Shown piece by piece: positions 1-64,000 of a stretch of 64,000 nt of DNA; the stretch's first letter is position 1; every line of letters starts with the position of its first letter. Both the position numbers and the translations under genes were made by a program. The notes under the pieces are model-generated. The model did no database searches and was not told where the DNA came from. It was given only the letters and a program-made list of their open reading frames with translations. Origin of the DNA: Hermatobates lingyangjiaoensis. Taxonomy: Eukaryota; Arthropoda; Insecta; Hemiptera; Hermatobatidae. The stretch spans positions 145,049 through 209,048 of the forward strand of contig JAPFBL010000595.1 of the NCBI GenBank assembly GCA_026182355.1. Reading direction: 5' to 3'.

Positions 1-1160
1 TCATAAGTAGGTACACTGAACAATTTTAAACATGAAAATACGATAAAAACACATTAAAAAGATAAAATACACACTGTGAGAATACACAAATTACATCTCC
101 TTCGGTTAAGTCGTACGGAAGGCCTCCAATGAATATCCAAGCACTACTTTTGTACTCGTCATGCCATGAAGATTTTGTTCCAGTTTTTAATTCTTGCTCA
201 CTCAGCTTTTTTATATTCTTTACATTCCTAAAACAATTTGAATGATAATAAGCACTGAGGATAAAACAAAATTCAAATATATTTGAACTACTACTACTAA
301 CGTTAAAGGGTTCATTGTTGAGTAAATTAATTATCCTAGTGTTCCACTGAAAATGAACATAGCTCAGCCAACTACAGTAATAAATGAAAACCGAAATATA
401 ATTCCTATTAAATAGCTTATGTATGTTTACAAAGTGCCTGAAGTCGGGGAGGTTATACTCAGGTTAGAGCCTCTTTGTCTAGAAACTCAATTTTTGAATT
501 CAAATTAGAGCGCTGATCGATCAAACATGGTTATGGTTAAAAAATATTCAATAAATAACTATCTAAATAATTAATATTCAAACAAAATTTACTATCTTAA
601 AATTTAACTGAAGCGTTACTGTGTTCTTCCAGTTGTTTATCATTAGAATTATTTGATTATGGACCTTATCAAATAATTTATTCCATAGGAAAAGAAAAAA
701 AACAGAAATAATTAAAAAACAGCTACGAGGCACTGCTTAAAGATTGCAGAAAATGTGTGGGCTATTTTTATGTTTTTATAACTTACTTGGAAGATTGGAA
801 ATGATTATAATACAATCATTTCGTCTGTTAAACAAAAAACTTGAAATCATTGATCAATCTGACATGTTATTAAAATTATATTTAACAGAGGGCCTAAATT
901 TCATAAGACTCGTACACTCTTCTTCCACACCTGTCATATCGTACATCGTATTTTTCTTGAACTAAATTGAACTTCAGATTTTAAGTTCTTAAATGATCTT
1001 CATAAATGCACATAGAGAACTATATCTCACTTCTATAGTTTTAGGTAGGATTGGTCAAAAATCTTTATCCTTTCCAATCCGATTGGCTCGCATTCTGTTA
1101 TAATGCAACCAAAGGTTTCTACCTCTTATAGACAGAGTTCTGCATTCTTCATCTAATGTC
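1..1160. other. AT-rich sequence, no gene seen
   Basis: No protein family, RNA gene or element end was recognised here. Open frames are short and lack recognisable motifs. The stretch ends at a (TA)n tract. Confidence 0.5.
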
Positions 1161-1185
1161 ATATATATTATAATATTTATATATA

Positions 1186-1224
<39 letters not shown>
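1161..1224. repeat. (TA)n microsatellite
   Basis: Nearly pure TA dinucleotides. Similar tracts recur through the window, usually at the edge of a Penelope-like terminus; no such terminus was identified at this one. Confidence 0.9.
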
Positions 1225-1225
<1 letters not shown>

Positions 1226-1514
1226 ATTAATTATGAAATATCACTAATATATCTAACCAAAGTGTTGCATGTATATGACGTTGCTGGCCTCCTTGGTCCT
1301 TCCGGAGTTAAATACTTGTCTATTTTGGGTAAGTTGTATTGTAATGCTGAAGTAAGTACAAGTACATATCAGTAGGAAACATGAGTTACTTATTGTATAA
1401 ATGCTTTGAATGATAGAACTAAACTTGGAAGATGAACCATTCAAGCTAACATTGCATATAATATAATTTTCATACACAGTAATGGTGGTTAGTTTATGCC
1501 ACTAACCACCTCTC

Positions 1515-2033
1515 TTTATATAGTAAAGACCTCTAACTATATATTAAAGACCTCTAAATACATATTAAAGACCTCTAACTATATATTAAAGACCTCTAAA
1601 TACATATTAAAGACCTCTAACTATATATTAAATACCTTTAACTACATATTAAAGACCTCTAAATACATATTAAAGACCTCTAACTATATATTAAAGACCT
1701 CTAACTACATATTAAAGACCTCTAACTATATATTAAAGACCTCTAACTGCATATTAAAGACCTCTAAATACATATTAAAGACCTCTAACTATATATTAAA
1801 GACCTCTAAACACATATTAAAGACCTCTAACTTATATATTAAAAACCTCTAACTATATATTAAAGACCTCTAAATGCATAATAAAGACCTCTAAATACAT
1901 ATTAAAGACCTCTAAATACATATAAAGACCTCTAACTATATATTAAAAACCTCTAACTACATATTAAAGACCTCTAAATACATATTAAAGATCTCTAAAT
2001 ACATATTAACGACTTCTAACTATATAGTAAAGA
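1515..2033. repeat. 21-bp minisatellite, about 25 copies
   Basis: Tandem copies of a 21-bp unit of the form AAAGACCTCTAAnTAnATAT, with small variants such as ACTATATATT versus AATACATATT. Because 21 is divisible by three, a frame stays open through much of the array and reads as a seven-residue repeat; this is a by-product of the period and not a gene. Confidence 0.9.
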
Positions 2034-2702
2034 TAAGTTTTATACTTGTCAGAGAAAGAATAATAATCTCATTACTTGTAACGTTGTTATAATCATCATT
2101 ACTATTATAAACATAACGGCCTCTTATAGTAAAGATATAACTATGTACTACATTTTCATCACATTGTAAAATTATGGCTGCCATATTTGAAAAAAATCAT
2201 TTAATTAAATTAAATATTCATGATTTTGATAACACTTTTAATTATAGTACAGTTGAGCATAGACCAAACCAGAATTTGTTTGAAAGAAACAAACAAATCA
2301 GCTTTTATGTGAAAATAATTTTTACTTTAAGAAAGCTATAAATGAAACAAAACTGTCGTTATTCTCCAGTAAACGTTATAAAGTTCCTTTAAATAAATTT
2401 CGAATAATTTAAAAAGTTTTATTTATTCAACTTGATATTTCATGCAATGATAATTTCAAACAGTAAGTATGATTTTCCTTTCAACTTATTTGTGCAGTAA
2501 AATAAATACTTATGTAGTTTAATGTGAATGATATATGAAAATCTCAATGATTTCAATCAGTATGAGAGGTTGATGTTTTAAGTTAACCTTCTTTTTGGTT
2601 GGTTAACACATTTTGTATGTTTTTACCAAAATAAAAACTTTTTGATTAATTGTAGGGTAAAAATCTAATGAAATGGCCTCCACATATAAAAATTTAATCG
2701 TA

Positions 2703-2747
2703 TAAACAACGCGTTTTCGAACACGTAGTGTTCTTCTTCAGGTATTA
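2703..2747 (-). ncRNA. Hammerhead ribozyme, PLE-D type, near intact
   Basis: On the minus strand CTGAAGA is followed by one extra A, a stem II of GAACAC/GTGTTC closed by TAC, GAAA, and the palindrome ACGCGT of stem III. One additional A sits between GAAA and the palindrome, and stem I is only partly paired, so activity is uncertain. It matches the intact copy at 16743-16785. Confidence 0.55.
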
Positions 2748-3074
2748 ACTAAAAAATACAATGTCATCAGAGACTTTTTGATTAATCATAATGTTAAAAA
2801 AAGATTTAAAATGCTTTATGCGTTACTTATGAAGAATAATTATCTATAGTATTATCAGTTCATATATCTTACAGGATATTAAACCTATCTATTATTTCTA
2901 ATTGACATAGAAATTAGATCTATTTTGACTAAAAGTATGTCACAAATTAAGATAGTTTTACTTAATTTAAGATGAAGGAAGATATATTACTTCCATTTAA
3001 GTTATTGAAATGATTTATGGAAGTTATACTTCTTATAATTTAGTAGCATTAATTAAACGATATATTTGTGATAT

Positions 3075-3241
3075 ATATCGTATTACAGACATACATATTT
3101 ATACTTCATAAATAATAGGTACAGTATTAAGCATTGTATGTTGCATATATGAAGCATATTATATCATATTACAGATGTACATATTTATACTTCATAAATA
3201 ACACAGTATTAAGCATTTTATGTTGCATATATGAAGCATAT
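3075..3241. repeat. Local tandem duplication
   Basis: Two adjacent copies of a roughly 70-95 bp segment containing ATTTATACTTCATAAATAA and GTTGCATATATGAAGCATAT. The copies differ by small deletions. Confidence 0.75.
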
Positions 3242-4279
3242 TAGACTTAGATGTCCTAAAATGAGATATTATTCATGTAATATTCATTTAAAAATTAAGA
3301 AAGTATAACTATTAAGTTATTGATTAGTAGTGAGGTTCGTACTGAGATTGTAATTTAAAATTAGAAGAGTATTTTATTTTGTTATGACATTGGCACATTT
3401 AATAATGTTAAACATTATTTTAACAATTTCAGCAGTAACAACTTTAACTATTGATTACCTTTTCATCATAAACATTAAAATGTTTCTTGGCTCATTAGAA
3501 TAAATCAGTCAAAATATAAACTGTTATTTATAGTTCACTTGAGCATAGACCAAACCAAAATGTATTTAAAGAAACAATTAAACAAATCAACTTCTACTGT
3601 GATTCTGACAAGTAATCACAAAAGAAAGTTATTATTTCACTTTCTTTGTCTTCCTAGTATCTAAAATGAAATTTGCTTTCTTTTGAACTTAATATTGTGA
3701 TTTTATGTGCAAAATGATAACTTTTTTATTGTCTCAAAAAGAACAAACAATAATTTGTGGTTTGACATAAATTACCATAATGTATCTTTATCAAGGTTCA
3801 ACATTGACAAAAACTATGCAGTTCTTTTCCTGATAAAGAATTATTTATAACAGGAATTTCATAATAGTGTATCAAACTTGCAGGAATCATTCTCACTTAC
3901 ATACCTTTTGATATTATCAAAAAACAATATCAGAAATGGCTTTAAAACACATCACTTCGTTTAAATCAATCGACATTTTAAAATCTAATTTTTTCGTTAT
4001 CACTTCATTTAATTTACAGTGAAGCAAAATGTTGTTATCTAAACTTTTAGATTATTGAATCATTTAGTAATAATTTAAATGTTTAATAGGATCGTATAGG
4101 TAAGTTTTATAAACTCTGGCTGTATGTATATGTCTAGAAAAAATTACATCTTTTTTTTTGTTGATAGTGCATCGTCTACTAGGACATTAGCACTGTCTGG
4201 TTTTGTTAGATTCTCTAGTTCCTCATATTTTGTTGTAGAGTTTTATTTCCTTTAGGAATGATGTCACTTCACTGGAATA

Positions 4280-4850
4280 TTTATTATCAGGGGCTAGTGC
4301 TGTTATCAATTTTGATGGTATACCTAGAGTCATCCTTTCTTCCTCTAAGTGGGCATTCTTCAATTAAATGGGCCACCCACAACACATCTTTACTTTTAAG
4401 ACATGAGGGTCTTTGTTCTCTGGATAACAGGTAACTATGTGTAGCTCGCTTGTGACCTATATGTAGGCGGTTTAACATCACATTCGTTTCTCGATTTTCT
4501 GTTCCAGTGTTTATTGTTGTTGCAATTGATCCCATTATTTTCCGAAGTTAAGTGGTTTCTTCATTCCATTCGGTTTTCAACCCTGTTCATATTGCTTTTA
4601 TAATATTCTTTCTCATGTCCTTCAGCTATTATATTTCTAGTTTCTCTGTTAGTTGCTTCCTTTGATGCTCTGTCTGCTTTATCATTTCCTTCAATACCGA
4701 CATAGTTTGGTATCCAGGCAAATCACACTTGCTTGTTCCTAATATTTAGGTCATGAAGGCATTCAAATATCTAAAAAATTATAGAAGCTTTTAAATTATG
4801 TTCTTCTAGGGCTATCAATGCCAATGACATCTTATTTATCACTTTAATTA
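4280..4850 (-). pseudogene. LINE relic: RNase H domain and C-terminal region
   Basis: Minus-strand translation gives an RNase H-like stretch around 4660-4740 (WIPNYVGIEGNDKAD, then RASKEATN), the usual WxPxHxGxxGNxxAD motif of RNase H in I/Jockey-type non-LTR retrotransposons, with N in place of the histidine. Downstream, 4287-4535 reads NRLHIGHKRATHSYLLSREQ and then EECP, typical of the region after RNase H, where a Cys/His motif is normally found; here that motif is damaged. Several frameshifts and stops separate the pieces, so this is a dead fragment. Reverse transcriptase is not present and the 5' side is lost. The clade cannot be fixed. Confidence 0.7.
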
Positions 4851-4977
4851 GTTGTTGCTAAGTCTGTTCTAATAATGAATATAACTTATATTGACTTAAA
4901 GAACTACACAAGAAATTGTTTTGTTTGATACTGAAGTTATAGTTATCTAAGAACGTGATATTTTTAAGAAAGTTTAA

Positions 4978-5055
4978 AAAGACGGATTACCCGAAAATTT
5001 GAGTCTGTAAGTGTGTTTCCTTACTTTGTGTGTTGCTCTTTGTTAATCTCGAACT
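4978..5055 (+). mobile_element. PLE-B terminus fragment with truncated hammerhead
   Basis: Begins inside the hammerhead (GACGGATTACCC, then GAAAATTTGAG) and continues into the family tail TGTAAGTGTGTTTCCTTAC. It abuts the (TA)n tract at about 5058-5086. The CTGAAGA half of the core is missing. The same tail occurs at 6207, 23212, 35297 and, inverted, near 36310. Confidence 0.65.
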
Positions 5056-5086
5056 CGTATATATATATATAAATATATATATATAT

Positions 5087-5899
5087 ATGATTCGATGCGA
5101 TGTTGACCAATGGGAGTAGAGTTACAGGTCCAAGCGTAAGGTCCCAGTTGCCCGCTGCTCAGCAAAAAGCCTTTACGTTCTGCCAATAGGTATAGAGGTT
5201 GCACAGTCCCTCTGTGTTAAATGATGTTTGGCAGAAAACGTTAGCCTCACTTTACAGTGAACTCCTGTTCCCTTTCTATTTTTGATTTTTGTGGTGGTTG
5301 GGTGTTGTTGTTGTTTACTATTTTCTGTTACGGATATTGCTGGATATTTAAATGATACTCTCGGTTGTTTACTGCGAAAAGCCGCCTTCATCTTCATGCC
5401 AACAGGGGTAGAGGTTGCACAGTCCCTCTTGATTATTAAGAGATGTTGACACTGGAATCCAACTTCTTCTCGTAGAAACATCTTCAAGTTGTAGGTAGTT
5501 GAAGATGTTTCTACGAGAAGAAGTTGGATTCCAGTGTCAACATCTCTTAATAATCAAGAGGGACTGTGCAACCTCTACCCCTGTTGGCATGAAGATGAAG
5601 GCGGCTTTTCGCAGTAAACAACCGAGAGTATCATTTAAATATCCAGCAATATCCGTAACAGAAAATAGTAAACAACAACAACACCCAACCACCACAAAAA
5701 TCAAAAATAGAAAGGGAACAGGAGTTCACTGTAAAGTGAGGCTAACGTTTTCTGCCAAACATCATTTAACACAGAGGGACTGTGCAACCTCTATACCTAT
5801 TGGCAGAACGCAAAGGCTTTTTGCTGAGCAGCGGGCAACTGGGACCTTACGCTTGGACCTGTAACTCTACTCCCATTGGTCAACATCGCATCGAATCAT
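5087..5899. repeat. 813-bp near-perfect palindrome, unknown element
   Basis: Arms of about 400 bp (5087-5487 and 5499-5899) are almost identical inverted copies around an 11-nt loop; one clear difference is A/G near 5174 versus 5811. Both ends are close to (TA)n tracts. Each arm carries the same open frame (104 codons at 5173-5487 minus; 121 codons at 5499-5864 plus) with no recognised domain and an internal duplicated motif RDCATS followed by P(V/I)G. The layout matches the PLE palindromes elsewhere in the window, but no hammerhead core or RT was seen, so the family is unknown. Confidence 0.8.
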
Positions 5900-5904
5900 A
5901 TTCC

Positions 5905-6250
5905 TTTCCCCGGACAACCCATAGGAAAATATATATATATATATATATATATATAGTGTTCCTTGGAAATACGATCCAAAACGGACAAATATAGATCTAT
6001 ATAGACAAAGAAACATAGAAAAATCAAAAGAACACACTTACAGTCTCTAATTTTCGGTTTGAACCGTCTTCAGGAGAGATAAGAGAGGGAAACCAAGCGC
6101 ACTGGTTCAGTCTGGGCACTGGGTCTCCAACCGTCTCTGAACCAGTGCGCTTGATTTCCCTCTCTTATCTCTCTTGAAGACGGTTCAAACCGAAAATTAG
6201 AGACTGTAAGTGTGTTCTTTTGACTTCTCTATGTTTCTTTGTCTATATTG

Positions 6251-6292
<42 letters not shown>
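5905..6292. mobile_element. PLE-B inverted pair in (TA)n
   Basis: Two head-to-head copies of one terminus: left arm about 5957-6108 (minus sense) and right arm about 6140-6250 (plus sense), sharing AGTGCGCTTG, CTCTCTTATCTCTC, the hammerhead and the tail ATGTTTCTTTGTCTAT. (TA)n tracts lie on both sides (5930-5955 and 6252-6291). The left hammerhead (6043-6078) is intact. The right one (6165-6205) has TTGAAGA in place of CTGAAGA, losing the core cytosine. Confidence 0.8.
6043..6078 (-). ncRNA. Hammerhead ribozyme, PLE-B type, intact core
   Basis: Minus-strand order: stem I strand TCTC, CTGAAGA, extra C, stem II GGTT-CA-AACC, GAAA, ATT, A at the cleavage site, then GAGA pairing with TCTC. Stem III is only A15.1-U16.1 and A-U, made from the palindrome AATT, so it would be stable mainly as a dimer. 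All conserved core residues are present. Confidence 0.75.
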
Positions 6293-6293
<1 letters not shown>

Positions 6294-6376
6294 GATTTGT
6301 TTTTTGACCCAATATTCATATGATATAATTTATTTCTGATGAGGGTTGAGGTCTTATGATTGAAACTACTTCTGTC

Positions 6377-6413
6377 GCCGATGTTTCGACAAATATTTGT
6401 CATCTTCAGGGCT
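6377..6413 (-). ncRNA. Hammerhead ribozyme, PLE-C type, intact core
   Basis: Minus strand: stem I GCC, CTGAAGA, extra T, a long stem II from the perfect inverted repeat GACAAAT/ATTTGTC, GAAA, CAT, cleavage-site C, then GGC pairing with GCC. All core residues are canonical. Confidence 0.8.
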
Positions 6414-6891
6414 ACAACACTTTTTTTACAATTAGCACTATTACTACTACAATATTGGACATTGTTTACATTTTAAATGTTTAAAAACATGTGGGCAATA
6501 GAGAGGTATTGATTGATAATTCTGGTAACACAGCTATGGATTTTAACATTATTATACGGGTATATTTGTTTTTACTGCTCTTATATTATTTCAGAAGTAT
6601 AAATATCTATATTTCCTTACTTCAGAAATCTGTAAGCATTTCTTCGATATTCATTCCTTAATTGCATTACATGGTTTATAAATCCGAGCTATTGTCTACA
6701 AACCATGTAATGCATTTAAGGAATGAATATTGAAAAAAAGAACAGATTTCTGAGGTAAGGAAATATAGATATTTATATTTCTGAAATAATGTAAGAGTAA
6801 TAAAAACAAATATACCCATGTATCAATGTTAAAAACCATATCTGTCTTACCAGAATTATCAATCAATACCTCTCTATTGCCCACATGTTAA

Positions 6892-7610
6892 TCCATTATA
6901 TCTCACTGTCCTCATTTGAGGACAGTCCATCAAAGCACAAAACTTTTAAACGCCTGTATTTTGGATAGTTTAACAGATATGCATCATTTACTGGCATTCT
7001 AGTTTGTTATGTTACCATTGATACGAGAAATAAATAATGAAAACAGCCTTCAAGAGGTTGCTATTTTGTAAAAAAATTGGTAAAATGTTCAAGAGAAATC
7101 AACATTTTATTTTCATCTCTGGTTTACTCTATATTGAATTGTAAAACTTAGGACTGAAAAATAGTAATTTTTATAACAAAACAAATAATGTGAATTCTAT
7201 TATATAACCATTTGTTTACTCTTCAAAAATATATATGATCTAAAATAATGATATTCTAAACGAGGACAGTGGGATGATGTGGTATCCATGCTGCCACTAG
7301 CAGTGTGTTCAGACCTGTGCACTTAGAACTATCAAACATTCCAAGCTCTAGTGGTTTAACAGTTGTGATTATTGATTTGACGAGGGAAGTTATCGTAAAT
7401 TAAATCTCATAAATAAAAAAAAATTAAAAAAACGTAATTAAAAAATAACAATAAAATATAACCTTATAAAATTATAATTTTATAAAACAAAATATATAAA
7501 AATAAAGGTACAAATATAACTTCAACGTGTTTCTAATTCCTATTTAAACAACCTGTGGACATTTTTTTTTTTATGAAATTTGCAATATCAAAAACTTGGG
7601 ATATAATGGG
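6892..7610. mobile_element. piggyBac-type MITE
   Basis: The 719-bp insert is flanked by TTAA on both sides (6888-6891 and 7611-7614), the target duplication of piggyBac elements. The ends form an imperfect terminal inverted repeat: TCCATTATATCTCA on the left and CCCATTATATCCCA as the inverse of the right. It carries no transposase frame, so it is non-autonomous. A short subterminal palindrome (CCTCATTTGAGG) lies near 6910, with GAGGACAGTGGGATG near 7262. Removing the insert and one TTAA restores the PLE-C arm seen at 6470-6500. Confidence 0.8.
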
Positions 7611-7684
7611 TTAAACATTTAAAATGTAATCAATATCCAATATTGTCGTAGTAATAGAGCTAATTTTTAAAAAAAAGTGTTGTA

Positions 7685-7720
7685 GCCCTGAAGATGACAA
7701 ATATATGTCGAAACGTCAGC
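7685..7720 (+). ncRNA. Hammerhead ribozyme, PLE-C type, near intact
   Basis: GCC, CTGAAGA, extra T, stem II GACA/TGTC, GAAA, CGT, cleavage-site C, then AGC. The core is complete, but the first stem I pair is C/A, so stem I is weakened. Confidence 0.65.
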
Positions 7721-7893
7721 GAGAGAATTAGGACTTCAATGGACAGAAATGCAACTTTAATGTCAAAAGTTTTAAAAACTGCTCACTAATGGTGATAAAG
7801 GAACGTTAAAATGATCTTTGTTTTCCTTGAGAGGGATATTTAAGAAATGGCAGTAAAATATATATATAATATTGAGTTAGATCCAAATTGATT

Positions 7894-7898
<5 letters not shown>

Positions 7899-7940
<42 letters not shown>

Positions 7941-7942
7941 GG
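7899..7942. repeat. (GA)n microsatellite
   Basis: GA dinucleotide run with one GATA interruption near its end. Confidence 0.9.
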
Positions 7943-10290
7943 AAGATCAGAAAAAGATCATTGAATTTGGTGAACAATAACTACGAAAAGTATTAGTATC
8001 ATTCCCGTGATACAACTAGCGCTACCTATCAAAGTTTGCTGCAGTTTATAATTAGTTAAAATGGAGGTTGCATAGCGTCTTACACCAGAGTTTCTTTTTT
8101 TTTATAATACAATAGGAATTCTTGTACTTAAAATAAAAGAAAATAACTACTTTTACAAAATAAATAGCTACTTGTTATTAAAATGCTATTAATTTCAAAT
8201 AATAAAGAAGAACTGGTTATATAGACGTTGTTTTAACCATACATCTTCAATAGTTGTTACGGCTTGTTCTAATCACCATCTTAGTATTTCTTTTATACAG
8301 TTTGAAGTAAGTTGAAATCTTAATAACTTGAATATATTTTGCTTAAAAATATTCGATTAACTGATTTTTTACGATACATTTTATTTTGTGATGTTACAGA
8401 TATAAGAAGCAGAATGAATACCTTTATGTGGAAGTAAGGTTAGTGTACCTTTTAATTGTTGTTTTATTTTTTATACTTAATTATAGCGAACCCCAAAATA
8501 TATCTGTCCTCAAACGATATTATAAAATTAATTATTTGAACATAATCATTCTTACTTAATAGATTAATTATTATAAATATCAAAGGAAATAATTCAATAG
8601 GGCTTTATGTATTTAGTGTTTATTAAAAATTATATTGTAATTCTGTTACAACGTATTTATTATGTCTTATTTTATAAGTTAAGGCAAAAGCATTAAAATA
8701 ATTACAGATAACACATAAACGTTGATATCTGTTAAATAATTTCTATTTTGGCATTCATATATCAGTTATTGCGTTTCTTTGGAGATTTCAACATTTATGA
8801 AGCACTAAATAAATAATTACAACTGTTTATTAATGTGTACAATTTAATGTTTATTATGAACATGAAATATTTGAATAATAATTACATATATACTAACAAT
8901 GAAATAAAAAACTCCAGGGATTTAAACTTAAGAAAATATTTATATAAAAGAATCGTTTCCTTAAAGCATTTTTCAACTAAAATTAAAAAAGAAGGTAACA
9001 GCAAATCAATGCAAGTAATAAAGAAATTACAATTATGGCGTGTCATTTAATTCACAACTTTATAAAACCATTGATGGTTTTCATAATTTGTTTTTTATAG
9101 AAAAGATTAGAAGTATATTGAAAATGACAATTGTGATTTCATCGAGAAATGAATCACACAATGGAAATAATTCCTATAACCTTTTCTAATAGCTGTTATC
9201 TTCGTATTTCTTTTATACAGTTTGGATTGAGTTGCAGTTTTATAATTTGAATATGGTTTAAAAAATAGTAATATTAAGTTTCAAAATATGATTACTGAAC
9301 ATCAGTATCTAACGGTATGGAGTTTTTGCTGAAAGTGTGACCAATCAATTTCACGCACAGATTATTTAAAGATATATCGTATTACAAATTAAGATATTTA
9401 CAAAATTAATGACTGGTAAAAAATCTAGATTGATATTTAACGATTTTATAATCAATACAATTAAAACAAAACGTTTTTGTAATGACTAAGAATATATAGT
9501 CATTATTTGTTTTTGTACTTTTACTTTATTAAACTGAATTTAACTTTTAAAAATCCACAACTCTTATGTTCAAAATTAAACCATCAATTAAGAAGTAATA
9601 TAAACAAAAAAAACTTGGATTTGCTAATGTATCGACTTGTGATCAGTCAGTTGTTAAGATTTGTAAAAGTAATTTGAATGGAAAAAAGTAAAAAAACTCA
9701 GACTACTTTCGTTTGTAATATTATTATTGCATTTTAAACTATTCATTCTAGCAATATGAGAAGGGATACATTTCTGTTAAATTACATCAAAAGAGACCTA
9801 GAGTGATATCATTAATTATTAATAAAATAATATCTACATCTCTAGTAATTATAGTAATCAATGACATTATTAAAAAAAACATTAATTATTAATAAAATAT
9901 TATCTGCTTCTTATTAAAAAACAATTCTTAATAATAATAATTTACTATAATATAATAAAAAAATTAGTTTTTTTATTTACTGTGTACCTATAGTTTACTC
10001 TGAAACGTTTGTTATCCTGTGTAGTTCGTTTTTATGATGATAATATATAATAATAGTATATTGTATTATTGATAAAACAATTATCAATAAGGATATTGAT
10101 AACAATAATAAGGATATTAAACAGTTATCAAAATAAGGACCAAAATCTTAATTATTAATAGAATCATAAGTACATCTCTGGCAATTCTGTGATATGATTC
10201 GATATTTTAATAATAGGTTCTCTTTTATATAAAATTCACTAGGAATAGGCTCCCACATTACATAAGTTAAATCTCATTCATCCAGCAACA
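7943..10290. other. AT-rich sequence with a diverged direct repeat
   Basis: No gene recognised. Segments near 8250-8370 and 9190-9280 share GTATTTCTTTTATACAGTTTG and flanking sequence, suggesting two copies of an unnamed dispersed repeat. The 71-codon frame at 8835-9050 has no recognised motif. Confidence 0.45.
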
Positions 10291-10299
10291 TATTTGTTT

Positions 10300-10795
10300 G
10301 TAATGCAACTTGAAGTTATAGTATCTGAATGTACCTTGCTAATGAGGTTACAGTGCCTGAATGTAACTGTGCTCATGAGGTTACAGTACCTGAATGTAAC
10401 TGTGCCTATGAGATTACAGTATCTGATTTTACCTGTGCTTCTAAAGTTATCTGAATTACAGTATCTGAATGTACCAGTGCTTATGAAGTTTCAGTATCTG
10501 AATGTACCAGTGCTTATGAGATTACAGTATCTGATTTTACCTGTGCTTTAAAGTTACAGTACCTGAATGTAACTGTGCTTATGAGGTTACAGTATCTGAA
10601 TTTAACCGTGCTCATGAGGTTACAGTATCTAATGTACCTGTGCTTATGAGATTACAGTATCTGATTTTACCAGTGACAGTATCTGAATGTACCAGTGCTT
10701 ATGAGATTACAGTATCTGATTTTACCTGTGCTTCTAAAGTTACAGTATCTGAATATACCAGTGCTTATGAAGTTTCAGTACCTGAATGCACAGTG
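10300..10795. repeat. Minisatellite, ~33-bp unit
   Basis: Irregular tandem copies around the core TTACAGTATCTGAATGTACC, then TGTGCTTATGAGG. Several units are shortened. The open frame across it is a period effect. Confidence 0.85.
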
Positions 10796-11137
10796 ATAGT
10801 AGCATAAGTGTACCTAACATATATTTTATTGTTTCGTTTTCTATTTACTGCAGTTACTTTCGCTACTTTTAATTTGTTTTGAATTTTATCAATTAATTTT
10901 TCTAAAATCTGTAGTTTTTACTGCATATCTTGTGCTCTCTTTTTTTGTTTGTTTTTCATCTTTCTTATTTTATATTTCCTTATTTCCAGGTTAACATTAT
11001 TGCACAGGTACAATACTGTAACTTTTCGCTATGTAGCACTTATGTAACACTAATTCTGTAGCACTTACTGGTCATGATCTATTCTAGTTTATTTTTTTTA
11101 TAGTTTATCTACTTGTCTGGTTGTACAAATGAATCCA
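10796..11137. other. AT-rich sequence, nothing recognised
   Basis: No coding, RNA or repeat signature recognised between the minisatellite and the Helitron. Confidence 0.4.
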
Positions 11138-11992
11138 TCTATATATAAATTCTCTTCGTGGCTCTGTATGTATGTATGTATGTTTGTACCTTATGCATTC
11201 GGCCTACAATGGACCTTTTTCAAAAATTCTTTTACAAGGCACTTTCTATAGGTCTTGGGGTGGTTTTAGGATATTAAACTCTGGGGGGCAGCCTAACCCA
11301 GGCCCCCTAGGGCCCTATAATAGATAAGGTTTGCTGTATAACCTGTTTGTTTACATTTTGACTTTAATTGGTAATGGCAACCGCAGGTAGGTTATTCTTT
11401 GTGATAATATTTCCACATGCTTTGTTCAATTATTTTTTCGATACAATGCTTCTTCATAAACAAATAATATTTCATCAAAATATTCTTATTCAAACTTTTA
11501 AGAGACAATTTTGTTTACTGATATAATTTTAATTGGACATTTAAAACTGTGTGAAGTCTTCAAATTGAAATCATTGAATGAAATGTTATGTGATATGGTT
11601 TAGCCTCTTCAACTAACTGGTTCCTAATTGAAACGATTTGGGGGTTTAAAATTTGTATCATATTTAACAGATAAGACATATCACATTTAATGAGCTTAGA
11701 CTTCTTTCAAATTTCTTGATGTATTGTTCGGCAAAAAATATTCTTTTTATTATTTGTTTAATCTAATCTATCAACTTCCAATATTATTAGACAATGTGTG
11801 AAATTTATAATCACTGTTAGATTATATATTTTTTGCGTAATCTATAATTTTAATTCTGTATTAATTTCGTTTATCTCAAAAAAGTTAAGTATGATGGAAC
11901 TATAGAAAATTTAAATTGTTTTCGTTATATGTAATTTATTATTAGAGTTGAAATTAAATTGTTTCCCGGATAAAGCCGGGTAGATCAGCTAG
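11138..11992 (+). mobile_element. Non-autonomous Helitron
   Basis: Starts with TC (TCTATATATAAATTCTC) directly after host A and ends with CTAG directly before host T, the AT insertion rule of Helitrons. A short GC hairpin, CCCGG (11965-11969) pairing with CCGGG (11976-11980), lies 8 nt before the terminal CTAG, as in Helitron 3' ends. The 855-bp body has no Rep/helicase frame. There are no terminal inverted repeats or target duplication, as expected for rolling-circle elements. Confidence 0.8.
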
Positions 11993-12630
11993 TAAGTATT
12001 ATTTCAACGTATTTTCTTGTATACTTCTGTACGTATATTTTCATGCAATGCAACTATCATATTTTAAAACAGTGTTACGCTTGTACAGCATAATGCTGTA
12101 TATAGAGGGTGTTTCGGGATTTTCCATGGTCCAGTAAGTCTAAGGTTTGTTGTTTACTGGATTAGGAAGGTTCAACCTGAACCAAGGTTCTTACACAACT
12201 AGAAGTCACCCTTTCGAATTACTACTAAATAATTATTGTTAGTTATTTATTTTAAACTTTTATATATTGGTGATAATGTGCTCACAATAAAATACACTTG
12301 TTGAAACTAATTTACATTCATAAATCATTTTCTTAGAAATTGATAAAATAAAGAACCTTGTATCTTTGCAGGTTCTTTATTCAAGATATTTTATTTTTTA
12401 AAATTCCAAACAGCCTTTTTTTTTTGTAAAAAGTTAAGTTCTTATTTTTTTGAAATTAACAACGTGTTCACTAAATCCCATGAATGGTTCTCAATAGCAG
12501 CAATTAGACAAAAGCGTTAGATTTTCTAATGCTTAAACCGACAGTATAGGATTCCACCTTTTAGTGCTGTTGGAGGGGCGGAAAGTGTGGCTCATTTATT
12601 ATTAGGCATTCATTTTAGTAATGAGTAAGT
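11993..12630. other. AT-rich sequence, no gene seen
   Basis: Nothing coding recognised. The sequence AGAGGGTGTTTCGGGATT near 12107 resembles some DNA transposon ends but no partner end was found. Confidence 0.35.
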
Positions 12631-13530
12631 CACATACATGCATACGCATATAACAGATTTCACAATAAACCCATCAAACAACAATCAACGTCCAAACCGC
12701 AATAAGAAATAAGAAAAAAAGACTAAGATCTTTCAACTGTAACAAGCTGAACTACACAGTATATTACTGAACTACGCAGTATGCCACTGAACTTCATAGT
12801 ATGTCGCTCAACTACATAGTATGTCACTGAACTAAACAGTATATTACTGAACTACACAATATGCCACTGAACTACATAGTATGTCACTCAACTACATAGT
12901 ATGAGTAGTACCTGATGTCACTGAACAACTCAACTACATAGTATACCTGATGTCACTGAACTAAACAGTTATTTACTGAATTATAAAGTATGTCACTGAA
13001 CTACACAGTATGTCGCTCAACTACATACACTGTCACTGAACTAAACAGTAAATTACTGAACTACACAGTATGTCGCTCAACTACATAGTATGTCACTGAA
13101 CCACACAGTGTGCCACTGAACTACACAGTATGTCACTCTACGACATGGTATGTCACTAAACTACACAGTATATTACTGCAGTACACAGTTTGTTGCTCAA
13201 CTACATAGTATGTCTCTGAACTACACAGTATGCCACTGAACGACACAGTATGTCCTCAACTACATAGTAGGTCACTGAACTACACAGTATATTACTGAAC
13301 TATACAGTATGTCACTGAACTAAACAGTATGTCGCTCAACTACATAGTATGTCACTGAAGTAAACAGTATATGTCGCTCAACTACATAGTATGCCACTGA
13401 ACTACACAGTATGTCACTCAACTAAACAGTTTTTTTCGTCAGAACTTGACGAAGACCGCTTGATACGGTTCAAAGATCTTAGTCTTATTCCCTCATTTCT
13501 TATTGTTGTTTAAACGTTGAATGCATATAC
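12630..13530. mobile_element. PLE-A inverted pair with minisatellite in the centre
   Basis: The left terminus 12650-12755 (minus sense) runs up to the first half of a hammerhead and stops at AACAAGC. The right terminus 13436-13515 (plus sense) restarts at CTTGACGAAGACCGC. Both hammerheads are damaged: the right has TTGACGA and CAAA. The space between, where two ribozymes normally meet, is filled by a 20-bp tandem array. Confidence 0.75.
12750..13432. repeat. 20-bp minisatellite inside the PLE-A pair
   Basis: About 34 imperfect units of ACTGAACTACACAGTATGTC and variants (CTCAACTACATAGTATGTC). Occasional insertions break the register, for example near 12905 and 12960. Confidence 0.85.
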
Positions 13531-13534
13531 ATTT

Positions 13535-13770
13535 TACATCGAGAGCCCTAAATTCTGCATCACTAAGTTTGTTAAAGTAGGTTTTTTTTTTGTAACTGAT
13601 ACCTGATTTCGTATAGGCTTTGAGCTGACCTTTCCTAGAGATGACGCACTGGAAATTTGTCAGATCATGGGTAAAAAAATAAAATAAAAACGAGGAGCAT
13701 TGTGGGAAGCGATTTCGGATCTAACAGTTCAGAGGCGAGCACGCAAGCAACTCGTCTACCATGGCCCTTT
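13535..13770 (-). mobile_element. Old tRNA-SINE copy
   Basis: Diverged minus-sense copy of the SINE described at 50721-51039. Recognisable pieces are GAGAGCCCTAAATTCTGC, the ACCTGAT...CGTATAGGCT block and the tRNA-like head near 13725-13765 (TCAGAGGCGAGCACG). The telomere-like tail is missing. Confidence 0.6.
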
Positions 13771-14170
13771 GTAAAATAAAAAAAAACCCTTAATATTAAT
13801 ATTAATGAAATATAATCTGGATTTAAGTAAATCTGAATGCGTTATTTATGCATAACTAACTCATGCGTAAATAGTAGCATTCCTAGAATAAGGCAGCGCT
13901 AACATATCTTTACTTGTAATTTGAGATCAAAGAGTTTGCGGTGCACGCACGCTACAGCCGGCAGTGACTTGCATTCACGCTAGCAATAAACTGATAACAA
14001 AGATGATTAGCATGAATCATTATTATTAGTTTCACTTTTCATTTAAAAAAAAAAAAAAGATAAAAGATTATAAAATACCTTTTTCCTTTGTTGTCATTTC
14101 TGTTCAATACATCTTTAACAAGAATATATTTAATTTTCTCACGTTTTTCATTGGTACGAGTATATCTCTG
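13771..14170. other. AT-rich sequence, nothing recognised
   Basis: No gene, RNA or repeat signature recognised beyond a few A-runs. Confidence 0.4.
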
Positions 14171-14177
14171 TGGATGG

Positions 14178-14409
14178 GTGTGTGTGTGTGTGTGTGTGTT
14201 TATGGTTGTGTGTTTGTGTGTGTGTGTGTGTGTATATGTATGTGTGTGTATGCCTGTGTGTATGTATGTGTGTGTATATTTGGGTGTGTGTGTGTGTGTG
14301 TGTATGTGTGTGTATGTATGTGTGTATTTGGGTGTGTGTGTGTATGTGTGTGCGTATATATATATATGTGTGTGTGTGTGTGTTGGTGTGTTGGGGGGGG
14401 GGGGGGGGG
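14178..14409. repeat. (TG)n tract ending in a G run
   Basis: Imperfect TG/TATG repeat with TTTGGG interruptions, ending in about 17 consecutive G (14393-14409). Open frames on both strands are period artefacts. Alternating purine-pyrimidine sequence next to a G run could adopt non-B structure. Confidence 0.9.
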
Positions 14410-14562
14410 TCAAAGGATGAATTATTCCTTGATTTCAAAAAGAGATTGGAAAACACTACCTACTTGTGTTGCATGTTCAGAAGTAACTAGACTATGTGTG
14501 ACGCCTTGGGCCAACGATCTTATTTTTACACTATTGTGTTTTTATAATAAAAAGAAATATGA

Positions 14563-14865
14563 TCCCCCCCCCCCCTATGCGGGAGAGCACCGCATACCGG
14601 AGTAAGGCTATTTACTCAAGGGGATCGCCTGGTACCCTTGAGGCTCTCCTGTATCATCCGGGTCACATAACGCCTTGGATCGGGGCTGGGACAAGAGGAG
14701 AGGATTTTGAGAAGTTAGAAGGATTGTGGAATGAAGGTGGTCAGGCCCAGCCCCTGGTCACCTTCTCTTCCTCTTCCTTTGTCCCTGAATATAGCAGGTT
14801 AACAGGGTAGCCTCGCGAAAGCCTAAAGTCGGAGTTGACAATCCCTTAAAAGTCCTAAAAATATT
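14563..14865. other. GC-richer segment of unknown origin
   Basis: A C run (about 14564-14574) opens a stretch with much higher GC than its neighbours, including GGAGAGCACCGCATACCGG and GGATCGGGGCTGGGAC. An 83-codon frame (14559-14810) has no recognised domain. It may be part of the element whose right half follows at 14865-15312, but no matching left end was found. Confidence 0.4.
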
Positions 14866-15312
14866 TATTTTCATCCAATTACAATCAAGGATCTAATTTC
14901 AGGCTGTTGTTTTTAGTCACAGACTTTCATCTTATTACAGTATTTCGTATCATATCAAAGAAAACCAATGATTTTTCAAAACAAAAACATATAATTCAAA
15001 TCATAAAAAAAAATTATCTGCCTACGCAAACGAATATAATAAACTTTCAACTACTTTAAAAAAAAAATGTTTTTGAAAAATTTAAGATACATTTATTTTG
15101 AATTTGCTAATATGTATTATACTTTAAAATCTGTTTCATAAACAGTATTGCACACATAAAACATAAAAACAATTACAACCTTAAAAAATCATTTCGGTAT
15201 AAATTTCAGATTTTTGGTTAAGTTTTTATAATTTGAATTTTTTTATATTTTCTATTTTTACTCCCTCAAAATGCCTCCCCCCCGCCATGTGCTCCCCTTC
15301 CTACGCCACTGA
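14865..15312. mobile_element. hAT-like MITE, copy 1 (right part)
   Basis: About 450 bp matching 32645-33099 across its length, from AATTACAATCAA to the shared end CTACGCCACTG, the inverse of the common terminus CAGTGGCGTAG. The left end was not located, so this copy is probably truncated or rearranged. No coding capacity. Confidence 0.6.
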
Positions 15313-15384
15313 CTTATAGGCTATATTTTAGATTTTAATACACTTAATATATAATATATTATGAATTAAACAACCACGATAAAC

Positions 15385-15516
15385 AAATATATTAGATACA
15401 ATGCTCTAATGCCTTTCGTTATTTTCGTTAGTATCATATGTGGTTTGATCATTCATTGTTATTTCACGTGTTTATGTGAAATCTTTTTATCTCTCTCTCT
15501 CTCTCTCTCTCTCTCT

Positions 15517-15554
<38 letters not shown>

Positions 15555-15567
15555 ATATATATATATT
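15385..15567 (+). mobile_element. PLE-A 3' terminus abutting a (CT)n(TA)n tract
   Basis: Contains TTTGATCATTCATTGTTA, the terminal hairpin TTTCAC...GTGAAA and ATCTTTTTAT, then goes straight into (CT)n and (TA)n (15489-15567). No hammerhead is present in this short 3' fragment. Confidence 0.7.
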
Positions 15568-15748
15568 ATTATCATCAGAGAGCTAAATGAACTTAACAAA
15601 AAATATAATAACAAGTTAACCTGGTTGATTGAAGTTTTCAGGATTGCTGGCATTCCTGTCTGAATTTAACCTTCCTAAAATTGAAGGAGTCTTGATCTGC
15701 TTACTTATTTTTTTTATCAATATTTCATCCAGTTTGTAAAGTTCCGGA

Positions 15749-16087
15749 CTATTGTTCATTAAATTTCCATTTAAAGTTCTTTATGAGTGCACTTTCAATA
15801 ATATTTCTCTTCCTTTCTGAAGGTACAAAAATTATTTCCTTTGCTTCACTCCAATTTATGATATGATTTTTGTTCCTTACATGTAAGAACAAGGCACTCT
15901 TTTCATCTTCCCGTCTGATTGAATATTGGTGTTGTTTTACTCTTGTAAAGAGACCTTTACTCGTCTGTCCAATATAAGACATTTGGCAATCAGTACAAGG
16001 TATCCTATATACACAACTATCTTTTTCCTCCTCCTTATTATTAATAAACAAGCCTTTAAAACAAATTACTATCATTACTAAACACAA
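15749..16087 (-). pseudogene. PLE GIY-YIG endonuclease fragment
   Basis: The 112-residue minus-strand frame reads VYRIPCTDCQMSYIGQTSKG followed by LFTRVKQHQYS and ALFLHVRNKNH. This is the GIY-YIG nuclease found at the C-terminus of Penelope-like retroelements, where it nicks the target. The two cysteines between the GIY (here VYR) and YIG motifs are the PLE hallmark. A later glutamate (NIIESALI) would be the metal ligand of the family. RT is missing, the frame starts within the linker, and no PLE terminus is directly attached. It resembles the PLE-A endonuclease at 28840-29170 but is clearly diverged, so it represents a related lineage. Confidence 0.8.
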
Positions 16088-16742
16088 CGGAGAGGTCCAG
16101 CTTTTTCAAAATATATATATCAAGAATTATTGTTGGTTATTAATTTTTTATATAATATATTATATATATATAGAGGTTCTTATTATCATATTATCTGTTT
16201 TAATTTTGTGTTCTCTTTGTTTTCTGTGTATTTACTCTATTTAATGGCTCCCTCTGCCTATATTCAGTATAAAGAAATAAATATATTATTATTTATTTGA
16301 ATAAAACAATATATACTTACTTAATAGTAATGAACATTTTATTTTTCGCTGGAATGGATCTTCCAGGTGTATTTTCGAATGTAGGTATTCCAGAAATTCC
16401 AAGCTGTTTATTTCCTAATTGCAAGATGTTAACAATATAGAATTTAAAGTAGCAATATTTAAATCTGCTTTTGTCATCTATACAATAGTTTTCCATCATG
16501 GAGAATACCATTTCTGTAGGAGCATTTCATCCTGGTAGTAACATAAACAACAATTCTAATACTTGTAGAATATTTTGTAAATGGAATATCCTGACATTTG
16601 AAATGTAGAAATATTTCTATTCATCTTTCAATTGATGAATCATGAAGATTTAGGGTGGATCTCCCATTAACAAATTTATTATTAAAAACAAAAAACAAAT
16701 TATATGTTCTTAAAGCTCACGAAGATATTTATTTTATAGATG

Positions 16743-16785
16743 TTAACCTGAAGAAGAATACTAAGTGTTCGAAACGCGTTGTTAA
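16743..16785 (+). ncRNA. Hammerhead ribozyme, PLE-D type, intact
   Basis: TTAAC (stem I), CTGAAGA, extra A, stem II GAATAC-TAA-GTGTTC with one wobble pair, GAAA, the palindrome ACGCGT sharing the last A of GAAA as stem III, T at the cleavage site, then GTTAA pairing fully with TTAAC. Five base pairs in stem I and a 6-nt self-complementary stem III make this one of the best-formed copies; dimer formation is likely. Confidence 0.8.
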
Positions 16786-16859
16786 TTTCATATTAAACTT
16801 TTTTTTTTGTTTGGAGACGTAATTTTTGAAATCCACTCTATATGAGTAAATGCAACACT

Positions 16860-19050
16860 ATTAATGAATTTATATGTTTTGTGGTTCCCAAAGTCGTGTT
16901 ATGGTGTTTTTTCGATGATGTCTTCTGTGTACGAGTGTGGATGGGTGTATATCCAAAAGTTTGTTACCACGCTACAGTCAATAATCTTTAATGGATCAAA
17001 TTCATATTTTACACAAATATGGGCATCAATATGTAGATGAACCCTACTGTTTGGGAGCAATTATGCTTTACCAAAATGTGTTTTCAGATAACATTTTTTT
17101 TTCTCTTAAACTACTGTGTCAATAGTATTGAAATTTTACCATTGTCATAGAAGCAACAAAAAAATAACTGAAAAAATCTGGAGTGGCCTACACTCTACTT
17201 TACTATAAGTAACTCAATGTCAAATTTCTTGAGTATATAAAACATAACATATCATTTAAGCATAACATAAATATCTAAATGGGATATAATTATTAGCATT
17301 GCATTCGTGAGGTAGTACAGATAGTGATTGAAGGACATATCAATTTATAAGCTTATTTTTGTACATCACAAATAATATATTATTTGCAAATAATTTCATT
17401 AGTATAACTACAGCAGTAATATCATTTTTGAAAAACCAATGTGAACATTTCTTGAAACGAAATATTATCCTACAAGAGAACATGGCTATTGTTCAAATAG
17501 CCAGTAGATTTCTTACATCGTTTACTTAACATCCTTCTACATTGAATATTAATGTAAAATTTTCAAATTTAAAACAGTAAAATACCCTTTTTTTCTCTGA
17601 AAAACATCTTAAACAGCGAAGAAAATGTTGTTTTAAGGTGATTTGTTAATTAAAGATGTACGATAATTACAGTTATTAATCTCTAAACAAAAGATTTCAA
17701 TTTTGAATTATGTTTTACATTTTTGGTTTTTAACAGAATTATTATACTGGGAATTTTATGGCTTCTTAGTATTTAATAAGATCATTTTCCTTCCCCTTTG
17801 TCAAATAACATATATACGATTTTTTTTTAATGAGTGTTATCATTTACCTGCACAATATTATTCCTCTTACATCTCTTATAAGTCAATAATATATTTTCAT
17901 TTTTCCATTAGAAACATCAATTTTATCTCAGTGGATTCGCTCAAAAAATTTCTAAGTCAATGTAAACAATGTAAAAAAATACAAAAAATTCGACAAGTAT
18001 AGCAGGTGATCTCTTAGTTTAGGATAAACAAAGAGTTTTTATATCGTTATTGCTCTTTTCTGTAATTGAAACTTCATGATTTTTTTTTATGAATTGCTAA
18101 TTTTTTGTTCCATTTTTGGTCAAATTTTCATAATTTTTTAACGAGCCGTTTAGCGTCAAAAAAACATTTTCTGAAAACACAAATCGTACTGTAACGCCCC
18201 TTTAGGGAATGTAATTTTAGAAAAAATTATCTCAACTCATTGTCCATATAATGTTCTATTTATAGGCATAGTTTCATTCTTGTCCGTCAAACAGTATGGC
18301 TTGTATCGCTCTCACAAGGTTTGAGATTGATTTATAAGTCAAAATTTGTACATTTTATTGAAAAAAAAAAATTTCCTGTTGATATAAAATTTTGTATATA
18401 TTTTTCGTTTGTTCCATTTGTAACCTCAAAGATAATGTCAAAATCTCAAAACTCTAGGGTTAGTAGTTTAGGAGAAATAAATGTTTTAAGAAAAACGGTT
18501 TTTGGCAAAAAAAGTGACTTTCCCATCATGCATAATTCTTCCCAAACAATAGGGATCTTCGTCTAAATGGGGCCCATTTTTGTGTAAAATATCAACTTGA
18601 TCCATTAAAGATTCTGGACCGTAGCGTGGTAACAAGCAATGCTAACACACGCACCCACCAGCACCCACCACCCACCCACCCCACCCACCCACCCACCACC
18701 CACACACACACAGACATCATCGTAAAAACTTCATAAAACGACTTCTGGGACCTCAAAACATGTAATTCCGTCAAAATCTCGAGATCGAATTTTTTCACGA
18801 TCACTATACTTTACTTATAGTAAAGTAAAAATCCTCAGAATTTAAAACAACTGAAAAACATTTTTTTTTCAATAAATTTTAAACATTTTGACTTATGATA
18901 AAGTCTGAAAGCTTGTAAGGAGGATACAAGCTATAACGTTTCACGGATCAAAATGATAATGTACCTATAAATAGAAGCATTATGCAGGGGATCAGAAGAG
19001 GTAATTTTTTTTTTAAAAAAGTTACATTAACCGAAGGGGCGTTATAGAAT
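16860..19050. mobile_element. DNA element interrupted by a copy of itself
   Basis: The outer copy appears in plus sense as 16860-17170 and continues at 18838-19050. The inner copy, 17186-18834, is in minus sense and ends at both sides in the 17-nt repeat TACTTTACTATAAGTAA. Internal blocks match pairwise: 16900-17000 with the inverse of 18600-18780, and 18840-19050 with the inverse of 18190-18400. A short deletion derivative lies at 29521-29840. A GGTGG/CCACC-rich microsatellite (18655-18715) sits inside. No transposase was recognised, so the superfamily is unknown. Confidence 0.65.
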
Positions 19051-19085
19051 ATTTTATTTTTATTTTTCTACAATTCATCATATTG

Positions 19086-19290
19086 ATATATATATATATA
19101 TATATATTGTTAAATAACGCCCCATATTTGGCTTGTATCTGCTTCTTACACAATTTCTCCAGTTTCCGGAATTCCTTCCTCGTCTCTTCAGAGATACAAG
19201 CCAAATATGGGGCGTTATTTAACAATATATGTTTAAATGAAGGACTGCTTCCAACTTTTACAAATATATATATATATATATATATTGAAT
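19086..19290. repeat. Inverted repeat between (TA)n tracts
   Basis: TGTTAAATAACGCCCCATAT and the following TTGGCTTGTATCT (about 19108-19140) are repeated in inverse at 19193-19226, about 50 bp apart; (TA)n lies on both sides. The right arm continues into a frame reading NNICLNEGLLPTFTN, close to NICMNENLLPNYTN at 42160-42205, which suggests a coding fragment from the N-terminal part of a PLE, but this is not certain. Confidence 0.65.
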
Positions 19291-19411
19291 AAGCTGGTTA
19301 TGTGCGTTTCATCTCAAGTCAGTATTAACAGAACTTTTTAAACATCGTCTGCTTTATATGAGAAAAAAAAATAAATAAAATAAATAAAACAGCAATAAAG
19401 TAATGATAAGT

Positions 19412-19645
19412 TGTTTTGCTATCAATACAGAAAGGTAGTAGTATTCGTTTTGAAACACTGGAACAGAATGTCTAGGAGGTATAAAAGTGGAGACAATATG
19501 TTCGTGTGTGGGGATAATAAAGCTCACTCTCTCTCAGTCCACTCACTCTCTCTCTTTCTCTCCTTCTAATAAAGCGAATTACCTTAATGAATGACTAGTG
19601 TCTCCGGGCCATAATCAACTATCACATGGAGCCCCCACGAAATAT
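19412..19645 (+). mobile_element. Possible LTR of a retrotransposon
   Basis: A TATA box (GGTATAAAAGTGG, about 19480) is followed by AATAAAG (about 19517), a CT-rich stretch and then ATCACATGGAGCCCCCACG, where TGGAGCCCCCAC could be a primer binding site just after an LTR ending in CA. No gag or pol was found and no second LTR is present, so this would be a truncated remnant. Confidence 0.35.
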
Positions 19646-20191
19646 TCAACTTACCAATAATAACCCCCCACCTGCCCTCACAGCCCCCCCCTCCACAACC
19701 CCTGTAATTTAACGACTTTTTGAACGAGCTTCATGAAACAACCAAGTGCTTCTTCTTTTATAACCAAGTATTAATTTCTTTTTTTTTTTTTTTTTGGTAA
19801 TTTCCTATTAAAAAGAAAAGAGAGAAAAAAAAGTTTCAGGTTCAAGGTTTAAATGTTTATTTTGAAATATTCATTACAAAATGATAAGGTTATTTGTAAT
19901 ATTTATGGTTATAATGATTAACTATTAAACAGCCTTTAGTTTTTCCACATTTGTTGTACAATCCGTAATTGTGTGGTATTTACTTATACTGAGGTGAATG
20001 AATATTAAAAAGTTTTTATACAAAAGAAGTTTTTTTTTCTTATTCAAACTACGCGTTTTTGAAATATTTCGTGTTCATCGTCTTTGGGGATCACATGTAC
20101 TCGGATTTATGGTTAGGGAAACTACGTTTATGTATCGACTTCTAATTGATTATATTTTAACTTCTGTATTAACTTAGCAGTATCTTTTCAA

Positions 20192-20830
20192 TGTATGGAT
20201 CTTGTAAGAGATCCTTTATAACATACGGATCTTTTTAGAGATCCTTTACAACATATGGATCTTGTAAGACTTCCTTTACAACATATCATCTTGTAAGTAA
20301 TCCTTTACAACATATGAACCTTGTAAGAGATCCTTTACATTATATAAATCTTGTAAGAGATCCTTTACAGTATATCGATCTTGTAAGAGATCCTTTACAA
20401 CATATGAACCTTGTAAGAGATCCTTTACATTGTATATATATATATCTTGTAAGAGATCCTTTACAACATATCGATCTTGTAAGTAATCCTTTACAACAAA
20501 TGAACATTGTAAGAGATCCTTTACAACATATCGATCTTGTAAGTAATTCTTTACAACATATGAACCTTCTAAGAGATCTTTTACAACATATGGACCTTGT
20601 AAGAGTTCGTTTACAACATATCGATCTTGTAAGTAATCCTTTAGAACATATGATCTTTTTAGAGATCCTTTACAACATATGGATCTTGTAAGTAACCTTT
20701 ACATTATATATATCTTGTAAGAGATCCTTTACAACATATGGATCGTGTAAGTAATCCTTTACAACATATGGGACATTGTAAGAGTTCCTTTACAACATAT
20801 GGATCTTGTAAGACTTCCTTTACAACATAT
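20192..20830. repeat. Minisatellite, ~30-bp unit
   Basis: About 21 units around TTGTAAGAGATCCTTTACA, then ACATATGGATC. AGAGATCC and AGTAATCC variants alternate irregularly. Weak similarity to PLE-D remains just upstream (20050-20095: ACGCGTTTTTGAAATATTTC). Confidence 0.85.
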
Positions 20831-21091
20831 TAAGTACTCCCGGATTCGAAGCATACTTATGTTAAGAATACAACATTTATGAATTGAGTCTAATTATATT
20901 TATATATTGTTTTAAGTTAAGAAGATACTTTCCAACATATGGTTTATTTATGGTTATATTTATAACCTTTTTGTATTTTTAGAGTATATTTTTGCCTAAA
21001 CTACTGAAGAATAAAGAAAATAAGGTTCATACCGGAGTAAATGGATATTACAAAGTCTACTCACAAAATATACTTATATATATTGGTACAT

Positions 21092-21470
21092 AAAAAGATT
21101 TCACATAAACACGTGAAATAACAATCAATGATCAAACCACAATATGAAATGGGAAAACAAGACTAAGATCTTTCAACCGTAACAAGCGGTCTTCGTCAGA
21201 TTTAAAAACCCAACCCAAGTCAGTTGGGTTTTTGACTCTGACGAAGACCGCTTATTATGGTTGAAAGATGTTAGTCTTGTTTTCTCATTTCATGTTGTGA
21301 TTTGATCATATGGGTATATATAATTAGTTGCAGTTTTGACTCTGACGAACACCGCTTGTTGTGGTTGAAAGATCTTTGTCTTATTTTTTCATTTCATACT
21401 GTGTTTTGATCATTGATTGTTGTTTCACGTGTTTTTTTTGAAATCTTTTCTTCTACAGGTATCCTTATGG
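21092..21470. mobile_element. PLE-A inverted termini plus a third terminus
   Basis: The left arm (minus sense, 21092-21205) carries the long 3' end with TTTCAC/GTGAAA. The right arm (21225-21310) ends at TTTGATCATATGGG. A further plus-sense terminus follows at 21330-21460. Hammerheads: 21161-21203 minus (complete core, poor stem I), 21234-21276 plus (complete core, stem II with G-U pair, stem III AGATGT no longer palindromic) and 21338-21380 plus (complete core, altered stem II and first stem I pair). Confidence 0.75.
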
Positions 21471-23050
21471 CTAGAAACACATTTATGTATTAACTCTAAT
21501 TATATTCAACTGTTGTTTAACTAGTCAATTTCACAATGCTATCAAAAATATTTATAAAACTTAACTAATAGAGTTATTATCCAGATATTATCCAGGAGGC
21601 AAGACGACTTCTTTTGAAAACCATTTTCGGTTTCCAACTGTCTCACCCCTCCATTCTAGAATAATTCCACCAACACATGACCTGTTCTAACTTGATTTAC
21701 AACTTGTTTCTTTCAAAATGTGCCATCTCATTGCCGTCAATAGAGTATTCACCCTTTTGCAGCACCAGGGGGAGTAGAGTAAGCCAGTGGCATTACTAGG
21801 GGTGAAGAGGAGAGGAGGTGGGGTTCAAAGAAATAGAAGCTATAAGGTTACCAAAGGAATCCATTTATCTTTAAAAAATTCAAAAAAAATTTCTTCCCTT
21901 TTAACATTTACGTCTTCCCTTTTTTTTTTTTTTGAATAATAACGGTATCATTTCTGACATTGGTTTTTTACCAATTGGAATAAAAAAAATAAAAAAAAAG
22001 ATGAAAGCACTTGACATGAATTTTAGAATTCTATATATAATTTATTACAAATTCACAGAAGGGGTTCTTGAGGATTTTGGTCATAAACACACAACTCCTG
22101 ATTATATCCCGACGTTTCGCCAAAAGTTGTTTGGCATTTTCAAGGCTAAAAAACAATTTATTAACTATATAAGTAGTGAAAACAAATACATCCACGGAAT
22201 ATCAACCAACAGAGAACAAAACAAACAAACAAAAAATTCAGTAACAAGGGAACCACAAAAGGAAGAAAAACAAGGTAATAATGTTTGTAGGTTTTTGTTT
22301 TCCCTTAATTTCTTTTATTTTTTTACTTTTTTTATTGTTTTGTAATTTTCTGGCGTTCTGTGTTCATTAACTGTCTGTTTATTTTGCTTGAATGCTCTGT
22401 ATAGAGATATCCTCCCAGAATTAGTTTTGTAATAGTGTGCTTATCTGTTTGAAAATTGGGTTTCGTTGTCTGAATAATTAATAATAATTAATTAGGTTTA
22501 ATTTTATTAATTAATTAATATTATTTTATTAATTAATTAAACAACAAATGTTTGTTTGTAAATTATGACTAACTACCAAACCTACCCGTCTTTGACGGAA
22601 TCAAAAATTTGATTCTACTTGGTATTCCAAAATATCATTAGAAATTATGGAATAGTAAAAAAATACCATTATTAGTGTAGTGTTAAACAAATGGTTCTGT
22701 ATACACCACATTAGATGTCTGTACTTGAGGTTCATGAACGAAACAAAGAGAGATGAATACTGAGAAGAGCTGGAATAACTATTCTAAAGTAAGGTTGTCT
22801 TACACAAGCAAAGAAATGGCCTAGTCTGAGCTAATGTGAAAAACAGTTCCCGGCTAGCATCTTAGAAAAAAAGGGGTTGTTTCAGTTGGAAGTCTGGCTT
22901 CACTGGTAGCCCAAAAGTATGTGTGTAAATACATTTCACCTCCTTCTTCCCCCCCCCCCTCCACCCTCTCCCCAAAACCAACGTTGGCATTGATAGTTTC
23001 ATTTGAACCTAAAGAACTGACCAAGTCCCGATAAAATTTAGTTTTGTTTC
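21471..23050. other. AT-rich sequence with one decayed PLE terminus
   Basis: No intact gene. At about 22085-22150 a minus-sense PLE-C-like terminus retains GCCAAA/TTTGGC, GAAACGTC and GGG, but its core reads TTGAAAA. CAGTGGCATTAC near 21791 resembles a hAT-type end; no partner was found. About 22990-23060 carries a lone piece of the decayed PLE terminus at 24266-24412. The 137-codon frame 21932-22345 has no recognised domain. Confidence 0.45.
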
Positions 23051-23074
23051 TATTCCACGGTTGATAATTTTCTC

Positions 23075-23256
23075 AATATATATATATATTTCACTCAAAA
23101 TTCGAAAAAAACTATCCAGACTGGACGCAAATCAGCTCAAAAACGAAGAAAAGTTCTTGGTTGCCAATTCTATTTTCTCCTGAAGACGGATCATCCAAAA
23201 ATTTGAGTTTGTAAGTGTGTCTCTTTCTCTGTGTGTTGCTTTTCTTCGTTTTTGAG

Positions 23257-23300
<44 letters not shown>
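23075..23300 (+). mobile_element. PLE-B terminus with inactive hammerhead
   Basis: Contains CTCCTGAAGACGG, a GGAT/ATCC stem II and AAAAATTTGAG. The invariant G of GAAA is replaced (CAAAA), so the ribozyme should be inactive. The family tail TGTAAGTGTGT follows and the copy ends at (TA)n, 23261-23297. A small inverted piece (CAGCTCAAAAACGAAGAAAA) near 23131 pairs with 23237-23260. Confidence 0.7.
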
Positions 23301-23302
<2 letters not shown>

Positions 23303-24245
23303 GTTACAGCTAGAGAACACAAGAAAAAGGACGAACACTCACGAATCTCGATTATTTCGGCGTCTTGCCGTCTTCAGGAGAGTAGAAAGAAAGAAAATAA
23401 AATAAAAGGAGAAAGAATGAAGGAACGGAGACGTAAATGCGTCCACTGGCCGATGTAAACTGGCGCGATACAATGACACGCAGTGCAGCCACCTTACCAA
23501 CGTGAACCAGTGTAGGCTGTGAGTTAAAAAAATTATAAAAGTGATATTTAAGTAAAAGGGAGGAGAAAAGTAAAAAAGAGAAAGGAAAGGAAAAAAACAT
23601 AAAACTAACTAAAATTAAACGAGAAAAAAAAAATAAAAAAAATAAATAAATAAATGAATAAATAAATAAAAATAAAATAAAAAAATCATCTGATTAAATT
23701 TAGACCAGGGGAATTTCTTGCACCCAATAACCAAATGAAGGCTTCCTCAGAAGCCCTTAGAGTGGTCTGGGTGTCATCATTTGAGAGTTTTCTTAATATT
23801 TTAACCCTGAAGCAATCGTTGAAGGGAAGGTTATGGAGATTGGCGTGGGTGGCAACAGGCAGCTGCTTGCGTTGACCAACGGATGACCTGTGACCATTCA
23901 TACGGAGGCTAAGTGACGTGGAAGTCAGGCCCACGTAGAATGAGTCACATTGTGTGCAGTCCAGACGATAAACACAATTGCTGGAAGTGCAAGAACTAGC
24001 AAAGGAGAGAGGGTATGAATGGTTGTTCACTGTCGAAATGAAATGGCTGTCAGGATTGATGATGGGACAGGTGAGGCATTTCCTTCTGCCACATTGCTTT
24101 GTGCCAAAAGTGTCAGGTGCAGGCCTGGAGCGTTTAAAACTTCTATGGGAGAAGATATTGCCCAGAGTGGGGGGTCGTCTAAAGGAAATCCGGGGTGATT
24201 TGGTGAAAATATTGGAAGTGGTCGGAGAGGATGACAGGAGAGGAG
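23300..24245 (-). pseudogene. PLE-B endonuclease fragment with its 3' end
   Basis: The minus-strand frame 23686-24300 (204 codons; codons upstream of about 24245 run into (TA)n) shows a cysteine cluster (CGRRKCLTC) and then a GIY-YIG domain: VYRLDCTQCDSFYVGLTSTS with two cysteines between the motifs, LRMNGHRS, and ASEEAFIW as candidate metal ligand region. The nuclease domain of PLEs makes the target nick. Downstream on the same strand come about 300 bp of 3' sequence, an intact hammerhead (23346-23381) and a (TA)n tract, so coding and ribozyme parts belong to one element. RT is absent: the copy is 5' truncated at (TA)n near 24245. Confidence 0.75.
23346..23381 (-). ncRNA. Hammerhead ribozyme, PLE-B type, intact
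   Basis: Minus strand: TCTC, CTGAAGA, extra C, stem II GGC-AAGAC-GCC, GAAA, TAAT, cleavage-site C, GAGA fully paired with TCTC. All core residues are canonical and the cleavage triplet is AUC. Confidence 0.8.
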
Positions 24246-24265
24246 ATATATATATATATATATAT

Positions 24266-24412
24266 AGTTTATCGGGACTCGGCCAGTTCTTCAGGTTCAA
24301 ATTAAACTCTCATTGCCAACGTGTTGGTCTTTATTTAAAACCTTTTCCATAGGTAGAAGTATAAATTTATACTTCTCAGAAAAACTGACCGAGTCCTGAT
24401 AAACTATAGTTT
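24266..24412. mobile_element. Short palindrome from a decayed PLE terminus
   Basis: AGTTTATCGGGACTCGG at the left and its near-inverse (CCGAGTCCTGATAAACT) at the right enclose CATTGCCAACGTGTTGG and the stem-II-like TTTAAAACC. The expected CTGANGA is not present. Confidence 0.6.
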
Positions 24413-24447
24413 TCTTTCTATTCCATGGTCGATACTTTTATATATTA

Positions 24448-24493
<46 letters not shown>

Positions 24494-24509
24494 CGAAAAT
24501 CCTTTCTAT

Positions 24510-24547
24510 GCCGACGTTTCGATGTATTTGTACATCATCTTCAGGGC
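24510..24547 (-). ncRNA. Hammerhead ribozyme, PLE-C type, intact
   Basis: GCC, CTGAAGA, extra T, stem II GATGTA-CAAA-TACATC, GAAA, CGT, cleavage-site C, GGC. Complete core and stem I. Confidence 0.82.
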
Positions 24548-25146
24548 TAAAATTAGAGTAAGACTATAATACATTTATCAAAAACAATCTACAACTCACA
24601 TAGAGAAATAACACACACTTATGTTAAAACCAACAGATACATACAAAAGTTATTTTATAATCAGAGTTGTTGAGTACCATCTATTTAAAAGTATCAGACA
24701 AAAGGAAATTAGTTTTACCTTGGAAATGTGCTACTGGTTATTTCAGTTACATAAGAATTAATTGGTTATAAATCCGAAAAACACTACTTGTTAATTCATC
24801 TATCATTTCCACAAAACAGGGCGGGTGAACATATGAAGGTTACATGAAGAAATATGTTCTGTTCACCCGCCCTGTTTTGTGGAAATGATAGATGAATTAA
24901 CAAGTAGTGTTTTTCGGATTTATAACCAATTAATTCTTATGTAACTGAAATAACCAGTAGCACACTTTCCAAGGTAAAACTAATTTCCTTTTGTCTGATA
25001 CTTTTAAATAGATGTGTACTCAACAACTCTGATTATAAAATAACCATTTGTATGTATCTGTTGGTTTTAACACAAGTGTGTGTTATTTCTCTATGTGAGT
25101 TGTAGATTGTTTTTGATAAATGTATTATAGTCTTACTCTAATTTTA

Positions 25147-25184
25147 GCCCTGAAGATGATGTACAAATACATCGAAATGTCGGC
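25147..25184 (+). ncRNA. Hammerhead ribozyme, PLE-C type, intact
   Basis: Same structure as 24510-24547 in the opposite orientation. The only change near the core is GAAATGTC for GAAACGTC, which keeps the fold. Confidence 0.82.
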
Positions 25185-25237
25185 CTAGAAAGGAGTTTAT
25201 TTTCTTTTATTTGACCTAGCCCTCAATAACGAAACAG

Positions 25238-25288
<51 letters not shown>

Positions 25289-25335
25289 AAATGTATATAT
25301 AACAGATTCAATAATATATCGACCGTTTGATAGAA

Positions 25336-25530
25336 TAGCTGTGTTCTCTAATCGGGGTTCGGTCAATTTTCCAGGATAAAAAATCAAACTCTCGTTGCCA
25401 ACGTTTCGGTTTTATTTAAAACCTTTTTCATAGGCCTATGAAAAAGGTTTTAAATAAAACCGAAACGTTGGCAACGAGAGTTTGTTTTTTTATCCTGGAA
25501 AATTGACCGAACCCCGATTAGAGAACACAG

Positions 25531-25560
<30 letters not shown>
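25336..25560. mobile_element. Nearly loopless 200-bp palindrome, decayed PLE terminus
   Basis: Arms of about 100 bp (25336-25435 and 25436-25535) meet at TAGGCCTA with no spacer. Each keeps GGTTTTA/TAAAACC, GAAACGTTGGC and a GCC-like stem strand, but the core reads TATGAAAAA, so it is ribozyme-like in layout only. (TA)n follows at 25536-25560. Confidence 0.8.
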
Positions 25561-25564
<4 letters not shown>

Positions 25565-25860
25565 CTGAGGTAATGGACTCTATGGGCATTTTTTTCTTTT
25601 ATGAACGATTGTAAAGCTGTTACAAGCTTGCGTTGCACTGAATGACTGAAATACCAAGAGTGGCCTTTAGATAAAAAGATAAACCAGTTCTAGCAGTCAC
25701 TCAGTGACTGCAAGGCATTCAGGCATTCTTTACCGAGAAGTTTTCATTTAATTTCACCCCACAAAGGCCATTCCTTAAAAAAAATATTCATATTCTAAAT
25801 TTATTCTGTCGTTAATAGTTATTAAAATTAAGGAAGATAGAAGATTTTAAATGTTTAAAC
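25561..25860. other. Sequence with no recognised feature
   Basis: No coding or repeat family recognised between the palindrome and the next microsatellite block. Confidence 0.35.
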
Positions 25861-25862
25861 AA

Positions 25863-25956
<94 letters not shown>
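25863..25956. repeat. Compound microsatellite (TATC)n(TC)n(TA)n
   Basis: Three adjoining simple repeats that directly border the left end of the large PLE-A palindrome. Confidence 0.9.
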
Positions 25957-25960
<4 letters not shown>

Positions 25961-27831
25961 CAAACCACAATAAGAAATGGGAAAACAAGACTAAGATCTT
26001 TCAACCGTAACAAGCGGTCTTCGTCAGAGTCAAAAACCCAACTGAACACTAGATGCAGAAAACATCTGGTGAGGAGTTGAGAAGAGTGGGAGGGAAGAGT
26101 GGTATTTTAAAAGGGTGAAAGCACAGGAAAGGACTAATGTCCAGAAAGGGATGTTTGGGGAAACAAAGGAGTACAGTAAGAAAAAGTAAAAAAAACTATC
26201 CGCTAGCTGTCAACCCTCTTTGAAGAGGCTATTGCCCTCGTGACGAAAGTATCAAGTTTGAAGAGACCGTTACTAATGTTTATAATATTAGATCTATTAA
26301 ATTTAATTAGAGACGATTCAATAATATTTCTTAACAACATTGATTTTTCATAGGTAATAAATTTAGCTCCTGTCCAATCAATATGATGATTTTCATTTTT
26401 TATATGCAAGAATAAGGCACTACTGTTTTCCTGTCTACTTACGTTATATTGGTGTTGTTTTACACGTGTTTTTAATGATTTACCAGTTTGACCAATATAA
26501 ATTTTATGGCAATTTTTTGCACGGAATTTTATAAATACCAGCGGACTCCAATTCGCTTGGAGAGTTTTTTATTAACATATTACCCACGTTATTGCGATTA
26601 GAAAACACTATATTAAAATCAAGTTGTTTGGCTAATCTTGGAAGGGGGTCCAATGATTCGTGGTATGGCAAAACTATAGAATTTGATAATAAAAGGGGCT
26701 CTTTTGAAGTATTAGAGAAAGTTTTTTTAGCACCCTTCAAAGCTAAATCGATATAAGAAGAGGGGTATTTTAATGAAAGGGCAATTGACCTAATGTTATT
26801 AATCTCTTCATTAAGAAATTCTGGAGAGGAAACTCTTAAGGCTCTCAAAAACATATTTCTAAAAACAGAAATTTTAACATTTTTTGGATGCGATGAATAA
26901 AAATGAACGTATGCAAGTACATTCGTAGGTTTTCTATATACACTAAAGCGTAACTCATTAGGTAACCTATGGATCAGGACATCTAAGAAGGGCAAATTAC
27001 CACTTATTTCTTCTTCCATTGTGAATTTGATTGTCGGCACTAATGAATTCAATTTTGTTAGGAAATCAACTTTATTTAAAGAATTGGGACAAATGCAAAG
27101 AATATCGTCAACATATCTATACCATTTAACATTTTTGGGCAAAATTGAGCTTAACATTTTACTCTCAAAAAACTCCATATATAAATTACTTAGGAGGGGG
27201 GATAAACAGTTACCCATAGCAAGACCAAATTTTTGTATATAATAATTATTTTCAAATTGAAAATGACAATCTACCACACATAACTTAATTAACTCTATTA
27301 TAGTGGTAGATGGAAGGGGAAGGGAATAATTAATTAATTCCTCCTGGAGTAAGCTCAACAGATCAGTTACTGGTACATTCGTAAAAAGAGACTTCACATC
27401 GAAACTGATTAATCTATAATTTTTGTTCATGTTGACACTTTTTAATTTTTTAATTAAATCTACATTGTTTTTTATATGGCTGCCTGAAATTTTTCCAATT
27501 AAGGGGCTTAAAATACTTACTAACCATTTGGACAAGCCATATGATGCCGAACCAACCGAACTCACAATTAAACGTATTGGGTAATTATCTTTATGTGTCT
27601 TGATCAACCCGTACATATATGGCAAAGAAGGGGATTTTGATATAAATTTAGTAATAAGTTCGGGTTGATTTTTTAAGATAGTTTTAATTTTTTTATTAAA
27701 TGAACTATTGACCCTTTCCAAAGGATTAGACCTTAACTTTTTATACACATTTTCATCATTTAGCATATTCTCTATTTTATCGACGTAATCTTTTTTATTT
27801 AATATTACTGTTACTTTAGATCTAAATCTAT
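25957..27831 (-). pseudogene. PLE-A reverse transcriptase/endonuclease, left arm
   Basis: Minus-strand frame with Penelope-type reverse transcriptase. In the 420-codon piece 26504-27766, PYMYGLIKTHK is at residues 49-59, motif A SFDVKSLFTNVP at 121-132 (Asp 123), motif B GLAMGNCLSP at 181-190 and motif C YVDD at 218-221. The frame remains open upstream of the first ATG (VTVILNKKDYVDKIEN, a usual PLE block), so the copy is 5' truncated at the junction and that ATG is not the true start. A one-base excess in an A run (T run at 26513-26518) shifts the frame just before the GIY-YIG domain, which continues at 26203-26409. The 3' end holds an intact hammerhead (25991-26033) and stops at the compound microsatellite. 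Confidence 0.9.
25991..26033 (-). ncRNA. Hammerhead ribozyme, PLE-A type, intact
   Basis: Minus strand: GACT (stem I), CTGACGA, extra A, stem II GACCG-CTTGTTA-CGGTT (one G-U pair), GAAA, the palindrome AGATCT shared with the last A of GAAA, cleavage-site T, then AGTC pairing with GACT. An outer GGG/CCC helix flanks a U-rich internal loop of stem I. Confidence 0.82.
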
Positions 27832-29347
27832 GGCATCATATGGCTTGTCCAAATGGTTAGTAAGTATTTTAAGCCCCTTAATTGGAAAAATTTCAGGCAG
27901 CCATATAAAAAACAATGTAGATTTAATTAAAAAATTAAAAAGTGTCAACATGAACAAAAATTATAGATTAATCAGTTTCGATGTGAAGTCTCTTTTTACG
28001 AATGTACCAGTAACTGATCTGTTGAGCTTACTCCAGGAGGAATTAATTAATTATTCCCTTCCCCTTCCATCTACCACTATAATAGAGTTAATTAAGTTAT
28101 GTGTGGTAGATTGTCATTTTCAATTTGAAAATAATTATTATATACAAAAATTTGGTCTTGCTATGGGTAACTGTTTATCCCCCCTCCTAAGTAATTTATA
28201 TATGGAGTTTTTTGAGAGTAAAATGTTAAGCTCAATTTTGCCCAAAAATGTTAAATGGTATAGATATGTTGACGATATTCTTTGCATTTGTCCCAATTCT
28301 TTAAATAAAGTTGATTTCCTAACAAAATTGAATTCATTAGTGCCGACAATCAAATTCACAATGGAAGAAGAAATAAGTGGTAATTTGCCCTTCTTAGATG
28401 TCCTGATCCATAGGTTACCTAATGAGTTACGCTTTAGTGTATATAGAAAACCTACGAATGTACTTGCATACGTTCATTTTTATTCATCGCATCCAAAAAA
28501 ATGTTAAAATTTCTGTTTTTAGAAATATGTTTTTGAGAGCCTTAAGAGTTTCCTCTCCAGAATTTCTAATGAAGAGATTAATAACATTAGGTCAATTGCC
28601 CTTTCATTAAAATACCCCTCTTCTTATATCGATTTAGCTTTGAAGGGTGCTAAAAAAACTTTCTCTAATACTTCAAAAGAGCCCCTTTTATTATCAAATT
28701 CTATAGTTTTGCCATACCACGAATCATTGGACCCCCTTCCAAGATTAGCCAAACAACTTGATTTTAATATAGTGTTTTCTAATCGCAATAACGTGGGTAA
28801 TATGTTAATAAAAAACTCTCCAAGCGAATTGGAGTCCGCTGGTATTTATAAAATTCCGTGCAAAAATTGCCATAAAATTTATATTGGTCAAACTGGTAAA
28901 TCATTAAAAACACGTGTAAAACAACACCAATATAACGTAAGTAGACAGGAAAACAGTAGTGCCTTATTCTTGCATATAAAAAATGAAAATCATCATATTG
29001 ATTGGACAGGAGCTAAATTTATTACCTATGAAAAATCAATGTTGTTAAGAAATATTATTGAATCGTCTCTAATTAAATTTAATAGATCTAATATTATAAA
29101 CATTAGTAACGGTCTCTTCAAACTTGATACTTTCGTCACGAGGGCAATAGCCTCTTCAAAGAGGGTTGACAGCTAGCGGATAGTTTTTTTTACTTTTTCT
29201 TACTGTACTCCTTTGTTTCCCCAAACATCCCTTTCTGGACATTAGTCCTTTCCTGTGCTTTCACCCTTTTAAAATACCACTCTTCCCTCCCACTCTTCTC
29301 AACTCCTCACCAGATGTTTTCTGCATCTAGTGTTCAGTTGGGTTTTT

Positions 29348-29390
29348 GACTCTGACGAAGACCGCTTGTTACGGTTGAAAGATCTTAGTC
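29348..29390 (+). ncRNA. Hammerhead ribozyme, PLE-A type, intact
   Basis: Identical in structure to 25991-26033, opposite orientation; closes the right end of the large PLE-A palindrome. Confidence 0.82.
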
Positions 29391-29437
29391 TTGTTTTCCC
29401 ATTTCTTATTGTGGTTTGATCATTGATTGTTGTTTCA

Positions 29438-29458
29438 CGTGTTTATGTGAAATCTTTT
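29438..29458 (+). promoter_or_regulatory. PLE-A terminal hairpin
   Basis: TTTCAC and GTGAAA can pair across an 8-nt loop about 10 nt before the 3' end and the (TA)n tract. The same hairpin is kept near 15465, 41402, 42403, 49058, 60176, 61640 and, inverted, 21107. A role in recognition of the RNA 3' end by the element's RT is an inference. Confidence 0.45.
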
Positions 29459-29520
29459 TATATATATATATATATATATATATTATTTGTTTTCCTTATT
29501 TTGACCACATATCTTTAACA

Positions 29521-29840
29521 CTTTTTACTTTACTATAAGTAAAGTATAGTGATCGTGAACAAATTTGATCTGGAGATTTTGACGGAATTACATGTTTTGA
29601 GGTCCCAGAAGTCGTTTTATGAAGTTTTTTCGATGATGTCTGTGTGTGTGTGGGTGGGTGGGTGAGTGGGTGGGTGGGTGGGTTCGTCGGTAATAATCTA
29701 ATGGCATAAGACTAATAATCATATCCCATTTAGATGTTTACTTTATACTTAAATGAGACGTTGTATATTATATACTCAAGAAATTTGATATTAAGTTACT
29801 TATAGTAAAGTTGAGTGTAAGCCATACCAGATTTTTTTTT
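29521..29840. mobile_element. Short derivative of the 17.2-18.8 kb element
   Basis: Begins TTTACTTTACTATAAGTAAAG and ends ACTTATAGTAAAGT, the same ends as 17186-18834. Internal sequence joins GATGATGTCTGTGTG and a GGTGG repeat directly to ATATCCCATTTAGATG, deleting over 1.3 kb. Non-autonomous. Confidence 0.65.
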
Positions 29841-29929
29841 ATTATTTTATATTTTTTATTCCAACATGCTCCACTGTGTATTACATGCATCATCGTCAAA
29901 TTGTACGCAATACTTCTTTCATTAACACT

Positions 29930-30065
29930 CCAAAATACTATTATACTTAAATACTTTAGTATTTAAATACCAAATACTAAACTAAACTAAATAATAAACT
30001 AACTAAACTAAACTAATACTAAACTAAATACTAAAGAGTATTTAACACTTTAGTGTTAAATACTC
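29930..30065. repeat. Low-complexity ACTAAA repeat
   Basis: Irregular repeats of AAACTAA and AATACTAA with a partial inverse at 30040-30065. Confidence 0.6.
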
Positions 30066-30079
30066 TTTAACTCTATTTC

Positions 30080-30420
30080 CCTTTTTAACGAGGTTTGGTC
30101 TAGCTTCAAAAATACAACACATTTCGTCTATATTTGTAAACATCTTCAGGCTACATCAATACAAAATTTAATTACAATAACATGAAAAGATTATATTACA
30201 TTATTTAATTAATATATATAATTACCTTGGTGCTTTACCTTACCTTGCAATAGAAAAATACTAAGGTAATTATGTATAATAATTGAATAATATAATTAAT
30301 TTACGTGTTATTGTAATTAAATTTTGTATTAATGTAGCCCTGAAGATGTCTACAAATATAGACGAAACATCGACTTAAAGTTGTTGTATTTTTGAAGTTA
30401 GACCAAACCTCGATAAAAAG
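30080..30420. mobile_element. PLE-C palindrome with two hammerheads
   Basis: Arms of about 150 bp run from CGAGGTTTGGTCTA at the left to its inverse at the right; TA-rich centre near 30215. The left hammerhead (30115-30142 minus) lacks a good cleavage region (GAAATGTG). The right one (30337-30374 plus) has the complete core CTGAAGA, stem II GTCTA/TAGAC, GAAA and CATC, with one mismatch in stem I (C/A). Confidence 0.75.
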
Positions 30421-30696
30421 AAAAATAGTATATTATTTTATTAAACAGAAATTTTTATATTTTTTTTTTATTTGTACATGTAGCACATACGTGTACTTTG
30501 ATGTTTTATTTCAATTACTTTTCATGCAACTGTGATTTCTTGTCTGTTGCCTCCCTGGTCTCTAGCATGTGACAACTAAAATATAGAATTAGAAAAAAAA
30601 CGCGATATAAAAACAAAACTGCGTAATTTGGCTTCAATATATCCACCATCAATATTATTGTTGTTTTTTCCCTAAGCGAACAGCAATAACTTAGAT

Positions 30697-31389
30697 CAGA
30701 GGTTCCCAAAGTGGGTTCTGCGGAACCCAGGGGTTCCTTAACGGACAGTCTGGGGTTCCGTAAAAAACATTTAGTAAAAATATTATTCAAAAAATTTTTT
30801 TTTTGTGGATATGGATTTATCCTATATTTCTTGTGAATCGTGAAACCGAATAATTTTTATATCTACATATACCCATAAGTAGAAGTGGTCAAAATTTTAT
30901 TCATATTTTGGATGAATCACTAGTCAGTTTTTGGAACTTCCAAAAATTCCCGAATTTCCTGCTATTGCAAAAGTAGCACTTCACACATTGCTGCCATTTC
31001 CCACTACCTACTTATGTGAAACTGGATTTTCGTTTCAAACTACCATAGAAAGCAAATACCGAAGTAGACTTAATACTGGGGCTAACTTGAGAATCAAACT
31101 CTCAACTATAAAGCCAAAAATGATTACAAAACAAACTCTGTGTTAAAATTGCTAGTAATTATATTTTATGTGTTATGCACTTGTGGAAAATATCAGAAAT
31201 TAAAATTTTTTCGAAAAATTCACATTGCAGTAATATTACTTTTTAATTGTTTTAACATACATACTATTTATACAAGCGTATGAAAATATTTATATTATGA
31301 TTGTATAAAATCATTAGAATCTGGGGTTCTTGGGAAAGTTACTGGAACCAAAAAAGGATTCCGCGTCGAAAAAAGTTTGAACAACTCTG
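30697..31389 (+). mobile_element. hAT element remnant with transposase C-terminus
   Basis: Starts CAGAGGTTCCCAAA and ends in the inverse of CAGAGTTGTTCAAA, flanked by the 8-bp duplication ACTTAGAT/AGTTAGAT (30689-30696, 31390-31397; one mismatch), the hAT signature. The 71-codon frame 30931-31146 reads LPFPTTYLCETGFSFQTTI followed by ESKYRSRL and IKLSTIKP, the dimerisation region at the C-terminus of hAT/ZBED-type transposases. The DDE part is lost, so the copy is dead. Confidence 0.85.
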
Positions 31390-31404
31390 AGTTAGATTAT
31401 AAGT

Positions 31405-31690
31405 TAGAATAGTGGGAGTTTTACAAGAGATCACACGTAGGCCTAACATTGGCCCTTTGTGATGCCATACAATGAACATTCTACTTTGGGAGTTCTAAAT
31501 TTTGACTAACTCAATTATATTAACAGTAGGGGCTACTCAGAGTAGGACCGAAGGCTGAACTTATTCTCTGATGGACGATGAGGTCAGATTTATTCTCTTA
31601 TGTATAAAAAATCGAGGGCCAGAGCGGGTATTGAACCCCGGACCTTCCTGTCCAGAGACGAGCACGTTACCACTGTGGTAACCTGGTTGT
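31405..31690 (-). mobile_element. tRNA-SINE copy, tail lost
   Basis: Minus-sense copy of the SINE. From the head: GGTAACGTGCTCGTC-like A-box side, AATACCCG near the B box, body, then CACAAAGGGCCAATG and CTACGTGTG-type tail. The telomere-like AACCT repeats are missing. More diverged than the next copy. Confidence 0.7.
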
Positions 31691-31770
31691 TACAATAATA
31701 AGGTTTTCACCTTTAATTTTGTATTAGTGGTTGAATGTTTGGCTCATTTGTTATTTGGTACCCATGTTAG

Positions 31771-32104
31771 CTTAGGTTAGGTTAGGTTAGGTTGCAGTGG
31801 TAGTCCCACAAGGGAACACACGTAGGCCGAGAATTGGCCCTTTGTGATCCTAGAGAGTGAAGATTGATTCTACAGTGAGAGTCCTAAATTTTGCCTAACT
31901 CAAGTGTATTTAGAGTAGGGATCTTTATTGAGTACCTGGCATCGTACAGGCTCGGGACCGACGGTTGAACGTCCTTCTCCGAGGGACGACGCGCTCAGAT
32001 TTATTCACCTCCCGCATGAATAAATCGAGGGCCAAGTGGGGATCGAACCACGGTCCTATCAGTTCAGAGGTGAGTACGTTAACCACTGAGCTAACCTGGC
32101 CCCC
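31771..32104 (-). mobile_element. tRNA-SINE, full length with duplication
   Basis: Minus-sense, from the tRNA-like head at 32104 (inverse of CCAGGTTAGCTCAGTGGTTA and GGTTCGATCCC, A and B boxes) through the body to the shared LINE-like tail and (AACCT)n at 31772-31793. Flanked by TGGTACCCATGTTAG / TGGTACCCATTTTAG (31756-31770, 32105-32119), a 15-bp target duplication with one mismatch. Confidence 0.85.
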
Positions 32105-32184
32105 TGGTACCCATTTTAGTTGTAAATTATACAGCATAACTGTTTTAATTCTATTAGACTATTCTATTCTACAGGACTGGAATC

Positions 32185-32320
32185 TAGCTTCAGCCTTTCG
32201 TAAGTATATTACTGTTGCAGTACTTAACAAATACCTGACATACCATAGTACAGGCTTGGGACGGACAGCTGCACATCCTCTCCGAAGGACGGATTGTACC
32301 GGACGGATTTTCAATAATTT
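32185..32320 (-). mobile_element. SINE fragment
   Basis: Contains TACCTGACATACCATAG...CAGGCTTGGGACGGACAG and CCTCTCCGAAGGACG, the middle of the SINE body in minus sense. Head and tail absent. A further 25-30 bp head-like piece (GGTAGCCCAGTGGCTTGCG) is at 32433-32451. Confidence 0.55.
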
Positions 32321-32556
32321 TTTGATAAAATAGGATCATGAATCAATTGAAGCTAGAAACCAACAGTACTAAAGACAAGCGTGCTATATGCTAGACCATG
32401 CTTGCATAACATAATAATGTCAGGGTAGCCCAGTGGCTTGCGTGCTCATTTTTACTTTTTATATTATATTTTTTATATCAATAAATAATATATTCTATTG
32501 TCACCTAGTGTAGCTCTATCTTTGCTTTAGTTTTCTAATTAACTAAAATTTCAAAC

Positions 32557-33099
32557 CGGTGACGTGGCAACTATTTTACCGCCCTGGTTGGTCGTTAGAT
32601 TTGCTCCTCTTGCTTGCCATTTATAATTCGTTAATATTCAAAACTCTAAATTTATTGATTGGAATTACAATCAATGATCTAATTTTGGACTGCTGTGATT
32701 AGTCCCAAACTTATATCTTATTACAGTACAGTGCACATGTACAGCCATCATCAAAGGAAACTAAAGATTTTTCAAACAAAAACGCATAATTCAAATAAAT
32801 AAAAAATTGTTAAATTTAATTTAATGGCTACTCAAATAAATATAATAAATCTTCACCCCAATTAAAAAAAAAACTAATTTTGAACAATTTAAAATACATT
32901 TATTTCTAATTTGCAAATATTACAGTAGAAAATGTTTGAAAACAGTATTAGACAAATAAAACCAAAACAATTACGACCTTAAAAACTTATTTTGGTATAA
33001 ATTTTCAAAATGTTTGTTTGCTTTTTATTATTATTTTTTTTCTATTTTTAACCCTCTTTAAAATGCCACCCCCTGGCACGTACTACCCCCACGCCACTG
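32557..33099. mobile_element. hAT-like MITE, copy 2, complete
   Basis: 543 bp flanked by the perfect 8-bp duplication TTTCAAAC (32549-32556, 33100-33107). Ends are CGGTGACGTGG and the inverse of CAGTGGCGTGG. The body from 32645 matches 14865-15312. No coding capacity. The 8-bp duplication points to hAT. Confidence 0.75.
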
Positions 33100-33214
33100 T
33101 TTCAAACTTCTGATCAAATACTTACCTTGAAATATATTTTATAAATAAAAACTCTTTTAGTTATTTATAATATTGATATAGCTTCTCGATTCTTAATACT
33201 GATTCTTATAATTT

Positions 33215-34007
33215 TTTTTTTAATTTTTATTTCTTTAAAGTCACAACACTGTGAGTTTACATTACCAGTGACACTGATAACACAGATGTAGGAGGGAACA
33301 CAGGAGGGAAGAAGCAATCCAGTGACTACACTTCCTGGCGTGGGTCTAAGTAGAAAAAAGAAAAAAAAATCACTTAGAACAGTTCATAGTAATAAGTCTC
33401 TTGGCCACATCCTCTTCAGACGTCTTATGGGATATCCTGGAATGCTTGTGGAGGATATTGTTAGGATTAAGGGATTGCTATTTTTTGGTAGTTTTTTGTT
33501 AAACTCTTTATAGCGGGATATTGCTGAACTGTTGGGAACTTCAGGTCGGAATAAATTGTTTAGTTCGGTATATAGTAGGGACAATGAAGAATTTTTTCGA
33601 AGGATTTTGGTTTGAAGGGTTTGTATTCTCTGAGAATTAGTTTTCTTTGTTGTTCCCCATATCTCAATGCCGTATGCCCCAAAAGGCATAATCACAGTTC
33701 TTTAAAGTAATAGTTTGTTGTGAGTCGTTAATTTTGATCGTAGATCCATTAAGTGTAGTAAAAGTTTATACCGTCTCTATTGTTCTGTTCGTTTGATTTT
33801 TGTATGTGGAGCCCAAGTAAGTCGTCTATCAAGGTGTAGTCCTAAGTATTTGGCGGTTGTAGCTTGAGGGATCGGAATATGGTTAAGGAAGACTGGAGAA
33901 CACGTATATGGCCGCAACGTTAATGTTACGTGAACACTTTTCTGTTCGTTAATGCGTATTTTCCAAAACCACTTCAACCATTACTCTATAACGTTTAAGT
34001 GTTGCTG
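33215..34007 (-). pseudogene. Jockey-type LINE, 5' truncated
   Basis: Minus-strand pieces encode the C-terminal part of a Jockey-like ORF2: 33777-33977 reads INEQKSVHVTLTLRPYTC then IPIPQATTAKYLGLHLDRRL, just after the RT palm; 33384-33695 reads GAYGIEIWGTTKK, then IQTLQTKILR and ends in WPRDLLL. A stop and a frameshift near 33700-33776 separate them. An A-rich tail follows at 33215-33230 on the minus strand, after AATAAAA. The perfect 14-bp repeat GATTCTTATAATTT at 33201-33214 and 34008-34021 is the target duplication, so the truncated length (~790 bp) is that of the original insertion. Confidence 0.9.
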
Positions 34008-34074
34008 GATTCTTATAATTTGAAATGAATTCCTTAAGGATTTGATCCAAAGAATATACTACTTCTGACTATAA

Positions 34075-34230
34075 GCTGACGTTTTGCCAAAAATTGTTTA
34101 GCATTTTCAAGGCTAAAATATATATATAATATATATATATTGAAAAACATATATTTGTTTTCACTAATTATGTTTTCAAAAAATTTTGTTTGTCTTGAAA
34201 ATACCAAACAATTTTTGGCGAAACGTCGGC
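34075..34230. mobile_element. Decayed PLE-C-like inverted pair
   Basis: Two inverted termini around a (TA)-rich centre: the left (34071-34113, minus) and right (34185-34225, plus) keep stem II (CCAAA...TTTGG), GAAACGTC (left changed) and GGC, but the core reads TTGAAAA. Confidence 0.65.
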
Positions 34231-34320
34231 TTATAGTCAGAATTAATTAATTCTTTAAAGCAAATCCTTAAAAAAAAAAATTGTGTTATCTATAACCTTT
34301 ATAGTTATGCAACTGTGAGC

Positions 34321-34440
34321 TTGGTTAGTACATGGATGAGTAGCACTAACATTCAAACTGCCATCTCTAATAATGTGGCTTCTCTATTATTAATAAACGG
34401 GTACCGAATCACAAATGAGCCATACTTTTATCCTCTTGTA
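34321..34440. repeat. Left member of an inverted repeat pair
   Basis: About 120 bp (CTAATAATGTGGCTT..., AAACGGGTACCGAATCAC) repeated in inverse at 35935-36055. Together they could be long terminal inverted repeats of a 1.7-kb element, or two independent copies of one repeat; the sequence between them holds unrelated PLE pieces. Related motifs (GGCTCATTTGTTATTTGGTA) occur near 31741 and 12591. Confidence 0.6.
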
Positions 34441-34560
34441 CAGCGTAACATAGGTTATAGGTTATAACCTAACCTAATAAGGTTATTATTAGGTTACGTT
34501 ACCCAACCTAAACAATAAGGTTATAAGGTTATAACCTTTTTTACATCGCGACCCAATTTT
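34441..34560. repeat. Short AACCT/AGGTT-like repeats
   Basis: GGTTATAACC and TAACCTAATAAGG motifs with inverse symmetry; possibly related to the telomere-like tails but too irregular to say. Confidence 0.4.
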
Positions 34561-34869
34561 GCCACCAAAATTTATTCGCGACCGCTTTAGTGAGAACAAA
34601 AGTAAAATACAACAACAAATAAAAAAGGGAAAATTAAAATAAATTTGATCAATAGTAACTTTAATGAGATTCCTGTGTCGTATTAATAATAAATAAATTA
34701 TTTATTTCATTTAGTCCTTTATTTTCTATTTAAAAATAAACAATTTCAAACATTTTGCGACTCCCGTTTAACCCTATTGCGACCTATAACTTTATAGATA
34801 TTATAACAACTGAATAGTTTAACCTTCCATATTGTTTTAGCAATGTAACTTGTAATAGTCTGTTCATTT

Positions 34870-34985
34870 TCAAATGCTCCTACTTTTGCCTTTGAAAAAG
34901 ATTTTGAATGAAATCGAAACGTCGGCAATGAGAGTTTGATTGGAAGTGGAAGAAACTGAACGCATCCCGATTTATCCTTTTTATG
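34870..34985 (+). mobile_element. Decayed PLE terminus
   Basis: GCCTTTGAAAAAGATTTTG, stem II GATTT/AAATC, GAAACGTCGGC, then AATGAGAGTTTGATT. The layout is that of the PLE-C hammerhead, but the CTGAAGA core is lost. Confidence 0.6.
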
Positions 34986-35224
34986 TTATATATCTGTCCC
35001 ACGGTTCGACAATTCATTACTATTTTGTATATATATAGATATATATATGTAGAAGAATTTATATTTAATATTGCAGATATATTCTGTTGCATTTTATTTA
35101 TTTATTTTTTTTTAAATTTTCTTCAATTCTCTCTGAATCATTTATATTTTCCCAACTTGTATTCCTTATCTGAATTTCTGTTTATATTTTCTCTTAATTC
35201 TATTACTTTAAGACTGAGTACGGG

Positions 35225-35345
35225 AGGCAGCACTAGCCGTTGCTTGGTCTCCCTTTCTCTTTTCTACTGAAGACGGATTGCCCGAAAATTTGAGTTTGTA
35301 AGTGTGTTTCTTTACTTTGTGCTACCTATCTTCAATTTTGAACTG
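35225..35345 (+). mobile_element. PLE-B terminus with near-intact hammerhead
   Basis: Core CTGAAGA at 35267-35273, extra C, stem II GG/CC with five-base loop, GAAA at 35284-35287, then ATTT and GAG. Stem I has one mismatch at the first pair (A/G). The family tail TGTAAGTGTGTTTCTTTAC follows. Confidence 0.65.
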
Positions 35346-35930
35346 TTATTGTGTCCTGTTTGGATCGTCTTTTCGTTTATTAAGTGAATAGATATATATA
35401 GATATAGATCTATAACGTTTATTAAGTTCATTAAACGATAATATCAATATAATTCGAGGCTCTTAACTCAACAATATTGTAAATCGTTAACAATTGTAAT
35501 TTGAAATCATTAAAAATTATCCTTTTTGTAGTTTAATATTCTAATATTTTTTTTTGTTCTGTATAAATAAATTGACATAAACTTAATATACTTTAAACGA
35601 GGGGCAAGTTATGCGAAGAAGTTAATTTCATTTAATTGTAAAGTATAATAAATTTCTATTTATACTATTAAAAAACGGAGGTAATAAAAACACTGGAATG
35701 GATTTAATTTTACGTAAAATGGGGGTAGCGCACGACGGTGTTATTAGTCAAAAGAGCTAACTAGTAGAATCAGGCTTTCTTTCACGGCTGAATTTCTTCG
35801 AAAAAAAAACTTTTTAAAAATTTATCGCCACTATATCCTCATTCAATTAAATATTGTAATCAGTTTATTTTTGATTTTTTTTCTTTACTGATTACCTCCT
35901 TTACTGAGCCTTAATGACTTTTAGACTGTA
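35346..35930. other. AT-rich sequence, nothing recognised
   Basis: No gene, element end or RNA signature recognised. Confidence 0.4.
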
Positions 35931-35934
35931 AGGG

Positions 35935-36055
35935 GGGTAAAAGTATGGCTCATTTGTGATTCGGTACCCGTTTATTAATCATAGACAAGCCACATTATTA
36001 GAGATGTCAGTTTACATATTAATGTCACCTATGTATGTGCTAACCAAGCTCATAG
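35935..36055. repeat. Right member of an inverted repeat pair
   Basis: Inverse of 34321-34440; begins near GTATGGCTCATTTGTGATTC and ends GCTAACCAAGCTC. Confidence 0.6.
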
Positions 36056-36064
36056 ATGCGTGAA

Positions 36065-36260
36065 ATAAAAATCAATGATTAAACAACAATGATATGGGGA
36101 AAAAAGACTAAGATCTTTCAACCGTAACAAGCGATCTTCGTCATTTGGTTTCAGTTAGGTTCAGTTGGGTTTTTGACTCTGACGAAGACCACTTGTTACG
36201 GCTGAAAGATCTTAACCTTTTTTTCCCATTTCATACTGTGGCTTGTCATATATATATATA
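36065..36260. mobile_element. PLE-A inverted pair, decayed
   Basis: Minus-sense terminus 36065-36143 (hammerhead lacks the first core base) and plus-sense terminus 36150-36250 (CTGACGA kept, stem II and stem I changed). (TA)n at 36249-36268. Confidence 0.7.
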
Positions 36261-36268
36261 TATATATA

Positions 36269-36425
36269 CGAGTTCGAGATTAACAAAGAGCAACACACAA
36301 AGTAGGGAAACACACTTACAGACTCAAATTTTTGGGTAATCCGTCTTCAGGAGAAAAGAGAATGGGAGACCAAGCACGTTGTAGACGCAACGGCAAGTAA
36401 CCAACCCGGCAACCGCCAGTGCTGT
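36269..36425 (-). mobile_element. PLE-B terminus, inactive hammerhead
   Basis: Minus sense: CTCCTGAAGACGGATTACCC followed by AAAAATTTGAG; the invariant G before AAA is lost. Tail TGTAAGTGTGTTTCCC is continuous to the (TA)n tract. Confidence 0.65.
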
Positions 36426-36639
36426 CAACCGTACCCGGTCTTAAAGTATAGAATTAGGAGAAGATATACACAGAAAATATATATATAATAAATAATATAT
36501 ATATAAATAAATATATATATATTATATATAGTCTAGTCGAATATACAGTTTACATATACAGTCTAGACGAAGGTTTTGTCCGGTTAACATTGCTGTTCCT
36601 TTAAATAATGTAAATTTCATTTTCTTTGTTAAAAAATTC

Positions 36640-37050
36640 TTACTTCTGCCTATGAAAAAGGTTTTAAATAAAACCGAAACGTCGGCAACGAGAGTTTGAT
36701 GTTTTATCCTAGAAAATTGAACGAATCCCGATTAGAGAACACATCTATTCTATCAAACCGTCATTATATTATTGAATCTGATATATATATATATATATCA
36801 TGATTTGTTCACATCCTTATGTCAATGTATATAAAAAAAAAATAATCCATAGTCGAAATAACTGATTTATCAATAAATTCCTCTTTGTTACTGTACATAT
36901 TAAAATGTAATAAATTACCAAATAGTAGTAATAGTAGTGCTAATTGTAAAACAATCATGTTGTATCCATGAAAATGACATATATATATGTCGAAACGTCG
37001 GCAAAAGGACTAGTTTAAAATCATTGGACCTCAACCCTCAAAAAAATTAC
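36640..37050 (+). mobile_element. Two decayed PLE-C-like termini
   Basis: At 36650-36780: GCCTATGAAAAAGG, AAAACC, GAAACGTCGGC and GATTAGAGAACAC, then (TA)n. At 36955-37050: ATGAAAATGACATATATATA, GTC, GAAACGTCGGC. Both keep stem II and the cleavage side but not the CTGANGA core. Confidence 0.6.
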
Positions 37051-37054
37051 ATCA

Positions 37055-37185
37055 TATATATATATATAATATATATATATATATATTATTCTATTAATAA
37101 TATTATTATTATATAATATATTATTAATATTAATATATATATATTATATATATATATATATTATATATATATATATATATTATGA
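37055..37185. repeat. (TA)n and TATTA repeat tract
   Basis: Nearly pure A/T dinucleotide and TATTA repeats bordering the previous PLE terminus. Confidence 0.85.
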
Positions 37186-37304
37186 CTATTAATTATTTTA
37201 ATTTTGAACTTATCTGCATTACATTTAGGATAAAATCTAAAATGAAATTCCAGAATACTTTAATTAGTTATGGAAAGACGTGTAATTATAAGTATATATA
37301 TAAG

Positions 37305-37585
37305 AGAGGGGTTTGGCGGGGTGGGGGTGGCGATGGGTGGGGGTGGGGGGAAAGTCTAGATGGTGTCTTATCAGATAATCTTTAATTTCCTGAACGATAT
37401 CGTTAGACTGAATTCAGTAGGATGTAGAAGCTACATAGATAAAGAGGGCTTCGCCTAATGTACAACGACACCAATTTTATCATTCTTACTTTACCCCCTC
37501 TCTTTCGTGTCAAACTGAAAAATTCAGGGATCGGGGGGGTGGGGTGGGGGAGTTGAAGCAAAGAGGGGGGAGGGGGAGGGAAGAA
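37305..37585. repeat. Two G-rich blocks, possible quadruplexes
   Basis: 37305-37355 and 37530-37585 each contain at least four G runs of three or more within about 50 bp (for example GGGGTGGGGGTGG and GGGGGGGTGGGGTGGGGG), on an AT-rich background. The stretch between has no recognised gene. Confidence 0.6.
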
Positions 37586-37599
37586 GAAAAAAAAACAAT

Positions 37600-38390
37600 T
37601 TAACAGTTGACAAGATATAATATAGAATCCCATACCCAGATAACAAAAAAAAAAAAAAACATTTCCAAAGTGACTACTCAGAACCTAACACTTGTTGGTT
37701 ATCTTCGTTCTTTCATATTTTAAGTTTACTTTTTTTTTTTGATTTCACTCAATGACAAGTCGAATTTGGCAAAAAAAAAAGAAGAAGTCGTTTATCTGCA
37801 AACCTAATAAAAACATTCCTTTCGATTATAGTATTGGAAAGATGTTCTTCAAACTTTTTCTTTTCCTTATCATTTACAAACATGAAAAAAAGAAAAACAT
37901 ATCGAATTTCTGATACAAGTGATGTCAATATAACAATTCGATTATTATTATTTACATAAATCAAATATCGTAATGCTGTTTTAAATATTTGAATTTGAAT
38001 TTATCTTAGATTGAATCATCCGAATTTTCAAAAAAAAAAAAAGAAAGGGGTCGATGAAGGTCGGGATTTATCAAGGTTCTTACATTGGCTGTTGAATTGT
38101 ATTTTGATTTTCCCTTTTATTCATTTCACCTGGGTTGCTTCTTTAAAGCAAGACTGTAAACCGTTTATTCAGCGCCTTAACACTCTTGATCCCAGGATGA
38201 AAACTAAACAACAACTCAACTTCGACTACCAATAAGAATGTTGATAAAACCTTTCTTTAAGAAAACGACTTATCCCTCCATAACGTTACTTGTTTCAATC
38301 TTTACATTTCATATCAAGAAAAAAAAATTGTTTTGTAACTTCTTTATTATTTTCTTTTTTGAATGATAAAGCATTTATTTTTTTTATTAT
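37600..38390. other. AT-rich sequence, nothing recognised
   Basis: Short frames without domains (for example 38011-38235); several A and T homopolymers. Confidence 0.4.
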
Positions 38391-38394
38391 ACAA

Positions 38395-40085
38395 TGTTAT
38401 AGAAACTGATGATTGATTCATGCTTGTTACATCCTCTTGTTTCTTTCACGATCATAAATATGGTATGAATGGAAAGTACCTGATGATTGATTCATGCTTG
38501 TTACATCTTCTTGATTCTTCCACGATCATATGTATGATATGAATAGAAAGTACCTGACTATTGATTCACACTTGTTACATCTTCTTGTTCCTTCTATTCC
38601 CTCCATGATAATATATATGATATGAATAGAAAGTAGTTGACGATTGAGTCATGCTTGTTACATCCTCTTGTGTCTTCCTTGATCATATATATGATATGAA
38701 TAGAAAGTACTTGACGATTGAGTCATGCTTGTTACATCCTCTTGTGTCTTCCATGATGATATATATGATATGAATAGTAAGTACTTGACGATTGAGTCAT
38801 GCTTGTTACATACTCTTGTGTCTTCCATGATCATATGTATGATATGAATAGAACGTACTTGACGATTGAGTCATGCTTGTTACATCCTCTTGTGTCTTCC
38901 ATGATCATATGTATGATATGAATAGAACGTACTTGACGATTGAGTCATGCTTGTTACATCCTCTTATGTCTTCCATGATCATATATATGATATGAATAGA
39001 AAGTACTTGACGATGGAGTCATGCTTGTTACGTACTCTTGTGTCTTCCATGATGATATATATGATATGAATAGTAAGTACTTGACGATTGAGTCCTGCTT
39101 GTTACATACTCTTGTGTCTTCCATGATGATATGTATGATATGAATAGAACGTACTTGACGATTGAGTCATGCTTGTTACATCCTCTTGTGTCTTCCATGA
39201 TCATATGTATGATATGAATAGAAAGTACTTGACGGTGGAGTCATGCTTGTTACGTACTCTTGTGTCTTCCATGATGATATATATGATATGAATAGTAAGT
39301 ACTTGACGATTGAGTCATGCTTGTTACATACTCTTGTGTCTTCCATGATGATATATATGATATGAATAGTAAGTACTTGACGATTGAGTCATGCTTGTTA
39401 CATACTCTTGTGTCTTCCATGATCATATATATGATATGAATAGTAAGTACTTGACGATTGAGTCATGCTTGTTACATCCTCTTGTGTCTTCCATGATGAT
39501 ATATATGATATGAATAGAAAGTACTTGACGGTGGAGTCATGCTTGTTACGTACTCTTGTGTCTTCCATGATGATATATATGATATGAATAGTAAGTACTT
39601 GACGATTGAGTCATGCTTGTTACATACTCTTGTGTCTTCCATGATGATATATATGATATGAATAGTAAGTACTTGACGATTGAGTCATGCTTGTTACATA
39701 CTCTTGTGTCTTCCATGATGATATATATGATATGAATAGTAAGTACTTGACGATTGAGTCATGCTTGTTACATACTCTTGTGTCTTCCATGATCATATAT
39801 ATGATATGAATAGTAAGTACTTGACGATTGAGTCATGCTTGTTACATCCTCTTGTGTCTTCCATGATGATATATATGATATGAATAGAAAGTACTTGACG
39901 GTGGAGTCATGCTTGTTACGTACTCTTGTGTCTTCCATGATGATATATATGATATGAATAGTAAGTACTTGACGATTGAGTCATGCTTGTTATATCCTCT
40001 TGTGTCTTCCATGATGATATATATGATATGAATAGAAAGTACTTGACTGAAGTCATTCTTTTTATACAAATCATGTTCCTTATAC
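38395..40085. repeat. 74-bp satellite array, ~22 copies
   Basis: Unit around GAGTCATGCTTGTTACATAC, TCTTGTGTCTTCCATGATGA, TATATATGATATGAATAG and GTACTTGACGATT. The outer units are most diverged. Variant units carrying ACGGTGGAGTCATG with TTACGTACTC recur near 39235, 39533 and 39903, about four and five units apart, showing multi-unit duplication. Confidence 0.92.
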
Positions 40086-40600
40086 GATTATGTATGATGA
40101 TAAAGGAAAACATTTCAAGTAAAATAGAAAAATGACTTCTTTCTATGAAAGAAAGAAAAACAATTTTTTTTTTCTTATATAAAAGTTAAACGGATGTATT
40201 CAATTTTCACAAGTCTTGTAAAACCATAAAGAAAGAAAGAAAAAAAAAAACAATGAATCACGTAAAATCAAATGAGTTCCTATGAAAAGAGATCAACATT
40301 TGTGTAATAAAATGTTTTATAAAAGACAGAGGGTCAATATTGTTTTGTTGCAAGGTTTAGAAGGAAGTAGATCAAAAGGACTGAAGTCTGTCAATAAGAG
40401 TAGGGGAGAAGCAGTGACCACAAGGCCACTACAAAGGACCCAGTAATGTATAACAAGATCAACTCGCCGACTTTGGATTGTATATATACTTTTTCCCCCT
40501 CTTAATGCAGTTGCTTGCGACTTTTTTTTTCCTTTCTTTTAATCTAAAGGGTCTGTATTGATTTGCAATGATATTGAATTAGGGTTCCTACTGGATGGAG
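40086..40600. other. AT-rich sequence, nothing recognised
   Basis: No gene or element ends recognised. Confidence 0.4.
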
Positions 40601-40975
40601 GTGCCAGAGTAGCCCAGTGGTAATGTGCTCGCCTTTGGACTGGTAAGTCCGGGGTTCAAAACTAATTTTAGCCCTCGATTTATTCACGGCGGATGTGAAT
40701 AAATCTGAGCATGTCTGTCTCTGTGACAGGAAGTTAAGCCGTCGATATGATATCAGCTATTTGTTAAAGATCTCTACTCTTAATAGATTTGATTTAGACA
40801 AAATTTAGAACTCGTAATGTAGAATGTGTTCCCTTAACCTAATCTACCCTCCAAAGTCAACACTCCGGTGCTGATTCCTCGAGAGAATATTCCATCTCCC
40901 ATTGATTCTATATTGGAAACCCTAAATTTTGACTAACTCAAGGCTATTTAGAGTGGGGATCTTTAACGAGTAGAG
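40601..40975 (+). mobile_element. tRNA-SINE copy plus inverted fragment
   Basis: Plus-sense SINE from the head (GTAGCCCAGTGGTAATGTG, GGGGTTCAAAA) through body to TGTGTTCCCTTAACCTAATC at about 40846, with part of the tail deleted. A separate minus-sense SINE piece follows at 40895-40975 (CCCTAAATTTTGACTAACTC and GGGGATCTTTAACGAGTA). Confidence 0.7.
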
Positions 40976-40979
40976 TTTT

Positions 40980-41362
40980 TTTCGTAGGTTTTCTATATAC
41001 ATTAAAGCGTAACTCTTTAGGTAACCTATGGATTAGGACATCTAAGAATGGCAAATTACCACTTCTTCTTCCATTGTGAACTGGATTGTCGGCACTAATG
41101 AATTTAATTTTATTAGAAAAGCATCTTTATTTATAGAATTAGGACAGATGCATGGTATATCATCAACATATCTATACCATTTAACATGTCTAAGTAATAT
41201 TGAGCTTAACATTTTAGTTTCAAAAAATTCCATGTATAAACTACTCAGGAGAGGGGATAAGCAGTTAACCATTGCAAGCCCAAATTTTTTTTTATAAAAA
41301 TTATTTTCAAATTGAAAATGACAATCTACTACACATAACTTAATTAACTCTATAGATAGTCT
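40980..41362 (-). pseudogene. PLE-A-like RT fragment
   Basis: The minus-strand frame 41042-41377 covers the palm: FGLAMVNCLSPLLSSLYMEF (motif B with G to V change) and WYRYVDDIPCI (motif C), close to but distinct from the 26-29 kb copies. Both sides are lost: the N-terminal side joins a plus-sense PLE-A 3' end at 41365. Inactive fragment. Confidence 0.85.
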
Positions 41363-41364
41363 TT

Positions 41365-41970
41365 TTCTCCTTTTCATATTGTGGTTTGACGATTGATTGT
41401 CATTTCACGTGTTTATGTGAAATATTTATATATATATATACATATATATAATATACACCAATATAACGTAAGTAGACAAGAAAAAAGTAGTGCCTTATTC
41501 TTGCATATAAAAAATGAAAATCATCATATTGATTGGACAGGAGCTAAATTTATTACCTATGAAAAATCAATGTTGTTAAGAAATATTATTGAATCGTTTC
41601 TAATTAAATTTAATAGATCTAATATTATAAACATTAGTAACGGTCTCTTCAAACTTGATACTTTCGTCACGAGGGCAATAGCCTCTTCAAAGAGGGTTGA
41701 CAGCTAGCGGATAGTTTTTTACTTTTTCTTATTGTACTCCTTTGTTTCCCCAAACATCCCTTTCTGGACATTAGTCCTTTCCTGCACTTTCACCTTTTTA
41801 AAATACCACTCTTCCCTCCCACTCTTCTCAACTCCTCACCAGATGTTTTCTGCATCTAGTGTTCAGTTGGGTTTTTGACTCTGACGAAGACCGCTTGTTA
41901 CGGTTGAAAGATCTTAGTCTTGTTTTCCCATTTCTTATTGTGGTTTGATCATTGATATATTATATATATA
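41365..41970 (+). pseudogene. PLE-A 3' end and endonuclease fragment
   Basis: A short plus-sense terminus (41365-41430, with TTTCAC/GTGAAA) and (TA)n precede a second PLE-A piece that starts inside the endonuclease (HQYNVSRQEKSSALFLHIKN, about 41455) and runs through IIESFLIKF to the stop near 41705, its 3' region, the hammerhead at 41877-41919 and a short 3' end (TTTGATCATTG) at (TA)n. Almost identical to the right arm of the big palindrome apart from a few substitutions. The GIY and YIG motifs are cut off. Confidence 0.85.
41877..41919 (+). ncRNA. Hammerhead ribozyme, PLE-A type, intact
   Basis: GACT, CTGACGA, extra A, GACCG/CGGTT, GAAA, AGATCT, T, AGTC: same complete structure as 29348-29390. 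Confidence 0.8.
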
Positions 41971-41978
41971 TATATTTC

Positions 41979-42221
41979 GTTAAACACTTTTTGCACCTTT
42001 GTTTTAGTTTCTTTTCTTATCAACATTTCTAATTTTCTAATTAGTGTTTTGATGTTTTCTGGGATATGAAATAATAACTGTCCAAAAGTTTTAAAGATAA
42101 AAACTAAAACAAAAAGTTGCAAAAAGAAAACAAACTAAAACAAAGGTGCAAAAAGTGTTTAACGAATATTTGTATGAATGAAAATCTGCTCCCTAATTAT
42201 ACAAATTATATATATATATAT

Positions 42222-42253
<32 letters not shown>

Positions 42254-42255
42254 AT
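41979..42255. repeat. Inverted repeat between (TA)n tracts
   Basis: TCGTTAAACACTTTTTGCAC and the next 15 bp are repeated in inverse at 42131-42168, about 120 bp apart. The right arm runs into a frame reading NICMNENLLPNYTN, matching the one at 19086-19290. The (TA)n tracts at 41956-41978 and 42210-42256 frame it. Confidence 0.65.
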
Positions 42256-42256
42256 A

Positions 42257-42430
42257 TGATCAAAACCACAATATGAAATGGGAAAACAAGTCAAAGATCT
42301 TTCAACCATGACAAACAGTCTTCGTCAAGTTCAGAGTCAAAAACCACTAGATCTTAGTCTTGTTTTTCCATTTTCTTATTGTGGTTTGATCATTGATTGT
42401 CATTTCACGTGTTTATGTGAAATATTTATA
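42257..42430. mobile_element. Mini PLE-A palindrome, decayed
   Basis: Left short 3' end (TGATCAAAACCACAATATG) in minus sense, damaged hammerhead (core TTGACGA), then a plus-sense end with TTTCAC/GTGAAA. Total about 170 bp, bounded by TA-rich sequence. Confidence 0.65.
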
Positions 42431-43150
42431 TATATGAAGTTTAAAACACAAGAAAAAAGGAAAACAATATAAATAAATGCTCTGAGGCCCGACAATTTAT
42501 ATCAACAGAACATTTATTTCTATTGTTTTTATTTTTTCCTTATAGTTTTAACTTATTTGATTGCATCACGTGTTTATTTATTGTAATTTTTTGTATATAT
42601 ATATATATGAAATTTTATTCAGATTTGTCAGAATTGTTCAATTTTTGACAAATTTATATTCATGTTATAAAATTTATAACATTTAATGTTTTTACAGAAA
42701 GTTTCGATACCAACACACATATACAGACGTCATCAAATATATATAAAAAATATATTCAGGATACTGAATATTGCTTAAAGGGTCTATATTTGTCAATAGA
42801 ACGAAATATATTTTATTTTTATGATTATTGTATTTTATTTATAGTAATATTATAATAGGAACTAAACAGATAAAACAAAATTGAATGAATTGAAGTTATT
42901 AGGGGTTTACATACGGTAAGTGGAATAAACCAGGCTTGTAAAATAAACTGTAGTATCGGATATCAGTACATTAGTCAATCTTCACGTAAGAGATCTTCGG
43001 GAACTTTAATGTAATGATACAGGAAGGGTCAATATTTATTATTTTTCTCAAAAATTTCAAAAGAAAGATATAGTCCATTTTGGAGAAGTTACCATACGAC
43101 TAACAATCTTTACTTGTGTTGAATAAATCTCCGGTTTTGAATATAAAGGA
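42431..43150. other. AT-rich sequence, nothing recognised
   Basis: No gene or clear element ends. Confidence 0.35.
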
Positions 43151-43159
43151 TCATTGCAA

Positions 43160-43680
43160 TATATCAGGGGCTAAAAGGGTGGTGGGAAGGGGTCAAGAAA
43201 CATATTCGTAGGAAATAACGACACTTTGCAACTTGTGCGATGAATTTAAAGGGACATTTGATATGCTTTGCTCCCTCGGACAGATGGAGCTCTCTAGTGT
43301 ACAATACATCCACCCCCTCAGGAGTGTGCAGGGGTGTGGCTGGGGGGGGTGAGTTGTCAATAGGGGGTGAGATGAGTCATAAGACTCACTGTAAAGCTTT
43401 CAAATAAAAACAATAACACGTAACCTAAAACCTATTCAAAGTCGCACATTGTCTCAGGGGGTAAATACAAATTTGTTTTCTAACAAGGCTTGAAACATCA
43501 TGAAGTACGTGTGTGGGGGGTGAGTTTTAAGTAAATTTCTCTGTTAGTGAGAAGGGGTGTGTGTTTGGGGGGGGAGGAAAAGTTATTTTTTTTTCCCCCT
43601 GTAGAAGGGACATGTTGAAGTATAAATGCGAGGGTGTGAGTAAGTGAGTGAGAGAGGGTGATCCAGAGGGGGATGAATTC
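43160..43680. other. G-run-rich segment, unknown
   Basis: Repeated runs of G (GGGCTAAAAGGGTGGTGGG, GGCTGGGGGGGGTGAG, GTGTTTGGGGGGGGAGG) stand out from AT-rich surroundings. No protein domain was recognised in frames 43527-43721 or 43658-44020. Confidence 0.35.
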
Positions 43681-44076
43681 TTCTGAAGGGGCAGTGCTGC
43701 CACCACTAATAGACCGGACATCTCACAGTCTTTTCACAAACCATGGGCTTAATATTCTACTCTTCATTAAGAAGGCTCCTTTCCTCAAAGGCATGCCTTT
43801 CCTTTTTTTCTTTCCTTCTTTTTTTCTTTCTTTCCTCGTACCCAATAAAGCCCTCTGTCCACAACAAACCCCTTTACTATTCTCTCTAAGACTTACCTTC
43901 ATTCAAATCAAGCCCCCAACCCCCAAACACAAAGAAACAACCATAAACGATGAAAGTAAATTTTCAATTTACAAAGTCTTTCAACACTTTAAACCCGCCA
44001 AAAAAAAAAACTACTTTTAACTTGGCCTCAAGTACATTTTATTCCACTGTTACTAAAATTTAAATTAACTGGAGAG

Positions 44077-44890
44077 GGCTAGGTTACCTCAGTAGTAGGT
44101 TAGGTTAGGTTAGGTTACAGTGGCCGTCCCGAGAGAGAACACACATAGGCCGCAAGCCGGCCCCTTGTGATACCACAAAGAGAAATTGGGGCTATTCTCC
44201 CCCGTCACTGGTCCACTCGAACCATTTCGAGAGAACAATAAATCTAGACAGATCCCTGATACCAGTGGATGCTAAGTTCTCAAGATTGTCAAAGAAGTAT
44301 TCTCCTAGTGCTTCTTTCCTTCTTTGAGCCAGACCAGGGCATTGACAGAGAAAGTGAGAAATTGTCTCTTCCTCTTCCTCGTTCTGACATGCCCTGCAGA
44401 AATCCCTCGCCTCCAATCCTAATCTGGTGGCGTGTCTACCTACGAGCCAGTGTCCCGTGGAAACAGCGATCACATTGGCTACATCTCTTCTATTCTTAGA
44501 AAGAAGATCCTTCGTTCTTCTAGAATTGTAAGAAGGCCATAACTGCTTTGAAATAAGACACGTGTCCTCCTCAGACCACCTTTGTTTGATGCGTTCATCA
44601 ATTCTCTGTCTGATCCAAAGTTTACATGTAGACAACGGGGTCCCTAAATTACTTCAGTGGTAACGTGTTTGCCTTAGGACTAGTAGGTCTGTGGTTCAAT
44701 ACTCACTCTGCCACTCGATTTAATAACACTCGAGTGGAAAAACTCTGAGCATGCCATCTCTCAGAGAGGACGCTAAAGCCATCAATCCTGCGCCTGTACG
44801 ATGTTACGTACTCATTAATGACACATACTCTAAATACACTTGAGTTAGGCAAAATTTAGGACTCCCAATATAGAATGTTCACTGTGTACT
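44077..44890 (+). mobile_element. tRNA-SINE split by a LINE insertion
   Basis: A head piece (GGCTAGGTTACCTCAGTAG) lies at 44077-44095 and the SINE resumes at 44643 (CTAAATTACTTCAGTGGTAA) with B box (GTGGTTCAATAC), body and tail to about 44890. The two head pieces overlap by about 17 bp with 3-4 mismatches, as expected for an old target duplication made by the LINE at 44096-44642. Confidence 0.6.
44096..44642 (-). pseudogene. LINE 3' end with (AACCT)n tail (SINE partner)
   Basis: The minus-strand frame 44192-44635 (147 codons) encodes the region after RNase H of an I/R1-like non-LTR retrotransposon: VIAVSTGHWLVGRHATRLGL, then the Cys/His motif CRACQNEEEEETISHFLCQC (C-x2-C-x9-H-x4-C) and a conserved tail GIRDLSRFIVLSKW. 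The 5' part (endonuclease, RT) is absent. After the stop come about 70 nt nearly identical to the SINE tail (GTGGTATCACAAGG, GGCCTATGTGTGTTC, GCCACTG) and four AACCT repeats. This links the LINE and the SINE by a shared 3' end, the feature that LINE reverse transcriptases use to recognise their RNA. A second copy is at 56400-56912. Confidence 0.85.
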
Positions 44891-46378
44891 ATCTACCAAA
44901 ATTGGTAAAAAAGCCAATATCTGTCCTTTTTCCCTTTTGTTCACCCATTTTCCGTGGTGATAGAGACCTGAAATTATTATAATCTTTACTTTTGTTGTGA
45001 TTGGCTTTCTTGTAGTTGTATTACATAAAAACAAATCGTATTAGAGTGTCATGGTAGCCCTGTGGCTTGCGTACTCGTCTCGACTTTCTACAATATTATT
45101 TAACAATATTATATTAATAATAATATATTAAGGAGTCAGGGTAAAAATGAAAATTTTAGAAACAAATTTGAAAACAACTGTCAGATAAATACCAATGCTC
45201 TAAGGTAATATTATAAAGACACATTCCTTTCAGTAATGCTATTTATATAAGGTAAATAAATTGAATATTTCAATTTACAAGTTTTGTTTGTTTGTGATTT
45301 GCAATATATTTGATTGCGTGTTTAACTTAAACTGATGTTTTATTTATTTATGTCATAAAATAAAAGATTTTTTACTTTTAAATGATTTTTATTTTGCTAA
45401 ATATACTTACTGTGTATATACGTATCTTGAATCATGTTAAGGATACTATATCAAAAGCTTGGGCCATATAAGAATCTGTTTCCGTGCCTTAATAACAAGA
45501 AACAACAATTAAAATTATCTCTTTCAATCATGTTCAGTGAGTTAATTTCAATAACTATTGCTATTATTTCTGAGTGACACAAAGGGTCACGGGTAGTCTA
45601 GTAGGCATACAATGCATAATTTTATGCTATTTGCTTAATTATTTATATTGTTGTTAATAAAACTATAAAATAAACATTGTAAAGCAGTTGTTTTAGAGGT
45701 TCTATTAAGAGAACATTCTTTCAAAAAAATATTCATTAAAATATAAGACCTTTAGAATGGAAAGTTATCTTGAAGCTTCAACAGAAAATAACAATTAAAC
45801 ACAATGCTGGAATTATTAGAGAGAGAAAAAAAAAAAGAATTCAACAGGAGAGTGATGAGAAAGAAAGTACTGTAAGAATCCGCTTGGGGCGTTGATTGTA
45901 ATCTAATGGCGAGTAATTGCTTGTAGGTCTGTTTCATTTTTGCTTTAGACAGAATGATACCATATCAACAACAACAAGAACAACAATAACAACACAAGAG
46001 CAACAGTAGCTCAACAGAATCAAGGAAAGAGAGAGAGAGTGAGAGAGAGAGAGAGAGAGAGAAAAGTAAGGGTGGTGGAGGGGGGGGGTAGGAACAACTA
46101 AATGAAATGGCTTCGAAAGAAATTAGTTCTGCTGACACGTGTCAAGAAGAAACAAGGCCAATCAAGCAGACAGTAAACTCACTCTATCTCTGTTTCTAGT
46201 ATTAACTGATTCTCGTAGAGGTGTTTTACTTTGAAAGCAGTTATAGTAATGATAAAATAACAATCTAGCTATGAACAATAAAAACTTCAATGAATAAAAC
46301 CTGTTTCAAAAGTTAATCACGAAAAATTAATTTATTTTGAACCAATAAAGATCAGTATGAATTATTTGATTTTTAAAT
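44891..46378. other. AT-rich sequence, little recognised
   Basis: Contains a lone SINE-head-like piece at 45053-45080 (GGTAGCCCTGTGGCTTGCG), a (GA)n tract with G run at 46027-46090, and no coding region. Confidence 0.4.
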
Positions 46379-46683
46379 AAAAACCAATTAAAAAGAAGAT
46401 AGCACGCAGATAGACACAGGAATAACTCACTTCTATATTTTGATCATCGTCGTCATCAGGAGGCGAAGAGTCCCGCAGGAAAGCAGAATGGCAACTGAAC
46501 ACGAACAGCAGTAGCACAACTGTTAGTGAAATGGTTGTTAGTGCTGTGTCTGTTCGTGTTCAGAAGCTGCTCTGCTTTCCTGCGGGACTCTTTGCCTCCT
46601 GATGACGACGATGGTCGAAATATAGAAGTGAGTTATTCCTGTGTCTATCTGTGTGCTATCTTCTTTTTAATTGGTTTTCATTT
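46379..46683. mobile_element. PLE-E inverted pair
   Basis: Arms 46379-46520 and 46531-46683 share AACCAATTAAAAAGAAGATAG, CACAGGAATAACTCACTTC and the ribozyme region in inverse. The left hammerhead has lost G12 (CAAAA); the right one is intact. No coding frame. Confidence 0.8.
46595..46628 (+). ncRNA. Hammerhead ribozyme, PLE-E type, intact core
   Basis: CTGATGA at 46599-46605, extra C, stem II GAC-GATG-GTC, GAAA at 46617-46620, TAT, A at the cleavage site, GAAG. Stem I is short (two pairs before a mismatch). Stem III would be the palindrome ATAT. Confidence 0.68.
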
Positions 46684-46799
46684 AAAAGTCAGCTGGACCG
46701 TTTCATTTAATTACTTATTTTATTATTATTTATTTCGTTGTACAGGTAAGCTGTTTTTATTCAGGTTTTCCTTTATTCAAATTGTCTTTATATATTTGT

Positions 46800-47090
46800 A
46801 AACAATTATTCGATGAAAATACGATTCGAAATGGACAAATAAAGCTTAATGTAGATAAAGAAACATAGGGAAATTAAAAACACACACTTACAAGCTCTAA
46901 TTTTTGGGGTAAAACCTTTTTCAGGAGAGATAAGAGACAGAAACAAGTCGTATAGAGATGTTTGGAGACGGTTAGTTTTCTATGAAAATACGACCCAAAA
47001 CAGAAAAATAAAGTTGAATGTAGATTAAGAAACATAGAAAAATTAAAAAAAACACTTACAGTTTCTAATTTTTTAATTGTCTAAAATGGG
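46800..47090. mobile_element. PLE-B-like termini, decayed
   Basis: Minus-sense copy with AAGAAACATAGGGAAATT, ACACACTTACA and TCTAATTTTTGGGG; core CTGAAAA and CAAA. A second partial copy repeats AAGAAACATAGAAAAATT near 47028. Confidence 0.6.
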
Positions 47091-47505
47091 TACCTTCTAA
47101 CAAATGAACGAAACTATTCGGTTGCGAATGGCATTGCAGGTGATAGCCTGATAGTGCAATGGATCGAAATTAAACAACGGTATACAGTTTAATTATGCAA
47201 TCTATTATCGTGTGGCTTTTATTCGTCTGCATATATATAAAATACAAAGTTTGTCTGTCTGTCCGCTATAGAAATAAAACTGGAGACATTTAGATACAAA
47301 GAAACATATCTTATATAACTTTTTTCGGGGGAACTAACTACGGTATTTTGATTTTGATCAGGTCCTTTTTTTGGGATCTATCACCCATCCCGATTGGGCT
47401 CAGGCCGAGTCAGGCTTTAATACCCGTGGGTCAGGTCGGGCTTTAATACCCGTGGGTCGGGTCGGGCTGAATTTTCTAGGCCCTATCATACCCCGGTGGA
47501 ATTTC
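47091..47505. other. Unclassified sequence before the 57-bp array
   Basis: Contains CATATATATAAAATAC and TTTGTCTGTCTGTCCGC, reminiscent of some Helitron 5' ends, and a short GGGTC(A/G)GG repeat near 47410-47470. No matching 3' end was found. Confidence 0.3.
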
Positions 47506-48105
47506 AAATGCCTTACCCATGGTTGTTTAACATCCTATCTTTGACTACCCAGGTGTTTGAAAGAATCCATTACCCATGGTTGTTTAACGTCCTATCTTTG
47601 ACTACCCAGGTGTTTGATCGAATCCATTACCCATGGTTGTTTAACGTCCTATCTTTGACTACCCAGGTGTTTGATCGAATCCATTACCCATGGTTGTTTA
47701 ACGTCCTATCTTTGACTACCCAGGTGTTTGATCGAATCCATTACCCATGGTTGTTTAACGTCCTATCTTTGACTACCCAGGTGTTTTGATCGAATCCATT
47801 ACCCATGGTTGTTTAAACGTCCTATCTTTGACTACCCAGGTGTTTGATCGAATCCATTACCCATGGTTGTTTAACGTCCTATCTTTGACTACCCAGGTGT
47901 TTGATCGAATCCATTACCCATGGTTGTTTAACGTCCTATCTTTGACTACCCAGGTGTTTGATCGAATCCATTACCTATGGTTGTTTTAAGTCCTATCTTT
48001 GACTACCCATGTGTTTGATCGAATCCATTACCCATGGTTGTTTAACATCCTATCTTTGACTACCCAGGTGTTTGATCGAATCCATTACCCATGGTTGCTT
48101 GTGTT
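47506..48105. repeat. 57-bp minisatellite, ~10.5 copies
   Basis: Highly uniform units: ACCCATGGTTGTTTAACGTC, CTATCTTTGACTACCCAGG and TGTTTGATCGAATCCATT. Only scattered changes (single-base insertions near 47785 and 47815) separate the copies, so the expansion is recent. The 19-residue reading frame repeat is a consequence of the 57-bp period. A diverged single unit lies at 49315-49380. Confidence 0.92.
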
Positions 48106-48540
48106 GTCAATATTTCTTCTAACAGACATCTTGAGATGAAGTTAATATATAAAACAAAGTATATCATTAATAACATGTAATTCTTAATACCTATATTCTA
48201 TTTAAACCAATGTATATCTTTATCCATGACCAAGCAATAATTATTTCTCTACCACTGGTTGCGTGACTGATTCAGTTTGAACCTGTTGCATAGCGAGTCT
48301 GCGGACAGATATAGAATTACATGTGTCAGATTAAGTAATGGAGCTGTCAGGAGTGGGGTGTGTGGGGTATGGTGGGGGGTGGGGGGGTAAACTGGACTGC
48401 ATCAGGGGTGTCTCGCAACTTTAACTCAATATATTTATTTTGTCTAAACCATAGAAAGGGGTTCAAAAAATCCAGTAAATAACGTTATTTCATATCAATC
48501 AACTAGCACCCTATATATATATATACATAATACATATATA
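48106..48540. other. Sequence with no recognised gene
   Basis: A GGGGTGTGTGGGGTATGGTG block near 48354 and AT-rich remainder. Confidence 0.35.
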
Positions 48541-48785
48541 TTGAAAAAAATGACGAGCCAATCCCTGTTGCGTATTACTTTGGACACTTCTTATTGGTTG
48601 TGGGTGTTTTTTCGTTAAACACGTTTCTCCTTAGCACAGTCAGTCTGCTTGGCCACCTCAGCCTTCACTCCAGGAGAGGGCTCACAGTCCCTACTTAATT
48701 TTCCAATAGAGTTGGATGAAGGTCTTGGCGTCCTTGCTTGGAAGTGTACCTCGTACACTTCGCCAATATAGGGATTGGCTCGTCT
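48541..48785. repeat. Inverted repeat, probable PLE debris
   Basis: TTGAAAAAAATGACGAGCCA at the left is inverted near 48763-48785 (TTGGCTCGTCTTTTTTTCAA). TTCGTTAAACACG near 48612 resembles the arm at 41979. A (TA)n tract follows. Confidence 0.5.
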
Positions 48786-48887
48786 TTTTTTCAATATCTA
48801 CTCTGGCATTAAAGCATATATATATATATAAACTAGATGTATATATATAATATATATATATATTATATATATATATATATATATAAA

Positions 48888-49084
48888 TGATCAAACCACA
48901 ATAAGAAAATGGGAAAACAAGACTAAGATCTTTCAACCGTAACAAGCGGTCTTCGTCAGAGTCAAAAACCCAACATGACGAAGACCGCTTGTTACGGTTG
49001 AAAGATCTTAGTCTTGTTTTCCCATTTTCTTATTGTGGTTTGATCATTGATTGTTGTTTCACGTGTTTATGTGAAATCTTTTTA
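48888..49084. mobile_element. Mini PLE-A palindrome (197 bp)
   Basis: Consists only of two outward-facing PLE-A termini: a short 3' end (TGATCAAACCACAATAAG) on the left and the long end with TTTCAC/GTGAAA on the right, between (TA)n tracts. The left hammerhead is intact (48921-48963). The right begins ATGACGA, so its first core base is lost. Confidence 0.85.
48921..48963 (-). ncRNA. Hammerhead ribozyme, PLE-A type, intact
   Basis: Full structure on the minus strand: GACT, CTGACGA, extra A, GACCG/CGGTT, GAAA, AGATCT, T, AGTC. Confidence 0.82.
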
Positions 49085-49109
49085 TTTATATATATATATA
49101 TATATATGG

Positions 49110-49204
49110 AGGCTAACATCTATCTTCCTGATGACGAAGGTATCAAAATATGGTAGTGAGTGTCTGTTTCATTTCTGTGGTTTCCTTTTGTGAATGTAGT
49201 TTTA

Positions 49205-49248
<44 letters not shown>

Positions 49249-49250
49249 CT
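49110..49250 (+). mobile_element. PLE-E terminus fragment at (TA)n
   Basis: CTTCCTGATGACGAAGG, then ATCAAAATATGGTAGTGAG; the G of GAAA is missing. Ends in a (TA)n tract at 49210-49246. Confidence 0.55.
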
Positions 49251-49314
49251 ATAAAAGGCATTGTTTTCTTGACTACAATTACTCTTCTCCGAAATGGGTC
49301 AGGGTTAATATTGA

Positions 49315-49380
49315 CTACCATTAACGTTCTATTTATGACCACTCTGGTGTAGGTTCGAATCCCCTTACCCACAGTTCTTT
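49315..49380. repeat. Single diverged unit of the 57-bp repeat
   Basis: CATTAACGTTCTATTTATGA, CCACTCTGGTGTAGGTTCGA and ATCCCCTTACCCAC align with one array unit. Here the region reads GGTTCGAATCC, a perfect tRNA B-box-like motif, which in the array is degraded to TGATCGAATCC. Confidence 0.6.
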
Positions 49381-49393
49381 GGAATCACCTTTT

Positions 49394-49431
49394 CGCCAAC
49401 GTTTCGTCTTTATTTTAAGACATCTTCAGGG
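49394..49431 (-). ncRNA. Hammerhead ribozyme, PLE-C type, intact
   Basis: GCC, CTGAAGA, extra T, stem II GTCTT-AAAATA-AAGAC, GAAA, CGT, cleavage-site T, GGC. It lies downstream of the endonuclease gene at 49720-50340 on the same strand, tying PLE-C ribozymes to a coding copy. Confidence 0.82.
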
Positions 49432-49639
49432 CTATAAACTAACAAAAACAAGGGAACATTTGTCATATCTACTTTACATTCATCATAAAAAATTTAAAAA
49501 ACTTACTTACTCAAGGCTAGCTTCTAATACCGAACCAACAAAACCATTATCTATCATTAGCTATTGACATTAGCTATTTATTGGAACATTAGCTATTTAT
49601 AATGGAACTATAAATCCTATTTAAATTATCAGTATCGTT

Positions 49640-51130
49640 TTTTTTATTGCAAGTTTTGTTAGTATTTTTTATATGGATCATTTCTTTTATCAATCTTTTA
49701 TTGTGTGAAGTTTCATAATCTAAAATGGATGGATTTTAAATTGAAATGTGTGTTGATTTTTAATTGTGTGAGAAGCTAAGGCACAAAACATTTTTTTATT
49801 TTTAAAATTTGATTTCTGTAACGCTAATCTATCCTTTAGATATTGTTTGGTTTGACCTATGTATACCTTATTACAATTATTACAAGGAATAGAATATATT
49901 ATATTACTTTTAATTAGTTTGTTGATAGGTGATTTAGTGTTAGTGAAAATACATGTATTTAATTTTTTCTTTACTTTATATGTTATTTTAAAGTTAGCTT
50001 CCTTAAATATTTTTCTAATTTGTTCAGTCAGTTCCTTAGCATATGTCACTGATCTATACTGTGGTGAGTTGGTGTTATCAGGAGGGCTTATGAGGCCATT
50101 ATTACTGGAGTTTGTGGAGTGATGATTTTCTTCATTACCTTCTTCAGTGTTTAAATCCGGTCTTACATTCCTATTAGTGTCTACCTGTGGAGTTATTTCA
50201 TTATGGTTACTAACTGTTGTTCGCATTATTTTATTTATTATATGCTGTGGGTAATTATTTTGTTTCAATATATTTTTTACTATATTTAAATTTTTCTTTA
50301 TAAATTGATTATCACATAAATGTATGTATCTATATTTCAATGCTAAAGCAGTGTTAATTTTGTGTTTTAGAGGGTGGTGGGATAATAAATTAAGGTATAT
50401 ATATCAGTTTTTTATGGTTTGCGACAACAATCAACGACTATGCTACGGATTTCTGTATACTGTATATGTATTCTGTACACTGTATCTAAAAATGAGAATC
50501 TGTAATCATTTTCTAATTCTATTACAAACTTTAATTTTGAATGGAACGAATTGAAATGGGCCAGTACTATATCAACTGACTCTTGGGGAATTGTTAAAAA
50601 CAGGTCATCTACATATTTATAAATGAAAAGCATTGGAAAAGGTATCACTAAATCTGCCAAGATGAGGGCACATGGACTACCCATTACTACTCCATCTATA
50701 ATTCTGTAATGTTCATTGTAGGTTAGGTTGCAGTGGCAGTCCCACAAGGGAACACACGTAGGCCAAGCATTGGCCCTTTGTGATACCACACAATGAAGAT
50801 TGATTCTACAGTGGGAGTCCTAAATTTTGCCTAACTGAAATGTATTTAGAGTAGGGATCTTTAACGAGTACCTGACATCGTACAGGCTCGGGACCGACAG
50901 TTTAACGTCCTTCTCCGAGAGACGACGTGCTCAGATTTATTCACCTCCCGCGTGAATAAATCGAGGGCCAGGTGAGGATTGAACCCAGGTCCTATCAGTT
51001 CAGAGGTGAGGACGTAACCACTGAGCTAGCCTGGCCCCCAATGTTCATTGTAATTGAAATAGAGTCATACTTTACCATTTCCTTATTATTTTTACATATA
51101 TTTTTATAATATTATTTACAAAAAAAAAAA
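49640..51130 (-). pseudogene. PLE-C RT and endonuclease, split by a SINE
   Basis: The minus-strand fragment 50412-50789 contains RT motif B (DGVVMGSPCALILADLVIP) and motif C (YKYVDDLFLTIP), followed by ENDYRFSFLDT. The endonuclease lies at 49720-50340: IYSIPCNNCNKVYIGQTKQY with two cysteines between GIY and YIG, LKDRLALQ, ALASHTIKNQH. A frameshift separates them. RT resumes upstream of the SINE at 51053 with YFNYNEHY, so the SINE at 50721-51039 disrupted the gene just before motif B. Further frameshifts near 51070 show the copy was already decaying or decayed later. The 5' portion is unrecognisable beyond about 51130. Confidence 0.85.
50721..51039 (-). mobile_element. tRNA-SINE, full length, best copy
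   Basis: 319 bp, minus sense, flanked by the perfect 13-bp duplication AATGTTCATTGTA (50708-50720, 51040-51052). From the head: GGGGGCCAGGCTAGCTCAG (A box), B-box region GGGTTCAATCC, body with GATTTATTCACG and GGTACTCGTTAAAGATC, and a tail of about 75 nt (GTGGTATCACAAAGGGCC, GGCCTACGTGTGTTCCC) shared with the LINE at 44096-44642, ending in AACCTAACC. Transcription by RNA polymerase III from the A/B boxes is known for such SINEs. Confidence 0.9.
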
Positions 51131-51610
51131 ACAAACTGAAAAATTGTTCCATTCTTTTCTATTCAGAGTGAGAGTTTTACATTAAACCTTTTAGTTTTAC
51201 TGACTACTAAATTCAACTTGCTTAAAAAAAAAGGCGGGAAATATGGGTTGATAAATAGTTAACAAGTCGGTGGTTGGTAATTCTGCTAATGGAGGAATGA
51301 CTCAGCGGGTCTTAATCATTCCCAGACCTGTTTTAATCTTTCATTTGCCTTCCTCCAAGGCTATACTGTTAACGACATTTCCTATTTTACACAGTTTGTT
51401 AAGCAATTTTTTTTTCTCAATTGTGTTTTTAACGGATGCTTTTTTTCTTAGCTAATGTTATTATAAGTCATAAATACATTATAATATAGTGATTTTTTTA
51501 TTTTTTTATTTCCCAATTTAAAAGGGATATTAGAATAGAATAGAATAGAATAATATTTGTATTTAAAGTATAAACTTTATACAAAGGAGTATTACATTGC
51601 TTCATAGTTT
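51131..51610. other. AT-rich sequence, nothing recognised
   Basis: No motif recognised; a short AATAG repeat occurs at 51530-51552. Confidence 0.4.
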
Positions 51611-51629
51611 AAAATTCACATGCTAGTAT

Positions 51630-51706
51630 TTTATTATATATTATATATATTATATATTATAGATAATATATATATATATATAACAGATTAGAGAACACAC
51701 ACACAC

Positions 51707-51798
<92 letters not shown>
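51630..51798. repeat. (TA)n, (CA)n and (GA)n microsatellites
   Basis: Compound simple repeats; CAGATTAGAGAACAC near 51683 is the end of a PLE terminus family also seen at 25500 and 36740. Confidence 0.85.
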
Positions 51799-51801
<3 letters not shown>

Positions 51802-51829
51802 GATATTATTTTTATTGGTTTAAATATTA

Positions 51830-52155
51830 TGTCTGCCTGGTGCTTAATTTGTTCGTTTATTACGTTATCAGTATTTTAGTGTTTATATATTTCCATTTGT
51901 TCTATTACATTTAATCTTTTACCTTTTTGTCTTATTTTAATTAATTTCATTGAGTTTTCGATACTGTCGGGTTCATGTCCGTGTTTTTTTAAAATGGTTA
52001 GCAAAATTTAATTTATCGTGTAATTTACATAATCACTTTACATATGTTCTTTAAATCTTTGTTTTAATGTTCTTTCAGTCGGTCCTATGTATATCTGTTT
52101 ACAGTCTTTACACTTTCATTTATATACACCGCTTTTATCATATATATTATTTTTA
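51830..52155 (-). pseudogene. PLE GIY-YIG endonuclease fragment
   Basis: Minus-strand translation gives SGVYKWKCKDCKQIYIGPTE, then LKQRFKEHM, and after a stop KKHGHEPDSIENSMKLI and GKRLNVIEQMEIYKH. The VYK/YIG pair with two cysteines between them, the arginine and the later glutamate (VIEQMEI) identify a PLE endonuclease. In-frame stops show it is dead. It differs from the A, B and C copies. Confidence 0.75.
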
Positions 52156-52159
52156 TAAT

Positions 52160-52345
52160 CCATTCCCCTATTTATTATTAGTTTCGAAACCGTTTGGTAG
52201 GGAATTTAGGCATATATATTGGCACCATTGAGTTAAAATAGGTATTTATATCCGTGATTTTGAAAGGTTACATTAGTCCCATTGATGATGCAGCCATTGC
52301 AAAACAAGTCGGGCGACTTCAACAGCGATAGACGAGGTTATGAGG
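52160..52345 (+). mobile_element. PLE-F terminus, decayed hammerhead
   Basis: Shares with 57145-57290 the blocks TTTATATCCGTGATTTTG, GATGATGCAGCCATTGC and GTCGGGCGACTTC. The core reads TTGATGA and the GAAA box CAAAA. Confidence 0.55.
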
Positions 52346-52492
52346 GTTGATAATAATATTTTATTATAAACATCTGGTCCAAATCATGTTCATTTATGGT
52401 TGAAAACTCGTTCATACGACGTCCAACGGCTTGACCTGAGAAAGGGAGAGAGAAGGTAAGTGTTCAAGGGTTGTTCTGTTTTACGAACATAT

Positions 52493-52517
52493 CCCCCCCC
52501 CCCCCCCCCCCCCCCCC
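52493..52517. repeat. Poly-C run
   Basis: About 25 consecutive C; possible length uncertainty in the assembly. Confidence 0.85.
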
Positions 52518-52734
52518 TACACAAATACAGCTGGTCTAGTGTGGATGCCTACCTCGACTACACTCAACCGATATGTACTTGATTTTTTTCTGTTTTAACT
52601 CATATTTTTTTTCAAATTCTTTCTCTCCCCCCTCCCACCAAAAAAAGAACTCTTTCCTCTACAATAGTCTTTTTTTGGCTTGCTTTATAGCACTTTAATG
52701 TTCGTAAGCATACCCAGCTCTTTAGTCAACTTAT

Positions 52735-53235
52735 TTCTTAAATACCCCTCCTCACTCTATCTCTTTCACTGTGTCTTTCTTATTCTAATGCTGATATTGA
52801 GAGAGCATTCAGCCAAATAAACACTATTAAAAACAAAATTAATACATGAACAATACATAGTATACTGACAACAATACAACAGTGACTAAAACTTCATAGA
52901 AAATGCTGCTAAAATTTTGATGTTTCTTTTGACATAATTAAGAAAATTGGGACCAATGAATTGCAGAAAATCAGAAAGACCCGAAGATGCTCATTATGAA
53001 TTGAATATAGTTGCTTCATTAGATGACGAATTTTCCGAAATCTTTGGTTCAAACTAATTAAAGGAAAGACTGTTTAATCATGTTTACAAAATACAATATT
53101 GTTTTAGAATGTTATTTTCCTTAAAAGGTCACTTAAGTTTTTTTATTTATTTTTTTTTTAGCTCATATTGAAAATTTTTGCCCATTTTTTGCCCTATTTT
53201 AGCCCCAAATTGGCAGCTGATAGTTGGCAACACTG
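52735..53235 (+). pseudogene. hAT transposase C-terminal relic
   Basis: Plus-strand translation near 52775-52840 gives SNADIERAFSQINTIKNKIN, the conserved start of the hAT C-terminal dimerisation domain (usually SNADVERVFS...). A stop follows shortly and flanking codons are shifted. The end at 53235 reads TTGGCAACACTG, the inverse of CAGTGTTGCCAA, a common hAT terminus. The left end is missing. Confidence 0.7.
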
Positions 53236-53340
53236 CAGGTAAAAAAACCTGTAAAAATGACAATCTGGTTAGGCTTTGTTAAAAATGGATTTTTTTTTTT
53301 TGGCTTTGTTAAGTCCTTCTGAGTCCTATGACTTTTGAGA

Positions 53341-53826
53341 TATATAACTTGAAATTACACAAAGCACGACACAGAAAAAAATTAATGAAAAAGCACACTT
53401 ACTAAAATTCTCAATATTTCGAAATATTGTTCGTTTTCAGGAGTAGCCTAGAAGAGAGGACGAAGTGAGAGAGATCTTCCCACGTCGAAAGATGGAGAGT
53501 GCTTTTTAGATATATAACTTTAAAATACGACACAGAAAAAAGAATAAAAAGCACACTTACTAAAATTCTCAATATTTCGAAATATTGTTCGTTTTCAGAA
53601 GTAGCCTAGAAGAGAGGACGAAGTGAGAGAGATCTTCCCACGTCGAAAGATGGAGAGTGCTTTTTAGATATATAACTTTAAAATACGACACAGAAAAAAG
53701 AATAAAAAGCACTCTTACTAAAATTTCAACCAAACTTACTATAAAATTTCGAGCTGTTGTTCGTTTTCAGAAGTAGCCTAGAAGAGAGGACGAAGTGAGA
53801 AAGATCTCACCACGTGTTTTTTAGAT
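53341..53826 (-). repeat. Three tandem units, each with a hammerhead-like motif
   Basis: Units 53341-53510, 53511-53668 and 53669-53825 (170, 158 and 157 bp) are near identical. On the minus strand each has CTGAAAA, an extra C, a GAA/TTC-type stem II, GAAA, a TATT stem III/cleavage region and GAG (third unit more altered). CTGAAAA differs from CTGANGA at the invariant G8, so catalysis is doubtful. Tandem monomers of this size with type I hammerheads resemble animal retrozymes and hammerhead satellites. Confidence 0.65.
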
Positions 53827-53939
53827 ATATAAATAGTTGTTTTTTTTTGGCCACTTGAAGAAGGCAGAGTTTTTTTAAAAAAAAAAAGAAAAAAATATTA
53901 AGACGAAGAAAGTTGATGTTGGATGAATGTCGAAGGTAT

Positions 53940-54312
53940 GGGTTGCGTGTTGGTGGGGGGGGGGGGCATAAAGCCCTTAAGAACTAAACTCAAGTCCCCC
54001 CCCCCCCCCCCCCCCCCCCCCCGGCCATGCACTCCTGTCTGATATCGGCAAGTATACAAAGGTCGAAGTGAACAAAGGATCCTTATCGCGTCTTTCTCCC
54101 CCCCCCCCCCCCCCCCCACCTTACGACGTGGAATAGGATTACCGCCCTATCTTGGCCCTTTGAACCCCCCCCCCCTCCTCTAACCACCTTATCATAACAT
54201 ATACACTACATAATATTTGCCAGTTTTTTTTTTCATCACCTTTCAAACTCTTTAAAAAAAAATAAACTTTCTCGATCTTATGTGTACGTGAAGGGGGAGG
54301 GGGGGGGGACAG
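53940..54312. repeat. Cluster of long G and C homopolymers
   Basis: G run near 53954-53966, C runs near 53996-54022, 54097-54117 and 54164-54174, and G runs at 54294-54308. The frames across them are artefacts. No gene recognised in 53827-55120 otherwise. Confidence 0.85.
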
Positions 54313-55120
54313 TGTGTTATCCATATTGAATTGGTAAACTGGTATCTCTTGACCGCAAACAAATTTCAAACAACCCTCTTTTTTATATCAATAGGAATTC
54401 ATCGATGACTATATTTGTAAAATGGCAAATTTGTAAACTATAATTAATGTTTAACCCGAAAAAATGGTTATTTCGATCCCTATCTAAAATAAAAAAAAAA
54501 CAAATAGTGTTCAAGATTATATAATTCAAAAAAATGAAACAGTTTCTTAGGACAGAATATTAAACGATTACAAGAAAATAACACGTAGAAACACGCGCTA
54601 GTCATTTCAATAGTTTGAACTCGATTGTATATTGTATATAGGGCTTCAAGTATATTAAGTAGATTTACATATTTTGTTTAATATTTATTTTTATAGAGAA
54701 ATTTAAATTTATTCGTTTAAGAAGAAGTCATGTCATCTTCTGGAACATCGACATAAATTATCAAAAGTTTGAATTCCGTTCTGATTCACCTCCAAATCTA
54801 TTTCCTGTAGAATCATTGGTCTGAATCTCTCAAGTCTTGCAATATAGCTGTGGTTAAATTAATACTTCTAGTCTAAGTAGCCTCCTTGAAACGGACTTTA
54901 GAGATAAACAAGGGATTTATTGGAATATTTGTTCCAAAGAATTCTCTCTCGTAATAAATATTACGACAGCTAGAGATACCTACTACATTCAACAGCAATT
55001 TTTTTTTAACGAATTATATTTTTCACATTATCTTAAGATATTTTAAAATTAACAAACATGATACAGTCCGTTAAAGACAACATATGAAATGATTACAAGA
55101 AAAGAACTCATGTATATAAC
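54313..55120. other. AT-rich sequence, nothing recognised
   Basis: No gene or repeat family recognised. Confidence 0.4.
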
Positions 55121-55133
55121 ATACAACTGACTT

Positions 55134-55165
55134 CAATATTTCGACCTTTGATCGTCATCAAGTGA
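55134..55165 (-). ncRNA. Hammerhead-like motif, PLE-E type, decayed
   Basis: Core TTGATGA (C3 changed), extra C, stem II GATC-AAA-GGTC, GAAA, TAT, T, GAAG. The fold is preserved but the invariant first C is lost, so cleavage is unlikely. Confidence 0.45.
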
Positions 55166-55399
55166 ATGAGAAGAAGAGGTGTTCTCCTCGGCTAGCAAAC
55201 AGCAAGAGCAGCAAGTTACTGTTTTGATAGCTGAGTAGAATTCTTCTTCTCCTCCTTTTTCTGACTAGCTTAGTAGTCATGAGGAAAAAGTGAAAAACAC
55301 CTAACCTATTTTCATAAGAATTCATGTAAACTGTGTTTATCAATTAGACTGAACTCAGTGGTGATGCTTTTTATTATGTGAGAATTATTAGTAATGATG

Positions 55400-55545
55400 T
55401 TCGTCATACCTCGTATAGTTTCTGTAGAGCTCGACCGGTTTTTGGGTCCATCTGGTTCCCATCTTCGAAAGCCTCTTAAAGATGGGAACCAGACGGACCC
55501 GAAACCGGTAGAGCTCTACAGAAACTATACGAGGTATGACGGATA
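55400..55545. mobile_element. PLE-F-like palindrome with decayed hammerheads
   Basis: Arms of about 65 bp (ATACCTCGTATAGTTTCTGT and TAGAGCTC...ACCGGTTT inverted at 55500-55542). In plus sense: CTC, TTAAAGA, extra T, stem II GGG/CCC, GAAA, ACCGGT palindrome, A, GAG. Two core residues are changed. Confidence 0.6.
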
Positions 55546-55549
55546 TCAT

Positions 55550-56390
55550 TACCAATAATTCTAATATTACTAACCTCAGTGGAACTAACCCAATAACTTT
55601 TTATGTGAGTTTGACTTAATCCAAGCTATGCTGATAAACGTACGAATATGTTTACTAATAAAACAAGGACGGGTCTTCTATGGGTAACCGCATTAACCTT
55701 CCCGTTGGATTTCATGCCAATTAGACATACACAAATCTACTGGCCAAGTTTCAGCTTAATATGACTTCTGGTGGCTGAGTTTACTTGTGACAAAATTTTG
55801 CGGACAAACCGACAAGACAGAAATTTTTCTAAGAATACATTCGGTTTCTCTAATATATATAAAACATAAAGATAACTTGAAATAAGTCAGTTATAAGCAA
55901 TGTACAGACAAAACCTTTCTTTTATTTATAAAGATAATGATAATTATCATAAATATATTGGTTTTAATATTAAAAAAAAAAATTGAAATTAAACACATTT
56001 AAATTTTATAATAAATTCAAATTTAAAAAAAAAATATTAAAATTATTTTCAAAATCATTGAAAAGTTTATAAGAATAGTAAGAGCTTTTTCAATTATTTA
56101 AATATTTAAAAATGTATAACTGAAAAATTCGGGTATACAGAATGCCTAAATATGGTAGAAAAACTGGGAGCGAGTAGTAATTGACACTTTGAAAACCGGT
56201 CCAGACATGTGGATCATATAAAACTCATTTCTACTTACTTTTAAAAGCTTTTTTTTTTTTTAAAGTCTCTAAACAAAACAGTAATTTAAAAAATATATTT
56301 TTGTGGTCCAAGTTTTTTTCATATTATTAATTAGAATCTATTTCTGATGTTATCAATGATAAAAAAGAAAGTTGTTGATACGTTTTTCTC
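55550..56390. other. AT-rich sequence, nothing recognised
   Basis: No gene or clear repeat recognised. Confidence 0.4.
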
Positions 56391-56399
56391 TTATTTTTT

Positions 56400-56690
56400 G
56401 GTTTGGAATGAATTGTTTAATTATAATGATAAGAGCAAGTCATGCCAAAAAGAGGAGGAATAGACAGTTCCCCACTTTCTCTGTCAATGCCCTGGTTTTG
56501 GCTCAAAGAAGAAAACAAGCATTAGGAGAGTTTTTCTTTGACAATGTTGAGAACTTAGCATCCACTGGTATAAGGGATCTGCCTAGATTTATTGTTCTCT
56601 CGAGATGGTTTTAGTGGACCAGGTACGTGGGAGAATAACCTCAATTCTCTTTATGGTATGTATCACAAGGGATTGGCTTAGAGCCACTGT
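56400..56690 (+). pseudogene. LINE 3' end, second copy
   Basis: The frame 56372-56614 ends LAQRRKQALGEFFFDNVENL then GIRDLPRFIVLSRW, closely matching the end of the LINE ORF at 44192-44635; the Cys/His part just upstream is present but frameshifted (CCAAAAAGAGGAGGAATAGA region). After the stop come about 75 nt of the same 3' region, less like the SINE tail, and then a long (AACCT)n array. 5' truncated near 56400. Confidence 0.8.
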
Positions 56691-56912
56691 AACCTAACCT
56701 AGCCTAGCCTATCATAACCTAACCTAACCTAGCCTAACCTAGTCTAACCTAGCCTAACCCAGTCTAACTTACCCTAGCCTAACCTAACCTAACCTAACCT
56801 AGCCTAACCCAGTCTAACTTACCCTAGCCTAACCTAACCTAACCTAACCTAGCCTAACCTAGCCTAACCTAGTCTAACCTAACCTAACCTAGCCTAACCT
56901 AGCCTAACCTAT
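56690..56912 (+). repeat. (AACCT)n / AGCCT telomere-like array
   Basis: About 44 pentamers, mostly AACCT with interspersed AGCCT and AGTCT variants. This is the C-strand of the TTAGG-type arthropod telomere repeat. It directly continues the LINE 3' end, so it is the expanded tail of that copy rather than a chromosome end. Confidence 0.9.
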
Positions 56913-56956
56913 AGTGATAGGAGAGAATGAAGAATATTTTGACGACTTTAGGAAGG

Positions 56957-57110
56957 TTAGGTTAGGTTGCAGTGATAATCTCACAAGAGAATACACACAG
57001 GCTGAACATTGACTTCTTTGTCATACAACACAATGAACATTCTACATTGTCTATTGTAAATTTTGTCTAAGTATATTTATAGCAGCGATTTTTATCAAGT
57101 ACCTGACAGT
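56957..57110 (-). mobile_element. tRNA-SINE tail half
   Basis: Minus sense: AGGTTAGGTTAGGTTGCAGTG, then CACAAGAGAATACACACAGG and AAATTTTGTCTAAG, to TACCTGACA at 57110. The head is missing. Its tail faces the tail of the LINE at 56400-56912. Confidence 0.75.
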
Positions 57111-57290
57111 GACGTAGCAACTATTTTTACCGCTCGGGGTTGTCGTAAAAATTTGCCAATTTAGGCACGTATTGGTACCATTGATTTATATCCGTGATTT
57201 TGGAAGGTAAGGTTAGTCTCATTGATGATGCAGCCATTGCGAAACCGGTCGGGCGACTTCACCAGCGATAGAAGAGGTATGCCAGTAAAT
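57111..57290 (+). mobile_element. PLE-F terminus and hAT-like end
   Basis: Begins CAGTGACGTAGCAACTATTT, similar to the left end of the MITE at 32557, then the PLE-F block. Hammerhead-like region 57222-57257: TTGATGA, extra T, stem II GCA-GCCAT-TGC, GAAA, ACCGGT palindrome, C, GGGCGAC. First core base changed. Confidence 0.55.
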
Positions 57291-57324
57291 AATAATATCT
57301 AAATATATTATAACTAACGTTCAA

Positions 57325-57480
57325 ATCACAACAAGAATTGGAAAAAAAAGACTAAGATTTTTTGGGATTTAACTCTGACGAAGATCGCTTGTTATGGTTA
57401 AAGATCATGTTTTTTCTCATTTATTATTATGGTTTTGAAAGTTGCTTCTTATTTCACATGTTTATTGTGTAGTCTTGTTA
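57325..57480 (+). mobile_element. PLE-A terminus, decayed
   Basis: CTCTGACGAAGATCGCTTGT, GGTTAAAGATC and TTTCACATG...ATTGTG remain. The GAAA box is lost. Confidence 0.55.
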
Positions 57481-57562
57481 TAAATATATAGTAGCAATAT
57501 ATGAATAAAAGTTATGTTAATTAACAACATAAATATGAGCTTTTAACATGGAGATATTACAG

Positions 57563-57778
57563 GGCCATGTTAGCTCAGTGGTTAACGTACTCCTCTCTGG
57601 GCTGGTAGTCCGGGGTTAGATCCCCCAATCTGGCCCTCGATTTATTCACGCAGTAGGTCATCCATCGGAGAGGACGTTAAGCCGTCTGTAAGATGTCAGG
57701 TACTTGTTAAAAATCTCTACTCGAAATGCACTCGAGTTAGGCGAAATTTAGGACTCGAGATGTAGAATCTATGGAATC
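57563..57778 (+). mobile_element. tRNA-SINE copy, tail truncated
   Basis: Plus sense head with GGCCATGTTAGCTCAGTGG and GTTAACGTACTC (A box) and CCGGGGTTAGATCCC (B-box region), then the body to AGGACTCGAGATGTAGAATC. Lacks the LINE-like tail and pentamers. Confidence 0.8.
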
Positions 57779-57828
57779 ACCGATGAAACAAAATGCTGGT
57801 AAACAGCTGACATTATCACCCGCTAGGG

Positions 57829-58509
57829 CAGTGCTCCGCAACCTTTTCTAACCTATGGCGCACCAAAATTCTTTCTAGAATTCCGCAACACACCAAAAGC
57901 TAAAGTATATAGGTATTAATTGATAAACAACTTTTACAATAAAAGTTTGTTTTTTATGTGAAAAGTATAAATGCATAAAACTATAACATATTTATTTCTA
58001 CGCTATCATAATAATTATTAATGTAATACCTGCGCTTGTTTCAATGAGCACAAGAGTTTTATATTCGGCTCAATATTTGACAACGCAACCTGAAGTTCTT
58101 GGTCAAGATCTTTTAAGCATGACCGCTTATCATTTTTAATTAATACAACAGTTGAAAAAATTTGCTCACAAATTTCCGTCGTCGAAAACGGAAGTAATGT
58201 TATGATTGCTTTGTAGGAAATGTGAGGATATTCTTTTTGAACGTAAATCCAGAAAACATCTAATGGTACTTCGGTGAAAAATTGTCATTGTGTTTTAAAT
58301 ACATGATAAAAAATTGTGATTCTTTATTAAATACATGATGAAAAATTGTAAAATTTCAAATATAATCTATTTGACCGCGGCCGCGGCACACCTGTATCTG
58401 ACTCATGGCACACCAGTGTGCCACGTCATACCTGTATTTGGCTCATGGCACACCAGTGTGCCACAGCACACCTGTATCTGGTTCATGGCACACCGGTTGC
58501 GGAGATTAG
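57829..58509 (-). mobile_element. hAT element remnant with transposase C-terminus
   Basis: Ends CAGTGCTCCGCAACC and the inverse CTAATCTCCGCAACC, flanked by the 8-bp duplication CGCTAGGG/AGCTAGGG (57821-57828, 58510-58517). Minus-strand codons about 58265-58020 read ITLLPFSTTEICEQIFSTVV, then LQVALSNIEPNIKLLCSLKQ, the C-terminal dimerisation region of hAT/ZBED-type transposases. The catalytic part is missing. A 45-48 bp repeat with TGGCACACCAGTGTGCCAC is tandemly repeated at 58380-58495. Confidence 0.85.
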
Positions 58510-58920
58510 AGCTAGGGGATCGGTTTAAACAAAAAGAAAAAAAAAACAAGACACATGGAGATATTAATTTGATAATTGTTCAACTTCTATGATATTTAAG
58601 AACTTATCAAAACAATAAAGTAAATTGCATAAGAGTACAGTTTTTTTTTTGGTGGCCAATTTAATCCATGTAACATAGCATCACTTATTCCTTTCATTCC
58701 ATTTAATTAAGTGTTACTTACCTACGTAGTAACTGTTACTTGCTTCATGTGCTTTTAGTAAGATTGCATTTTCGATATTAAGATCTTAAATTAGATTTTC
58801 AATTTGTTTTTTGATGAATGGTCATAAGTCAATGCCATTCTTTCCATATTTTGTTTACTTCCAAATAATAAATTCATTTTTTGAGTCTAAACTAAATTCT
58901 TTTCAGTATTTTCGTTTTCA
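58510..58920. other. AT-rich sequence, nothing recognised
   Basis: No gene or repeat family recognised. Confidence 0.4.
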
Positions 58921-58924
58921 AGTG

Positions 58925-58928
<4 letters not shown>

Positions 58929-58991
<63 letters not shown>
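58929..58991. repeat. (GA)n tract
   Basis: About 31 GA repeats with one GTGA change at the end. Confidence 0.92.
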
Positions 58992-58994
<3 letters not shown>

Positions 58995-59255
58995 GTGAGA
59001 GGAGGAAGAGTTCAAAGCGGTTTGCTGGTTCATAGTATATTTGGATTACAGACGACTCGGGCCGGGCACACTGAAACCAAGACAAGTGCTAATTGCCCCC
59101 CTGCCTGCCCCCCCGGGGGGGCCCTTTCATCCCACTAATTACGCCAGTCAGAGAGAGTGAGAGAGAGAGAGAGTCACAGTCTCTATACATCAATCAAGTT
59201 GTTAATAATCCTCGCCTGCCCCAAGTCCATTCACCTATTGTCAGTTTCCATCATT

Positions 59256-59256
<1 letters not shown>
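58992..59256. other. Spacer between GA and CT tracts
   Basis: Includes a GC-rich bit (CTGCCTGCCCCCCCGGGGGG) and a second short (GA)n at 59150-59173. No gene. Confidence 0.5.

Positions 59257-59322
<66 letters not shown>
59257..59322. repeat. (CT)n tract
   Basis: About 31 CT repeats, the inverse of the (GA)n tract 270 bp upstream. C runs follow at 59387-59399. Frames across it are artefacts. Confidence 0.92.
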
Positions 59323-59940
59323 TCTCATCTTCATTATTCACCATCCCTTCCTTTAGCTTCTCAATTTGATTTCTTTCCTATTTTTACCCCCCCCCCCCAC
59401 TCCTTTTTATTTTTTTTCCTTTTCTTTCTTCTTTCCATTCAAAACACTCCCCCCTCCTCCCCTGGGCTTTACCCTCTCTCAATCCTATAACGAGGCGCTT
59501 TAGAATAACGCCTACACTTTTCTTCCCTTGTTTCTTTTATCCCATTGATTCTATTTACTAAGGAGATCTTTACAAAATATTTTGTATAATACCCCCCCTC
59601 TTAATGAACTTAGATATAATCATTCCTTTTACCTCGTTAACTTTATAAAACAATTATTATTATTATTATTTTTAGAATTATCGATAATTATTTCAAAATG
59701 ACGTTTAATAATTACTTTAAAGATTCATAGAAATAAAAATAATAATAACATTACCAGAAAATTTAATTTTGGTATGCGGCAATTCTGGTTGGTGATTGTG
59801 TTTCTTTCTTCTATAAACTTGCAGTTTTGCTGCTGATTTTCTTTTTTTTTTTTTTTCTATAAGCTTGCACATTGCTGTTGATTGTATTTCTATTCTTCAA
59901 TAACCTTCCACTTTTAGTTTCTTCTGTAAACTTGCACTCT
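59323..59940. other. Pyrimidine-rich then AT-rich sequence
   Basis: No gene. A short repeat of ATAAACTTGCA.../ATTGTGTTTCT... type recurs three times between 59800 and 59950. Confidence 0.4.
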
Positions 59941-59948
59941 TGATGCTG

Positions 59949-59983
<35 letters not shown>

Positions 59984-59985
<2 letters not shown>

Positions 59986-60200
59986 ATGATCAAACCACAA
60001 TAAAAAATGGGAAAACAAGACCAATATCTTTCAACCGTAACAAGCGGTCTTCGTCAGAGTCAAAAACCCGACTGACTCCGTTGGGTTTTTGACTCTGACG
60101 AAGACCGCTTGTTACGGTTGAAAGATCTTAGTCTTGTTTTCCCATTTCTTATTGTGGTTTGATCATTGATTGTTATTTCACGTGTTTATGTGAAATCTTT
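59984..60200. mobile_element. Mini PLE-A palindrome (217 bp)
   Basis: Two outward-facing PLE-A termini between (TA)n tracts. The left end starts CAATGATCAAACCACAAT; the right end has TTTCAC/GTGAAA. The left hammerhead (60019-60060) keeps the core but has AGATAT for AGATCT. The right is intact. Confidence 0.85.
60091..60133 (+). ncRNA. Hammerhead ribozyme, PLE-A type, intact
   Basis: Complete: GACT, CTGACGA, extra A, GACCG/CGGTT, GAAA, AGATCT, T, AGTC. Confidence 0.82.
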
Positions 60201-60239
60201 ATATATATATATATATTTCATTAAAGACACGTGTAAAAC

Positions 60240-60420
60240 AATATATATATATACTTCCAATAAAATGAAAGGTCCGTGTGGACAATAAAAACTTTAACAC
60301 ATAGGAAAGAACAAGAAAGTCACTACAGAACTCACTTCGATATTTCGACATCCGCCGTCGTCGGGAAGAAGTGCGAAGTACTCGCGTTGAGAAGCAAACT
60401 GCTAATATATATATATATAT
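60240..60420 (-). mobile_element. PLE-E terminus with near-intact hammerhead
   Basis: Hammerhead at 60335-60368, minus: CTTC, CCGACGA (one change from CTGACGA), extra C, stem II GGC-GGAT-GTC, GAAA, TAT, C, GAAG fully paired. (TA)n tracts lie on both sides. Confidence 0.6.
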
Positions 60421-60429
60421 ACGAATATT

Positions 60430-60560
60430 AAAAGTATGGTCAAAAACCCAACTCACTCTGACGAAGACCGCTTGTTACGGTTGAAAGATGTTAGTTTTTT
60501 TTTATCTTTTCATATTATGGTTTGATCATTTCACGTGTTTATGTCAAATCTTATTATTAT
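60430..60560 (+). mobile_element. PLE-A terminus, single
   Basis: CACTCTGACGAAGACCGC, CGGTTGAAAGATGTTAG and TTTCACGTGTTTATGTCAAA. Stem I and III are altered; core boxes kept. Confidence 0.65.
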
Positions 60561-60599
60561 GTATTTTTTTTTACTTTTTGTTAAAAATATGATCAGAAA

Positions 60600-60790
60600 C
60601 AGACAAATGAAGTTCTATATAGATAAGAAAAAAACATAGATAAATTGAAAACACACACTTACGGTCTATAATTTTTAGATTAAACCGTCATCAGGACAGA
60701 TGAGAGAGGAATACCAAACGCAGTGGTGCAGAGACAGTTGGAGACCAACAATGTTGCTGCATGTGCGGCGTGTCACAGAGAATAAGGTAA
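60600..60790 (-). mobile_element. PLE-B-like terminus, decayed
   Basis: Minus sense: GTCCTGATGACGGTTTAATC then TAAAAATTATAGACCG; the G of GAAA is lost. Tail GTAAGTGTGTGTTTTC continues. Confidence 0.55.
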
Positions 60791-61160
60791 ACAATAATCA
60801 ATTTAAAATTAATTGATAAGGAAATAAGAGAAAAGTTATATATAACAGAAGAACAGAGAAATGATTTTATACAGAAATAAAACTAAAAAGACTAGGCTTT
60901 TTGTAAAAACTAAAAAAATACTTAAAATAATACTGTTAATCAAATATATGCAGAATACAGGTTTCTAGTACGGTATCAATGTCTAAAGAGGAATTTGAAG
61001 ATCAGAAAATACACTAGAATGTTTGACCTGAAGCAGATTGTCTTCATCAAAGTTATGAAGTGATGAAAAAAGATCTCGGTCAATTTTTGTATTTCTTACA
61101 ATGGTTTGTACTTAGCATTTAATTTAGCATGTTTATTCTGAACTCTTGCTATAATTTAAT
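60791..61160. other. AT-rich sequence, nothing recognised
   Basis: No feature recognised. Confidence 0.4.
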
Positions 61161-61164
61161 ATAT

Positions 61165-61379
61165 AAAAAGGTTTCACATAAACACGTGAAATAACAATCA
61201 ATGATCAAACCACAATATGAAATGGGAAAAGAAAACTCAGACCCAAAAAAAGACCCAATACAGTTGGGTTTTTGACTCTGACGAAGACCGCTTGTTACGG
61301 TTGGATGATCTTAGTCTTGTTTATCCATTTTATAATGTGGTTTGATCATTGATTGTTATTTCGTGTGTTTATGTAAAAT

Positions 61380-61384
<5 letters not shown>
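61165..61384. mobile_element. Mini PLE-A palindrome (220 bp), decayed
   Basis: Both termini show the long 3' end. The left hammerhead is deleted; the right (61274-61316) has GGAT in place of GAAA. Ends at (TA)n, 61384-61430. Confidence 0.75.
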
Positions 61385-61430
<46 letters not shown>

Positions 61431-61434
<4 letters not shown>

Positions 61435-61659
61435 CAAACCACAATAAGAAATGGGAAAACAAGACTAAGATCTTTCAACCGTAACAAGCGGTCTTCGTCA
61501 GAGTCAAAAACCCAACTGAGGGTTTTTGACCCAACAGAGTCAGTTGGGTTTTTGACTCTGACGAAGACCGCTTGTTACGGTTAAAAGATCTTAGTCTTGT
61601 TTTCCCATTTCTTATTGTGATTTGATCATTGATTGTTGTTTCATGTGTTTATGTGAAAT

Positions 61660-61663
<4 letters not shown>
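61431..61663. mobile_element. Mini PLE-A palindrome (233 bp)
   Basis: Short 3' end (TGATCAAACCACAATAAG) on the left and long end on the right, between (TA)n tracts. The left hammerhead (61463-61505) is intact. The right (61554-61596) reads TTAAAAGATC where GAAA should be, losing G12. Confidence 0.85.
61463..61505 (-). ncRNA. Hammerhead ribozyme, PLE-A type, intact
   Basis: Complete structure on the minus strand, as at 48921-48963. Confidence 0.82.
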
Positions 61664-61705
<42 letters not shown>

Positions 61706-61955
61706 TAGAAATGGACGGCTAGATGGGAATAGAACCTGGGATCGATCAGTCCAGAGATGAGACGTAAACCATATGCTACTCTGGTTCCTGATACATTATA
61801 ATATTTTATAATCGTCAGTGGTGTTTTATTTTTATGAAATTCTATTTTGAATTTGAACAATGTTAAAACTTTGTTTCAACAAGATTTAAATAGCAATACA
61901 TTAATGACTAAATAAACATACCAGTCAATATCTATAACAATGTAAGAAAATCAGG
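61664..61955. other. (TA)n, SINE-like fragment and AT-rich sequence
   Basis: (TA)n to about 61700, then a short piece resembling the SINE head in minus sense (GGGATCGATCAGTCCAGAGA near 61738). Rest unrecognised. Confidence 0.45.
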
Positions 61956-61964
61956 CATATGACT

Positions 61965-62105
61965 ATGTTCTTTCAATCAAAAGATGTGGTTTTCGTCAGA
62001 GTCTCTCTGATACTCAGTCAGTCATAGAAGCTCTGACGAATACTAGTTGTTTTGGTTGAAAGGTTTTAGTCATATTTTTAATATCTTACTGTGGTTGATG
62101 CGTCG
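61965..62105. mobile_element. PLE-A-like inverted pair, very diverged
   Basis: Left: inverse of GACTCTGACGAAAACCAC; right: CTCTGACGAATACTAGTTG and GGTTGAAAGGTTTTAGTC. Core boxes are still readable although the rest has drifted, so this may be a separate subfamily. Confidence 0.55.
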
Positions 62106-62202
62106 ATCATTAATTTACGTTACCAACAACCAACGAGAGTTTCCGTGCAATGCTGCACTCGCCTCTCAACTGGTAGGTCCGGGGTTCGATACCCACCTGT
62201 CC

Positions 62203-62477
62203 TGTTTTGATCGCTGTGTACCTTAGCTTTCCAGCCATAACACCAATAAATCAAATCAGGATGACGATTTAACGTGTTGCCTTTTCGTCACTCTCAGGTT
62301 TAGCCAGAAAACTTGAGGCTGTCCAAGGTGGACTTCGCTGAAGTGGGCACCAGAACGTTAGGTGACCCGACGTTCTCTCTTGCTATAGATGTAAAAAACC
62401 ATGGCTTGGATTATTGGAGAGGTTCTCGACACCTAAGCTAAATCGGCATAACGACATATGTAAAGACAAAAAAAAAA
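62203..62477 (+). mobile_element. Small poly-A retroposon inside the SINE
   Basis: 275 bp ending in about ten A, flanked by TACCCACCTGTCC/TACCTACCTGTCC (62190-62202, 62478-62490; 13 bp, one mismatch). Non-coding. The family is unknown; its start GTTTTGATC resembles the edge of the next insertion. Confidence 0.7.
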
Positions 62478-62529
62478 TACCTACCTGTCCGTCGATTTAT
62501 TCACGTTGTTCCTCAGAGAGGACATTAAG

Positions 62530-63389
62530 CCCGTTTTGATCTTTGCTTTCCTCGGCATTTTGTGTCATAACCGCTTAGTCATGCCAGGCCCCCTTGATGA
62601 TAAGTTACCCCTTAGCCACCTCCATTGAACATGGAAGTGCCCGAGGGCACCTCAAGCAACGCAATGCTAAGCACGAATTCTGACAGTTACTCCGCAAAAC
62701 GGTACCTAGGCCAAGAGTAATAGACAAACTAAAGCCCAGGTAACATGCGGAGATAATTACTGATAAGGTACTCAAAATTCCCTTACCAGTTGCACTTTAA
62801 CTAGAGAACACATATAACGAAGACATATAAATACACAATCAAGACTAACTCAACTTATCACTACGCCTCAAGGTACTAAAATATTCCCTCGAGGTGGGAA
62901 CTGAACTAACTTATAACTAAGAAACACTCAATACTAAAAGACTAAAAACTAATATAATGTCCGACAAGGTACTCGATATTCCCTTATCGGTAGTTTAAAC
63001 TAAAGGACATAGGACATATAAATAAACATACAGAACGAACACAACTTACGTTAAACCCTCAAGGTACTGGAAATATTCCCTTGAGACAAAGACTAAAACT
63101 AATTTATCACTAATGGTAACTAGTCAAGACTAAAAAAAAAAACCACAACATCGAGGTCCCTGACACTAGAGGGTAAGGGTCTTCCTTCTCCTCCCCACAT
63201 GGTAAACATACTTCAGAAATTGGCCAAACAAACCTCCCAACATACTCTGGGCATACAGCCTATCAACAAACAAGCCAGAGTTCATCTCAAGGCCGAATCT
63301 AAGATCGTCATATCTTGGGCAACATTCCAATATGTGGCCCACCGATTCAACTGGTTCCCCACTTGAGCAAGCAGAATTCATTAGTCGGC
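62530..63389 (-). pseudogene. LINE fragment inside the SINE
   Basis: An 860-bp insertion between two CATTAAG copies (62523-62529, 63390-63396). The minus-strand frame 63166-63381 begins MNSACSSGEPVESVGHILEC and continues CPRYDDLRFGLE, the C-x-S-G-E...H-x4-C motif found after RNase H in I/R1-type LINEs. The rest of the insertion is 3' untranslated or unrecognised sequence containing repeated GGTACT(C/A)...ATTCCCT motifs (62766, 62871, 62968, 63062). 5' truncated. Different from the LINE at 44.1 kb. Confidence 0.7.
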
Positions 63390-63579
63390 CATTAAGACGT
63401 CGGCCCCGAGCCTATACGATGTTAGGTACTCGTTAAAGATCCCTACTCTAAATACATTTGAGTTAGGTAATATTTATGACTTCCAATGTAAAATTAATCT
63501 TCATTGTGTGGTATCACAAAGGGGGAATGTTCGGCCTATGTGTGTTCTCTTGTACGACTGCCACTGCAACCTAAAGCGT

Positions 63580-63612
63580 TTCCTACTACTACTACTACTA
63601 CTACTACTAGAA
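63580..63612. repeat. (CTA)n microsatellite
   Basis: About ten CTA triplets just after the SINE tail, on the site of the expected AACCT tail. Confidence 0.85.
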
Positions 63613-63806
63613 TGGTAATGACTGGAAGGCAATTTGTGGTTGGTTCATGAAAATAAGAATATACCAGTGTTTTGATAGGTGAGTGAAAGTGAAAGTGAAA
63701 GTGTGTTATCAAGAGAAAAAGGGCTTTATGCAAAGCCGCATGTACTCGATACACTGCATATTGGTCTCCAGAACTCATTTAAAACATGTGTAAGCCAGTG
63801 AAAACG

Positions 63807-63855
<49 letters not shown>

Positions 63856-64000
63856 GGGGGAGACAAAAGATAATTTCTATGCAAAACAGAAGCAAACAAA
63901 GAACCGATCAATTCCCTCTTTTATATTAATAACGCTGCCTTTTGTGGGCATCACTTGCACCCTGTGATTATACGCAAACAATTCTCCACTTATCCATCCC
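63613..64000. repeat. AT-rich sequence with (TG)n tract
   Basis: (TG)n at about 63810-63853; a short GTGAAA repeat at 63680-63702. No gene recognised up to the window end. Confidence 0.8.

Follow-up and report, generated by a model that had tools for sequence, protein, structure and literature searches.

Coding remnants and hammerhead families in the window

The window, i.e. the whole 64,000-nucleotide stretch of Hermatobates lingyangjiaoensis DNA that was analysed, holds broken coding pieces of Penelope-like elements (PLEs) together with hammerhead-like motifs of five families, A to E. The family D element is present as a remnant on the minus strand (26182..27835; RVT_1 and GIY-YIG pieces, 5'-truncated, frame broken) and an inverted copy on the plus strand (27803..29197; RT and GIY-YIG pieces), the arms being 99.8% identical across 1594 bp. 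Its domains are recovered by Pfam (RVT_1 with E=1.9e-12 and 5.4e-13, GIY-YIG with E=8e-5), and among the best 120 of 1060 matches the closest relative of its RT shares 57% identity over 99% of the query, while the relatives named there are crustaceans. Family A is accompanied by a minus-strand remnant with an RT piece containing YVDD and a GIY-YIG piece (49595..50819), and family B by a GIY-YIG piece on the same strand (23689..24309); the GIY-YIG of both lie under the Pfam cut-off and are supported by tblastn (E=6.8e-16 for A, 1.9e-7 for B). Although broken, RT and GIY-YIG occur in the correct order in the window, and the relative P0002 carries both in one protein. Families A, B and D adjoin three diverged PLE protein lineages; the same-strand PLE coding that a preliminary description had proposed at 49.4-51.1, 23.3-24.2 and 26-29.5 kb is thereby confirmed for A, B and D, respectively. 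Within the window, neither PLE coding near copies of families C and E nor a full-length PLE bearing both terminal repeats was seen. We infer that the motifs belong to the pLTRs, the short terminal repeats, of their respective PLEs.

Several copies are intact. In family D, the plus-strand copy at 29348..29390 displays a GACU stem I, an additional A, a 5-bp stem II and an AGAUCU stretch, with predicted cleavage at 29386|29387; its equally intact partner in the head-to-head PLE pair is located at 25989..26031 on the minus strand, and another intact copy (41877..41919, plus) lies 3' of a PLE remnant's C-terminal end (41450-41704). A single arm at 60455..60495 (plus) contains AGAUGU. The family A copy at 49395..49432 (minus; intact, ACGU) and the family B copy at 23346..23381 (minus; AUAAU stretch) both lie 3' of their PLE remnants. 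Family C is represented by an intact copy with a 6-bp stem I and ACGCGU (16742..16786, plus) and a decayed one with an extra A in its GAAAA and a weak stem I (2706..2743, minus), and a decayed family E copy with a broken core is found at 60316..60390 (minus).

Hammerhead-like motifs are commoner than chance allows. The core pattern CTGANGA...GAAA yielded 34 matches (31 distinct starts) against 3.6 expected and a maximum of 8 in 100 shuffles of the window. A strict descriptor, demanding stems I and II of at least 3 bp each, a self-complementary stretch at helix III and an NUH site, matched 12 times as opposed to 0-1 in 20 dinucleotide shuffles, and a second one that tolerates one core mismatch returned 11 sites from the window and none from 12 shuffles. 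Core and stem II are both present at 25 sites, one of which (6335-6377) is probably due to chance. Family-wise nhmmer searches (E<=0.01) assigned 49 places to families A to E, which confirms the five families claimed, with the whole core in 27; some of the remainder are truncated or weak. A pattern scan for the family A motif in viral contigs gave a single match with no visible stem II, which we attribute to chance.

The complete core was confirmed at all 14 sites listed in the preliminary description. Eleven of these also pass the strict descriptor, with stem I spanning 3-6 bp, whereas 6377, whose ACAU lacks self-complementarity, 23346, with an AUAAU of odd length, and 46595, where stem I runs into a mismatch after 2 bp, fail. 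A few coordinates were shifted by 1-2 nt (e.g. 25989-26031 and 49395-49432). The field is indeed dense, and the count of 14 plus about 20 decayed copies falls short of the 49 places, 27 with a whole core.

Fold of the motifs

Congruently across the families, stem II does not stack directly on the core. At 23 of the 25 sites exactly one unpaired nucleotide precedes stem II and none follows it, in a scan where the register was not preset, and the other two are compatible with the same +1 register if one pair is broken. The canonical arrangement, in which stem II immediately abuts A9 and G12, was observed at 0 of 25 sites, and the second descriptor likewise recovered 0 canonical and 11 shifted sites. 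The extra nucleotide is situated between A9 and stem II. Of 56 stem II pairs counted per register in 14 copies, 54 form in the +1 and 23 in the canonical register, a comparison biased toward the former as GAAA was chosen via the +1 helix. Pairs were counted by script, the MAFFT alignment having put the family B GAAA in the wrong place. When stem II arms are exchanged between families, 2.46 of 4 pairs remain (14 copies); stem II varies in step from family to family, i.e. by compensatory change.

The position of helix III is occupied by a stretch of 4-6 nt, self-complementary at 15 of the 25 sites even though the scan did not require it. Every family has such a stretch in one or more of its copies: ACGU (A), AAUU (B), ACGCGU (C), AGAUCU (D) and AUAU (E). 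Helix III is loop-less and unable to form inside one molecule, and since the self-complementary 4-6 nt stretch replaces it, the RNA is predicted to be cut only as a dimer. The motifs are loop-less minimal variants, probably of the dimer type; the assignment as ordinary type I hammerheads with three helices has to be abandoned, also in view of the nucleotide ahead of stem II. RNAcofold dimers paired stems I and II across two molecules and did not single out the self-complementary stretch as a contact, an outcome that speaks neither for nor against the dimer. The additional nucleotide could lower activity; such an effect reportedly has a precedent in a viroid hammerhead, to judge from a paper title.

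The covariance matches anticipated at the listed positions did not materialize: an Rfam search over the whole window returned no hammerhead above threshold, nor at E<=10. When three short stretches (D, A and C) were submitted, only that of family C (16742..16786) matched Hammerhead_1, scoring 12.6 bits where the cut-off is 34. The Hammerhead_1 model includes a helix III, as seen in its alignment to family C, and because this element is absent from the present variants we do not count the null result as a refutation. Relative to the canonical type I hammerhead (Rfam RF00163), the core and an open stem I are in common, while helix III and the stem II register differ and the score is far under the cut-off. 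The top Rfam matches (a microRNA, a Wolbachia sRNA and a coronavirus 5' UTR) were all under their own cut-offs. Those with inspected alignments are located on inverted repeats.

Head-to-head pairs and their origin

The motifs are mostly arranged in inverted pairs, which the preliminary description had missed and which alter what the motifs can do. Thirteen head-to-head pairs of at most 700 bp were found, compared to a mean of 5.2 and a maximum of 12 in 20,000 shuffles, and with two wider pairs they account for 30 of the 49 places. In family D, tight pairs enclose the copies at 48921..48963 (minus; pair 48887-49049), 60091..60133 (plus; pair 59985-60167), with a previously unlisted partner arm at 60019..60061 (minus; AGAUAU), and 61463..61505 (minus; pair 61430-61630). 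One pair has a third arm (21127..21414; cores 21199(-), 21238(+) and 21342(+)), three are decayed (36074..36245, core 36179(+); 42257..42395, right arm beginning within the motif; 61944..62097), and in another a 20-bp minisatellite takes up the centre (12689..13517; minisatellite 12747-13430). Family A contributes a pair with an intact left arm (24510..24547, minus; ACGU) and an AUGU right arm (25147..25184, plus), a pair at 30114..30372 (cores 30149(-) and 30340(+)), and a copy whose ACAU is no longer self-complementary (6377..6412, minus), ~1.2 kb from a partner with a broken stem I (7688..7717, plus). The family B copy at 6044..6077 (minus; AAUU) resides inside the tight pair 6021-6225, and family E forms a pair at 46409..46649 (core 46599(+), AUAU).

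Could the short copies instead be retrozymes, i.e. small non-coding tandem hammerhead repeats that spread as circular RNA? Several family D units of ~265 bp are indeed non-coding and carry hammerheads, as metazoan retrozymes do in their short non-coding repeats, and PMC7229834 reports type I hammerheads in tandem repeats 150-450 bp long from many animals, including crustaceans. However, same-family neighbours are oriented minus/plus in 13 cases, plus/minus in 5, plus/plus in 2 and minus/minus in 0, which is not a tandem layout, and within the window no non-coding tandem repeats of 150-450 bp were found. Moreover, the short D units have the same ends and the same tail as the PLE copy at 25.9-29.5 kb, and they have no stable helix III, unlike retrozymes, whose helix III is stable in most invertebrates (PMC7761336) and which are tandem and spread via circular RNA. 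A retrozyme origin is accordingly very improbable.

Two routes to the pairs deserve weighing. Self-priming on a single antisense template, proposed for rotifer Penelopes (PMC3846280), would leave RNA dimers without a role in pairing and is compatible with a dimer-type identity of the motifs. Head-to-head pairs with a one-sided tail have been reported for PLEs in that work, and as far as it describes the Adineta vaga families they resemble ours in inverted pLTRs, head-to-head order, a tail on one arm and AT-rich targets; the word "hammerhead" is absent from the paper, in contrast to the motifs here. Of the 11 family D pairs, 8 carry the tail on one arm only, 1 on both and 2 on neither. Pair centres are short, with 10 of the 13 pairs falling between -1 and 94 bp, which speaks for self-priming. 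We give this route a nearly even chance for the pairs. On the other hand, PAc, the Poseidon element of the lizard Anolis, cuts and extends both DNA strands according to PMC11167929, which could yield head-to-head copies from sense RNA with no need of self-priming. We infer, tentatively and with the balance slightly on the doubtful side, that insertion with both strands cut and extended left the inverted pairs. The D arms have two 3' end points, and the two RT start sites that give the PAc tail, as reported there, bear a likeness to the tails in the window.

Once a tight pair is in place, its RNA is predicted to fold as a long hairpin in which both ribozymes are kept silent. The probability of stem II was 0.00 in 8 of 8 tight-pair copies and 0.01-0.97 in 14 others, in predictions that disregard tertiary contacts and protein; several copies with no tight partner were also predicted to fold poorly (30149, 0.01; 23377, 0.12; 29352, 0.15).

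The arm starts bear on whether the motifs still cleave. Ten of 26 family D arms start at 29334-29338, and while a few arms with starts at 29380-29386 hinted at the ribozyme cleavage site, the full count placed only 1 of 26 within 2 nt of it (start 29386); therefore, the genome bears no clear cleavage footprint. This, together with the extra core nucleotide, the missing helix III and the lack of an Rfam match, would suit motifs that are relics or structural signals, such as protein-binding hairpins of PLE RNA or DNA, no longer cleaving and conserved for recognition by the PLE protein. PAc lends this some weight, as its in vitro insertion is unchanged by ribozyme mutations and no reads start or end at the cleavage site in the data given (PMC11167929). 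Yet a binding hairpin alone needs no CTGANGA, GAAA or NUH, which are kept across five families with differing stems, and the same source reports that PAc cleaves with its protein and loses cleavage through C3G or G8C. We hence judge relics or signals rather unlikely.

Comparison with known systems and proposed action

Minimal type I PLE hammerheads (Cervera and de la Pena 2014; Lunse, Weinberg and Breaker 2017), as described in PMC7761336 and PMC6466107, share with the motifs the PLE setting, the core, stems I and II, a reduced helix III and dimer action, the latter predicted here. The conserved core CUGANGA...GAAA and the NUH site that mark the dimer type are present in the window. Set against those descriptions, the motifs apparently depart in carrying one extra nucleotide ahead of stem II, and their layout is mostly inverted instead of tandem. 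PAc, in the account of PMC11167929, has RT and GIY-YIG and AT-rich targets in common with the window, and its hammerhead is likewise described via stems I and II only; its copies are however arranged in tandem, the hammerhead overlaps with the beginning of the ORF, and its activity was measured, whereas the motifs of the window are known from sequence. The preliminary description was right that hammerhead cores occur in several PLE lineages. The coexistence of many families, initially deemed striking, has precedent and is less striking given the 16 hammerhead families with more than 6000 motifs reported for a coral genome (PMC7229834).

Aggregated, we consider it likely that the five families are minimal dimer-type PLE hammerheads, three of them adjoining PLE remnants, an estimate that leaves the insertion step aside. 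Two transcripts, or two direct copies within one transcript, would pair through this self-complementary stretch and then cleave one another at the NUH site. By analogy with PAc, the PLE protein would probably assist. A bolder extension, which we hold to be improbable, is that the stretch clamps two PLE RNAs in a dimeric protein complex that cuts both strands and copies one RNA per side. An AT-rich site would then be cut on both strands to produce a head-to-head pair, whose hairpin would bury both ribozymes, so that every insertion silences the ribozyme it carries; in this view the catalytic fold would be retained for template pairing as much as for cutting, and the +1 nucleotide might be the mark of a clamp-type hammerhead.

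Dimer-type minimal PLE hammerheads are already known, and a 2020 review (PMC7761336) called their role in PLEs mysterious. To these the window adds five families of one common design, with an extra nucleotide and a self-complementary stretch, mostly in inverted pairs, which suggests a testable connection of RNA dimers with paired insertion. Two cautions follow along: at its cut-off Rfam overlooked all copies in the window, and copies inside tight inverted pairs are predicted to be silenced.

Hammerhead core, stem II register and helix III

The hammerhead core, CTGANGA followed by GAAA, is present at all 14 sites that the preliminary description had listed. Over both strands of the window the pattern matches 34 times, at 31 distinct starts; across 100 shuffles the matches averaged 3.6 and did not exceed 8. 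A first descriptor, which asked for a helix III element in addition to stems I and II and an NUH site, recovered 12 sites as compared with 0-1 in 20 shuffles; its strict form retained 11 of the 14 listed sites and lost 6377, 23346 and 46595, where stem I or the stretch, the 4-6 nt that occupy the helix III position, fails. A second descriptor requiring a self-complementary stretch and a 4-bp stem II, with one core mismatch tolerated, yielded 11 sites versus 0 in 12 shuffles. Using 13 representatives as queries, five families were recovered at 49 places (E<=0.01): 10 for A, 9 for B, 2 for C, 24 for D and 4 for E. The core is whole in 27 of these places, 42348 and 61200 are truncated within the motif, and 22082, 34879 and 55123 are weak (E near 0.003).

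The earlier assignment to type I did not carry over to Rfam. The scan of the window returned no family at cut-off, and no hammerhead match at E<=10; when short stretches of D, A and C were submitted, C alone was detected, at 12.6 bits against a cut-off of 34, in an alignment spanning the whole model. With no cut-off reached and this single faint detection, the motifs thus fall outside the canonical type I class as judged by Rfam.

Among the 25 sites with both core and stem II (one of which, 6335-6377, is probably a chance match), 23 have A9 separated from stem II by a single unpaired nucleotide, with no unpaired nucleotide on the G12 side; the remaining two follow the same +1 register with one pair broken, and none adopts the canonical register, the register not being preset. 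In a set of 14 copies drawn from the five families, the +1 register accommodates 54 of the 56 possible stem II pairs and the canonical register 23, a count biased towards the former as GAAA was chosen via the +1 helix. Exchange of stem II arms between families in this set leaves 2.46 of 4 pairs, and hence the stems change in step between families. A viroid hammerhead core with an extra nucleotide is reportedly the subject of a dedicated paper. In PMC6155905 and PMC4918200, the extra-nucleotide phrase was found solely in a viroid-hammerhead reference.

In place of helix III, the families carry ACGU (A), AAUU (B), ACGCGU (C), AGAUCU (D) and AUAU (E). Of the 25 sites analysed for register, 15 retain a stretch of even length with full self-complementarity, a property lost at others (e.g. 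ACAU, AUAAU, AGAUGU, AGAUAU). As it contains no loop, an intramolecular helix is impossible and the joining of two molecules possible, which is the pattern of the dimer-type minimal hammerheads described for Penelope-like elements (PLEs) in PMC7761336, PMC6466107, PMC6155905 and PMC7229834. In RNAcofold predictions, the stretch did not stand out as the dimer contact.

Penelope-like hosts

The family D motif lies ~170 bp past the end of PLE remnants with reverse transcriptase (RT) and GIY-YIG endonuclease pieces, at 26182-27835 (minus strand) and 27803-29197 (plus strand). Remnants associated with A (49595-50819, minus) and B (23689-24309, minus) also have the hammerhead beyond their end; their GIY-YIG pieces fall below the Pfam cut-off and are supported by tblastn with PLE relatives as queries, at 6.8e-16 and 1.9e-7, respectively. 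Since the A and D pieces are ~31-32% identical, and B and D have a stretch of only ~43 residues in common, these represent three PLE lineages, each with its own hammerhead family. Among the best 120 of 1060 matches, the D reverse transcriptase shares 57% identity with its closest relative, and the few named relatives are crustaceans (Oratosquilla, Cherax and Procambarus), on which basis a crustacean was taken as the likely source of the genome.

A fourth PLE GIY-YIG piece, at 15752-16105, is 53% identical to family D across 91 residues and adjoins (TA)n and a D-like tail; inspection by eye revealed no clear hammerhead downstream of it.

Head-to-head pairs, tails and other repeats

Same-family neighbours less than 700 bp apart are oriented minus/plus in 13 cases, plus/minus in 5, plus/plus in 2 and minus/minus in none, while in 20,000 strand shufflings the minus/plus count averaged 5.2 and never exceeded 12, a figure that serves as a guide as the copies are not independent. 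Two wider head-to-head pairs, 6350/7656 and 25956/29331, are additional to the 13, the arms of the latter being 99.8% identical across 1594 bp. Of the 49 copies, 23 have a (TA)n array no more than 150 bp away on their 3' flank and 14 have one on their 5' flank, the value for a random side being 0.086; tight pairs, where one arm's 5' side is near the other's 3' side, may contribute part of the 5' count.

Two 3' end points occur among the D arms, either a tail-less end, placed by BLAST at 29423-29429 for eight arms, or continuation through a 34-nt tail; the ends of other arms are blurred by (TA)n or decay. Exactly one arm bears the tail in 8 of 11 D pairs, both in one and neither in two (one borderline, one decayed). 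Head-to-head pairs with a one-sided tail also constitute the Penelope layout of PMC3846280, and the tail of PAc, the Poseidon PLE of the lizard Anolis, is explained by two RT start sites (PMC11167929). The D tail (29424-29457) contains a small stem-loop (TTTCACGTGTTTATGTGAAA) immediately before (TA)n, similar in place to the one at which reverse transcription starts in PAc (PMC11167929).

A bolder reading is that a dimer would bring two RNAs into one complex, copied from both cut sides, thereby generating the head-to-head pairs. It agrees with the stretch in all five families, with the pairs, and with PAc, which cuts and extends both strands (PMC11167929). Self-priming on a single template, as proposed in PMC3846280, would account for the head-to-head pairs too. 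In the library searched, PLE inverted repeats, hammerheads and target-primed reverse transcription together were matched only by a paper on plant elements.

Other repeats are interspersed. A 20-bp minisatellite of ~35 copies (12747-13430) fills the space between the arms of a head-to-head D pair, as though it had expanded at the hairpin tip. Satellites are found at 38407-40047 (74 bp, ~22 copies, 93% matches) and 47513-48097 (57 bp, ~10 copies, 96% matches). The near-perfect long inverted repeat at 5414-5572, which resembles a Wolbachia sRNA of Rfam at a score below threshold, is probably a small transposon palindrome, and the palindromic repeats at 25291-25534 and 36625-36792 (87-88% alike, microRNA matches below threshold) probably represent a small DNA transposon. 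A further dispersed family of ~150-320 bp is present at 31783-32104, 50719-51039, 40600-40972, 44649-44893, 56954-57108, 57562-57772 and 63398-63574.

Likely cutting, predicted silencing and class of the motifs

Transcripts are predicted to join via the stretch and likely cut each other, perhaps aided by a PLE protein, as the PAc hammerhead cleaves only with protein (PMC11167929). Two observations count against the ribozyme acting directly in the production of the insertion template. In vitro, PAc insertion is normal when the ribozyme is mutated (PMC11167929), and among 26 D arms, 10 begin at 29334-29338 and only one begins 2 nt or less from the predicted cut; three of the 26 extend to the first base of the reference sequence, or to a point no more than 1 nt from that base.

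In tight inverted pairs, the predicted stem II probability is 0.00 for 8 of 8 copies (150-nt flank on each side; predicted fold energies -144 to -191 kcal/mol), and such copies are therefore predicted to be silent when transcribed through. For 14 other copies, one chance match being excluded, the predicted probability is 0.01-0.97. We regard the motifs of the window as likely dimer-type PLE hammerheads, belonging to at least three PLE lineages.
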